Source of the DNA: an uncultured Methylobacillus sp.
GTDB lineage: Bacteria > Pseudomonadota > Gammaproteobacteria > Burkholderiales > Methylophilaceae
Direction: 5' to 3'
Length of the DNA stretch: 44,397 nt
Assembly (NCBI GenBank): GCA_946481235.1
Contig: CAMLME010000001.1
Span: 1 to 44,397 of the forward strand
In this document: one piece after another, positions 1-44,397 of the stretch
Position numbering within the stretch: the stretch's first letter is position 1
Layout: each line of letters begins with the position of its first letter
The notes under the pieces: generated by a model
What the model was told of the DNA's origin: nothing
The model's input: only the letters and a program-made list of their open reading frames with translations
The model's database searches: none
Made by a program: the position numbers and the translations under genes

Positions 1-2
1 AA

Positions 3-53
3 TACATCGAGGAAAACGGTAGCGCTGATTACCGGGTTTATCGCACGCGGTAG
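3..53 (+). CDS. C-terminal end of an unidentified protein (partial)
   Basis: An open frame runs in from the left edge and ends with TAG at 51-53, giving the tail YIEENGSADYRVYRTR. A strong intrinsic terminator follows about 70 nt later, which suits the end of a plus-strand gene. Sixteen residues are too few to name the protein. Confidence 0.45.
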   Translation, partial: YIEENGSADYRVYRTR

Positions 54-120
54 TCAAGATCAATCCAGGCAGGAGCCAGCTTGGAGCAGGTTAACCCTGC
101 ATAATGGTTCTTAAAATAAT

Positions 121-156
121 GCGGTCGGAGAGACTTGCTTCTCCGACCGCATTTTT
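121..156. terminator. Bidirectional intrinsic terminator
   Basis: A perfect 11-bp stem (GCGGTCGGAGA with TCTCCGACCGC, 8-nt loop) spans 121-150 and is followed by A and five T. It lies between the gene entering from the left and the convergent lipoprotein gene ending at 177. An A-rich stretch precedes the stem, so it could serve both strands. Confidence 0.85.
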
Positions 157-176
157 CATCTCAAGTTATTGCGGCT

Positions 177-623
177 TTATTGCTGCGCCAAGCTGCACTC
201 GCTGATGCCTTGTTTCCCAACCCCATCGTCGACCATACGTAATCCCGCGCCGCCGACAAACACCCCCAACTTGATGTACTGCTCGACAAAGTAGGTATGC
301 CCCGGGGCAGCGCTGAACGTGAGCGCGTTGTCACTGAATTCGGATTCTGTTGCCAAGGTATGCTCGCCGGGAGTGATTTCCTTGTAGAAATAAACCTTGT
401 TAGCCGTTTCGCCGACTACAACGCCATCTAGCGTTACCGTTTTCTTGAGCGCCTGGCCGACAAACGAGTTGCGGTAGATATACAAGGCGGCTTTTCCCTC
501 CGACGGCGCCGCGAAAGTTTTGAGCGCTGCATCCGCTTCCTTGGGTGCCATTGGCACCGATGCACAGCCGGACATCAAAACTGTGGAAGCAAAAACTACC
601 CCGATGATTGTTTTTCTTAACAT
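177..623 (-). CDS. DUF2846-type lipoprotein
   Basis: A 148-residue exported lipoprotein. The N-terminus MLRKTIIGVVFASTVLMSGC is a signal peptide ending in a lipobox (LMSGC), so Cys20 would be lipidated. The mature part has the layout I associate with DUF2846 proteins: ALYIYRNSFVGQA near residue 45, a short beta-rich body (VYFYKEITPGEHTLATESEF) and GHTYFVEQYI near residue 110. No enzymatic motif is visible and the family's role is not established. It stands alone, with a terminator downstream and a poly-T/poly-A tract upstream. The family call rests on recollection of the motif pattern, not on a search. Confidence 0.75.
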   Translation of the reverse strand: MLRKTIIGVVFASTVLMSGCASVPMAPKEADAALKTFAAPSEGKAALYIYRNSFVGQALKKTVTLDGVVVGETANKVYFYKEITPGEHTLATESEFSDNALTFSAAPGHTYFVEQYIKLGVFVGGAGLRMVDDGVGKQGISECSLAQQ

Positions 624-736
624 GCATTACTCCCTTTTTTTATTAAAAAACTACTTATGAAGCGCCGAGTGATTTTGTTCGTCAGATTCGGAGTTGAAAA
701 CCAGTATGAAAGCTCCGTCGGCAGGCGCCTGAATAA

Positions 737-1135
737 TTAGGCCTCACCGTACGTTTCCCCCGCAAACTGGATAAGGCAAAATCCATGACCGAACGGATCA
801 GAGAAGGTGATGCATTTTGAAGCATTCCATTCGATACATTCGCTCTCCTGGGTTGCGCCCGCGTTCACTGCTCGTTTTGCGGCTTCGGTAATGTCATCGA
901 CAACGAAATCCATATGCACAGGTGTCCAGTGCCTGGAGTAGTGGCGTACCACCGAGCGCGTCTTTATGGGATATGTCCCGACAGTATTCTGCAAGAGATA
1001 GATGATGGAAGACCCGCCGGTAAGTTCTGCGACATCGCCTTCAATGATGCGGTTGAGCTGTAGGCCGAGAGCTGCACAGTAGAAATCTATCGCTGGTGCG
1101 AGATCGGGGACATCGATGTTTACTATTACCCTCAT
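737..1135 (-). CDS. VOC (glyoxalase/bleomycin-resistance fold) protein
   Basis: About 132 residues of the vicinal-oxygen-chelate fold. It has the two half-repeats: MRVIVNIDVPDLAPAIDFYCAALGL at the start and the second-half elements WTPVHMDFVVDDITEAAKRAVNAGA and FSDPFGHGFCLIQF. Family members are metal-dependent lyases, dioxygenases or drug-binding proteins; the substrate here cannot be read. A longer frame could begin with GTG at 1162, but ATG at 1135 aligns with the family's usual first strand, so I chose it. No operon partner is evident. Confidence 0.8.
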   Translation of the reverse strand: MRVIVNIDVPDLAPAIDFYCAALGLQLNRIIEGDVAELTGGSSIIYLLQNTVGTYPIKTRSVVRHYSRHWTPVHMDFVVDDITEAAKRAVNAGATQESECIEWNASKCITFSDPFGHGFCLIQFAGETYGEA

Positions 1136-1209
1136 CGCTGCGCTACCTATTCCAGTGAACACGGTGGACTTGAATAGGTGCTTTAGCGCGCCATTGCTTG
1201 ATGGATGGA

Positions 1210-1485
1210 TTAAGTATTTTCAGTCGAGGTTGCTGTGTATTCAATGCCGCCCACCCGTTTTGCGACTAGGTTATAAAACCATGCACCCAATGCTGTAAAA
1301 ATAAAACCAAAAATTAAATACACAAACGGAAAGAGAACGAGAAACCCAATTCCAGGTTGGGGCGCAGGAGAAAGTGAAAAGCTAATAGCCATGAGGCCGA
1401 CAAAAGGAAGGCTGATTAGAAAATACATTAGCGCAATGACTTTGGCTGTTTGAATGGGCGAGATGTTGATTATCTGTTTTTTCAT
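1210..1485 (-). CDS. Small membrane protein, DUF3566-like
   Basis: A 91-residue protein with two predicted membrane segments, one near residues 15-38 (VIALMYFLISLPFVGLMAI) and one near 47-70 (FLVLFPFVYLIFGFIFTALGAW), followed by LVAKRVGGIEY. The N-terminal KQIINISPIQTAKVIA and the GGIEY ending resemble small DUF3566-type transmembrane proteins common in proteobacteria. The ATG is preceded by a GGGAGAAAAA ribosome-binding stretch on the minus strand. Function is unknown and no neighbour suggests a role. Confidence 0.7.
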   Translation of the reverse strand: MKKQIINISPIQTAKVIALMYFLISLPFVGLMAISFSLSPAPQPGIGFLVLFPFVYLIFGFIFTALGAWFYNLVAKRVGGIEYTATSTENT

Positions 1486-1687
1486 TTTTTCTCCCTTTTT
1501 GTTAATGAGTACGTGCCTTGCCTACCCTGCCTAGCTCAGTGGAGTGCAAAACAATCTGCCGCAAGCATTGCAGTTTCTGTATGTAAATGCAACGTATTCT
1601 AATATTTTATACATTAAATACATGGACTTATGCGTATTGCATAAGTCTGGAGATGCCGATCCGTATGGTTGGCGATACGGCGAATGG

Positions 1688-1727
1688 AAAACGCCTTCGG
1701 TTCTCTCCTGCGATGGAACCGAAGGCG
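1688..1727 (-). terminator. Intrinsic terminator of the OmpA-like gene
   Basis: A 12-bp perfect stem pairs 1692-1703 with 1716-1727 (CGCCTTCGGTTC / GAACCGAAGGCG). Read on the minus strand it is followed by TTTT. It lies just past the stop of the OmpA-like gene at 1753. Confidence 0.8.
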
Positions 1728-1752
1728 CGAGCGTTTCCGCTGCGTTTAAGGA

Positions 1753-2415
1753 TTATTGCTGTGCTACCGGGGCCGGCTCTGCCACAAAAATTTCCACGCG
1801 GCGGTTCTTGGCGCGATTCTCGGCGGTGTCGTTTGCAACCAAGGGCTCGCGTGAGCCGCGGCCGTCGATGGCGACACGGCTGGAGGCGACGCCTCTTGCG
1901 ACGATGTAGTCGCGGGCGCTGGCGGCGCGGTTGACCGATAGCGGGTTGTTGATCGCGTCGCTGCCGGTGCTGTCGGTGTGGCCGATGATTTGCACGGTGG
2001 CGGCCGGGTTGCTGACCAGGCCGGCGGCGAACTTGTCGAGAATCGGGCGGAAGTTCGGCTTGATGTCGGCGCGGTTGGTGTCGAAGGAAATGTCGCTCGG
2101 GATTTCGAGTTTCAGGCGGTTGTCTTCGGTTTGGGTAACTTCAACGCCGGTGCCGGCGGTGGCTTGTTCCATTTGTTCTTTCTGGGCCTGCATTTTCTTG
2201 GACCAGACGTTGCCGGCGAGTGCGCCGACGCCTGCTCCGACAGCAGCGCCGATGGCGGCGCCCTTGCCCTTGCCTGCAATTCCGCCGAGCACGGCTCCGC
2301 CTGCCGCGCCGATGCCGGCGCCCTTGGCGGTGTCCTTCTGGGTTTCGGTCATGCTGGCGCAGCCGCTGAGGGCGAGGGCGATGATGGCGGTGGCGATAAT
2401 GGGTTTGTTATGCAT
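1753..2415 (-). CDS. OmpA-family lipoprotein with glycine-zipper domain
   Basis: A 220-residue lipoprotein. Signal peptide with lipobox ALSGC (Cys19), then a glycine-zipper region at about residues 32-68 rich in GxGxxxG, a short linker, and a C-terminal OmpA peptidoglycan-binding domain (about 105-210). The OmpA domain shows ISFDTNRADIKPNFRPILDKFA, the IGHTDSTGSDAINNPLSVNRAASARDYI signature and GRGSREPLVAND...NRRVEIFV. It should anchor the outer membrane to peptidoglycan, as YiaD-type proteins do. It is a single gene with its own terminator at 1688-1727. The domain assignment is clear; the exact role is not. Confidence 0.92.
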   Translation of the reverse strand: MHNKPIIATAIIALALSGCASMTETQKDTAKGAGIGAAGGAVLGGIAGKGKGAAIGAAVGAGVGALAGNVWSKKMQAQKEQMEQATAGTGVEVTQTEDNRLKLEIPSDISFDTNRADIKPNFRPILDKFAAGLVSNPAATVQIIGHTDSTGSDAINNPLSVNRAASARDYIVARGVASSRVAIDGRGSREPLVANDTAENRAKNRRVEIFVAEPAPVAQQ

Positions 2416-2513
2416 GATGTGCTCCTGAAGTTAGAGCCTGTGGCTCTTTGTTATTGGGTGCTTCTTTGAGTAGTTTAAGCGCCAAAGGTTGCAGCCCGAA
2501 GAGGCCGGAAGCG

Positions 2514-3179
2514 CTATTGCAGTGTAAATATTTGTACAGGAGTCCCCGGTTCCCACGGGGCATATTTGCGCATGGCTTCATTGAAAAGCCTGGAATCCAG
2601 GAAAGTATTCAGCCACAGGTGAAGTTGCGGCCAGGGTTGGGCGTCGAACCACATTTGATCGGTGTGGGCAAACTGGCGAACGAAAGGCGCAATGGCGATA
2701 TCGGCCAGGGCTGGCCGGTGACCATACAAGCCCGAATTCCCGGCAATTTTCCCGTTCAGCTTGAGCAGGAATTCGGCGCCGGCTGCGCGGTGCATCAAGG
2801 CGTCGGTGTATTCGTAGCGGTCGGGGTACTTGTAGCGGTCGAGATGAAACTTGAATTCGCCGTCGCATTGCGCGATCAGTTGCAGCATGTCTTCACGCGA
2901 TCCGTGTTCCGGGCTCAGCCAATTTTCGGGATCGTTACGCTCCAGCGCCCAGAGCATGATTTCCAGGCTTTCTTCCAGCACAGTCCCATCCGGGAGCACT
3001 AGCACCGGCACCGTGCCCTTGGGCGAAACCGCCAGCATTTCCGCCGGCTTGGCGCGCAGGACGATTTCGCGCAGTTCGCAGGCCGTGCCGCTGGCGAGCA
3101 GTGCCATGCGGGCGCGCATGGCGTAGGGGCAGCGGCGGAAGGAGTAAAGGACAGGCGCGGTATCAGTGCCCTGCGTCAT
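2514..3179 (-). CDS. Glutathione S-transferase family protein
   Basis: A 221-residue GST-like protein. The thioredoxin-fold N-terminal domain has [17 protein letters not shown] with Cys17 in the CPYA position, then [30 protein letters not shown], the cis-Pro and glutathione gamma-Glu binding stretch. An alpha-helical C-terminal domain follows ([15 protein letters not shown]). The frame stays open to 3323, but that extension lies inside trhO and is not GST-like. ATG at 3179 starts at the expected place and overlaps the trhO stop by 17 nt, suggesting translational coupling. Substrate unknown. Confidence 0.88.
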
Positions 3180-4110
3180 CGCGTTTCGATTTGCGGCCGA
3201 ATTCGGCGCCGATATGTTTTGTGCCGCGCTTTTTGGCGAGTTCGATCTGGCGCTGCCGTTCCGCTGCGCTTTTGAGCTGCTCTTCGGTTTTGGTGCCATG
3301 GCAATGGGGACAGCTGACGCCAAGCGCGTATAACGGCGATGCCTTGTCTTCTTCGCTGACCGGCTGGCGGCAGGCGCGGCAGAGTTCGTAGTCGCCTTGT
3401 TTCAGACCGTGCCTGATCGAAACGCGCTCGTCGAACACGAAGCACTCGCCTTGCCACAGGCTTTGTTCCTCGGGCACCGTTTCGAGGTATTTGAGGATGC
3501 CGCCTTCGAGGTGGTAGACCTCCTCGTAGCCCAGGCTGCGCAGGAAAGCGGTGGATTTCTCGCAGCGGATGCCGCCGGTGCAGAACATGGCGACCTTGGG
3601 TTTGGCCAGCACGTCCTTGTTTTCTTCCACCCATTTGGGCAGTTCGGTGAAGGTCTGCGTATGCGGATTCACTGCGCCCTTGAAGGTGCCGATACCCACT
3701 TCGTAGTCGTTGCGCGTGTCGATGACGACCACGTCCGGGTCGCTGATCAGCGCGTTCCAATCTTCCGGCTTCACGTATTTGCCGGCCATTTTGTTGGGGT
3801 CCACGCCCGGCACGCCCAGTTTGACGATTTCCTGCTTGAGTCGGACCTTCATGCGGTAGAAGGGCATTTCGGCGGCCCAGGATTCCTTGTGCTCCAGGTT
3901 GGCCATGCGCGGGTCGCTGCGCAGATGGGCGAGCAGGGCGCGGATATCCTCCGGCAGCCCGGACACGGTGCCGTTGATGCCTTCTTCCGCCAGCAGCAGC
4001 GTGCCCTTGATGCCGTGTGCATGGCAGAAATCGAGCAGCGGCTGCTGCAGTTCGGCGTAATCCGGCAGCGAAACGAACTTATAGAGAGCGGCGGTGAGAA
4101 ATTGCGACAT
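3163..4110 (-). CDS. trhO: tRNA uridine(34) 5-oxyacetic-acid-pathway hydroxylase, rhodanese family
   Basis: A 315-residue UPF0176/YceA-type protein. TrhO catalyses oxygen-dependent hydroxylation of U34 to ho5U in tRNA. An N-terminal acylphosphatase-like domain ([37 protein letters not shown]) precedes a rhodanese domain with [20 protein letters not shown] and the active-site loop [10 protein letters not shown] (Cys177 and Cys183). A C-terminal zinc-ribbon-like CRAC...CPHC segment follows, then a lysine-rich tail. The frame opens at 4149, but [13 protein letters not shown] at 4110 is the family's normal start. It overlaps the downstream GST gene by 17 nt. Confidence 0.93.
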
Positions 4111-4238
4111 CGGGCAGTACCATTTTTCCAGAGGCGGGCAGAGTAGCACTAACTTGGAAAATGGAAAACCGATAAAAATCCGTGGTTTGTCAGTGATTCA
4201 CGGCAATGTCGCCCCGGGCTTGATTCCCGGCACATCTG

Positions 4239-5519
4239 TCACAGGCGCTCCCCTTCTTCCAGCCATTCCACATCGCAGCACAGCACCCGCGTTTGCCCGC
4301 CGATCTGGAAAGTGGCGGACAGGGTTACGCACAGGCGCGAAGTGGTGATGGAGAGGTAGGGGTGGCTGATTTGCAACTCACCCGGCTGCGACATGGCGCG
4401 GTAATGGTAGGGCTTGTGTGCCCAATTGGCGCCGCGTGTATTTTCCAGCGGCATGAAGCGAGTGGTGTGCCGAGCTTTCGCCGGACACAGTGTCGTGCCG
4501 ATCTGACGTCCATCGGCATCGGTGATGTAACAATTGTCGATGCGCGCCAGTTCGAACAGCGTCGCGCACGCTGCGCGCAGTGGCTGACCGCTGGAAAGAC
4601 GCAGCAGCGCGCATTTGAATTCCAGGACATAGGGTTGCAGGGATTGATGCTGCATACCGTCGCGCAATGCCGGCGGGTGGTTGACGGCGAGCTCGCCCAG
4701 GCCGCCATCGCCTGCCAGAAACGGAATCGGGTCGGGTCTGGCGAAGTGGTAGCCCTGCAGCAGGTCGGCATTGCTGTCGAGTGCGATCATCGCCTGCGTC
4801 GGGGTTTCCACGCCTTCCAGCAGGGCAAGGCTGCCGGCTTCGTGTATCAGCGCAACGGTCGCCTTCAGTACCCTTCGCGCCTTGTGATTCGACTCCGCCG
4901 CCGCAATGATCTTGCGGTCCAGTTTGACGATATCGGGGCTGACACGCCAGATGCGCTCCAGGTCGGATGCCTCGGCGCCGAAGTCGTCGATGGCGACTAC
5001 GCAGCCGGCATCGCGATAAAACTGCACCGCTTCGTCTAGCAGGGCGAAGTCGGGGATGACGCCTTCCACGATCTCGATAACCACTTGCCGGGGCGAAACC
5101 TTGTAATGGGCCAGCAGATCCGCAAAAAACGGTTCGTGATCGCGGCGACGATTGATGACCTGGGCCGAGACGTTGAGAAACAGCCAGAGCTTGTTTGTGT
5201 TCTCCACCTGGTAGTTGTGCATGTGGATAGTGCGGCACAGGCGGTCGAGGAATACCGATTGCGATTCGTTTTCAGCGCTTTCCAGCAAATCGAGCGGCGA
5301 CACCGGCAGGCATTCCTGCGCGGTTGTGGCGCGCAGCAAGCCTTCGTGGCCGACGATGCGTCGATGCGGGACGCTGTATATCGGCTGGAATGCACTATCG
5401 ATGATGGTGTCCCTGAAGTATCCATACGCACGCCCGACGACCACCGCAATTGCACGCTGCACCTCGGTGAGGGATGCAGGGAGATGCATGGTTTCTGGAT
5501 ACGCCCTGACAAGCTGCAT
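4239..5519 (-). CDS. EAL-domain c-di-GMP phosphodiesterase with C-terminal sensor-like domain
   Basis: A 426-residue protein. The EAL domain (about 35-285) keeps the residues expected of an active enzyme: EGLLR for EALLR (Glu59), FLNVS, VIEIVEG, AIDDFGA, IVKLDRK, LLEGVET and LQGYHFARP. The last 130 residues form a separate region (ARIDNCYITDADGRQIGTTLCP) resembling the PAS/Cache-like C-terminal domain of YkuI-type proteins. The frame opens at 5636, but ATG at 5519 has a GGAAGGA ribosome-binding site, and the candidate sigma-54 promoter at 5632-5647 would overlap a start at 5636. It probably hydrolyses c-di-GMP and so may counteract EPS production. Confidence 0.88.
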   Translation of the reverse strand: MQLVRAYPETMHLPASLTEVQRAIAVVVGRAYGYFRDTIIDSAFQPIYSVPHRRIVGHEGLLRATTAQECLPVSPLDLLESAENESQSVFLDRLCRTIHMHNYQVENTNKLWLFLNVSAQVINRRRDHEPFFADLLAHYKVSPRQVVIEIVEGVIPDFALLDEAVQFYRDAGCVVAIDDFGAEASDLERIWRVSPDIVKLDRKIIAAAESNHKARRVLKATVALIHEAGSLALLEGVETPTQAMIALDSNADLLQGYHFARPDPIPFLAGDGGLGELAVNHPPALRDGMQHQSLQPYVLEFKCALLRLSSGQPLRAACATLFELARIDNCYITDADGRQIGTTLCPAKARHTTRFMPLENTRGANWAHKPYHYRAMSQPGELQISHPYLSITTSRLCVTLSATFQIGGQTRVLCCDVEWLEEGERL

Positions 5520-5631
5520 GACTGTTCCTTCCAAAAAAAACGTCCATCGGTGCGAGGAGCCGATAGACGTCGTTGTCTTTAATAGGGGGTACGCACACGC
5601 ATCGTTGGTGTGCCGAGATGGGTAACCACTA

Positions 5632-5647
5632 AGCAATCGCTATACCA
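5632..5647 (-). promoter_or_regulatory. Candidate sigma-54 promoter of the EAL gene
   Basis: On the minus strand the sequence reads TGGTATAGCGATTGCT. It has GG and GC at the required spacing and a perfect TTGCT -12 element; the -24 box deviates (TGGTAT for TGGCAC). Predicted transcription start is near 5622, about 100 nt before the ATG. A perfect IHF-consensus match lies 6 nt upstream, the same arrangement as at the epsA promoter. No TGTCT-N8-AGACA dyad is found upstream here. Confidence 0.55.
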
Positions 5648-5653
5648 GAATTG

Positions 5654-5666
5654 CAAGCCATTGATT
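5654..5666 (-). promoter_or_regulatory. IHF-consensus site upstream of the EAL gene
   Basis: The minus strand matches WATCAANNNNTTR exactly (AATCAATGGCTTG). It ends 6 nt before the -24 box of the candidate sigma-54 promoter. The stretch 5637-5953 is AT-rich and holds this site, the promoter, and presumably the leader of the plus-strand gene at 5954. I see no other gene in it. Confidence 0.5.
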
Positions 5667-5953
5667 ATTAAAAATCTCGCTATTGCTCCAGCGCGAAGTC
5701 AACTCAAATCCAACGCTTGAAAACAGGTCTTGGGCACAAAAGAGGTGCGCATATGCATCCGGCGGAAATTTTGGCACCATTTTGAAGAATTAATAAAGCG
5801 ATATTTATATGAAAATTGTATTAATAAATATCTATTTAATTCATGGTGTTGCAATGTATAAGTTAATGTTAGCCCGTACGGACTATTGGATAACTTTTTT
5901 CAGGCGGGTTTAATGGCTACAACGAATTTAAAATCATGTAAAGGAGTGCCTGT

Positions 5954-6298
5954 ATGATTCGCAAGAAACTGATGGCATCGTTGGTAGCCGCATCCATTGG
6001 TATAGCCGCTTATACCTCATTGAATGCAGATACATTTATGCAGGAAGGACCAAAACTTCCGACACAGGCCGATAAGGGCATTGTGACTTATTTCACCAAG
6101 GCTTCGGAAACGTTCTTCGATTATTTTGACGAGCAGCATGCACGCAAGGAGTCTCTCCATGTCATGTCTGCGGACACAACCTTTCAAGGGCCGTATTCCT
6201 TGATGGTGACAGGGAAAGACGACGCAAATTCCATTGGAATGATACTGGCCAGCCTGGGATTGATGGCGGTCATCGTGCATCGCAGACGCAATATTTGA
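5954..6298 (+). CDS. Small exported protein with PEP-CTERM-like C-terminal anchor
   Basis: A 114-residue protein beginning with a signal peptide (MIRKKLMASLVAASIGIAAYTSLNA). Its C-terminus, about residues 88-114, is a short polar stretch (KDDANS), a hydrophobic segment (IGMILASLGLMAVIV) and an Arg cluster (HRRR). That is the three-part layout of PEP-CTERM sorting tags, and LGLM before the Arg cluster is typical of them. The PEP motif itself is missing: DAN stands in its place. ATG is preceded by AAAGGAG. It sits at the edge of the EPS locus and ends at a terminator. No exosortase is present in the window, so the tail may be a plain anchor or may depend on a distant enzyme. Function unknown. 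Confidence 0.75.
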   Translation: MIRKKLMASLVAASIGIAAYTSLNADTFMQEGPKLPTQADKGIVTYFTKASETFFDYFDEQHARKESLHVMSADTTFQGPYSLMVTGKDDANSIGMILASLGLMAVIVHRRRNI

Positions 6299-6318
6299 AA
6301 AAGCAGTAAATTTAAAAT

Positions 6319-6346
6319 AAAAGGCCCGCAAGGGCCTTTTGTGTTT
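6319..6346. terminator. Bidirectional intrinsic terminator
   Basis: A 9-bp stem AAAAGGCCC / GGGCCTTTT closes on a GCAA tetraloop (6319-6340) and is followed by further T. It lies between the convergent genes ending at 6298 (plus) and 6347 (minus) and can serve both. Confidence 0.88.
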
Positions 6347-6719
6347 TTAGCGTCTGGATGAATAACTATAGGCTGCGAAAAAGCTTCTGCGCAAAAGCAG
6401 CAAAACGGGGAGGAAGATCATTCCGCCGATCAGGTCGGCGAACAGGTCGGCGAAGCCGGCTTCACGTCCCGGCAGGAAGGCCTGGTGGATCTCGTCCAGG
6501 CTGCCGATGCCAACCACAACCAGCACGATGGCAGTGAGCGAAAGGCGCGGGAAGGCCATGCCCACCATGACGCCGATCGTGCCATAGACCAGGGTATGTA
6601 CAGCCTTGTCCCATGGCGGAGGGAAGAGCGCGCCTGCGCCAGGTTGCTCGCCGCCGATGAAGATCATGGCGAGCAGGACAAGCAGCGCGGCGAGGGAAAG
6701 TTGACGCACGATCGCAGGA

Positions 6720-6733
<14 letters not shown>
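6347..6733 (-). CDS. VanZ-like membrane protein
   Basis: A 128-residue, four-helix membrane protein with VanZ-family features: WDKAVHTLVYGTIGVMVG around residue 40 and GIGSLDEIHQAFLPGREAGFADLFADLIGG around 75-105. VanZ-like proteins accompany many polysaccharide loci but have no firmly known reaction. Its ATG overlaps the stop of the upstream sugar-phosphate transferase gene by 14 nt, so it is the last gene of the epsA operon. Confidence 0.82.
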
Positions 6734-8121
<1,388 letters not shown>

Positions 8122-8135
<14 letters not shown>

Positions 8136-8916
8136 TGAGTTCCAGCTTGCTGAGTTTGGCGACGGCCTGGGCGCGGTTGACGACGTCAAGCTTCCTGAAT
8201 ATCCGTTGCAGGTGATTCTTGACGGTAAAGGCGCTGATATCGAGGATCATGCCGATCTCGAAATTGGTTTTGCCGTTGCGTACCCATTCCATGATTTCCA
8301 GTTCGCGCGTGGAGAGCGAGCCCTGCTCTTCATCCGAAAACGATACTGCCTCGACCGGCGGGGCCGGCATTTGCTCGGGCAGGTGATCGAGCTGGCGCAG
8401 GGAGCTGTCGATGTAAGGCAGCAGGGCCTCCAGCATGGAGCGCGAGGAGTTGGGAACCATGGTCGACGAACTCATCAAAACGTAAAGACAATCGTGACTG
8501 CCGCGTACATCCTTGATGGCATGAACCAGCGCCGAACGCATGTGCTTGAAGTTGCCATCCAGGTTGTCGTGCCCGAATTCGCTCTCTTCAAAAATCCCGT
8601 TATTCATCGTCACGGTGAACGGAGCGCGGGAATGTTCGTTCCAATAGTTGAAGAGGCGCTTCAGCAGCGGCGTGATGTTGGTGTTGTGGACCTGCCCGGT
8701 GCGGATTCCCGGAATCGCCGACACGATGTCGAAATAGACCAGTCCCAGAGAGAAGTCGCCCCAGGCCGCGATCATGATGTCGTGCGGCAGGAATTGTTGG
8801 AGGTTGCCTTGCGACCACAGCAGGAACTCGAAATGGGAGCGTACCTTGAGTGATTCGTGCAACAGTTCAACAAATTGCACCATTTCACCGTTATCCAGTT
8901 TGGTATTGAGAGACAT
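8122..8916 (-). CDS. epsA: LuxR-type transcriptional regulator EpsA of the EPS locus
   Basis: A 264-residue regulator. The first 180 residues are a sensor-like domain without a known ligand (FVELLHESLKVRSHFEFLLWSQGNLQQFLPHDIMIAAWGDF). The last 65 are a LuxR helix-turn-helix: LSTRELEIMEWVRNGKTNFEIGMILDISAFTVKNHLQRIFRKLDVVNRAQAV. The combination matches the EpsA family associated with XrtB-type EPS loci. It heads the minus-strand operon (epsA, sugar transferase, vanZ-like). Upstream lie a perfect sigma-54 promoter, an IHF site and a TGTCT-N8-AGACA dyad, giving a leader of about 150 nt. It may in turn regulate the plus-strand arm. Confidence 0.88.
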
Positions 8917-9080
8917 AATTTTTTCTTCGCAAGTTGATTGAAACGAAAGTCAGGGATCAGCTTGCCCTGGGCGGGGTTGGTTTAAATTTGTTTGCCAGGT
9001 CCAGCTGCGCGAAATGTCTATTGAGCTTCAGCATTTGCACCCTCACGAAAGCGAAAACGCAATGTCGCTGGGATAGCTAT

Positions 9081-9096
9081 GGCAATTAGCGTGCCA
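9081..9096 (-). promoter_or_regulatory. Sigma-54 promoter of the epsA operon
   Basis: The minus strand reads TGGCACGCTAATTGCC, matching TGGCACG-N4-TTGC at every fixed position. Predicted start is near 9070. An IHF-consensus site ends 6 nt upstream of the -24 box, and the dyad at 9227-9244 is centred 153.5 bp upstream of the -12 C. The intergenic stretch 8917-9553 holds these elements and a leader of about 150 nt; I see no gene in it. Confidence 0.82.
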
Positions 9097-9102
9097 TGTG
9101 CG

Positions 9103-9115
9103 TAAGTATTTGATA
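9103..9115 (-). promoter_or_regulatory. IHF-consensus site in the epsA promoter region
   Basis: The minus strand reads TATCAAATACTTA, an exact match to WATCAANNNNTTR. It is placed between the enhancer-like dyad and the sigma-54 promoter, where bending would bring the activator to the polymerase. Confidence 0.6.
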
Positions 9116-9226
9116 TTTAATGATAAGAACTGGAGTGTCAGAAGCGGAGTCGTACGATTTCCGTCTCCAAAAAACGACATGAAGCTTATAGCCGCTTGTA
9201 ACTACATGATTTATATTGAGTTGTAT

Positions 9227-9244
9227 TGTCTCAGCTTGAAGACA
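9227..9244. promoter_or_regulatory. Enhancer-like dyad TGTCT-N8-AGACA upstream of epsA
   Basis: TGTCT (9227-9231), 8-nt spacer, AGACA (9240-9244). The flanks extend the symmetry to ATTGTCT...AGACAAT (9225-9246). The same core occurs at 25620-25637 and 34406-34423, each upstream of a sigma-54 promoter. I read it as the binding site of a sigma-54 activator. It could also act on the plus-strand gene at 9554. Confidence 0.68.
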
Positions 9245-9553
9245 ATCGAGCGGTAGACGATTTCCAGCTGTCCATCCGGCCCATTCCATCCCTCTGTTCT
9301 GCCGGGTAGGATTAAAAACTTCCTTTTGCTTCAAATACTTTCGGCGACAGTCGATTCGTAGTCTATTCGGCCTATTGTTGAATAAAGATCCAATTCTTAC
9401 GATGCAGTCAAAGTCTGGAAGCGAGATTTGATGACTGTTTTTTTACGGCTTTCATCCTGCTTATTGCGGCAACCCCGCGTCTCGCAGCACTTTCCATAAC
9501 CTGGCGTGCGAAGGATGACCTCACATGAACAGTCACTTTGACGGAGCCCGGCA

Positions 9554-10120
9554 ATGTCTTACGAACAGATTTTCAACCTCAACCTGAATACAGGCGCGAT
9601 TCGGATGAACGATGCCCCTAACAAAATTTATAGCGACCTGAACGATCTGGGCCGAGCCGAGAGCTATATGGATGAAATTTACGAAATCATTCATGAGATT
9701 CGCTTGTTCGATGATTTCGGCATGGATGAGATCAAGGTGCTGTGCCATTACCTGCACTGCTATGCCGCCCCGCGACATTACCCGTTGCTGAAGGAGGGCG
9801 ACAGCGGCGACTTCATGCTGCTGATCCTGACCGGCTCGGCCGAAGTGCGGGTGCAGATACCAGGCATCGGTAACGAAAAAATTGCCGAACTGCGGCCGGG
9901 TTCTACCGTAGGCGAGACTTCGATGATCGACGGCATGCCGCGCTTCATTACCTGTATTGCCACGGCTCCCACGGATTTTGCAGTACTGACGCGAGACTCG
10001 TTCAACAGCATCCTGATGCAGGCGCCCCGTTTGGGTAACAAGCTCCTGCTGACGCTGCTGCATCTTCTATCGGCCCGCCTTCGCGAGGCCTATAACCCTG
10101 CTCCGGTCGCAACTTCCTGA
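9554..10120 (+). CDS. Cyclic-nucleotide-binding-domain protein
   Basis: A 188-residue protein with a single cNMP-binding (Crp-type sensor) domain at about residues 55-165: HYPLLKEGDSGDFMLLILTGSAEVRVQ and ELRPGSTVGETSMIDGMPRFITCIATAPTDFAVLTRDSFNSIL. The usual phosphate-binding cassette GE...R..T/S appears as GETSMIDGMPRFITC. There is no helix-turn-helix after it, so it is not a classical Crp-type regulator; it may sense a nucleotide and act on a partner. It is the first gene of the plus-strand EPS arm, 49 nt ahead of epsE, and faces epsA across a 637-nt regulatory region. Confidence 0.85.
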   Translation: MSYEQIFNLNLNTGAIRMNDAPNKIYSDLNDLGRAESYMDEIYEIIHEIRLFDDFGMDEIKVLCHYLHCYAAPRHYPLLKEGDSGDFMLLILTGSAEVRVQIPGIGNEKIAELRPGSTVGETSMIDGMPRFITCIATAPTDFAVLTRDSFNSILMQAPRLGNKLLLTLLHLLSARLREAYNPAPVATS

Positions 10121-10169
10121 GCAGGCCGACCCAGGCCGTCCAGCCGGGTAAATTGAAAGAGGTGATACC

Positions 10170-11237
10170 GTGATTAAAAAAATATTTGCTCTGTTTTCCC
10201 TGATGGGCATGCTGGCCTTTGCGCCGGCAACCATGGCGGCGGATACGTCGACCGGCGGTTATCTGATCGGGCCGGGCGACGCTCTCCGCATTTCCGTATT
10301 CCAGAATCCCGACTTGTCGCTGGAAACGCGTGTTGCCGAAGACGGCACCATTTCGTTTCCGCTGATCGGCGTCGTCAAGGTCGGTGGGCTGCAACCCGCA
10401 GCTGCCGAGAAGCTTATTGCCGACAAGCTGAAGAATGGCAAGTTTGTTAAGCAGCCGCAGGTGAACATTGCGTTGACCGAAGTGCGCGGCAGCCAGATTG
10501 CCGTGATGGGCCTGGTCAACAAGCCCGGCCGCTTCCCGCTGGAAGCTTCCAGCGCGCGTCTGGCTGACATCATCGCCCAGGCGGGCGGTGTCGTGCCTGA
10601 AGCCGGCGGCGGTACCGCCGTGGTCACCGGCAGCCGCGAAGGCAAGACTTTCCGCCAGGAAGTCGATCTGGTGACGCTGTTCAGCGATCAAACCGGCAAG
10701 AGCAACTTCATGCTGAAGAATGGCGACGTGGTGTACGTGACGCCGGGCAACCAGGTGTCGGTGCTGGGCATGGTGAACAAGCCGGGCCGCTTCCCGATCG
10801 AGAATTCCAAGATGTACCTGACCGACGTGCTGACGCTGGCCGGCGGTCTTTCCTCCGGCGCTTCCGATGTCGCCATCCTCAGCGGGCAGCGTGACGGCAA
10901 GCCGTTCCGCAAGGAAGTCGATCTTGCCGCTATCTACCTGAATGCCAGCCCTGACTCCAACGTTATCGTGGCCGCGGGGGATGAAGTCTACGTGCACCGT
11001 GCGCCCGTGTTCTACATCTATGGCGAAGCGCAGAAGCCTGGCGCCTACCGCATCGAGCGCAACATGACCGTCATCCAGGCCCTGGCCCAGGGCGGCGGCC
11101 CGACCGCACGCGGTACCGAACGCGGCCTCAAGCTGCTGCGCCGCACTGCGGACGGCAGTAATCAGGAGATTCGTCCCAAGATGACGGATCTTATCCAGCC
11201 GGACGATGTGCTCTACGTGCGGGAAAGCCTGTTCTAG
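10170..11237 (+). CDS. epsE: EPS export protein EpsE (Wza-type, polysaccharide export and SLBB domains)
   Basis: A 355-residue periplasmic/outer-membrane export protein. The signal peptide is MIKKIFALFSLMGMLAFAPATMAA. A polysaccharide-export domain follows (YLIGPGDALRISVFQNPDLSLETRVAEDGTISFPLIG), then three SLBB-type domains. The first two begin with the near-identical MGLVNKPGRFPLE and LGMVNKPGRFPIE; the third begins YIYGEAQKPGAYRIE. It forms the outer part of a Wzx/Wzy-type export channel. No lipobox Cys follows the signal peptide, unlike E. coli Wza. The start is GTG at 10170, preceded by GAGGTGATACC. EpsF begins 9 nt after its stop. Confidence 0.93.
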   Translation: MIKKIFALFSLMGMLAFAPATMAADTSTGGYLIGPGDALRISVFQNPDLSLETRVAEDGTISFPLIGVVKVGGLQPAAAEKLIADKLKNGKFVKQPQVNIALTEVRGSQIAVMGLVNKPGRFPLEASSARLADIIAQAGGVVPEAGGGTAVVTGSREGKTFRQEVDLVTLFSDQTGKSNFMLKNGDVVYVTPGNQVSVLGMVNKPGRFPIENSKMYLTDVLTLAGGLSSGASDVAILSGQRDGKPFRKEVDLAAIYLNASPDSNVIVAAGDEVYVHRAPVFYIYGEAQKPGAYRIERNMTVIQALAQGGGPTARGTERGLKLLRRTADGSNQEIRPKMTDLIQPDDVLYVRESLF

Positions 11238-11246
11238 GGGATTATC

Positions 11247-12644
11247 ATGAACCTGACCTTGCTCCTGCTGATGCTGCGCGCACGCCTCAAGATCGTGCTC
11301 GCGACCTTCCTCGTCACCGTGCTGACCGCGACCGCGGTCAGCCTGATGATGCCCAAATACTACCGTGCTACGACGCAGGTCGTACTGAGTTACACCGGCG
11401 TAGATACTGTAACGGGCTCTCCACTGCTGGCCGCCACGATGCCCGGCTTCGTGCAGACGCAGATCGACATCATCAAGAATCGCAGCGTCGCGCTGAAGGT
11501 GGTCGACGATCTCCAACTCACTTCCAATGCGACCTTGCGTGAGTTGTTCGAAGATGCGACTGAAGGCCGCGGCAGCATCCGCGACTGGATTGCCAATCGC
11601 CTGATGGCGCGTCTGGCCGTCGATCCGTCTGCCGACAGCAGCGTGCTAAGCATCACTTACGAAGACAAGGAATCGCGCATGGCGGCCGATGTCGCCAACG
11701 CCTTCGCCCGTTCGTATCGCGATCTGAGCACGCAGTTGAAGGTGGAGCCGGCGCAGTACGCGGCGGATTACTTCAGCAAGCAGGCCAAGTCGCTGCGCGA
11801 CAACCTGGAACGCGCGCAGAACAAGCTGTCGGAATACCAGCAGAAAAACGGCATCACCAGCGCGGATGAAAAGCTGGACGTGGAAGTGGCGCGTCTCAAT
11901 GATCTCTCGCAGCAGCTGGTGATGGCGCAATCGATGGCGATCGAGGCGCGTTCGCGTCAGGCCGGCGCCGGTATCGACTCTCCCGACGTGGCGCAAAACC
12001 CGGTAGTGCAGAGCTTGCGCATCGACGAAGGCAAGGCCGCTTCCAAGCTGGCCGAGCTGTCCGAGCGCCTCGGCTCCAACCATCCGCAATACATCGCGGC
12101 CCAGGCCGAGCTGAGCAAGATACGCGGGGAACTCTCCCGCCAGATCGGCAGCGCCTCCAACAGCATCTCCGGCAACGCGCGCATTCATGAACGCCGCGAA
12201 GCCGATCTGCGTGCGCAGGTGGCGATGCAGAAAGCCAAGGTGCTGGAGGTTAACCGGACGCGCGATGAGCTGTCGGTGTTGAAGAAGGATGTGGAAATGG
12301 CGACGAAAGCCATGGATACCACCGCCCAGCGCTTCACTGAAACCAGCATGGAAGGCCAGTCCAATCACAGCGACGTGTCGCTGCTCAGCCCCGCATTGCC
12401 GCCGGGTATGCCGGCATCGCCCAGGGTCGGCCTCAACATCGCGCTTTCGATGGTGCTGGGACTGCTGCTGGGCACGGCGCTGGGCCTGATCATGGAATTG
12501 CTGGACCGTCGCGTACGCAGCAGCAACGACGTTGCCAATCTGTTGAGGGTGCCCGTTATTTCCCTGATACAGGAAAGACCCACCGTGACAGGCATGCGAA
12601 TGCTGCCGGGGCCGACTACCGGCAGATACTTGCCTTCGACCTGA
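11247..12644 (+). CDS. epsF: Chain-length determinant protein EpsF (Wzz family)
   Basis: A 465-residue polysaccharide co-polymerase of the inner membrane. An N-terminal transmembrane helix (IVLATFLVTVLTATAVSLMMPKYYRATTQVVLSY) is followed by a long periplasmic region with coiled coils at about residues 180-350 (DNLERAQNKLSEYQQKNGI, ERLGSNHPQYIAAQAELSKI). A second transmembrane helix near residue 395 is preceded by the Pro-rich SPALPPGMPASPRVGLNIALSMVLG. It controls polymer length together with the partner kinase EpsG, whose gene starts 9 nt later. The length and motifs fit the EpsF family of XrtB-type EPS loci. Confidence 0.92.
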   Translation: MNLTLLLLMLRARLKIVLATFLVTVLTATAVSLMMPKYYRATTQVVLSYTGVDTVTGSPLLAATMPGFVQTQIDIIKNRSVALKVVDDLQLTSNATLRELFEDATEGRGSIRDWIANRLMARLAVDPSADSSVLSITYEDKESRMAADVANAFARSYRDLSTQLKVEPAQYAADYFSKQAKSLRDNLERAQNKLSEYQQKNGITSADEKLDVEVARLNDLSQQLVMAQSMAIEARSRQAGAGIDSPDVAQNPVVQSLRIDEGKAASKLAELSERLGSNHPQYIAAQAELSKIRGELSRQIGSASNSISGNARIHERREADLRAQVAMQKAKVLEVNRTRDELSVLKKDVEMATKAMDTTAQRFTETSMEGQSNHSDVSLLSPALPPGMPASPRVGLNIALSMVLGLLLGTALGLIMELLDRRVRSSNDVANLLRVPVISLIQERPTVTGMRMLPGPTTGRYLPST

Positions 12645-12653
12645 GGAAAAATT

Positions 12654-13529
12654 ATGAACATAAGCCCTCTCAATCCCAATAGCTTGCCGCTGACGACAGG
12701 CCATTACCGCGACACGATGATCGGCCGGATCCTGCAGGATCTTGGCAAGATCAGTGCGGAAGAAGCCGAACGTATTCTGCAACTGCAAAAGAAGGAAGGG
12801 CTGCGTTTCGGCGATGCAGCAAGAAAGCTGCGACTAGCCTCGGAAGCCGACATCCTGCAGGCGCTGGCAATCCAGTTCGACTATCCCTACCTGTCGCCAG
12901 ACAAGGGGGAAGTCAGCAAGGAACTGATCGCGGCCTACGAGCCGTTCTCGCCGCAAGTGGAAGCGCTGCGTGCCTTGCGCAGCCAGCTGATGCTGCGCTG
13001 GTTCAATCACGGCAACAAGGCGCTGGCAGTCATTTCGGCCAACGCCGGCGAAGGCTGCAGCAATCTCGCAGCCAATCTCGCCATCGTATTCTCGCAACTG
13101 GGCGAGCAAACCCTGCTGATCGACGCCAACCTGCGGCGTCCGACGCAGCAAGCGCTGTTCAACCTGCGCGAAACGCGCGGGCTGTCGGATGTGCTGATCG
13201 GCCGTGCGAGCATCGACGTCATCACGGATGTCGAGTCCATCACCAATCTTTCGGTACTGGGGGCGGGCACCATTCCGCCCAATCCGCAGGAGCTGCTCAA
13301 TCGCAAGAGCTTCGCCGAACTGATCAACGTGGTGCAGGACATCTACGACATCGTCATCGTCGATACCGCACCGGCGATCGCCGCCTCCGACGCGCAGGTC
13401 GTCGCCGCAAGGACGCGGGGTGCGCTGCTGGTGTCCCGTCTCAATGAAACGCCGCTGTCAGATGTCGCCAATGTCGGCGATCAGTTGATTGTGAGCGATG
13501 TGCAACTGGTGGCCGCCATCGTTCTGTAA
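12654..13529 (+). CDS. epsG: EpsG, tyrosine-kinase-family partner of EpsF with degenerate Walker motifs
   Basis: A 291-residue cytoplasmic BY-kinase-family ATPase. An N-terminal GspE-like segment (GRILQDLGKISAEEAERILQLQKKEGLRFGDAARKL) precedes the P-loop domain. The P-loop reads SANAGEGCS, so the Walker A lysine is Cys135 (codon TGC at 13056-13058). Walker A' reads LLIDANLRRP, with Asn159 for the second Asp. Walker B is intact (IVIVDTAPA, Asp237). There is no C-terminal tyrosine cluster; the protein ends QLVAAIVL. It should work with EpsF in chain-length control, but kinase activity is doubtful. Some EpsG relatives are, to my recollection, also non-lysine at this site, so this may be a family trend. 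Confidence 0.9.
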   Translation: MNISPLNPNSLPLTTGHYRDTMIGRILQDLGKISAEEAERILQLQKKEGLRFGDAARKLRLASEADILQALAIQFDYPYLSPDKGEVSKELIAAYEPFSPQVEALRALRSQLMLRWFNHGNKALAVISANAGEGCSNLAANLAIVFSQLGEQTLLIDANLRRPTQQALFNLRETRGLSDVLIGRASIDVITDVESITNLSVLGAGTIPPNPQELLNRKSFAELINVVQDIYDIVIVDTAPAIAASDAQVVAARTRGALLVSRLNETPLSDVANVGDQLIVSDVQLVAAIVL

Positions 13530-13600
13530 CCCCGTTGCCGGTGCGGCGGCCGCAGCGCTGCCTGCTGCCGGCACATCCGTATCCATAAAAGAGAATTTTC

Positions 13601-14899
13601 ATGGCTTTTGCCGCCCTGTTGAAATCGTCGAGCAGGACTTTGATGACCACCGTCGCCGTCACGGCGATCGGATTTTTTACTTCGGTCATCACCGCGCGCA
13701 TTCTCGGCCCGGAAGGCCGGGGGCTGTTATCCGGCGCGCTGCTGATTGCGACGCTGGCCGGCAACGCCTCGCTCTTCGGGCTGGCCAACAGTTTCATTTA
13801 TCACAAGGGCGCCGGCCGGCCGTTCAACTACGGGCTATGGATGGTGTTCTCGCTGGCATTCGTCGCCGGCCTGTCGGTCATGCTGGCGTGGCTGGGCATG
13901 AATGTCACCCGCGAGGCGCAACTGCACGATCAGTTGCCGCTAATCCTGCTGCTGACGGCGGCGACGGCGGGGCAGGGGTATTTCTACGCCTTGAGCCAGT
14001 TGCACGACGGGCTGCATTTTTTCAACCTGATGCGCTTCCTGCTGGTGGTCGGCAACCTGGTGTTGCTGCTGGGGCTGATAGCGGTCATGGATACCGTGGA
14101 TTTCAAGGCCATCCTGATCACGCAGATGATCGTGGCCGCTGCGCTGACGCTGCTGGGCATTTTGTGGGCGCAGCGCAACAAGGTCTGGCAGGTGCCCGAA
14201 ACCGACAACCCGCCCGCCACCTGGAAAGGCATGCTGGGTTATGGCGCCAGTCATCACGGCACGGTGCTGCTGAGCCTGTTCCTGGTCAATTTCGACAAGA
14301 TCGCGCTGCTCAACATCGGCACGATTGTGGAATATGGCTTCTACGCGCTGGCCTTCACCACCTCGCGCCTGATCGGCGCGGTGCAGGAAGCGGTGTCGAC
14401 GGCGCTCTATTCGCGTTTCGCCGGCAAGGATGTCGTCGCACTGTCGCACCACGTGCGTGTCGCCTTCCGCGTGACCTTCGTACCGATGCTGCTGCTGGCT
14501 GCACTGGGCGCGGCGCTGTCGCCGTGGCTGATCAAGTGGGTGTACGGCGAGTCCTTCGTGTCGATGACGATCCCGTTCGCGATCCTGCTGTTCGAGTGCG
14601 TCATTACCGGCGCGAGCTGGACGCTGGCGCAGCGCTTCAATGCCGGCGGGCGTCCGGGACTGGTGTTCGTACGGCAGTTCATTTCGGTGGTGCCGGTATT
14701 CATGGCGCTGCCGTTCCTGCCCAAGCAGGACATCCACATCTACCTGAGCATGCTGATGCTGTTTGGCGCCGTGCTGAGGTTGACGGTCACGCTGGGGATT
14801 TATCCCCTGGTGCTGAAGGAACGCATACCGGACATGCTGCCGACCATGGCGGATTGCACGGCTGCATTGAGATTATTTACGAGGCGCAGTTATGGATAA
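13601..14899 (+). CDS. Lipid-linked oligosaccharide flippase (Wzx family)
   Basis: A 432-residue polytopic membrane protein with about 12-14 hydrophobic segments from the first residues to the end. The opening TVAVTAIGFFTSVITARILGPEGRGLLSGALL carries the RxLGPxGRG signature of the polysaccharide-transport (MATE/MVF) group. It should flip undecaprenyl-linked repeat units across the inner membrane. ATG at 13601 follows AAGAGAATTTTC. Its end overlaps the next gene by 8 nt, so the cluster continues as one operon. In typical XrtB-type loci an exosortase gene would stand near here, after epsG. Confidence 0.9.
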   Translation: MAFAALLKSSSRTLMTTVAVTAIGFFTSVITARILGPEGRGLLSGALLIATLAGNASLFGLANSFIYHKGAGRPFNYGLWMVFSLAFVAGLSVMLAWLGMNVTREAQLHDQLPLILLLTAATAGQGYFYALSQLHDGLHFFNLMRFLLVVGNLVLLLGLIAVMDTVDFKAILITQMIVAAALTLLGILWAQRNKVWQVPETDNPPATWKGMLGYGASHHGTVLLSLFLVNFDKIALLNIGTIVEYGFYALAFTTSRLIGAVQEAVSTALYSRFAGKDVVALSHHVRVAFRVTFVPMLLLAALGAALSPWLIKWVYGESFVSMTIPFAILLFECVITGASWTLAQRFNAGGRPGLVFVRQFISVVPVFMALPFLPKQDIHIYLSMLMLFGAVLRLTVTLGIYPLVLKERIPDMLPTMADCTAALRLFTRRSYG

Positions 14900-15887
14900 A
14901 AATTTGAACGTCGAGACACTGCGGGAAAGCGACATCCCCGAATTCAACCATACCGTGATGATGACGGCGCTGGCCGACAAACATCAGGTGATTGCCGATC
15001 TGGTCGGCGGCAAGCCGTTCCATTACATCGATTATCCGGTGCACGGCAATATCGGCGATTTGCTGATCATGCATGGCACGCTGGCCTTCTTCGATCGCTA
15101 CCACCTGAAGCCGCTCATCAGTGCGCCGGCCTTTTCTTACAACCCGGGCTGGATCGAAAAGGGCGACGTGATCCTGTTCCACGGCGGCGGCAATTTCGGC
15201 GATCTGTATTCCGCCTACGGCATGCAGGCGCTGCGCGAACAGGTAGTGAGCACTCGCACGGATAACCGCATCATCGTGTTGCCGCAGACCATCCATTTCA
15301 GCTCGCTGGAAGAACGGAAACGTTCCGCGCGGCTGTTCCGCAACCATCCGGACGTCCACCTATGCGTGCGCGATTACGCCTCTTACGAAATCGCGAAGGA
15401 TTTTACCGATCACGTCCACCTGCTGCCGGACATGGCGCATCAGCTTTATCCCATCATGCCCAAGCACACGGCGACGACCGGCGCATTGCTGATCAGCCGC
15501 ATGGATGACGAGAAGCGCGCCTCCGGCGATGGCAACGATATCGAATATGCCGCCAAGACCGATTGGCCCATCGTTGTCGGCGAGCGTGAGCGCAACATCG
15601 ATTTCTTCCGCCGCGCGATGCGCAGTACCTACCGCCTGGGCATCGGCTGGAACTCCAACAAACTGCTGTCGCGTCGCTGGGCCGCCTATTCCGGCAAGCT
15701 GGTCGACGACGCGGTCAAGCTGTTCTCGCTGCACAACCACATCGTGACCGACCGTCTGCACGGCCACATCCTGGCGTGCCTCATGAATAAATCAAGCACC
15801 GTGCTGGACAACAGCTACGGCAAGAATTCGAGTTATGTCAGCGCGTGGACGGCCAATAGCGAATTGGTCGCCCTGCAGAAAGGGTAA
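14892..15887 (+). CDS. Polysaccharide pyruvyl transferase family protein
   Basis: A 331-residue protein of the polysaccharide pyruvyl transferase fold (EpsO/YvfF-like). Visible signatures are YIDYPVHGNIGDLLIMHGTLAFFDRY, VILFHGGGNFGDLYS, IIVLPQTIHF and the C-terminal HNHIVTDRLHGHILACLMNK. Members add a pyruvate ketal from phosphoenolpyruvate to a sugar of the EPS, giving it negative charge. The acceptor sugar cannot be told. Its ATG overlaps the flippase stop by 8 nt. Confidence 0.87.
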   Translation: MDKNLNVETLRESDIPEFNHTVMMTALADKHQVIADLVGGKPFHYIDYPVHGNIGDLLIMHGTLAFFDRYHLKPLISAPAFSYNPGWIEKGDVILFHGGGNFGDLYSAYGMQALREQVVSTRTDNRIIVLPQTIHFSSLEERKRSARLFRNHPDVHLCVRDYASYEIAKDFTDHVHLLPDMAHQLYPIMPKHTATTGALLISRMDDEKRASGDGNDIEYAAKTDWPIVVGERERNIDFFRRAMRSTYRLGIGWNSNKLLSRRWAAYSGKLVDDAVKLFSLHNHIVTDRLHGHILACLMNKSSTVLDNSYGKNSSYVSAWTANSELVALQKG

Positions 15888-15898
15888 GGATAAAAATC

Positions 15899-16978
15899 AT
15901 GGCTACGTTTGATGTGCTGCTCCCCGTCAAGAATGGGGTCGATTACCTGGCAGAGGCACTGGACAGTATCTGCCTGCAAACTTTCCGCGATTGGCGCGTG
16001 TTCGTGCTGGACCACGGCTCGACCGATGGCAGCCTGGAGCTGGCCCACAGTTACGCCGAGCGCGACAGCCGCATCGTCGTGCGGTCGCTGCCGCAGGCGA
16101 ATGGCCTGGCCGGATTGCTGAACGCCGGCCTGGACATGTGTGACGCGAAATACGTGCTGCGCCAGGATGCCGACGATATCTCGCTGCCGGAGCGCATGGA
16201 AGTGCTGGCCGCGGCGATGGGCGCGGACCCCGAACTGGTGCTGGTCGGGTCGCTGGGCGACGTCATTGACGCGTCCGGCCGCAAGATTGGCCTGCTTGAT
16301 ATGCCCACCGGCATTCATGGCGTGCTCACCGCGACGCCGTTCCGCACGCCGGTCGCCCACCCGACGGTGGCGATGCGGCTGGATGCGCTGCGCTGCATGG
16401 ACGCCAGATACGGCGTGGATTTCATCGGCGCGATGCCGGTCGATCGGCAGATGAGCGTGCCGGGCTTGGCCGAGGATTACTTCCTGTTCGGCCAGCTGGC
16501 GCTGGTCAGCCGCTGCATGAACATCAACCAGAGCCTGATCAAGTACCGCTGGCACGGCTCCAACGTCGGCGCGACCAAGTACGTCGACCAGACCGACCTG
16601 GCGCTGCGCATCTCGCGCTACCTGACCGAGTCGCTCGCCATCATCAACAACACCAAGGGCTTCGATCCCGCGCCGTTCTGCAATCACGGCGTCAACCTGA
16701 TCAATTTCCACGGCCGCACGGATTTCTCGGAAGAGTACGAGCAGATGCGCCGCTTCATGACCAAGGTGATGCCGGAATCGTTGGAGCTGCAGCGCGAGCT
16801 TTCCTACCGCAAGGCGATTTCCAATCGTCTCAACCCGGTGATGGGCGCGCGCTACGCCGGCCATGCGGCGCGTCACGGCATACGCCATGTCGAATGGCGC
16901 ACGGTGCGCTCGTGGATGATCAAGGACCTGAAGAAGCAGCCCATCCTGACGCTGACTGCTTCAGGGCTGGTGGCCTGA
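15899..16978 (+). CDS. Family 2 glycosyltransferase
   Basis: A 359-residue cytoplasmic GT-A glycosyltransferase. The N-terminal nucleotide-binding fold reads FDVLLPVKNGVDYLAEALDSICLQTFRDWRVFVLDHGSTDGSLELA, with the metal-binding region VLRQDADDISLPERMEVL. HPTVAMRLDAL and GLAEDYFLFGQLALVSR further on belong to the acceptor half. It should add one sugar to the lipid-linked EPS repeat unit on the cytoplasmic face. It lies 11 nt after the pyruvyltransferase-like gene and 3 nt before the polymerase. Donor and linkage are unknown. Confidence 0.9.
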   Translation: MATFDVLLPVKNGVDYLAEALDSICLQTFRDWRVFVLDHGSTDGSLELAHSYAERDSRIVVRSLPQANGLAGLLNAGLDMCDAKYVLRQDADDISLPERMEVLAAAMGADPELVLVGSLGDVIDASGRKIGLLDMPTGIHGVLTATPFRTPVAHPTVAMRLDALRCMDARYGVDFIGAMPVDRQMSVPGLAEDYFLFGQLALVSRCMNINQSLIKYRWHGSNVGATKYVDQTDLALRISRYLTESLAIINNTKGFDPAPFCNHGVNLINFHGRTDFSEEYEQMRRFMTKVMPESLELQRELSYRKAISNRLNPVMGARYAGHAARHGIRHVEWRTVRSWMIKDLKKQPILTLTASGLVA

Positions 16979-16981
16979 GTC

Positions 16982-18430
16982 GTGGACTCGACGCACGCGA
17001 AACCCCTGCTGGCCGGACTGGCGGTCGTCATAACCGGCCTGCTGGCCGGACTGGGCGTCGTCGGCTTCGTCGACCTGGTGGACGGCAAGCTGGCGCTGAT
17101 TTCAGCATTGCCTTTCGTGCTGGGCATGGGGCTGCTGCTGGTATTCGACAAGCGCAAACTGTTTTTCCTGATCCTGCTGTTCCGGGCGTCGGGGGACCTC
17201 ATCCTGGAAACGACCCGCTTCGGCGGCGGTATGGGCGTCGGCGGGCTGATCAATGCGCTGGTGATCCTGCTGGCGCTGATGTTCATTTTCGAGCGGCCGT
17301 CCGGCCTGTCGAAGCGTGCGATGTCGATCTGGGGGCCGGTGCTGGCGGTGGCGTTTGCCGCGATGTTCTACTCTCCGGAAATGAAGGACGCCATCCGCGT
17401 GTTCCTGGGGCTGGTGTCCTACATGGCGGTTTTCATCATCGCGTTCTACGTGGTGCGCAGCAAGGAAGAGTTCGAGTCCGCCATCACCATCATCCTGCTG
17501 TCCTCGGTGATCCCGGTGCTGTATGCGCTGTTCGTCGTTGCCACCTACAGCGGCGGTTCGATCTTCTCGGAAAGCTTCCGCCTGCGCGGCACGTTCAGCC
17601 ATCCCAACATCCTGGCGTTTTATCTGGTGATCAGTGTTTCGCTGATCTTCTACCGGCTGAAAACAAGCTTCGTCAGTGCTGCGCACTACAAACGCGGCGC
17701 ATTATGGCTTTATATGGCGGTGATGCTGGGTCTGCTGCTGCTGACCCAGACACGCAGCGCGTGGGCGGCAATGTTCGTGATTTTTGCGGTGTACGGCGTG
17801 TTCTTCCAGCAGCGTTATCTGCTTTATTTAGTGCTGGCACCGCTTTTGGCGTTGCTGGTGCCCAGCGTGCGCGACCGGCTGCTGGACCTGGGACAGGGTA
17901 ACGAGGTCGGGCGCTATGCCGAGCTGAATTCCTTCGCCTGGCGGCAATTGCTGTGGAAGACCGCAATGGAGTGGATGGCGATCTCGAAATCGGCCTTCGG
18001 CTACGGCCTCAACTCCTTCAAGCACTATTCGCCCATCTTCTTTCCGCTGGCCGGCGGCACCCACTGGGGCGCGCACAGCACTTATGTACAGTGGTTTTTC
18101 GAAACCGGAGTCGTGGGTGTGGCGGCTGCCGCGTGGATGTATATCCGCCTGTTCTTCACACTGTTGCTGGGCATCAAGGAAAACCGCCTGGGCACAGTCA
18201 TTGTCGTGACGCTGCTGGTCGAATACCTGTTCTTCGCCTTCTCGGACAACATGCTCGATTACCTGGCGTTCAACTGGTACTACTGGTTCTTCATCGGCGC
18301 TGCCTGCGCGATGGCCATGCGTTCACGTGCCGCACAGGCGCTCACCCGAAACTATGAGCCGGGATGGAGCGTGCACGAGCCCGACCACAATTTCCTCAAG
18401 AGCAACCGACGAGATGAGCCGCGATTCTGA
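16982..18430 (+). CDS. EPS polymerase / O-antigen-ligase-family membrane protein (Wzy-type)
   Basis: A 482-residue membrane protein with about 11-12 hydrophobic segments. Family hallmarks are SFRLRGTFSHPNILAFYLVISVSLIF, LLLTQTRSAWAAMFVIF and, in the large periplasmic loop, GGTHWGAHSTYVQWFFETGVVG. It should polymerise repeat units on the periplasmic side. Translation starts at GTG 16982, 3 nt after the previous stop. The soluble tail (ALTRNYEPGWSVHEPDHNFLKSNRRDEPRF) overlaps the next gene by 17 nt. Ligase activity is an alternative, but in this context polymerase is more likely. Confidence 0.87.
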   Translation: MDSTHAKPLLAGLAVVITGLLAGLGVVGFVDLVDGKLALISALPFVLGMGLLLVFDKRKLFFLILLFRASGDLILETTRFGGGMGVGGLINALVILLALMFIFERPSGLSKRAMSIWGPVLAVAFAAMFYSPEMKDAIRVFLGLVSYMAVFIIAFYVVRSKEEFESAITIILLSSVIPVLYALFVVATYSGGSIFSESFRLRGTFSHPNILAFYLVISVSLIFYRLKTSFVSAAHYKRGALWLYMAVMLGLLLLTQTRSAWAAMFVIFAVYGVFFQQRYLLYLVLAPLLALLVPSVRDRLLDLGQGNEVGRYAELNSFAWRQLLWKTAMEWMAISKSAFGYGLNSFKHYSPIFFPLAGGTHWGAHSTYVQWFFETGVVGVAAAAWMYIRLFFTLLLGIKENRLGTVIVVTLLVEYLFFAFSDNMLDYLAFNWYYWFFIGAACAMAMRSRAAQALTRNYEPGWSVHEPDHNFLKSNRRDEPRF

Positions 18431-18980
18431 TTGGCAGGCCGACCTGCGCCGCTACCCCGCCCCCCGCCCCTTTTTGAAGGAGCAGTCGCTGTGGGCGGTG
18501 TGGGTGTATCGCTTCGGACGGCGCATTGACCGCCTGCCGGAGGGGGGCCGCAAGAAACTGGCGACGGTGCTGTACTGGCTTCTTTTCCGCGTCGTCGAGA
18601 CGCTGCTGGCGACCAGCCTGCCGAAGTCGGCGGTGATTGGTCCGGGCCTGCGCGTGTGGCATTTCGGCGGCATTTTCATACATCCCGATGCGCACCTTGG
18701 CGCCAATTGCACCCTGCGTCAGGGCGTGACCATCGGCAACCGCATCGATGGCGGCCCGGTGCCGACAGTGGGCAACAACGTCGAGTTCGGCGCTTATGCG
18801 CAGGTGCTGGGCGGCATCCGTATCGGCAACGATTGCAAGATCGGCGCGATGTCGGTGGTGCTGTGCGATGTGCCTGACGGCTGCACCGCAGTCGGCGCAC
18901 CGGCCCGCATCATCCGGCCCGCGCTGCATAGCGTTGACGTGCCGCAGTTCGAGGCATCGATAGGGATCTCAGATGAATAA
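18414..18980 (+). CDS. Serine O-acetyltransferase-like hexapeptide-repeat protein
   Basis: A 188-residue left-handed beta-helix acyltransferase resembling EPS-locus CysE paralogues. It begins MSRDSDWQADLRRYP, has an N-terminal helical half (SLWAVWVYRFGRRIDRLPE) and a hexapeptide-repeat half: GLRVWHFGGIFIHPDAHLGANCTLRQGVTIGNRIDGGPVPTVGNNVEFGAYAQVLGGIRIGNDCKIGAMSVVLCDVPDGCTAVGAPARII. It probably O-acetylates a sugar or activated precursor. The frame opens at 18327 but that part lies in the polymerase gene; ATG 18414 is the natural start. It overlaps the following gene by 8 nt. Confidence 0.87.
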   Translation: MSRDSDWQADLRRYPAPRPFLKEQSLWAVWVYRFGRRIDRLPEGGRKKLATVLYWLLFRVVETLLATSLPKSAVIGPGLRVWHFGGIFIHPDAHLGANCTLRQGVTIGNRIDGGPVPTVGNNVEFGAYAQVLGGIRIGNDCKIGAMSVVLCDVPDGCTAVGAPARIIRPALHSVDVPQFEASIGISDE

Positions 18981-20229
18981 ACTAAATATCGCCTATTTCA
19001 TTAATCAATATCCCAAGGTCAGCCACAGTTTCATCCGGCGCGAGATTCTTGCGCTTGAGCGACAGGGTTTCAACGTCCAGCGTATCGCCTTGCGCGGCTG
19101 GGACGGCGACCTGGTGGACGTGGATGACCTGCGCGAGCGCGGCCAGACGCAATATGTGCTGCTGGAAGGCATCAGCGGCCTGCTGGTATCGGCGTTGCGT
19201 ATGATGGCTACGCATCCGCTGCGCTTTGCGGCCGCGTTGTGGGCGGCGTTGCGCATGGGCGTGCGGGCTGACCGCCCCATGCCGTACCACCTGATTTATC
19301 TGGCGGAAGCCTGCCGCATCGTGCCTTGGCTGGAAGCTTCCGGCGCACAGCATGTGCATGCGCATTTCGGCACCAATTCCGCCGAGGTGGTGATGCTGGC
19401 GAACCTGCTGGGTGGGCCAGACTACAGTTTCACCGTGCACGGGCCGGAGGAATTCGACAAGCCGGAATTCATCAAGCTGCGCGAGAAAGTCCGGCGCTCG
19501 GCATTCGTCGTCGCCATCAGTTCCTACGGCCGCAGTCAGTTGAGCCGATGGGTGGATTATGCCGACTGGCCGAAAATCAAGGTTGTGCATTGCGGGCTGG
19601 AGCCTGCATTCCACAAGGTCGCGCCGGTGCCGGTGCCTTCCTCTCCGCGGCTGGTGTGCGTCGGCCGTCTGTGCGAACAGAAAGGGCAGTTGCTGCTGGT
19701 GGAAGCCGTAGCGCTACTGGTACGCAAGGGCGTGGATGTTGAGGTGGTGCTCGCCGGCGACGGCGAAATGCGCGGCGAAATCGAGCAGCTGATCGCGCAG
19801 CGCAAGCTGCAAAAACATATCCGCATCACCGGCTGGATCAGCAGCGAGCAGGTGCGCAAGGAAATCCTGGCAGCCCGCGCGCTGGTACTGCCCAGCTTTG
19901 CCGAAGGCCTGCCGGTGGTGGTGATGGAAGCGATGGCGCTGCGCCGGCCGGTACTCACGACCTACGTCGCCGGCATTCCCGAGCTGATCGAATCCGGCAA
20001 GCACGGCTGGCTTTTCCCGGCGGGTGACGTCGAAGCGCTGGCCGCTGCGATGGAGGAACTCCTCGCCTTGCCGCTTGCAGCACTGGAGCAAATGGGCGAT
20101 GCCGCCTATCAGCGCGTACTGGAGCGGCATGACATCGACACCGAGGCGACCAAGCTGTCGCGGTTGTTCCATGCCGCCGCAGCGCCCGCTCCGCAGCAAA
20201 TTCTCGAAGAAAAGAAACGCTTCGTATGA
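18973..20229 (+). CDS. Family 4 glycosyltransferase
   Basis: A 418-residue GT-B retaining glycosyltransferase. The N-terminal domain begins NIAYFINQYPKVSHSFIRREILALERQGFNVQRIALRG; the linker side has HVHAHFGTNSAEVVMLA and YSFTVHGPEEFD. The C-terminal domain shows RLVCVGRLCEQKGQLLLVEAVALL and the donor-binding EX7E-type motif PSFAEGLPVVVMEAMALRRPVLTT. It should add a sugar to the lipid-linked repeat. ATG at 18973 overlaps the acetyltransferase gene, and its stop overlaps the next start as ATGA. Confidence 0.92.
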   Translation: MNKLNIAYFINQYPKVSHSFIRREILALERQGFNVQRIALRGWDGDLVDVDDLRERGQTQYVLLEGISGLLVSALRMMATHPLRFAAALWAALRMGVRADRPMPYHLIYLAEACRIVPWLEASGAQHVHAHFGTNSAEVVMLANLLGGPDYSFTVHGPEEFDKPEFIKLREKVRRSAFVVAISSYGRSQLSRWVDYADWPKIKVVHCGLEPAFHKVAPVPVPSSPRLVCVGRLCEQKGQLLLVEAVALLVRKGVDVEVVLAGDGEMRGEIEQLIAQRKLQKHIRITGWISSEQVRKEILAARALVLPSFAEGLPVVVMEAMALRRPVLTTYVAGIPELIESGKHGWLFPAGDVEALAAAMEELLALPLAALEQMGDAAYQRVLERHDIDTEATKLSRLFHAAAAPAPQQILEEKKRFV

Positions 20230-21407
20230 TGCTGATCCTGCAGATTGTTTTCGTGCTGCTGTGCCTGGTGCTCTTCGTGCCGGCTTTTGTCTTTGCCCTG
20301 CAAGTGGTACTGGCGCTGCCGATCTTCAAACGCAAGAGCCTCCTGTTCGGCGCCCGCCCGAAAATTGCGGTGCTGATGCCCGCCCATAACGAATCCGCCG
20401 GCATCGCGCGGCCGCTCAATGCCATCCAGATGCAGCTGCAACCGGGCGACCGCGTGCTGGTCGTCGCCGACAACTGCAACGACGACACCGCCGACATTGC
20501 GCGTGCCAACGGCGCGGAAGTGATCGTTCGCCACGACCCGGAAAAACGCGGCAAAGGCTATGCGCTCGATTTCGGCGTGCGGCACCTCGCAGCCCATCCG
20601 CCGGAAGTGGTGATCGTGGTCGATGCCGACTGCGTGGTACACGGCTATGCGCTCGACATGCTGGCGCGCCACGCGCTCGCCGTTTGCCGTCCGGTGCAGG
20701 CGCTGTACCTGATGCATTCGCCGGAGGGCGCCAGCCTCAAGACCAAGGTTGCCGAGTTCGCCTGGGCGGTCAAGAACTGGGCGCGGCCGCTGGGCTATCA
20801 CCATCTGGGCTTGCCCTGCCAGCTGATGGGAACCGGCATGGCGTTCCCCTGGCATCTCATCCAGCATGCCAACCTGGCCAGCGGCCATATCGTCGAAGAC
20901 CTCAAGCTCGGCCTCGATTTCGCGGCAGCAGGCTACGCCCCGCATTTTTGCCCGGGCGCGAAAGTGACCAGCGTGTTTCCCGCGAATAGCGAAGGCGAGC
21001 AATCGCAGCGCACCCGCTGGGAACATGGCCACCTCGGCATGCTGGCGCAGGAGGGCATGCCGCGTTTGAAACAAAGCCTGCGCACCCGCAATGGCGGCCT
21101 GCTGGCGCTGACGCTCGACCTCTGCGTGCCACCGCTGGCCTTGCTGGTCTTGTTGACCGCTGCATTGTGCGTTCTTGGCGGCGTGCTCTGGTTCCTGACC
21201 GGCGACCTCTGGCCGTGGGTACTCCCCCTGATCGACATGGCGCTGGTAGGCGGAGCAGTTTTCATCGCCTGGGCGCGCTTCGGCCGCAAGATACTTTCAT
21301 TGCCCAACCTGGCATACGCGCCGTTTTATGCGCTGAGCAAGATTCCCCTGTATCTGAAATTTCTTGTGCGTCGCCAAGTCGACTGGGTGCGATCGCGGCG
21401 CGATTGA
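20226..21407 (+). CDS. Membrane-bound family 2 glycosyltransferase (processive type)
   Basis: A 393-residue inner-membrane GT2. An N-terminal helix precedes the catalytic domain, which has KIAVLMPAHNESAGIARPL, VVADNCNDDTADIARANGA, VVIVVDADCVVHGYALDML and SQRTRWEHGHLGML, the last containing the QxxRW motif of BcsA/NodC-type enzymes. Two or three C-terminal membrane helices follow (LDLCVPPLALLVLLTAALCVLGGVLWFL). The motif set suits beta-glycosyl transfer from a UDP-sugar at the membrane. The start is coupled to the preceding gene by an ATGA overlap. Confidence 0.88.
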   Translation: MMLILQIVFVLLCLVLFVPAFVFALQVVLALPIFKRKSLLFGARPKIAVLMPAHNESAGIARPLNAIQMQLQPGDRVLVVADNCNDDTADIARANGAEVIVRHDPEKRGKGYALDFGVRHLAAHPPEVVIVVDADCVVHGYALDMLARHALAVCRPVQALYLMHSPEGASLKTKVAEFAWAVKNWARPLGYHHLGLPCQLMGTGMAFPWHLIQHANLASGHIVEDLKLGLDFAAAGYAPHFCPGAKVTSVFPANSEGEQSQRTRWEHGHLGMLAQEGMPRLKQSLRTRNGGLLALTLDLCVPPLALLVLLTAALCVLGGVLWFLTGDLWPWVLPLIDMALVGGAVFIAWARFGRKILSLPNLAYAPFYALSKIPLYLKFLVRRQVDWVRSRRD

Positions 21408-21416
21408 GGCCACGCG

Positions 21417-22502
21417 ATGTTCATCGGAATCCAGATCTTGCGGGGATTGGCGGCGGCGATGGTGGTGTGTCATCACTATCTCGCGTCGCAGGTCGAGCGG
21501 GGCGCCGAGGTCGGGCAGTGGGCACTGGAGTTCGGCGGTTCAGGCGTCGATATCTTCTTTGTGATCAGCGGCTTCATCATGATGATCACGCAGTCCGATC
21601 TTGCCGGCAAGGGACGGCAATACTCAGCCAAGCAGTTTCTCGCGCGCCGTCTGGTGCGCATTGCGCCGCTGTACTGGGTGCTTACGGCACTGGCATTCGG
21701 CCTCGCCTCGCTGGCCGGGGCGGCGGTGAATACCCAGATCGGCCTTGAGAAATTCCTGATGTCCATGCTGTTCCTGCCTTATAGCGAGCAGGCGATCTCG
21801 ATGAGTGCCGACGCGCATACCGCGTATGTGATTCCGATGGCATGGACGCTGACCTTCGAATGGTTCTTCTACCTGGTCTTTGCGACGGCGCTCGCTTTCG
21901 GGCTGCATTCCTATGCGCGGCTACGGTTCATCGCCACGGTATTCGTCGCGCTGGTCGTGATTGGCTTGCTGGCCCAGCCGCAGGCGCCAGTGTTGCAGGT
22001 GATGACCAGCCCTTTGCTCTTTGAATTTCTGCTCGGCTGCGGGGTGGCGGTGATTTACATGAAGGGCCTGCGCCTGAAAACGGAATTTGCCGTGCTGCTG
22101 GCGGTGATCGGAGTGGCGGTGCTCGTCAACCAGCTGCACGGCTCGGTTTTCGAACGGACCGCGATCTGGGGCCTGGCCGCATTCGCCCTGATTTCCGCAG
22201 CGGCGCTCGGGGAGCGAGAAATTCGACCGACTTTTGCGATCCGGCCTTTCGCGCGGCTGGGGGATATTTCCTATTCGTTGTATCTCGCGCATTTTTTTAC
22301 GCTGGCGCTGTTCGTGCGGATACAGGATCGCGTCCCCGTCCTGAATGACAGCTTTGGCGTGCCGGCGATCGTGGCTTTTGCGCTGCTGAATATCTTGGTG
22401 GCTGAATTGTGCTATCGCTTCATCGAGGATCCGGCACGCAAATTCTTCGCCAGGGCGGATTTCGCCTGGCTGGGTTCGAAACGCAAGGTGACCGAGCCGT
22501 GA
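21417..22502 (+). CDS. Acyltransferase 3 family membrane protein (first of three)
   Basis: A 361-residue integral-membrane acyltransferase with about ten helices. The N-terminus GIQILRGLAAAMVVCHHYLAS contains the conserved RG-LAA and the catalytic-type His in the first helix. GGSGVDIFFVISGFIMMI and QFLARRLVRIAPLYWVLTAL are the next family blocks. Members transfer acetyl or other acyl groups from cytoplasmic donors to extracytoplasmic sugars. Its TGA overlaps the GTG start of the next acyltransferase. Confidence 0.9.
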   Translation: MFIGIQILRGLAAAMVVCHHYLASQVERGAEVGQWALEFGGSGVDIFFVISGFIMMITQSDLAGKGRQYSAKQFLARRLVRIAPLYWVLTALAFGLASLAGAAVNTQIGLEKFLMSMLFLPYSEQAISMSADAHTAYVIPMAWTLTFEWFFYLVFATALAFGLHSYARLRFIATVFVALVVIGLLAQPQAPVLQVMTSPLLFEFLLGCGVAVIYMKGLRLKTEFAVLLAVIGVAVLVNQLHGSVFERTAIWGLAAFALISAAALGEREIRPTFAIRPFARLGDISYSLYLAHFFTLALFVRIQDRVPVLNDSFGVPAIVAFALLNILVAELCYRFIEDPARKFFARADFAWLGSKRKVTEP

Positions 22503-23539
22503 ATACGGTACAACGGCATGCCTGGGTGGATTACGCCAAGGGCATCGGCATCCTGCTGGTGGTCTACGGGCACATCGCGCGCGGCGTTTATTCCGCAGGC
22601 ATCGAGTTCGACGAGCAGTGGTTCAAGCTCGTGGACAGCGTCATCTACACGTTTCATATGCCCTTGTTTTTCTTCCTGTCGGGGCTGTTTTTCCATAATT
22701 CGCTGAAGAAACGCGGGGGCGCCGAAATGGTCGCCAGCAAAGCCGACACCATCCTGTATCCCTATATCCTCTGGTCGCTTTTGCAGGGGTTCGTGGAGCT
22801 GATCTTTTCGCGCTATACCAACGATGTCGTGTTCTTCGAGGACGTGGTCAACCTGCTGGAACCGCGCGCGCAATTCTGGTTCCTGTTTGCGCTGTTCATG
22901 ATCACGGTGGTGGCCATTCCCATCTATGCTGCATTGCAGCGGCGGCTGTTTCTCGCCGTCGTGCTGTTTTCCGGGGCGGTGTTTGTGTTCCAGCAATCCC
23001 TGCCGGAATTTTTCCACTCCGATTATCTGTATGCGTGGTTCGTGTTTTTTGCTTTCGGCGTCTGGTTCAACGAAATAAAGCAGACGTTCCTGGAGCGGGC
23101 CAACATGCTCGTCCTGCCGTTTTTTTTCCTGTTCGTATTCAGCCAATGGCTGTTCCACGGCTATTTCCAGATGACGCATGAAGACATGGGGGCGGGCATG
23201 CTGGTGCTGGCGATGATCGCCATCCTCTTCGTCGTACTGCTTTCCCATGCGCTTGCACGCTATCCCAACCGCTACCTGCTGACCATCGGCTATTCGTCGA
23301 TGGCGATCTACCTGATGCACGTGCTGGCGGGAAGCGGGGTGCGGGTGCTGCTGCAGAAGGTGCTGCATATCGAGAACCTGTACGCGCATTTGGCGCTGGG
23401 ATTCTCGTTAGCGGTGTTGATCCCAGTCGGTATTTTGAAGTTGTGTCGACGCTGGAACCTGATGTTCCTGATTGAAGCGCCAGAGAAAGTCTCGGGGCAA
23501 TACTGGTACCAGAAAAAGCTGGGTACCAGAGTCGCATAA
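22499..23539 (+). CDS. Acyltransferase 3 family membrane protein (second of three)
   Basis: About 346 residues with ten membrane segments. It begins HAWVDYAKGIGILLVVYGHIARGVY, the WVDYAKGIGI-H pattern of the OatA/fucose-4-O-acetylase-like branch, followed by FHMPLFFFLSGLFFHNSLKKRG and YILWSLLQGFVELIF. It is clearly diverged from both neighbours, so it probably acylates a different position or sugar. The frame is open from 22409, but GTG at 22499, overlapping the upstream TGA as GTGA, puts the family motif at the right place. Confidence 0.88.
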   Translation: MNTVQRHAWVDYAKGIGILLVVYGHIARGVYSAGIEFDEQWFKLVDSVIYTFHMPLFFFLSGLFFHNSLKKRGGAEMVASKADTILYPYILWSLLQGFVELIFSRYTNDVVFFEDVVNLLEPRAQFWFLFALFMITVVAIPIYAALQRRLFLAVVLFSGAVFVFQQSLPEFFHSDYLYAWFVFFAFGVWFNEIKQTFLERANMLVLPFFFLFVFSQWLFHGYFQMTHEDMGAGMLVLAMIAILFVVLLSHALARYPNRYLLTIGYSSMAIYLMHVLAGSGVRVLLQKVLHIENLYAHLALGFSLAVLIPVGILKLCRRWNLMFLIEAPEKVSGQYWYQKKLGTRVA

Positions 23540-23605
23540 AGGCGGCGCTTGAAGGCGCGGCCATGAATTAAGAGCCTGCTGAATGGGCTCTGCAGAGGAA
23601 GCGTC

Positions 23606-24598
23606 ATGGAAAGAGATCGATTCAATGTGCTGGACGGATGGCGCGGCATCAGTATTTTGCTGGTATTGGCGACACATTTATTACCCCTTGGGCCGCATGC
23701 CTGGAAGCTGAATATCTCCGCCGGCATACTCGGCATGGTTTTCTTCTTCGTGCTGTCGGGGTTCCTGGTCACGCATTTCCTGCTGACCCGCTACGGCCTG
23801 GTGGATTTCCTGATCCGGCGGTTTTTCCGCATCCTGCCGCTTGCGTGGCTCTACATGACACTGATGTTCCTGATCTCGCCGGTAACGCTGGAGGTCTGGC
23901 TCGCGCATTTCATGTTCTATATCAATTATCCGCCCGAGAGATTCGTCGACACGACGCCGCATATATGGTCACTATGCGTCGAAATCCATTTCTATCTCGG
24001 TATGGCGATCCTGGTCGGGATGTTCAACAAGCGCGGCTTATTGCTGATTCCTGCCTTGCTCATCGCGTTTACCCTGTTCCGTGCGACGAATGGCGTGCAT
24101 TACTCGATCATGACGCATTTCCGCATCGATGAAATCCTGGCCGGCGCCATGCTTGCCTTGATTTACAACGATAAGCTGAGCGGTGCATTCAAGATATTCC
24201 TGAGCCATGCAAGTTTTCCGGTCTCGTTTGTCCTGCTGTTGATTTCCTGCCATCCCGACGGTGGCTTCCTGTGTTACCTGCGGCCCTATTTTGCTGCCAT
24301 CCTGGTGGGGTCTACGTTGTTCAACCCGCAGACCCGGGTGGCCGGGCTGCTGCAACATAAGGTTCTGCTCTACATTGCCACCATCTCCTTCGCGCTGTAT
24401 GTGATCCATCCCTTCCTGATGACGACGTGGCTGGGTAGCGGCGACGACCTGGAGAAATACGCGAAGCGTCCCCTGTTATTTGCGCTGCTGTTCCTCAGCG
24501 CGCATGTATCAACCTTTTACTACGAGCAAAAGTGGATTGCGCTCGGTAAAAGGCTTTCTTCAAAACTTCGCGTAGGAGTCTCTCTTGAACTCAAATAA
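23606..24598 (+). CDS. Acyltransferase 3 family membrane protein (third of three)
   Basis: A 330-residue OafA-like membrane acyltransferase. It opens NVLDGWRGISILLVLATHLLPLGPHAW, the D-WRGI-...-H signature, and continues GMVFFFVLSGFLVTHFLL and DFLIRRFFRILPLAWLYMTLM. It has about ten helices and no periplasmic SGNH domain. It follows the second acyltransferase after a 66-nt gap and has its own GAGGAAG ribosome-binding site. The stop overlaps the TTG start of the next gene by 14 nt. The acyl group and target are unknown. Confidence 0.9.
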   Translation: MERDRFNVLDGWRGISILLVLATHLLPLGPHAWKLNISAGILGMVFFFVLSGFLVTHFLLTRYGLVDFLIRRFFRILPLAWLYMTLMFLISPVTLEVWLAHFMFYINYPPERFVDTTPHIWSLCVEIHFYLGMAILVGMFNKRGLLLIPALLIAFTLFRATNGVHYSIMTHFRIDEILAGAMLALIYNDKLSGAFKIFLSHASFPVSFVLLLISCHPDGGFLCYLRPYFAAILVGSTLFNPQTRVAGLLQHKVLLYIATISFALYVIHPFLMTTWLGSGDDLEKYAKRPLLFALLFLSAHVSTFYYEQKWIALGKRLSSKLRVGVSLELK

Positions 24599-25568
24599 AA
24601 AACTTATCCTATCCGCGCTGATGGCGGTGCCGCTGGCTGTTTCGGCGGAAACCGTCATTACCGATGCCGTATTCGCACCCACCAGTTTCTGGTACACGCC
24701 GATTCCTGCAACGGTGCCGCTGCATTCCAATTCGGCCAATTTTGTAAAGGAAATCCTGCGGCAAAAGGCGGCCAACTATGGCACGGTCACTATCAATACC
24801 AAGGAATATACAAGCCCGGTTTACATTGCAGGGTCCGGGGCGCCGACGGTCAAGGTTACGCAATGGGATTGCCAGAAAAAAGGCTATTCGGATAGCAGCC
24901 TGGCCGAACAGTGGGCGGCAGTGCCCATACCCGGCTATGCCGTGCAATCCAAAGGTACCGATGGCGAGATGACCATCTACCAGCCTTCGACCGATACGGT
25001 CTGGGAATTCTGGCAGGCCAAAAAAGTCGACGGAAAGTGGATGGCCTGTTGGGGTGGACGCATCCAGAATGCCAAGGCCAGCAATGGCGTGTTCTACAAG
25101 CATTACGGTACCACGGCCACAAGCTTGCCTTTTCTAGGCGGACAGATCACCGCCGAGGAATTGCAGCGCGGCGAGATCAAGCATGCGATCGGCTTCTCTG
25201 TGGTCGATGCCGAAGACAAGAGCATTTATTCCTGGCCAGCCAACCGCTCGGATGGAGTCAATCCTACTTATGCTGCCAATCGCATCCCGGAAGGATTGCG
25301 CTTCCGGCTCGATCCCGCAGTCAATGTCGATGCGCTGCCGATGAGCCGGGCTGGCAAGATCATCGCCAAGGCGGCACAGAAGTACGGTTTCGTGGTCTGG
25401 GATCGTTCGGGAGCATTGGCATTGCGCGCGCAGAATGCCGTTTCGTATACTGCGCTGGGCCAGTCCGATCCCTACCCGTCGCTGTTCGGCGGCCATCCCA
25501 ACTATGCGGTGCTGAATGGTTTCCCATGGGACAAGCTGCAGTTTCTCCCCATGCATTATGGCCAGTAA
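24585..25568 (+). CDS. Secreted protein of unknown function in the EPS locus
   Basis: A 327-residue protein I cannot place in a named family. It starts at TTG 24585 with GTAGGAG seven nt upstream and has a signal peptide (MNSNKKLILSALMAVPLAVSA). The mature part begins FAPTSFWYTPIPATVPLHSNSANFVKEIL, a FW-TPIP motif I recall from unannotated secreted proteins. It continues with GTDGEMTIYQPSTDTVWEFWQAKKVDGKWMACWGGRI, HAIGFSVVDAEDKSIYSWPANRSDG and a C-terminal FPWDKLQFLP. Two Cys (in WDCQ and MACWG) could form a disulphide. The many aromatic residues suit carbohydrate binding. A periplasmic or extracellular polysaccharide-modifying or -cleaving enzyme is a guess from context. Confidence 0.8.
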   Translation: MNSNKKLILSALMAVPLAVSAETVITDAVFAPTSFWYTPIPATVPLHSNSANFVKEILRQKAANYGTVTINTKEYTSPVYIAGSGAPTVKVTQWDCQKKGYSDSSLAEQWAAVPIPGYAVQSKGTDGEMTIYQPSTDTVWEFWQAKKVDGKWMACWGGRIQNAKASNGVFYKHYGTTATSLPFLGGQITAEELQRGEIKHAIGFSVVDAEDKSIYSWPANRSDGVNPTYAANRIPEGLRFRLDPAVNVDALPMSRAGKIIAKAAQKYGFVVWDRSGALALRAQNAVSYTALGQSDPYPSLFGGHPNYAVLNGFPWDKLQFLPMHYGQ

Positions 25569-25619
25569 CTGGCCTTTAGCCCTCCACAACAGCGGACAGA
25601 AATCATTGGAAATGGGTTC

Positions 25620-25637
25620 TGTCTGCATCCTGAGACA
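25620..25637. promoter_or_regulatory. Enhancer-like dyad TGTCT-N8-AGACA upstream of the wecG-type gene
   Basis: TGTCT (25620-25624), 8-nt spacer, AGACA (25633-25637), extended to TCTGTCT...AGACAGA. Its centre is 153.5 bp upstream of the -12 C of the sigma-54 promoter at 25768-25783, exactly the distance seen at epsA. Confidence 0.68.
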
Positions 25638-25674
25638 GACTTAATCAATATAAATCAGTGACTTATCGTGATTG

Positions 25675-25716
25675 ATGGGGTTGATGTCGTTGTGAGGCGA
25701 CGGAAACCCCATTTTT
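25675..25716 (+). terminator. Probable terminator after the secreted-protein gene
   Basis: ATGGGGTT (25675-25682) pairs with AACCCCAT (25705-25712). The 22-nt loop contains a second small stem, GTCG/CGAC. T residues follow to 25716. It would separate the plus-strand EPS arm from the wecG operon. Confidence 0.6.
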
Positions 25717-25748
25717 GATATTAGATAGATCGGGTTATTTTCCTTATT

Positions 25749-25761
25749 AATCAGCATCTTG
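25749..25761 (+). promoter_or_regulatory. IHF-like site upstream of the wecG-type gene
   Basis: AATCAGCATCTTG matches WATCAANNNNTTR with one mismatch (G for the last A of the core). It ends 6 nt before the -24 box, the same gap as at epsA. Confidence 0.5.
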
Positions 25762-25767
25762 TTCTGA

Positions 25768-25783
25768 TGGCACGCGGATTGCT
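25768..25783 (+). promoter_or_regulatory. Sigma-54 promoter of the wecG-galE-galU-epsL operon
   Basis: TGGCACGCGGATTGCT matches TGGCACG-N4-TTGCW at every fixed position. Predicted start is near 25794. That leaves a short leader with a GGAAGGA ribosome-binding site before the start codon of the transferase gene. Confidence 0.87.
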
Positions 25784-25825
25784 ACATCATGTAACGATAT
25801 AGCTGACTTGGAAGGAATTTTGAAA

Positions 25826-26611
25826 TTGAGCCTGGGTAAGGTCGTTCCTATTGCTGGCTTCCCCGTCCACGAAGCAACACCGCAGGATCTGGCGATCCAT
25901 CTTTTATCCGTATTGCGGCAGCACGAAAAAATCTCACTGCTGTTTGCCAATAGCAACTTTGTCGTCAAGTGCAAAGCGCTTCTGGGGCGCATGTACAACG
26001 ACAGCGTGCTCATCGTCAACGATGGTGTTGGCCTGGATATCGTTGCCAAATTCATGCGCGGCCGTGCGTTCAAGGCCAACCTGAACGGTACCGACTTCAC
26101 TCCCTACCTTTTCCGCGAATCCTCCCGCCCGTTGCGCGTTTTCATGCTGGGCGCGAAGCCGGAAATCGTGGAAAAGGCCGTCAATTACGTTGAACAGCAA
26201 CTGGGGCAGGTGGTGGTCGGCTACTGCGATGGTTATAGCGGCCTGCGCGACAGCGATGAAATCATTGCCCGCATCAATGCTTCCGAGGCCGAAGTCCTGC
26301 TGGTTGCGCTGGGCAATCCGCTGCAGGAGGAGTGGATACTCAACCACCGCGATGCGCTGGACGTCGGTGTCGTCACTGGCGTGGGTGCGCTCTTCGATTT
26401 CTGGGCAGGCAACAAGCCGCGAGCGCCTGCACTTATCCAGAAAATGCGGATGGAGTGGTTCTATCGGCTATGCCATGAACCGCGACGATTGCTGCGCCGG
26501 TATACGCTCGACATGCTGGTGTTTTTTGCGCAGTGCCTCAAGTACCGCAAAGGCCCGGATATCAAAGAAATTTCTGATGCAACGTCCAAACCGGTCATTG
26601 AAAACTCATAA
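25826..26611 (+). CDS. WecG/TagA/CpsF family glycosyltransferase
   Basis: A 261-residue GT26-family enzyme. Signatures are LLFANSNFVVKCKALLGRMYNDSVLIVNDGVGLDIVAKFMRG, LNGTDFTPYLF, RVFMLGAKPEIVEKAVNYVEQQL, VLLVALGNPLQEEWI and VGALFDFWAGNKPRAPALIQKMRMEWFYRLCHEPRRLLRRY. Family members add ManNAcA, ManNAc, glucose or similar sugars to a lipid-linked acceptor. The frame opens with TTG at 25808, but GGAAGGA at 25810-25816 and the promoter's predicted start near 25794 favour the TTG at 25826 (25820 is possible). First gene of a sigma-54 operon. Confidence 0.88.
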   Translation: MSLGKVVPIAGFPVHEATPQDLAIHLLSVLRQHEKISLLFANSNFVVKCKALLGRMYNDSVLIVNDGVGLDIVAKFMRGRAFKANLNGTDFTPYLFRESSRPLRVFMLGAKPEIVEKAVNYVEQQLGQVVVGYCDGYSGLRDSDEIIARINASEAEVLLVALGNPLQEEWILNHRDALDVGVVTGVGALFDFWAGNKPRAPALIQKMRMEWFYRLCHEPRRLLRRYTLDMLVFFAQCLKYRKGPDIKEISDATSKPVIENS

Positions 26612-26620
26612 GGATCAAGT

Positions 26621-27619
26621 ATGAAAATATTAGTCGTTGGCGGCGCAGGATATATCGGTTCCCATATGGTCAAGATGCTGCTGGAAGAAGGGCATGAGGT
26701 CGTCACCTACGACAACCTGTCTTCCGGATTCCGCGATGCCGTGCTCGGGGGTGAATTCGTGAAAGGTGACCTGGCGGACAAGGCCAGGCTGGACGAGGTA
26801 TTCCGTGTTCACCAGCCCGAGGCTGTCATGCACTTCGCTTCGCATATCCAGGTAGGCGAATCCGTCCGTCATCCGGACAAGTACTATTTGAACAACGTCA
26901 GCAATACATTGAATCTGCTGGATGCCATGGTGCGTCACGAGGTGGAGTATTTCATCTTCTCCTCGACCGCGGCCATTTTCGGCGAGCCGGAATATATCCC
27001 GATCGATCATGCGCATCCCAAGGAACCACTCAATCCCTACGGTCGCTCGAAATGGATGATCGAGCAGATCCTGGGGGATTACGAAAACGCCTACGGGCTC
27101 AAGTCGGTCTGCCTGCGCTATTTCAACGCTGCAGGCGCGGATCCCTCGGGTTTGCTCGGCGAGCGCCACGACCCCGAGACGCACCTGATCCCGCTGGTGC
27201 TCCAGGCCCTCTCCGGCCGTCGCGAATCGATCACCGTGTTCGGGCGCGATTACGACACGCCGGACGGCACCTGCATGCGCGACTACATCCACGTGGTCGA
27301 TCTGTGTACCGCACATCTATTGGCGTTGCAGCGCCTGATGGCGACCGGATTGAGCCGTCGCTACAACCTGGGCAACGAATCCGGCTATACCGTGCAGGAA
27401 GTCATCGATGCCGCAGAAGCGGTAACCGGCTGTGTGGTTCGTGTCGAGGAAGGCCCGCGCCGCCCCGGCGATCCGGCCATGCTGGTGGCAGACGCCACCC
27501 TGGCGCGCGAAGAACTCGGATGGAACCCTGTTTACTCCGATCTCGACACCATCATCAAGCATGCCTGGCAGTGGGAGATGCTTCATCTCCAGAGCGAACG
27601 CAAGCAATGCGTGGCTTGA
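26621..27619 (+). CDS. galE: UDP-glucose 4-epimerase
   Basis: A 332-residue extended short-chain dehydrogenase. It interconverts UDP-glucose and UDP-galactose in the cytoplasm using bound NAD. The NAD-binding motif is MKILVVGGAGYIGSHMV (GxxGxxG), the active-site block is FSSTAAIFGEP and YGRSKWMIE (YxxxK), and substrate-binding parts include LRYFNAAGADPSGLLGERHDPETHLIPLVLQ and YDTPDGTCMRDYIHVVDL. It lies 9 nt after the wecG-type gene and supplies precursors for the EPS. Confidence 0.93.
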   Translation: MKILVVGGAGYIGSHMVKMLLEEGHEVVTYDNLSSGFRDAVLGGEFVKGDLADKARLDEVFRVHQPEAVMHFASHIQVGESVRHPDKYYLNNVSNTLNLLDAMVRHEVEYFIFSSTAAIFGEPEYIPIDHAHPKEPLNPYGRSKWMIEQILGDYENAYGLKSVCLRYFNAAGADPSGLLGERHDPETHLIPLVLQALSGRRESITVFGRDYDTPDGTCMRDYIHVVDLCTAHLLALQRLMATGLSRRYNLGNESGYTVQEVIDAAEAVTGCVVRVEEGPRRPGDPAMLVADATLAREELGWNPVYSDLDTIIKHAWQWEMLHLQSERKQCVA

Positions 27620-27658
27620 TTGCCGCGTTTTTATCAACTTGTTAGAAAAATCGATACC

Positions 27659-28597
27659 ATGACAAAAATTACCAAAGCTGTTTTCCCTGTTGCCGGTCTC
27701 GGCACCCGTTTTCTCCCTGCCACCAAGGCCAGCCCGAAGGAAATGCTGCCCATCGTGGACAAGCCCTTGATCCAGTATGCGGTTGAAGAGGCCGTTGCCG
27801 CCGGCATTACCGACATGATCTTCATCACCGGGCGCAACAAGCGCTCCATCTCGGACCATTTCGATATGGCGTATGAGCTCGAAAACGAACTGGAGCTCAA
27901 CGGCAAGCAGGCGCTGCTCAAGGTCGTGCGCAGCATCGTGCCCAAAAACATCAACTGCATCTACATTCGCCAGAACCGTGCCTTGGGTCTTGGCCATGCC
28001 GTTCTGATGGCAAAGCCGGTAGTGCAGGATGAGCCGTTTGCGGTATTGCTCGCCGATGACTTGCTCGATGGCAAGACGCCGGTAATGAAGCAGATGGTGG
28101 AGGCATACGATTATTACAATTGCTCGCTGCTGGGCGTCGAGGATGTGCCGCGTGAACAGACGCGCAGCTACGGCATCGTTGCCTCGCGCCCCCTGGATGA
28201 CAGGGTCGAACAGGTTTCCGGCATCGTCGAAAAGCCCAAGCCCGAAGACGCCCCTTCCACGCTGGGGGTGGTCGGCCGCTATGTGCTGACGCCGCGAATC
28301 TTCCATTATCTGGAGAACATCCAGGCCGGTTCCGGCGGTGAAATCCAGCTCACCGATGGGATTGCATCGCTGCTCAACGAAGAGCAAGTGCTCGCTTATC
28401 GCTATGAGGGCATACGCTACGATTGCGGCTCCAAGAACGGCTATCTTGAAGCGACGGTCAAGCTCGCACTACGCCATCCAGAGGTTGGCAAGGAGTTCCG
28501 GGCCATGCTGGAAGCAATGTTCGAGCAATCTCCTGAAATTAGCGCCAAAGCCTTTGAAAAAACAAGGGAATTGCTTGTGGTGGGTGGCAATAGTTGA
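27659..28597 (+). CDS. galU: UTP-glucose-1-phosphate uridylyltransferase
   Basis: A 312-residue nucleotidyltransferase that makes UDP-glucose from UTP and glucose-1-phosphate. The N-terminus [40 protein letters not shown] is the GalU nucleotide-binding signature. [28 protein letters not shown] and [11 protein letters not shown] follow. The frame opens at 27620, but ATG at 27659 ([13 protein letters not shown]) is the family start. UDP-glucose feeds GalE, the EPS transferases and also OpgH, whose gene lies just downstream in opposite orientation. Confidence 0.95.
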
Positions 28598-28663
28598 TGT
28601 TTGATTTTTGCTATGCTATGGTCCTTTCAGGTTAAGGAATTAAAGAAAAAGGGAGCATATCGG

Positions 28664-29956
28664 ATGGCAAATTCGGACAGCGCGGGTGATTTCAAAAAAA
28701 GGCCTCGCAAGACCTTGAATCCCGGCACCTGCAGCAAAGTTCTTGTGACTTCCATTCTGACCTTGGCGCCGGCTGTTGCCGGCGCGGGCGGTACTGTTTA
28801 CGCGCCCGATCCGCTCGACAAGATCGAAAATACCGATACGCTGAATTTTATCGTCGGAGGCCAGGTACGCTACGACAGCAACCTGTTCCGCCTGTCCGGC
28901 TCCGAAGATCCGGAGCCGTTTCTCGGCAGATCGCAGAAATCCGACATCATTTACACAACCAATGCCGGGATACGCATCGACAAGCCATACTCGCAGCAAC
29001 GGTTTGTGATTGATGCGATGGTGGTCGATAACCGCTTCAAGACTTACGATTTTCTCGATTACACCGCTTTCAACTACAGCGCCGCCTGGCACTATCATGT
29101 GACGCCGCGCATCAGCGGCATCCTGCTGGCCGAGCAGAAGCAGGAACAGAACAGCTTCGCCGAGTTCCGTGAAACCGAGAAAAACGTGCAGACCAGCAAT
29201 GTACGGTTGTTCACCGTTGACGGTGATATCGGCGGAGGTTTCCATGCGTTGGCAGGCCTGCTGGACGTCAGGGCCCGCAACAGCAAGCAATTCGAGCAGA
29301 TCGGCGATTACCAGCAGGACGGTTTCGAACTGGGTGGCAAGTGGGTAGCGCGCTCGCAAAACTGGATTTCGCTGCTGCAGCGCGAGACGGATGGCGAATA
29401 CCGTGGACGCGCGCTCGATCCGGTTCAGCAGCTCGATACCGGCTTTGACCAGAGTGAAACCGAGGCCAATGTTTTCTGGCGCCTTACCGGAAAATCCACC
29501 ATCGACGGCAAGCTGGCCTATGTAAAACGCGAGCATGACAACTTCGATGACCGCGATTACTCGGGCATGACCGGCCGCTTCCTCTATCGCTGGGAAGTCA
29601 CGGAGAAAACCTCGCTCAATTTATCGTTGTCACGCAACATCTACAGCTATCAGGAAGACGAAAACAGCTACTACATCGCCGAGACCTTCTCGATAGCGCC
29701 CGTATGGGAATACAGCCCCAAGACCACTTTCCGCGCACGCTACGACTATAGCGACCGCGACTACCGCGGTGCCATCACAGCCATCCCGGAGCTGCGTCAG
29801 GACAAGCTGCAAATCTTTCAACTTGCCGCAGACTGGAAGGCTGCCCGCAACATTATCGTGACCGGCATATTGCAGCGCGACAAGCGGAGTTCGAACTTCG
29901 AGGACTTTGATTACAACGCGAATTCGGCCAGTATCAACGCGCAGTTCCTGTTCTGA
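28664..29956 (+). CDS. epsL: EPS outer-membrane beta-barrel protein EpsL
   Basis: A 430-residue outer-membrane protein of the EpsL type found in XrtB-associated EPS loci. After a basic N-terminus and signal region (KVLVTSILTLAPAVAGAGG) it is a run of alternating beta-strand-like segments (LNFIVGGQVRYDSNLFRLSGSEDPEPF, SLNLSLSRNIYSYQEDENSYY, TFRARYDYSDRDYRG). It ends in SASINAQFLF, with the terminal Phe usual for barrels assembled by BAM. ATG at 28664 has GGGAG upstream; the frame itself opens at 28601. It may help export or anchor the polymer. Last gene of the sigma-54 operon, closed by the terminator at 29987-30020. Confidence 0.88.
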   Translation: MANSDSAGDFKKRPRKTLNPGTCSKVLVTSILTLAPAVAGAGGTVYAPDPLDKIENTDTLNFIVGGQVRYDSNLFRLSGSEDPEPFLGRSQKSDIIYTTNAGIRIDKPYSQQRFVIDAMVVDNRFKTYDFLDYTAFNYSAAWHYHVTPRISGILLAEQKQEQNSFAEFRETEKNVQTSNVRLFTVDGDIGGGFHALAGLLDVRARNSKQFEQIGDYQQDGFELGGKWVARSQNWISLLQRETDGEYRGRALDPVQQLDTGFDQSETEANVFWRLTGKSTIDGKLAYVKREHDNFDDRDYSGMTGRFLYRWEVTEKTSLNLSLSRNIYSYQEDENSYYIAETFSIAPVWEYSPKTTFRARYDYSDRDYRGAITAIPELRQDKLQIFQLAADWKAARNIIVTGILQRDKRSSNFEDFDYNANSASINAQFLF

Positions 29957-29986
29957 ATCAAGCCTGATCACTTACAGGTTTCAGGT

Positions 29987-30020
29987 AATAAAAAAGCCGG
30001 CTTTGTCCGGCTTTTTTATT
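29987..30020. terminator. Intrinsic terminator after epsL
   Basis: A perfect 14-bp stem AATAAAAAAGCCGG / CCGGCTTTTTTATT with the loop CTTTGT. It is symmetric enough to work on both strands and lies 30 nt after the epsL stop. Confidence 0.92.
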
Positions 30021-30058
30021 TGGCTGGCGAATTCAGTTCTAGCTCGAAGAACCCTGAT

Positions 30059-30098
30059 AAAAAGGCGTGCGATCCAACAATGACCGCACGCCTTTTTT
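30059..30098 (-). terminator. Intrinsic terminator of the opgGH operon
   Basis: A 13-bp stem pairs 30059-30071 with 30085-30097 (AAAAAGGCGTGCG / CGCACGCCTTTTT). On the minus strand it ends in a T run, and it lies 10 nt past the opgH stop. Confidence 0.88.
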
Positions 30099-30108
30099 GC
30101 TTGCGCCC

Positions 30109-32679
30109 TCAGGCGTAAGCCGGATTGACGAACTCCTCCATGCCGAAAGACTGGACGCGCGGGACGCGTACTTCGGTTTTGAACCAGCCAGTATAGGCAG
30201 AAGGCGAGGACCATACCTGGAAGTGCAGGTGCGACAAGGCGTGGACGTCGTTGAGCAGGATCATCTTTTCCTGGACGTTCAGCGCATCCGGACCATTCCG
30301 TAGGGCCTTATCCACCAGACGCAGGCGATTACGGCGCAAGGGCTCGGGCTGCGGAATACGCACGGTGCCGAAAGAGCACATCAAGGCATTCACGCTGGGG
30401 TTGGTGACGGCCTCGCTGAAGTCGTGCTGTTTTATCGTATATCCCATTTCCGTTTGCACGCTACGCAATTCCTCCGGTGGGTTGACTTCTTCAGGAATGA
30501 GGAAGAAGCCGAGCCTGCGCAGCTTGCGGCCGAATGCCGGGCTGCTGGTGTAAACCGAAATCGGGATCGAGAATACCAGCGCCCCCAGAATGGGAAGCAT
30601 CCACAGCAGGAATGACGGATTGAGCCAGTAGACGGCTGCTCCCCACACGAAGCCGAGCAGCGTGTGCCATCCGTGGTGGCGGGCCGCCAGGCCCCATGGC
30701 GTCGCGGTATCTTCGCGCGGCGGCGATTTCCACTGGATTTTAAGGCCGGTCAGGGCGGCCAGGACGAACTGCGTATGGAACAGCATGCGTATTGGCGCCA
30801 TCAACATCGAGAACAGCCATTCGGCAAGCATGCTGATCAGCAGTCGTAGCGTCCCGCCGAACTGGCGCGTGCCGCGCATGATGATGAGTGCGACGCTCAG
30901 CAGCTTGGGCAGGAACAGCCAGGTGGCCGTCACGCCGAACAAGGCCATCGCGCGCTCCGGATGCCATTCCGGCCATATCGGGAATAGCTGTTGCGGCTGC
31001 ACGAAATACTCCGGCTCGACCAGGGTGTGTTCTGCCAGCAGCCAGGTGGAGAGCAGCAGGAATGCCAGCCACAGCAACGCTGAAACATAAGCGACTACTC
31101 CGGTTACGAACACCGCGCGGTGGGCCGCATGAAATCCTGGCGCCCAGAGCAGGCGGAAATTCATCAGGTTGCCATGGCACCAGCGGCGGTCGCGATTCAG
31201 TTCATCCAGCAGGTTGGGTGGCATTTCCTCATAACTGCCGGGCAGGTCGTAGGCAATCCACACGGCCCAGCCGGCGCGGCGCATCAAGGCTGCTTCGACG
31301 AAATCGTGCGACAGGATTTCGCCCGACAATGAGCCGCGGCCCGGCAATCGGCCGAGTGCGCAGTGCTTGATGAATGGCTCGACGCGGATGATGGCGTTAT
31401 GGCCCCAGTAATGCGATTCGCCCAATTGCCAGTAGTGCAGGCCGGCGAGAAAGAGCGGCCCGTAAACCCGGCTCGCGAATTGCTGTAGCCGCGCATAGAA
31501 AGTGTCGCGTCCGGCAGCGTGAGGCCCGGTCTGGATGATGCCGGCATTGGGGTTGGCTTCCATCAATTGCGTCAGCCGCGACAGGCAGTCGCCGGTCATC
31601 ACGCTGTCCGCATCCAGGACCACCATGTAGCGATAGTTGCTGCCCCAGCGGCGGCAGAAGTCGGCGACGTTGCCGCTCTTTCTTTTGATCCGGTGCTGGC
31701 GCCAGCGGTAGAAGATACGCCCGAAGCCGCCGACGCTGCGGCACAGTTCCAGCCAGGCTTCGGATTCGGCAACGCGGGTGTCAGGATCGTTGCTGTCGCT
31801 CAGCACGTAGAAATCGAAGTGCTGCAGATTTCCTGTTTTTTCCAGCGACTCGTAAGTCGCACGCAGGCCGGCAAAGACGCGTGCCACATGCTCGTTGCAA
31901 ATGGGCATGATGATCGCGGTGCGGGCGTCGGGCGCAATGGGTGTGTCGTCGGCGGCGCTTTTTGAAATCGCATGGCGATCTCCGCCGAATTGCAACACGT
32001 AATAACCCATGAGCGCAGTCCAGAATCCGGCTGAGACCCAGGCGCAAAGAATTGCGAAGAGCGACAGTACCGCCATTTCCAAGGGTTTTTCGCCGTGATA
32101 GGGCAGCACTGCCATCATGGAATACGTCGCCATGACGGTTTGGGCCAGAATCAGCAGTATCAATACCGTGCGGCGCACGCTGGCTATGCGATGCCAATGA
32201 CCGCGCGGATCGGGCGAGTCGGGCGTGACTTTGCCGGTACGTTGCGCGCCTCCCGGACGCAGCCAGCTCATCAGCTTGCCTAGCATCGCGCGTACAGGAT
32301 TCGGCGGCCAGGACACCGGCGCCATCGGCGTCCGGTTGATCGGCGGCGCGACAGACAGGGAGGGCTCAGGCGTTTCCGCTGACGCAGCAGCGGTGTAATG
32401 CTGGGTCGCTTCCCTGTTTTCGGCGAGCGAATTGCCATATGCGAATTGCAGGCGGCGATTGACGGAAGCCCAGGCAGGGTTATCCAGGTCGAAGCCTTCG
32501 CCGGCAAGCACCTCATGCAGGCAGATCAGGGCGGATGATGGATCGGCAGCGTCTTCGGATTCGGCAACCTTGCGCAATACCGACTGGCGCAACTCCGTAT
32601 CCACCGGAAACTGGTCGAGATAGCGTTCGCAGGCCGCTAATGCGGACCCGCTCAATCGGGGGGAAGTATGTAGGTCCAT
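30109..32679 (-). CDS. opgH: Glucans biosynthesis glucosyltransferase OpgH (MdoH)
   Basis: An 856-residue inner-membrane glucosyltransferase that builds the beta-1,2-linked backbone of osmoregulated periplasmic glucans from UDP-glucose. A soluble N-terminal part is followed by two membrane helices ([51 protein letters not shown]). The GT2 domain has [68 protein letters not shown]-type blocks and [31 protein letters not shown], the last with the RRW motif. Six further helices follow. The frame extends to 32775, but ATG at 32679 overlaps opgG by 28 nt and gives a normal N-terminus. Confidence 0.94.
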   Translation of the reverse strand: [856 protein letters not shown]

Positions 32680-34223
32680 GTCTCTGAGATCGCCGTGTTG
32701 TTGCTGCGCAGATAGCTGCGCAGCTCGATGGGTTTGTTGTTGTCCACGCGCTTCACGCGGATGGATTGCCTCCACGTGCCGGTGACAACATTGGGATAAA
32801 GCGTGTTTTCTACAAGCTGGCCGTTGTCGTCGATGGACACGACTGCTTCCATCTTGGCCTCTGTACTCATCTTGCGCAGCCCCGGGCCGTCGAAATCAAG
32901 AATGAAGCCGATGCTGCCGTCCGGATGCTTGACGTAACTGTTGCCACGCCGTGTTTGCACTACCCAGGAGGAAGGTGGCCGGGTTTCATTATCCTTCTGC
33001 CACTGGATGCGGTATTCCAGGCTGTAGGGTACGCGCGGCTTGGGCGGCGTATCCGGGATCCAGTAGGCGACGATGTTGTCGTTGGTTTCGTCCGGCGAAG
33101 GAATCTGCACCAGTTCCACACGCCCCGGCCCCCAGTCACCCTTGGGCTCGATCCAGGCACTGGGCCGTTTATCGTAGCGCGCCTCCAGGTCTTCGTAATG
33201 GCTGAAATCGCGGTCGCGCTGCATCAGGCCGAATCCGCGCGGATTGACGGTCGAGAACGAAGTGGTGAGCAGGCGCTTGGGGTTGATTAGCGGTCGCCAC
33301 ATCCATTCTTCATTGCCGGTGCGTACCTGCAAGCCGTCCGAGTCGTGCACTTCGGGCCGGAAGTCATCTACTGGTGCCTTGTTGTTTTCGCCGAAGAAAT
33401 ACATGCTGGTCAGCGGCGCGATGCCCAGCTTGCCGACGTTGTCGCGCATGAATAGGCGGCTGTAGACATCCATGGTCGTGTTCGCGCCCGGCGTGATGAC
33501 GAAGCGATAGGCGCCGACGGCGCGCGGCGAATCCAGCAGGCCGTAGATCACCAGATGTTTACTGAACATGCTGGGCCGTTCCAGCCAGAATTCGACGAAA
33601 CGGGGAAACTCCTCGCCCGAGCTCATTGCCGTGTCGATGGCCAATGCCCGCGCCGATAGTCCATATATCTGACCTTTGCCCAGCGCGCGGAAATAGCTGG
33701 CACCGAGGAATACCAGGACTTCATCCTTGTATTGCGGGTTATTGATCGGGAAGTGAACGCGGAAGCCGGAAAACCCTACGTCCTTCCATTCCTTGGTGTT
33801 GAATTTGTTGGCGCCGTAATCGAAATTGGCAGGATCCAGCTTGATTTCATGCACACCCTGGCTATTGATCTCATTGATCTTGACCTGCTGGTTGTAGTGC
33901 CAGCCCTGATGGAAGAAAGTCAACTCGAAAGGCAGATTGGCACTACGCCAATGGGATTTATCGGGCTTGAAGCGGATATCCCTGAATTTGTCGTAATCTA
34001 GGGTTTCCAGGTCCTTGGGCAGGCTGGTGTCAGCTTTCTTGAAAGGCGTCGCAGACAACTGCTCGGCGCGCTTGGCGACATCATTGAAATCAAAGGCAAA
34101 CGCTGCATGGCTCCACAGCAACAAAAAAATGGCAAAAGCCATGTATCCCGTGAAGCGGTTATAAAAAAATAACGGATTTAAGCCATTGTTTTTATCGCTG
34201 ATTAATAAGTATTGTTTTTGCAC
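32652..34223 (-). CDS. opgG: Periplasmic glucans biosynthesis protein OpgG (MdoG)
   Basis: A 523-residue periplasmic protein of the OpgG/OpgD family, needed for glucan backbone synthesis and branching. After the signal region (MAFAIFLLLWSHAAFA, cut before FDFNDVAKRAEQL) come RDIRFKPDKSHWRSANLPFELTFFHQGW, VLVFLGASYFRALGKGQIYGLSARALAIDTA and PLTSMYFFGENNK. The open frame begins with TTG at 34259, but that TTG is part of the -12 element of the sigma-54 promoter at 34255-34270 and cannot be translated from it. GTG at 34223, with GGAGA seven nt upstream and about 22 nt after the predicted start, is preferred; ATG 34142 is a fallback. Confidence 0.93.
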   Translation of the reverse strand: MQKQYLLISDKNNGLNPLFFYNRFTGYMAFAIFLLLWSHAAFAFDFNDVAKRAEQLSATPFKKADTSLPKDLETLDYDKFRDIRFKPDKSHWRSANLPFELTFFHQGWHYNQQVKINEINSQGVHEIKLDPANFDYGANKFNTKEWKDVGFSGFRVHFPINNPQYKDEVLVFLGASYFRALGKGQIYGLSARALAIDTAMSSGEEFPRFVEFWLERPSMFSKHLVIYGLLDSPRAVGAYRFVITPGANTTMDVYSRLFMRDNVGKLGIAPLTSMYFFGENNKAPVDDFRPEVHDSDGLQVRTGNEEWMWRPLINPKRLLTTSFSTVNPRGFGLMQRDRDFSHYEDLEARYDKRPSAWIEPKGDWGPGRVELVQIPSPDETNDNIVAYWIPDTPPKPRVPYSLEYRIQWQKDNETRPPSSWVVQTRRGNSYVKHPDGSIGFILDFDGPGLRKMSTEAKMEAVVSIDDNGQLVENTLYPNVVTGTWRQSIRVKRVDNNKPIELRSYLRSNNTAISETWTYILPPD

Positions 34224-34254
34224 AACCAAATCTCCGAATAGACCTGTATTGCTA

Positions 34255-34270
34255 GGCAAGAAGAGTGCCA
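34255..34270 (-). promoter_or_regulatory. Sigma-54 promoter of opgGH
   Basis: The minus strand reads TGGCACTCTTCTTGCC: perfect TGGCAC and TTGC boxes at the right spacing, with only the G after TGGCAC replaced. Predicted start is near 34245. The stretch 34260-34739 holds this promoter, an IHF site and the dyad. I see no gene in it. Confidence 0.8.
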
Positions 34271-34306
34271 GCTAAAAAGAAGGGTTCGGCACACAAAAAT
34301 ATTTTT

Positions 34307-34319
34307 TAAGTAGTTGATT
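34307..34319 (-). promoter_or_regulatory. IHF-consensus site upstream of opgG
   Basis: The minus strand reads AATCAACTACTTA, an exact match to WATCAANNNNTTR. It lies 36 nt upstream of the -24 box, 30 nt more than at epsA, close to three helical turns. Confidence 0.55.
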
Positions 34320-34405
34320 ATTAATGGTTCGATCGGGCTATGAAGATCTCTTTTTCAAGGCTCGGACAACTTAAATATGGCTTAAAGGGTGCGAATTTCA
34401 ATAGA

Positions 34406-34423
34406 TGTCTCCTTATCGAGACA
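34406..34423. promoter_or_regulatory. Enhancer-like dyad TGTCT-N8-AGACA upstream of opgG
   Basis: TGTCT (34406-34410), 8-nt spacer, AGACA (34419-34423), with A/T extending the symmetry by one pair. Its centre is 158.5 bp upstream of the -12 C of the opgG promoter. Third occurrence of this core, again upstream of a sigma-54 promoter. Confidence 0.65.
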
Positions 34424-34739
34424 TAAAAAAACAAATAAAAACATCAGCTTGCATTCTTATGATTGCCCTCTGGTCGTGGATCGGCGACAGGTTTTGATAG
34501 CAGAAACTGCTTTGAGACTTGTCTGGTCGAATACTAACTACGGCAGTGTCACCAAGGCATCGTCTAAAACCGCAAAGGCTTATAGGAATTTACTGACAAA
34601 CGGAACCTGCCCCGGCCTCATGCAGGGCTCAGCGTCATGCAAGGCATTGGAGCGGTATAGTCGCGGATATTGATGATGACGGCGTCAAAACCCCGCCCAT
34701 AACGAAATGGGATCTCAGCATTTGGAAAAAGGAACCTTG

Positions 34740-35714
34740 ATGACCATCACCCTACGCTTTCACGAAACTGGCGGACCCGAGGTTTTGCGGGTCGAAAATA
34801 TTGCCGTTGCCGCGCCCGGCCCCGGTGAAGCCCGCGTGCGGCACCATGCCATTGGGCTCAACTTCATCGACATTTACCAGCGCAGTGGGCTGTACAAGGT
34901 GCCCTTGCCGTCCGGTGCGGGCAATGAGGGCGCCGGCGTGGTCGAGGCTGTAGGCGAAGGCGTGACATGGGTAAAGCCTGGTGACCGCGTTGCCTATGCC
35001 GGCGGGCCGATCGGATCGTATTGCGAAGTGCGCAACATGCCGGCGGACCGGTTATGCGTGCTGCCTGAGGATATTTCTTATGAGCAGGCCGCCGCCATGA
35101 TGCTGAAAGGCATGACGGTGCAATACCTGATCCGCCGCACGTATGCGGTTCAGGCGGGCGACTCGGTGCTGTTTCACGCCGCCTCCGGCGGAGTTGGGCT
35201 GATCGCCTGCCAATGGCTGAAGGCGCTCGGCGCCACAGTGATCGGCACCGCGGGCTCGGAAGAGAAATGCGCGCTCGCCCGGGCGTACGGCGCCGATCAC
35301 TGCATCAATTACCGCACCGAAAACTTCGTCGAACGGGTGAGGGAAATCACTCATGGCGCAGGCGTGCGCGTCGTTTACGATTCGGTCGGCAAGGATACGT
35401 TCATGGGTTCGCTGGATTGCCTGCAACCGCTGGGCATGATGGTCAGTTTTGGCAACGCTTCCGGCCCGGTGCCGCCGTTCGATCTTGGCCTGCTGACGCA
35501 GAAGGGCTCGCTTTTCCTTACCCGCCCTTCGCTGTTCAGCTACACGGCCAAGCGTAATGATCTGGAAGCCACGGCGCAGGAATTGTTTGATGTCGTGCGC
35601 AGCGGGCAGGTAAAAATCGACATCGGTCAACGCTACCCGCTGACGAGTGCGGCAGACGCGCATCGCGACATGGAAGCGCGCAAGACTACCGGCGCCAGCC
35701 TATTGATTCCCTGA
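34740..35714 (+). CDS. qor: NADPH:quinone oxidoreductase (zeta-crystallin type)
   Basis: A 324-residue zinc-free medium-chain dehydrogenase that reduces quinones with NADPH. The family pattern is clear: MTITLRFHETGGPEVLRVENI, HHAIGLNFIDIYQRSGLYKVPLPSGAGNEGAGVVEAVGEGV, then the nucleotide-binding VLFHAASGGVGLIACQWLKALGATVIGTAGSEEKCALA with AxxGGVG, and a C-terminal GQRYPLTSAADAHRDMEARKTTGASLLIP. The structural- and catalytic-zinc cysteines of alcohol dehydrogenases are absent. ATG 34740 follows AAAAAGGAACC; the frame opens earlier, at 34707. The DUF4186 gene starts 4 nt after its stop. Confidence 0.93.
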   Translation: MTITLRFHETGGPEVLRVENIAVAAPGPGEARVRHHAIGLNFIDIYQRSGLYKVPLPSGAGNEGAGVVEAVGEGVTWVKPGDRVAYAGGPIGSYCEVRNMPADRLCVLPEDISYEQAAAMMLKGMTVQYLIRRTYAVQAGDSVLFHAASGGVGLIACQWLKALGATVIGTAGSEEKCALARAYGADHCINYRTENFVERVREITHGAGVRVVYDSVGKDTFMGSLDCLQPLGMMVSFGNASGPVPPFDLGLLTQKGSLFLTRPSLFSYTAKRNDLEATAQELFDVVRSGQVKIDIGQRYPLTSAADAHRDMEARKTTGASLLIP

Positions 35715-35718
35715 TTTC

Positions 35719-36111
35719 ATGCGCGACCTGGACGAGCTTTTCGCTGCCCTGCAAAAATCCGATTTCCGCCGCAGCTTCCAGTTGCGCGGCAAGGATCTCG
35801 ATTACCTGCGCAGCAAGGGTTTGCCTGTCGTACTCGCGCACGCGGAGGATTTTATCGCCAGGCGGCTGGCCCCGGCCGTGATTCCAAACGACGGCAAGCA
35901 AACCCCTTTTCGCGGCCACCCCGTCTTCGTCGCCCAGCACGCCACCGCCTGCTGTTGCCGCGGCTGCCTGGAAAAATGGCATCGCATTCCCGCTGGGCGG
36001 GCACTGACGGAAGAGGAGCAAAAGCATGTACTGGCGACATTGGAACGTTGGCTGCAAACGCAATCCGGTCCGTCGTCCGCAGCGCGTCAATCCAGCTTCA
36101 ACTGGCCTTGA
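35719..36111 (+). CDS. DUF4186 family protein
   Basis: A 130-residue cytoplasmic protein. The family pattern is MRDLDELFAALQKSDFRRSFQLRGKDLDYLRSKGL, VLAHAEDFIARRLAPA, NDGKQTPFRGHPVFVAQHATACCCRGCLEKWHRIPAGRALTEEEQ. The conserved His and Cys residues in HPVFVAQHATACCCRGC suggest metal binding, but no function is known. It begins 4 nt after qor, so the two are probably co-transcribed. Its last 14 nt overlap the end of the convergent mxaL-like gene. Confidence 0.85.
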   Translation: MRDLDELFAALQKSDFRRSFQLRGKDLDYLRSKGLPVVLAHAEDFIARRLAPAVIPNDGKQTPFRGHPVFVAQHATACCCRGCLEKWHRIPAGRALTEEEQKHVLATLERWLQTQSGPSSAARQSSFNWP

Positions 36112-37087
36112 GCGGCGACTCCTCGTCCGGCCTGCGATTCCGACCGCGCCAGAAATCCAGTAAATCGGGCAGGAAAGTGAGCAGGATCAGCAGACCGGCG
36201 AGACTGAGGTACACCCAACGCAGCGAGTAGTCGGTGACGAAGCTTGCCGCCGGTTTCTGGGACTGTATGAAATCGTAGAACTCTTCAGTGTCTCGACCTT
36301 CGATGTAGCTGCCCTTGATTTCCTGCGCCAGCGACTTCAGGTAGGTGCTATCCAGTTGCGACAAGTAGCGATCGTATTCCGCATAAGCCACTTCAGGGTC
36401 GGGCTCGTCCTTGCTGGTGTCGGAATAGGAAGCCCCGACTGCGCCGTTTTCCTTGGCGTCGGAACTCCAGTAGCCCACCCACTTGTTGGCCGCGTTATAG
36501 CGCGGTATCGCAACCGGCTCGTGGCCGCCGACGCCGACGAACACTACGTTCTGCCCGATCTGCACGCCGGAAAGATCCAGTTTGTTGATGGCATTGATCT
36601 TCGGGGCTTCGTCGCCGTCGCTGAAAAACAGCATCTTTGCCGGTGCGTTTAGCGAATCGAAAACGCTGGCCGCCGCTTTCACGCCGAAGCTCAGCCGGCT
36701 GTTGCCGGACCACGCCATGCGCCATTCCAGATGTTCGATGGATTCGGTGATCTCGTCGTAATTGGCGCAGACCTCCAGCGGCATGAACAGCAACGCGACA
36801 TTCTCGGCCGCGAAAACGCCCAGGCTGATATACGTGCCGCACGGCGAAGTCTCCACGACGCGTCTCATCAGATGCTGCGTATAGGCCATGCGGCTGACGT
36901 TCTGCCCGCCCAGCTTCACGTCCTCCGCGTTCATGCTTTGCGATACATCGGCGACCAGCAAGTAGTTATGTACTTCCTGCTTCAACGGAATCTGCGGTTT
37001 GACCAGCGCCAGCACGAGTAGCAGCGCGGCCCCGGCAAACAGCGCCGACTCGTGATGCGCACGGAGAATATCGAGGACTTTTTTCAT
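36098..37087 (-). CDS. mxaL: MxaL-like von Willebrand factor A domain protein
   Basis: A 329-residue membrane-anchored VWA protein. An N-terminal helix (ALFAGAALLLVLALVKPQIPL) is followed by the VWA domain with the MIDAS motif LLVADVSQSM (DxSxS) near residue 47 and MLFFSDGDEAP, then a C-terminal helix (WVYLSLAGLLILLTFLPDLLDFW). The position and make-up match MxaL of the mxaRSACKL cluster, whose products in methylotrophs help mature calcium-dependent methanol dehydrogenase. Its start overlaps the mxaK-like stop as ATGA. Last gene of the operon. Confidence 0.8.
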   Translation of the reverse strand: MKKVLDILRAHHESALFAGAALLLVLALVKPQIPLKQEVHNYLLVADVSQSMNAEDVKLGGQNVSRMAYTQHLMRRVVETSPCGTYISLGVFAAENVALLFMPLEVCANYDEITESIEHLEWRMAWSGNSRLSFGVKAAASVFDSLNAPAKMLFFSDGDEAPKINAINKLDLSGVQIGQNVVFVGVGGHEPVAIPRYNAANKWVGYWSSDAKENGAVGASYSDTSKDEPDPEVAYAEYDRYLSQLDSTYLKSLAQEIKGSYIEGRDTEEFYDFIQSQKPAASFVTDYSLRWVYLSLAGLLILLTFLPDLLDFWRGRNRRPDEESPLKAS

Positions 37088-37620
37088 GGCAATCCGATCG
37101 GCAGGTTGCTGAGTTCCATGCCGGATTGCTCCTTCGCCGCACCCTTGGTGCCCGCCGGCATTACGCCGTGCAGCAGGGTCAGGTTGAACTTGGCTGCGCG
37201 TAGCGCCGGGTCGGTACGCAGCGCTTGCTCATAGCCCATGCGTGCCTGGCTGAAGGCATAGCGCGCTTCGTCCTTGAGCGTGCCGTCGTCATTCAGCCGG
37301 CGTTCCAGCCCTGAGAGAAACAGGTTGTTGGCAATGTTGAACTGGATGCGCGCGCGTTCGGGCGTTTCCGGTGCCATTTCCAGTAACTGGCCGTAGGTCT
37401 GCACCGCATGCTTGTAGTCCTGGCGTTGGCCCTGGTCGTAAGCGGCGGCGAATTTTTTCTGGAACGGATAAGTGTCGTCTGCCAGTGGCTTGCCGGCAGC
37501 CAAAGCAGCATTGACGCGCCCGATCTGCCACGTTTGATTGGTTTCGTAGGCCATGCCGGCCAGCCCGGCGACGAACAGCAGGCCCAGTACGATGTTTTTT
37601 GTTTTCAGGCGGTTTTCCAT
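37084..37620 (-). CDS. mxaK: MxaK-like tetratricopeptide protein
   Basis: A 178-residue protein with an N-terminal anchor helix (NIVLGLLFVAGLAGMAYETN) and a TPR-like body: YPFQKKFAAAYDQGQRQDYKHAVQTYGQLLEMAPETPERARIQFNIANNLFLSGLE and YAFSQARMGYEQALRTDPALRAAKFNLTLL. It fits MxaK by size and order between the two VWA genes. The same frame stays open far upstream (to 38589) but that part is a shadow of mxaC; ATG at 37620 overlaps the mxaC stop by 16 nt and starts the recognisable protein. Confidence 0.77.
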   Translation of the reverse strand: MENRLKTKNIVLGLLFVAGLAGMAYETNQTWQIGRVNAALAAGKPLADDTYPFQKKFAAAYDQGQRQDYKHAVQTYGQLLEMAPETPERARIQFNIANNLFLSGLERRLNDDGTLKDEARYAFSQARMGYEQALRTDPALRAAKFNLTLLHGVMPAGTKGAAKEQSGMELSNLPIGLP

Positions 37621-38582
37621 GAATGCACCCTCAGATTCTTGACGATGAATAACAACAAGCAGAGGCCCAGCGCCAGCAGTATCAGGTCGCGCGCGTAGTC
37701 GTGGCCCGGCATGTTGACGGCATACTGGATCACGTTTTTCTCGCGGGCGTCGATGTCCTGCAGCGCCGATTGCAGTGCGGTGGGATTGTCCGCCTCGTAG
37801 GCGCGGTACTTGATCTTGAGCGACTTGAAGTACTGGTTCAGCTCGATGACCGGCGGCACTGAAACGTAGCCCTCGTTCTTGCCGAAGATGCTGATGTCGT
37901 CCGGCTCGCGCAACACGATCCAGTAGAGGTTGAGTTTCTTGCTGGTGAGCTGCTCCTGGATCTTCTGCTTTACGCGCGGGCTGATCTTGCCCGCGCCGTC
38001 CGACAGCAGAATGATCGCGCGCGAACCCGAGCTCGGAATGTCGTCGAACAGCGAAACACCCTCGGTAATACCCGCGCCGATGTTGGTCTGGTTGATGCCC
38101 GCGCTGGTGGCCGCATTCACCGCCGCGAGCACCGCATTGCGGTTGCTGGTGATTTTTACGCCGTGCAGCGCCGCATTGGTAAACGCCACCACGCCGATCA
38201 TGTCGTCCGGCCGTGCGTGGATGAAGTCGGTAATCAAACGTCGCGCCGCTCTGGCCTTGATTTCGACGGTGCGGCCGCTGGTGGAGTCTCCCGTGAAGGG
38301 GTTCTCCATGCTGACGCTGCGGTCGATCACCACCACCGTCTGCGCACCCTTGCCGACCTTCTGCACCTTGATGTCCGGCCCCTGCGGCGCCGCCAGCGCC
38401 AGCACGAGTGCTGCGAGCAGCAGCGCGGTCAGCGCGCGGATGGTGGTGTCCGCGATTTCCGAAACGCGGTCGCGCGGCACCAAGTCCAGCCAGGAATACA
38501 TCTGTCCCTGGCGGCTCCTGAGCCAGAATGGCGTAAAGGCGAGGGGCAGCAGCAGCAGCGCCCAGGGGTGCAGCAATGTCAT
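37605..38582 (-). CDS. mxaC: MxaC-like von Willebrand factor A domain protein
   Basis: A 325-residue membrane VWA protein of the BatA/MxaC type. The N-terminus LLHPWALLLLPLAFTPFWLRSRQ is the usual BatA-like opening. A second helix (ALTALLLAALVLALAAPQGPD) precedes the VWA domain with MIDAS VVVIDRSVSMENPF and AIILLSDGAGKISP. A final helix (ILLALGLCLLLFIVKNL) closes it. With MxaR and MxaS it belongs to the MoxR-AAA/VWA chaperone class that inserts metals or remodels periplasmic enzymes. Its start overlaps mxaA as ATGA. Confidence 0.82.
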   Translation of the reverse strand: MTLLHPWALLLLPLAFTPFWLRSRQGQMYSWLDLVPRDRVSEIADTTIRALTALLLAALVLALAAPQGPDIKVQKVGKGAQTVVVIDRSVSMENPFTGDSTSGRTVEIKARAARRLITDFIHARPDDMIGVVAFTNAALHGVKITSNRNAVLAAVNAATSAGINQTNIGAGITEGVSLFDDIPSSGSRAIILLSDGAGKISPRVKQKIQEQLTSKKLNLYWIVLREPDDISIFGKNEGYVSVPPVIELNQYFKSLKIKYRAYEADNPTALQSALQDIDAREKNVIQYAVNMPGHDYARDLILLALGLCLLLFIVKNLRVHSWKTA

Positions 38583-39493
38583 GCTGCACCTCGCTCGCAG
38601 TCGCGCAATTGCTTGCTGAAGGCCGTCACCTGCTGCATGAAGGTCGGAACGTCTTGCGGCGCATCCGCGAACAGCGCTTTTGCGGATTGCGCGAAGAAGG
38701 CCTCGATATCGTCCCGAGCGCGGACAAACTGCGGATGTTTTTCCACGAAGGTGCCGATATCCGCAGCGAACAGGTTGCTGCCATGCACGCGGTTGAACGC
38801 GTCATGCAATGCCGCCAGCGCCGGCTTCCATGCCTGTCCGTCCTTGCCCGGCAAACGCCTGATGCGGCGATAGGCCTGGGCGAACGGACCGTTCATGAAC
38901 GGCAGCCAGCGGGCGTCGAGGTTGTAATACACCAGTGCCAGCCCGCTGACGATCAGCAGAGTGAGGAAGCCGAACAGCCGCAGGCGATGGGTTTCCACAT
39001 CGATAGCGGCGGGCTTGAACTGCGGTTGAAGATTGCCCTTGGCCGTGGTGATGTCCGCCACGGCAAGGGGCGAATACCAGAAACGCCAGGCCGGGATTTT
39101 CAGCGACAGGCCTTGCGGCCCGCCGGTCAGCGCGAAGGTTTCCTCCGGCAGCGCCATCACGCTCGGGGTGCTGGCATGGCCGAATACCTGGTAGCGCAAG
39201 GTGACGGCGTAGCGGTTGGCCTGGCCATTTTCCTGCTTTTCGATGTGCAGGTCGGCCAGTTCGATGCCGTCGCGGATCGAACCCTTCATCGGCAGCGCGG
39301 TGCGCGATAGCTGGTAAGGTTCGGGCGCTTCGAGCACGATCTTGCGCTCCATGATGTCACCGATGCGGATGCCGGTGCTCTGGACCGGATTGAGCAGCTG
39401 CACGATGCGCGCCGCCACCTGTTCTGCCACCGCGTGATGCGCGAGCAATGCGAGGCCGGCGACGAGGATGAGTTTCCTGAGGAGTGTGTTCAT
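38579..39493 (-). CDS. mxaA: MxaA-like membrane protein
   Basis: A 304-residue protein with a signal peptide (LILVAGLALLAHHAVA) and a periplasmic domain opening with GIRIGDIMERKIVLEAPEPYQL. A single membrane helix follows near residues 175-195 (LRLFGFLTLLIVSGLALVYYNLDARWLPFM), then a cytoplasmic tail (ALAALHDAFNRVHGSNLFAADIGTFVEKHPQF). It is the poorly characterised MxaA member of the cluster, sometimes mislabelled as a peptide synthetase in databases. It overlaps mxaS by ATGA and mxaC by ATGA, so translation of the three is probably coupled. Confidence 0.77.
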   Translation of the reverse strand: MNTLLRKLILVAGLALLAHHAVAEQVAARIVQLLNPVQSTGIRIGDIMERKIVLEAPEPYQLSRTALPMKGSIRDGIELADLHIEKQENGQANRYAVTLRYQVFGHASTPSVMALPEETFALTGGPQGLSLKIPAWRFWYSPLAVADITTAKGNLQPQFKPAAIDVETHRLRLFGFLTLLIVSGLALVYYNLDARWLPFMNGPFAQAYRRIRRLPGKDGQAWKPALAALHDAFNRVHGSNLFAADIGTFVEKHPQFVRARDDIEAFFAQSAKALFADAPQDVPTFMQQVTAFSKQLRDCERGAA

Positions 39494-40353
39494 AAGCTCA
39501 TGTATTGCTCAAAGTAATGGGACAGGGCATCAGCATCGAAACCGCCCTCGATGAAATGTCCCGGGCTGTCGTAGCGTTCGAATACATCTTCCAGCGCCTC
39601 GCGGCGAGCAGCGAAGGCAGCCTGGAACTGCGCACGTACGGCGTCGCGGAAGAAGATGACGCGATTGCGGCCGGTTTCAGGGTCGATCAGGTTGCCGAAA
39701 CCGAAGCGGGGCAGCGCGCGGTATTCACGTTCATCCCACAACACCACGGGAACCACCTGATGCAGCGACATCATGTTGAGCGCTTCGGCGATGAGCTCCA
39801 ACGGCATGTGAAAATCGGAAATCCAGAACACCAGCCCGCGATGCTGGCTAAGGTATTGCGGCACTTCCAGTATGCCTTGCGGCCCGACGTGCAAGCGCTT
39901 GAAATCGCTCAACTGCTCGATGGTCTCGAAAGCCTGGTGCACGTGATGGCTGAGTGGCAGCGTGAGCGTCTCTTCCACCTGATTGTGGTAGCCGATAAAG
40001 CCGAACAGGTCGCTCGCCTCGTGCGCCGAATAGGCCACCGAGGCGGCGATTTCCTTGGCGATGTCCAGCTTGCGCTGCACGCCGCGGTACTGCATCGAAC
40101 CCGATAGATCGCACACCGCGAACACCGGCGTGGTGTTGTCCTGGTTGTACAGCTTCACCTGCACCTGCCCGTAAGGGTCGCGCAGCGACTGGCGCAAGTC
40201 CATGCGGCGAGCATCTGGGTAGTCCACCAGCGGCACATTGCCGCGATATTCGAACCCCAGTCCGCGCTGCGTGCCTTTGTGTCCGCCGTAATGAACGCTA
40301 CTGGACCGCCACGGGACGGTATAGGTGAATGACTTGGCGTAGGCTGGAATCAT
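39490..40353 (-). CDS. mxaS: MxaS-like DUF58 protein
   Basis: A 287-residue DUF58-type protein with a VWA-like core. GLGFEYRGNVPLVDYPDARRMDLRQSLRDPYGQVQVKLYNQDN leads into the MIDAS-like VFAVCDLSGSMQY (DxSxS). LVFWISDFHMPLELIAEALNMM and VVPVVLWDEREY follow. In the mxa cluster MxaS is thought to work with the MoxR-type ATPase MxaR. There is a 17-nt gap from mxaR, and the stop overlaps the mxaA start. Confidence 0.83.
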   Translation of the reverse strand: MIPAYAKSFTYTVPWRSSSVHYGGHKGTQRGLGFEYRGNVPLVDYPDARRMDLRQSLRDPYGQVQVKLYNQDNTTPVFAVCDLSGSMQYRGVQRKLDIAKEIAASVAYSAHEASDLFGFIGYHNQVEETLTLPLSHHVHQAFETIEQLSDFKRLHVGPQGILEVPQYLSQHRGLVFWISDFHMPLELIAEALNMMSLHQVVPVVLWDEREYRALPRFGFGNLIDPETGRNRVIFFRDAVRAQFQAAFAARREALEDVFERYDSPGHFIEGGFDADALSHYFEQYMSL

Positions 40354-40370
40354 ATTGCTGTGAACACGCC

Positions 40371-41405
40371 CTAGGCTCTGGCCGGTACAGCGACGGTGTC
40401 GATGATGCGGCTGGTCAGCTCGCGCGATAGCGCGGTGCGGCGCATCTCATACATCGAATGAAACACCAGGCGGTGCGCGACGACTTCGTGGAACACGGCA
40501 TGAAGATCTTCCGGGTACAGGCTGTCGCGCTCCTTCAGCCAGGCATGCACGCGCGCCGCCTTGAGCAGCATGCCCATGCCGCGCGGGCTGGCGCCGGTGT
40601 GAATCAGGCGATGCACATCCACGCTGTCCATCTTGACGCCGAATTTTTCGGGATGCTGCGTGGCCTCCCACAGATCCAGCGCGTAATCCTTGATCGCGTC
40701 GCTGGCCCGGACGTGGCTCTGCACGGTGCGCGAGAAATCGTTGATCTGGTCGAATTGCAGGATGCCAGGCTCCACCTGCTGCGTCAGCTCTTCTGCATGT
40801 TGGTAGCGCACGTCGAACATTAAAGCTTTGCGCAGCTCGCGGTCGGCCGGAGTCTCGATGGGGATCTCCATCATGAAACGGTCGCGTGCGGCGGAAGGGA
40901 CTTCGAAGGTCTCGTTCTTTTCCACCTGGTTGCGGTCGGCGAAGACCAGCATATGCGGCAGGCGGTATTCGCGCTTGAAGGCATGCAGATGACGCTCGGC
41001 CATCACGCGCAGCATCAGCGCATGCACTTGCGGACGGGCGCGATTGATTTCATTGAAGAAGAACACCGACAGGTTTTCGCCGGCGCGCAGCAGCGGGCCT
41101 TCGTCGATCTGCGGGCGGCCGTCCGCGCCGAGATAGGTGTGATAGATGAGGTCGTTGGGCATCAGGTCGACAGTGCCCTCGATGCGCTCGTACGCGCCGC
41201 CGATACCGCGCGTGATGGATTGCAGCAGCGTCGTCTTGCCCACGCCGACGCCACCCTCCAGCAGCACGTGGCCGCGGGCGAAGATGGCGATGTTCATCAG
41301 GTGAATGGCCTTGTCCTGCCCGACGATGACCTTCCTGACTTCGTTTTCCAGCTTCAGGGCGTGGCTGCGCCAGTCCGCGAGCTGATGATCCAAAACTTGA
41401 GACAT
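40371..41405 (-). CDS. mxaR: MxaR, MoxR-type AAA+ ATPase
   Basis: A 344-residue MoxR-family AAA+ ATPase. Walker A is EGGVGVGKTTLLQS near residue 56, Walker B lies in LSVFFFNEINRARPQVHALMLRVMAERH, and the sensor/arginine-finger region reads LVFADRNQVEKNETFEVPSAARDRFMMEIPIETP. The C-terminal lid has TGASPRGMGMLLKAARVHAWLK. First gene of the six-gene operon. It probably energises maturation of a periplasmic metalloenzyme together with the VWA proteins. ATG follows AAAGGAATCCC. A promoter with a 20-bp palindrome lies at 41493-41520. The specific link to methanol dehydrogenase is inference. Confidence 0.88.
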   Translation of the reverse strand: MSQVLDHQLADWRSHALKLENEVRKVIVGQDKAIHLMNIAIFARGHVLLEGGVGVGKTTLLQSITRGIGGAYERIEGTVDLMPNDLIYHTYLGADGRPQIDEGPLLRAGENLSVFFFNEINRARPQVHALMLRVMAERHLHAFKREYRLPHMLVFADRNQVEKNETFEVPSAARDRFMMEIPIETPADRELRKALMFDVRYQHAEELTQQVEPGILQFDQINDFSRTVQSHVRASDAIKDYALDLWEATQHPEKFGVKMDSVDVHRLIHTGASPRGMGMLLKAARVHAWLKERDSLYPEDLHAVFHEVVAHRLVFHSMYEMRRTALSRELTSRIIDTVAVPARA

Positions 41406-41492
41406 GGGATTCCTTTGTTGGCTAGTGCGTAAAATATAGACTGGGTATAGTCGCTCAGCGGTAGAGCTGGTGGCGCGCGCGGCGACGTGAGG

Positions 41493-41520
41493 ACTATACA
41501 GATCTGTATAGTTTTTGCAA
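41493..41520 (-). promoter_or_regulatory. Candidate mxaR promoter with embedded palindromic operator
   Basis: On the minus strand, -35 TTGCAA (41520-41515), 16-bp spacer and -10 TATAGT (41498-41493). ACTATACAGA/TCTGTATAGT (41493-41512) is a perfect 20-bp palindrome covering the -10 and most of the spacer. An extra half-site GTATAGTC, inverted relative to GACTATAC at 41492-41499, lies 39 nt further downstream at 41446-41453. This looks like a repressor site. Confidence 0.55.
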
Positions 41521-41572
41521 GATCACCCTCTATATTTTTACGGAGAGTAAAGAGAGGAAGGGTGTATACCGG

Positions 41573-42742
41573 TTAGTTCTGGGACTTGAAAGGATTGTGC
41601 TCGTTGAGCTCGCCCATATAGTCGCGCATATGCAGCGATTCGCGTGCCAGGAATTCCTCGATAGCACTGGAGAATCCGGGATGTGCCAGCCAGTGCGCGG
41701 AATAGGTTTTAGAGGGTAAAAACCCCCGCGCCAGTTTGTGCTCCCCTTGCGCGCCGCCCTCGAATGTCTTGATGCCGCGTGCGATGCAGAACTCGATGGT
41801 CTGGTAATAACAGGTCTCGAAATGCAGGCCGGGGAAATACTGCTGCGCTCCCCAATAACGGCCGTAGAGGGTTTCGCTATCGAAGATATTGAGCGACGCG
41901 GCGACATCCGAATTGCCGTCATTGGCCAGGATCAGCAGCACGCTGTCCGGCATCCTGCGCCCCAGCTCGATGAAGAACTCCAGCGTCAAGTAAGGCATGG
42001 AGCGATGTTCGCGGTAGGTATTGATGTAGCAATCGGTAAAAAACGACCAGTCCTGCTCGGTAATTTCTGCCCCGGTCAAATGGCGGAAGACAATGCCGTT
42101 TTCACGGATTTTGCGCCGCTCCTGATGGATTTTCTTGCGCTTGTCGTGGCTCATCAAAGCCAGATAATCCTCGAAGTTGCGATAGCCGGGATTGGTCCAG
42201 TGAAACTGCACCCCCTCGCGGATCATCATCCCTGCATCCTCAAAAATGGCGCGTTCGCTTTCCGCAGGAAACAGGCAGTGGAACGAGGATAGTCCTGCAT
42301 TGCGGGCATAGTTCACCGCAGCCACCACCAGCAATTTTCGGCAATCGTCGTTCTCGGCCAGCAGGCGTGACCCGGCCACCGGCGTGAACGGTATCGCGGA
42401 TAACAGTTTTGGGTAATAAGAAAGACCACTGCGCTCGTATGCATCGGCCCAACCCCAGTCGAATACATACTCACCATAAGAATGATGTTTTACATACATC
42501 GGCATTGCCGCAACCAGATAAGTCCCCAGCCACAAGGTCATGTGCTGTGGCATCCAGCCGGTTTCCAAGCTTGCGCATTCCGAATGTTCGAGTGCACGGA
42601 GAAAGGCATGCTGCAGAAAAGGTTGCGTTCCGGCTAGCCGATTCCAGTCTTGAGGTGTGATCTCGGCAATGCTGTCGAACACCCGGAAAGTGGGGCTCAG
42701 GTCCGGCCTCCGGGCACTGTTGTGTGAGACATCATCCGCCAT
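41573..42742 (-). CDS. FemAB-like / GNAT-fold acyltransferase (DUF482 type)
   Basis: A 389-residue protein of the peptidogalycan/FemAB-like DUF482 family. The opening FRVFDSIAEITPQDWNRLAGTQPFLQHAFLRALEHS and CASLETGWMPQHMTLWLGTYLVAAMPMYVKHHSYGEYVFDWGWADAYER are typical. Two GNAT-like halves follow, with YRNFEDYLALMSHDKRKKIHQERRKI and GRYWGAQQYFPGLHFETCYYQTIEFCIARGIKTFEGGAQGEHKLARGFLP. It probably transfers an aminoacyl or acyl group, but the substrate is unknown. A small YjfB-like gene ends 17 nt upstream, so the two may form an operon. Confidence 0.85.
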   Translation of the reverse strand: MADDVSHNSARRPDLSPTFRVFDSIAEITPQDWNRLAGTQPFLQHAFLRALEHSECASLETGWMPQHMTLWLGTYLVAAMPMYVKHHSYGEYVFDWGWADAYERSGLSYYPKLLSAIPFTPVAGSRLLAENDDCRKLLVVAAVNYARNAGLSSFHCLFPAESERAIFEDAGMMIREGVQFHWTNPGYRNFEDYLALMSHDKRKKIHQERRKIRENGIVFRHLTGAEITEQDWSFFTDCYINTYREHRSMPYLTLEFFIELGRRMPDSVLLILANDGNSDVAASLNIFDSETLYGRYWGAQQYFPGLHFETCYYQTIEFCIARGIKTFEGGAQGEHKLARGFLPSKTYSAHWLAHPGFSSAIEEFLARESLHMRDYMGELNEHNPFKSQN

Positions 42743-42759
42743 GGTAACCCTGGCCGCAA

Positions 42760-42951
42760 TCAGGCCGTGGTGTCGATGGTGTTTCCGAGATGTGGCGGAT
42801 TGCTCGCCTGCTGTTCCATCGCGTTGATCAACGTCGCCGCGGTGCTGGCCTGGATCTCAAGCGCCTTTTTCAGCACGGCAATGTTTATCGCATCCCTGGT
42901 ACTCTGGTTTGCCATCGTCGTCACCAGACTGGCGATACTGCTCACATCCAT
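42760..42951 (-). CDS. YjfB-like small putative motility protein
   Basis: A 63-residue protein resembling the YjfB family: MDVSSIASLVTTMANQSTRDAINIAVLKKALEIQASTAATLINAM. YjfB-type proteins are short, helical and often linked to flagellar genes, but no reaction is known. The minus-strand ATG is preceded by a GGGAGGTCATC ribosome-binding site. No motility genes are in the window. Probably co-transcribed with the acyltransferase gene below it. Confidence 0.72.
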   Translation of the reverse strand: MDVSSIASLVTTMANQSTRDAINIAVLKKALEIQASTAATLINAMEQQASNPPHLGNTIDTTA

Positions 42952-43148
42952 GATGACCTCCCGCTAGCGAGTGAATGATGATAGGCGATGCCGTTAAGCG
43001 GCACCCAAGTATTCTACCGAATTCGACCACTGCATACAGAAGCAAATTCCCGAACGCTAAGAAATGTGCGGCTAATGTATTTATCGAGTTCCCGCACCTA
43101 TCAGTTCTGATGGGTGTAAAACCGACCACCGCCCCCTAGAATCGCCCA

Positions 43149-43219
43149 CAAACAATACTAATCAGCCAACAATAAGAAATACCGAGTCATCCGGAGGTGA
43201 TCCTTCGGATGAGTTTTTT
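43149..43219 (+). ncRNA. Candidate small RNA ending at an orphan terminator
   Basis: A C/A-rich, apparently unstructured stretch (from about 43149) runs into a strong terminator at 43187-43219. No plus-strand gene precedes it: the nearest ends at 36111. A weak -10 (TAGAAT, 43137-43142) stands upstream. The start is a guess and there may be no RNA here. The stretch 42952-43588 holds otherwise only the candidate short frames noted separately. Confidence 0.3.
43187..43219 (+). terminator. Orphan intrinsic terminator
   Basis: TCATCCGGAGG pairs with CCTTCGGATGA (11 bp, one G-U), TGAT loop, then G and six T. Only the plus strand carries the T run. Confidence 0.8.
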
Positions 43220-43289
43220 GTTCGCTGAGTCGATTCATTCCGCAGCATCGTTTCTCTGAAGAACTACCTAAGTAAAAGATGTCATTGCT

Positions 43290-43463
43290 TTGCCCCGAAT
43301 TGCTGAGGTCTATCGACAAGCAGTAGCTGAGCGAGGAAGAGTGAGTTTTAGCTTCCCGCCAGAAGAAAACCTTGAATCGATCTATTCACTCCACTCTCCC
43401 CGCTGGAAAAACCACTATCCGGATACACAGGTTTTGCGTCCCCTTTTCTATAAATTAATATAA
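43290..43463 (+). CDS. Possible short protein or gene remnant
   Basis: A 57-codon frame starting at TTG 43290: LPRIAEVYRQAVAERGRVSFSFPPEENLESIYSLHSPRWKNHYPDTQVLRPLFYKLI. The composition looks protein-like. An in-frame stop (TAA) lies 15 nt before the TTG and there is no clear ribosome-binding site, so it could be a truncated remnant. Not recognised. Confidence 0.25.
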   Translation: MPRIAEVYRQAVAERGRVSFSFPPEENLESIYSLHSPRWKNHYPDTQVLRPLFYKLI

Positions 43464-43503
43464 GACGCGCAAAGCATTAACTCACAGAGAATAAAGGAAA
43501 ATT

Positions 43504-43557
43504 ATGGATTGTCATGAAAATGTCATTATTAATATAAAGACGCATGTGTCTCTATAA
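43504..43557 (+). CDS. Possible 17-residue leader peptide
   Basis: ATG at 43504 has AAAGGAAA five nt upstream and encodes MDCHENVIINIKTHVSL before TAA. It ends 31 nt before the thioesterase gene. A good -10 (TATAAT, 43553-43558) overlaps its end, so it may instead be promoter sequence. Confidence 0.25.
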   Translation: MDCHENVIINIKTHVSL

Positions 43558-43588
43558 TTACTGTTGGGCACCTTAAGGACACTCCAGC

Positions 43589-44071
43589 ATGTCTCCGAGC
43601 GAGTTAGAGAAATATCTTCACGACCACATTCCCCTCTCAAGGGCGATGGAAATCGGCGTAGTTCAGGTACAGCCTGAAGCCGTGATCCTGAGCGCGCCTC
43701 TTGCGCCGAACATCAATCACCGTGATACCGTCTTTGGTGGAAGCGCGTCCGCCGTGGCAATTTTGGCAGCTTGGTCTCTGCTGCACACTCGTCTGTCCGG
43801 TGAAGGCATAGCAAGTCGTTTGGTTATCCAACGGAACACAATGTCTTATGAGCGACCAATAGACGGAACATTTACCGCTGAGGCAGTCATCGCAAGTCCT
43901 GAAGCGTGGGGGCGGTTTCTACACATGTTCAAACGCCGGGGTAAGGCCCGAATCACGGTCACCTCTTTATTGAATTTCGGCGGTAAAGTAGCGGGGCGAT
44001 TCGAAGGTGAGTTCGTGGCGCTGGGTGCAACAGGCGCCCAACCAATCATCCCGCCGGACGCTGCGCGATAA
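43589..44071 (+). CDS. YiiD-type thioesterase-domain protein
   Basis: A 160-residue hotdog-fold protein resembling the C-terminal thioesterase domain of YiiD. Markers are LEKYLHDHIPLSRAMEIGV, VILSAPLAPNINHRDTVFGGSASAVAILAAWSLLHTRL and LVIQRNTMSYERPIDGTFTAEAVI. Such proteins probably hydrolyse acyl-CoA or acyl-carrier thioesters. NHRDTVFGGS is the conserved helix entry of the family. Only the thioesterase half is present; the acetyltransferase half of E. coli YiiD is absent. A TATAAT -10 lies 31 nt upstream of the ATG. It is transcribed alone and ends before the terminator at 44159. Confidence 0.87.
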   Translation: MSPSELEKYLHDHIPLSRAMEIGVVQVQPEAVILSAPLAPNINHRDTVFGGSASAVAILAAWSLLHTRLSGEGIASRLVIQRNTMSYERPIDGTFTAEAVIASPEAWGRFLHMFKRRGKARITVTSLLNFGGKVAGRFEGEFVALGATGAQPIIPPDAAR

Positions 44072-44158
44072 AGCCGCGGAGCACCAGTGAATTCAAACGC
44101 TCCTAATTGTCTTCAATGGGTCGTAGCGGTCACTAATCATCACTCTATGGAGTGCCAT

Positions 44159-44184
44159 AAAAGTCTGCAATTGCAGACTTTTTT
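44159..44184 (+). terminator. Intrinsic terminator after the thioesterase gene
   Basis: A perfect 24-nt palindrome, AAAAGTCTGC-AATT-GCAGACTTTT, followed by two more T. It is about 90 nt after the stop and could also stop transcription from the right. Confidence 0.88.
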
Positions 44185-44243
44185 ACTAATGATGTAGTCA
44201 ATATCTAGGCAATGGGATGTGCAGATTTTTGCGTCGGTTCCGG

Positions 44244-44305
44244 CAGCATAAACGTGCCGCGTTTATTTGACAGCATAACCGCTCCGTAGCGGCACGGTTA
44301 TGCTG
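44244..44305. repeat. Two tandem hairpins sharing a CAGCATAA repeat
   Basis: Hairpin 1 is ATAAACG-TGCCG-CGTTTAT (44248-44266). Hairpin 2 has an 11-bp stem CAGCATAACCG / CGGTTATGCTG (44271-44281 with 44295-44305), and its interior can alternatively pair CCGCT with AGCGG. CAGCATAA recurs at 44244 and 44271. There is no T run, so it is not a terminator. It could be a REP-like element. Confidence 0.5.
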
Positions 44306-44342
44306 CTACGGACGACATTTCGGACTGCATTGTATTTCTGAA

Positions 44343-44397
44343 TGGTGGACCGGAGGAGGATCGAACTCCCGACCTTCGCATTGCGAACGCGACGCTC
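44343..44397 (-). tRNA. tRNA-Ala (anticodon CGC), 3' part, truncated by the window edge
   Basis: The minus strand gives the end of a D-stem, an anticodon stem TCGCG/TGCGA with loop TTCGCAA (anticodon CGC, reading GCG), a short variable region AGGTC, a T-arm GGGAG-TTCGATC-CTCCT, the acceptor strand CCGGTCC, A73 and an encoded CCA. U at position 70 fits the G3-U70 identity pair of alanine tRNA; the 5' half lies outside the window. Confidence 0.95.

Follow-up and report, generated by a model that had tools for sequence, protein, structure and literature searches.

Paired putative GlrR boxes at sigma-54 promoters of exopolysaccharide, UDP-glucose and periplasmic glucan genes in an uncultured Methylobacillus

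GlrR (QseF) is the sigma-54 response regulator of the envelope-sensing system GlrK-QseG-GlrR. Its binding site is given as TGTCN10GACA (PMC8745638) and as TGTN12ACA, with three sites at glmY and help from IHF (PMC6075780). A second described system, PrsK/PrsR, is linked to exopolysaccharide (EPS) loci, and its predicted sigma-54 response regulator would act on a box that precedes a -24/-12 promoter (PMC1569441). Sigma-54 activators are also tied to EPS genes in Burkholderia cenocepacia (NtrC; PMC5491218) and Vibrio vulnificus (DctD2; PMC9040800); these are activators other than GlrR. Sigma-54 has been portrayed as the controller of the bacterial exterior, envelope and EPS included, and the available portion of that account lists QseF-like activators without an EPS target (PMC3162934). 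A GlrR/QseF regulon with EPS genes was not found in the literature searched, partial texts that include PMC3162934, PMC11594007 and PMC13340212, most subscription papers lying outside its reach.

The DNA analysed here, a stretch of 44,397 nucleotides from an uncultured Methylobacillus sp. (the window), contains three TGTCT-N8-AGACA dyads (9227-9244, 25620-25637 and 34406-34423), each an exact copy of the TGTC-N10-GACA box. A Markov model predicts a mean of 0.023 exact dyads and gave at most one in 300 simulations. Allowing one mismatch adds no dyad to the three in the window; shuffled versions have a mean of 0.59 such dyads, and two of 100 shuffles gave three. The -24/-12 pattern TGGCAC-N5-TTGC likewise has three exact matches in the window, and each lies 148-153 bp downstream of a dyad: at 9082..9096 (-, TGGCACGCTAATTGC), 25768..25782 (+) and 34256..34270 (-). 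An earlier note on this DNA had placed one dyad upstream of each of three perfect sigma-54 promoters, with 153.5, 153.5 and 158.5 bp between the dyad centre and the -12 C at epsA, wecG and opgG; motif search and simulation confirm the arrangement, and the coordinates give the same distances.

The first promoter faces epsA (8122..8916, -), which encodes an XrtB/PEP-CTERM-associated LuxR-type regulator (TIGR03020, 289.6 bits, cut-off 170), and epsB (6720..8189, -), an undecaprenyl-phosphate glucose phosphotransferase gene that is probably co-transcribed with it. The second precedes a wecG/tagA/cpsF-type glycosyltransferase gene (25808..26611, +; PF03808), followed by galE, encoding UDP-glucose 4-epimerase (26621..27619, +; TIGR01179, above cut-off), galU, encoding UTP-glucose-1-phosphate uridylyltransferase (27620..28597, +; TIGR01099, above cut-off), and epsL, encoding an XrtB-associated EPS outer-membrane protein (28601..29956, +; TIGR03014). 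The third precedes opgG (mdoG; 32652..34142, -; MdoG match) and the glucosyltransferase gene opgH (mdoH; 30109..32775, -; MdoH match). These family-model matches bear out the gene names proposed previously for epsA, epsL, the wecG-type gene, galE, galU and opgG/opgH. At the long EPS operon (9554-25568, +) the 260 bp that adjoin the dyad on the operon side yielded no sigma-54-like site.

The dyad of the earlier note is real but makes up half of each enhancer, for a second box lies 65-66 bp from each dyad. Boxes were scored with a matrix trained on 30 boxes adjacent to glrR genes in 15 genomes, Methylobacillus sp. MM3 included, and on no EPS or OPG site. Five of the six window boxes are among its six best matches and the sixth ranks seventh. 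At epsA, putative GlrR box 1 (distal; 9227..9244, -, TGTCTTCAAGCTGAGACA, score 19.1) is followed at +33 by an IHF-like site (9199..9211, -, AATCATGTAGTTA; shuffling P 0.0006 at +32 to +34) and at +65 by putative box 2 (9162..9179, -; P 0.0018), whose score of 19.4 is the window's second best. The wecG operon repeats this layout, with putative box 1 (25620..25637, +) identified by motif search and matrix, an IHF-like site at +33 (25653..25665, +, AATCAGTGACTTA; P 0.0008) and putative box 2 at +65 (25685..25702, +; P 0.00165), also a matrix match. Box 2 of both promoters matches seven of the eight fixed positions; the opgG partner is weaker. The layout at opgG differs, the pair lying 153 and 219 bp upstream of the promoter. 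The perfect dyad (34406..34423, -) has the window's top matrix score, and the weaker putative box (34472..34489, -) lies 66 bp upstream of it, scoring 12.1, or 13.3 with a uniform background; its MM3 counterpart, at -64, scores 15.8. No IHF-like site occurs at +33 of the window's opgG enhancer, only one between box and promoter at +104 (34307..34319, -, AATCAACTACTTA; P 0.025 for a match at any position between the two), and MM3 has one at the identical offset. All three window promoters have paired boxes 65-66 bp apart and an IHF-like site; the IHF-like sites were called by the IHF consensus, and IHF binding is a prediction.

One pointer to the activator comes from MM3, whose EpsA is 90% identical to that of the window. 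MM3 carries a pair of perfect boxes, spaced 64 bp apart, together with a perfect sigma-54 site, immediately 3' of the gene for a response regulator. The genes for a kinase (481 aa), a small predicted lipoprotein (204 aa) and the regulator follow one another, probably as one operon, in the same order as in E. coli. The regulator (L100:6632-7996) has GlrR as its best NCBIfam model, at 619 bits (next model, 420); since this lies below the curated GlrR cut-off of 763, it is called a GlrR orthologue and not a member by cut-off. The lipoprotein has no NCBIfam match, and none of the 25 models listed for the kinase is a GlrK model, so the QseG-like and GlrK identities rest on gene place. The gene 3' of MM3 glrR, the presumed target of the enhancer there, encodes a BON/EF-hand protein. 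Behind an MM3 enhancer there is also a 53-aa ORF, for which a search of the other 186 genomes gave no match.

A gene-blind pattern search over 187 genomes of MM3's family returned 39 sites in 27 genomes, against two matches for the reversed control. Fifteen of the 39 lie immediately 3' of glrR, in MM3 and 14 further genomes of the family; nine were not credited. With end-variants allowed, a box and a sigma-54-like site adjoin glrR at 11 of 24 further glrR loci, and the 13 without such a unit include all ten Nitrosospira/Nitrosovibrio loci. Strict dyads in the genomes of six relatives are followed within 260 bp by a sigma-54-like site (up to two mismatches) in 15 of 17 cases, which supports the earlier proposal that epsA, wecG-galE-galU-epsL and opgGH share an activator encoded outside the window. 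The two promoterless dyads, in MM3 (C57, L098) and in G004 (L105), were treated as chance. They are what could be said for reading the boxes in general as chance palindromes or functionless relics, a reading that is scarcely credible given three exact dyads where 0.023 are expected, each at an exact sigma-54 site, and a position conserved over diverged genomes. Against it, too, stand the matrix matches scoring at least 15 in 14 loci chosen by the analyst from 80 epsA loci: there are four in 290,577 positions, and these four are the paired epsA boxes in L001 and L002.

We consider it highly likely that the window dyads serve a GlrR (QseF) orthologue as upstream activating sequences, at which, judged from sequence, it would bind and activate. 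The window's own genome presumably carries glrR, to judge from its relatives. E. coli GlrR finds its closest counterpart in the MM3-type glrR gene in ten of ten box-bearing genomes (57-60% identity; other matches reach at most 45%), and rpoN, for which the earlier note had suggested looking, was found in all ten. The recognition segment, RNRTEFYKLL, is the same in E. coli and MM3 GlrR. GlrR is present in 35 of 49 epsA genomes tested, too common for its profile alone to be proof. In the 14 genomes that lack it, no epsA locus has a credible box; a sigma-54-like site occurs at three of these loci, where the best dyad score is 3.4, and at none of the rest.

The earlier note had pointed to PrsR, the PEP-CTERM-box response regulator, and this hint did not hold up. 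PrsR, a predicted sigma-54 response regulator, is tied to EPS loci (PMC1569441) and exceeds its cut-off in MM3, yet among the ten box-bearing genomes it does so in only three, whereas GlrR is found in all ten. The PrsR box is described there as 17 nt long, ending in TTTACA and preceding the promoter by about 63 nt, whereas the conserved boxes are TGTC-N10-GACA and adjoin glrR. The recognition segment of PrsR, VSRPTIYDLM, differs from that of GlrR. The two systems thus differ in box, spacing, recognition segment and distribution as far as the available PrsR description goes, and we rate PrsR as a highly improbable activator here. Another NtrC-family activator with the same box preference might instead act at the EPS and OPG promoters, with GlrR acting only beside its own gene; in the MM3 genome the sigma-54 activator domain has 14 matches, several of them weak. 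This is very unlikely: a matrix built from glrR-adjacent boxes alone picks the EPS and OPG boxes as its best matches, and these share the pairing at 64-66 bp with the glrR-adjacent boxes, as well as, at epsA and wecG, the distance to the promoter. Assignment of the box to the LuxR-type EpsA or to the cNMP-binding protein (window 9554-10120) was set aside because the same boxes were found beside glrR in stretches without the eps genes searched for.

With GlrR as the preferred activator, the E. coli regulon (glmY, rpoE P2) offers the closest comparison. Applied to 8 kb of E. coli sequence, the glrR-derived matrix gives its three highest scores to the three TGTCN10GACA boxes that precede glmY (24.4, 21.5 and 17.8; next match 8.0). 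Box, sigma-54 promoter and, by prediction, IHF help are shared (PMC8745638, PMC6075780), as are the kinase-lipoprotein-regulator gene order and a target adjoining that operon. Two glmY boxes (5958 and 6021) are 63 bp apart, compared with 65-66 bp in the window. However, the adjoining target is a BON/EF-hand gene 3' of glrR in MM3 and glmY, 5' of glrK, in E. coli; the distal box lies about 148 bp from the promoter at epsA and wecG but 107, 170 and 203 bp away in E. coli; and GlrR acts in E. coli on genes for an sRNA and a sigma factor, whereas here its targets would be an EPS regulator and EPS, UDP-glucose and periplasmic glucan genes.

In the mechanism we propose, a presumed envelope signal would lead GlrK to phosphorylate GlrR, and GlrR~P would bind both boxes while IHF bends the DNA, allowing GlrR to remodel RNA polymerase-sigma-54 at the -24/-12 promoter. 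The epsA-epsB, wecG-galE-galU-epsL and opgGH operons would be switched on together, and EpsA may pass activation on to the main EPS operon in a cascade. UDP-glucose made by GalU could feed both polymers, a plausible metabolic reason for coupling. The arrangement suggests that one sensor turns polymer and periplasmic-sugar genes on together.

Conservation of the enhancers is patchy. All three of epsA, wecG and opgG are boxed in the window, in MM3 and in one further genome (G002), where opgG has a single box. The epsA enhancer occurs at eight or nine of 80 epsA loci and is absent from most. The eight loci include that of Methylovorus menthalis (L005), which is weak and lacks a second box; L049, where the enhancer lies at an unusual 124 bp, is counted beyond the eight. 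At the two epsA sites from Nitrosospira/Nitrosovibrio, a second box is missing from +64 to +69. In three named Methylobacillus species the 600 bp before epsA contain neither a dyad nor a sigma-54-like site; these species carry glrR with variant boxes beside it. The earlier note had named loss of the dyads from relatives with the genes intact as evidence against a shared regulon, and such loss is seen in part. A scan of viral contigs gave two EpsA relatives and was uninformative. Among 29 genomes searched opgG is present in three, the third of which (G183) has no opgG box. This distribution, the epsA box missing at most epsA loci and the different geometry at opgG all favour a reading in which the boxes bind GlrR but other inputs govern each operon, EPS and OPG synthesis being uncoupled in practice. 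The joint boxing of the three in the window, MM3 and G002 argues the other way, and we judge uncoupling unlikely, though a real contender.

Coordinated control by GlrR would supply the activator that the earlier note left as 'encoded elsewhere' with a candidate, testable and with coordinates, for the EPS genes of methylotrophic Betaproteobacteria, and would extend the reach of GlrR from an enteric sRNA and sigma factor to direct control of polymer synthesis. The order of elements in the enhancer, a box, often an IHF site, a second box and the promoter, should make further GlrR targets findable from sequence alone. Tentatively, and with doubt slightly ahead of belief, we propose that GlrK-QseG-GlrR arose as a switch acting directly on surface and periplasmic material and kept this ancestral role in Betaproteobacteria. 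The two-box enhancer (boxes about 65 bp apart), which recurs beside glrR, would have been placed repeatedly before genes for EPS, UDP-glucose and periplasmic glucan as well as PEP-CTERM and cyanophycin genes, with the enterobacterial glmY/rpoE circuit as one derived branch.

Some gene starts bear on the promoter positions. The start of epsB, which overlaps epsA, is uncertain. The listed opgG ORF extends to a TTG at 34259, on top of the sigma-54 promoter, and the in-frame ATG at 34142 is the likely start. The wecG-type gene may truly start at the TTG at 25820, after GGAAGGA.

The three TGTCT-N8-AGACA dyads and the three sigma-54 sites described in the earlier note upstream of epsA, wecG and opgG are all present in the window where it had placed them. 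Exact dyads number three, against a Markov mean of 0.023, and no fourth is found in the window with up to one mismatch allowed. The gene names also hold: profile matches identify epsA (TIGR03020) with epsB, and the wecG-type gene with galE, galU and epsL (TIGR03014); the third set is opgG/opgH. An EAL-domain (cyclic-di-GMP phosphodiesterase-like) gene (4239-5636) flanks the EPS locus.

We read the dyads as sites of an orthologue of GlrR (QseF), whose published consensus is TGTCN10GACA (PMC8745638); PMC6075780 describes TGTN12ACA, IHF and three glmY sites. Three exact boxes lie upstream of Escherichia coli glmY, with a 63-bp distance between two of the three. A matrix was built from 30 glrR-adjacent boxes in 15 genomes of the family of Methylobacillus sp. 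MM3 (MM3 included), leaving out the EPS/OPG sites. On an 8-kb E. coli stretch it ranks the three glmY boxes first (24.4, 21.5 and 17.8; next 8.0). In the 44-kb window all six promoter boxes are among its top seven matches; the remaining one, ranked fifth (score 15.7), is a site inside an ORF (38039-38056) and is probably due to chance.

A search of genome contigs gave 99 epsA loci, of which 80 were kept. The closest relative among these is MM3 (EpsA 90% identical; Methylobacillus is placed in Methylophilaceae, Betaproteobacteria), and MM3 serves here as stand-in for the window organism. On MM3 contig C11, two tandem boxes start directly 3' of the gene for a 454-aa sigma-54 response regulator. 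A histidine kinase gene and one for a small predicted lipoprotein precede the regulator gene, the same order as in E. coli glrK-qseG-glrR. The best NCBIfam model for the regulator is GlrR at 619 bits, below that model's cut-off of 763; the next model scores 420. With E. coli GlrR as query, the MM3-type regulator gene is the best match in all 10 genomes (57-60% identity, other matches ≤ 45%), and the segment RNRTEFYKLL is identical in the E. coli and MM3 proteins. PrsR, at which the earlier note had hinted, does not fit as the activator: its box, as described in a 2006 paper (PMC1569441), is 17 nt long, ends in TTTACA and lies ~63 nt from the sigma-54 site, the protein scores above cut-off in three of 10 box-bearing genomes, and its recognition segment, VSRPTIYDLM, differs.

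A whole-genome dyad scan, of the kind proposed in the earlier note, was run on six relatives with the dyad at epsA. MM3 has seven strict dyads and the other five genomes two each (reversed-pattern control: 1, 0, 0, 0, 0, 0); downstream of 15 of the 17, a sigma-54-like site (≤ 2 mismatches) follows within 260 bp, at 144-159 bp in 13 cases, and two have none. The MM3 set comprises epsA, wecG, opgG, a 53-aa ORF, the tandem pair on C11 and one dyad on contig C57 that is without promoter. Across 187 genomes of the family, the box-plus-promoter pattern gives 39 sites in 27 genomes (reversed control, two matches). Fifteen are directly 3' of glrR (≤ 83 bp from the match end). Another fifteen belong to other genes: epsA and wecG account for four each, opgG, a second epsB and the 53-aa ORF for one each, and different genes for the last four. 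The remaining nine are uncredited: six lie inside ORFs and eight lack a second box, the ninth (L198, in genome G121) having a box pair with an ambiguous promoter assignment. That G121 pair is strong: its boxes score 19.8 and 23.2, are spaced by 65 bp and lie ~0.8 kb away from the glrR 3' end.

Among 39 hand-chosen sites, which partly overlap the family-search set, a second box (at least 7 of 10 letters) lies at +64 to +69 in 34 and an IHF-like site at +33 or +34 in 21. Both elements are present at epsA and wecG of the window (by shuffling, P ~0.002 for the box and ~0.0007 for the IHF-like site). At opgG the partner box is 66 bp upstream, not downstream, and the IHF-like site is nearer the promoter; the partner is likewise upstream at MM3 opgG (-64) and at the second epsB site of genome G112 (-66).

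Comparison of upstream regions in relatives, also suggested in the earlier note, recovers the enhancer at some epsA loci and not at the others. Judged with the matrix it is credible at seven (L001, L002, L003, L004, L010, L011 and L053), weak at L005 and at an odd distance at L049, a total of eight or nine of 80. Methylobacillus gramineus, M. caricis and M. arboreus have no box at epsA, though glrR and adjoining variant boxes are present. At five Methylotenera loci (L014, L015, L016, L017 and L070) epsA is preceded, at a distance of 210-234 bp, by a sigma-54-like site, with no GlrR box there; another activator may act at these. At 24 further glrR loci, with end-variants allowed, a box and sigma-54-like site adjoin glrR in 11 and not in 13, the latter including ten Nitrosospira/Nitrosovibrio loci. 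An opgG gene occurs in three of 29 genomes searched; it is boxed in MM3 and G002 (a single box), and no box was found in G183. The window, MM3 and G002 each have boxes at all three of epsA, wecG and opgG. At the level of the order, the box-plus-promoter pattern occurs in 69 of 399 genomes (six control matches); of 40 matches picked because they looked paired, 22 are beside glrR and one (L306) is upstream of an epsB/epsL-like pair.

The sites and their conserved geometry are present in the sequence; phosphorylation, binding, activation and signal are carried over from the E. coli system, by analogy with which an envelope signal would act on GlrK, GlrK would yield GlrR~P on the two boxes, and an IHF bend would bring it to sigma-54 polymerase. 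The main EPS operon (9554-25568, plus strand) is without an enhancer of the paired-box type, so GlrR would reach it via EpsA, if at all. GlrR and its box are already known and the target set is apparently new; none of this kind was found in the literature searched, which included passages of PMC9850573, PMC11594007, PMC13340212, PMC12194929 and PMC3162934.

Other genes also lie behind GlrR-type boxes. In MM3 the glrR-adjacent enhancer would drive a gene (L100:5910-6428) for an exported-looking, OsmY-like protein predicted to have EF-hand and BON domains, with matches in L172, L175, L177, L187, L188, L189 and L192; the L180 counterpart has EF hands only. The acidic 53-aa ORF of MM3 (L099:6173-6334, minus strand) is an orphan, unmatched in the 186 other genomes searched, and has a good ribosome site behind a paired enhancer and sigma-54 promoter. 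Paired boxes stand in front of cyanophycin-synthetase-like genes in three genomes (L107:6725-11626, L285:1659-3815 and L287:1653-3770). In Nitrosospira briensis, whose genome also has PrsR, a PEP-CTERM protein gene (L106:6677-7285) lies behind a pair with a weak promoter match. In G183, paired boxes precede genes for a 2098-aa multihaem cytochrome (L184:3164-9460) and a PQQ-dehydrogenase-like protein (L186:3749-5572).
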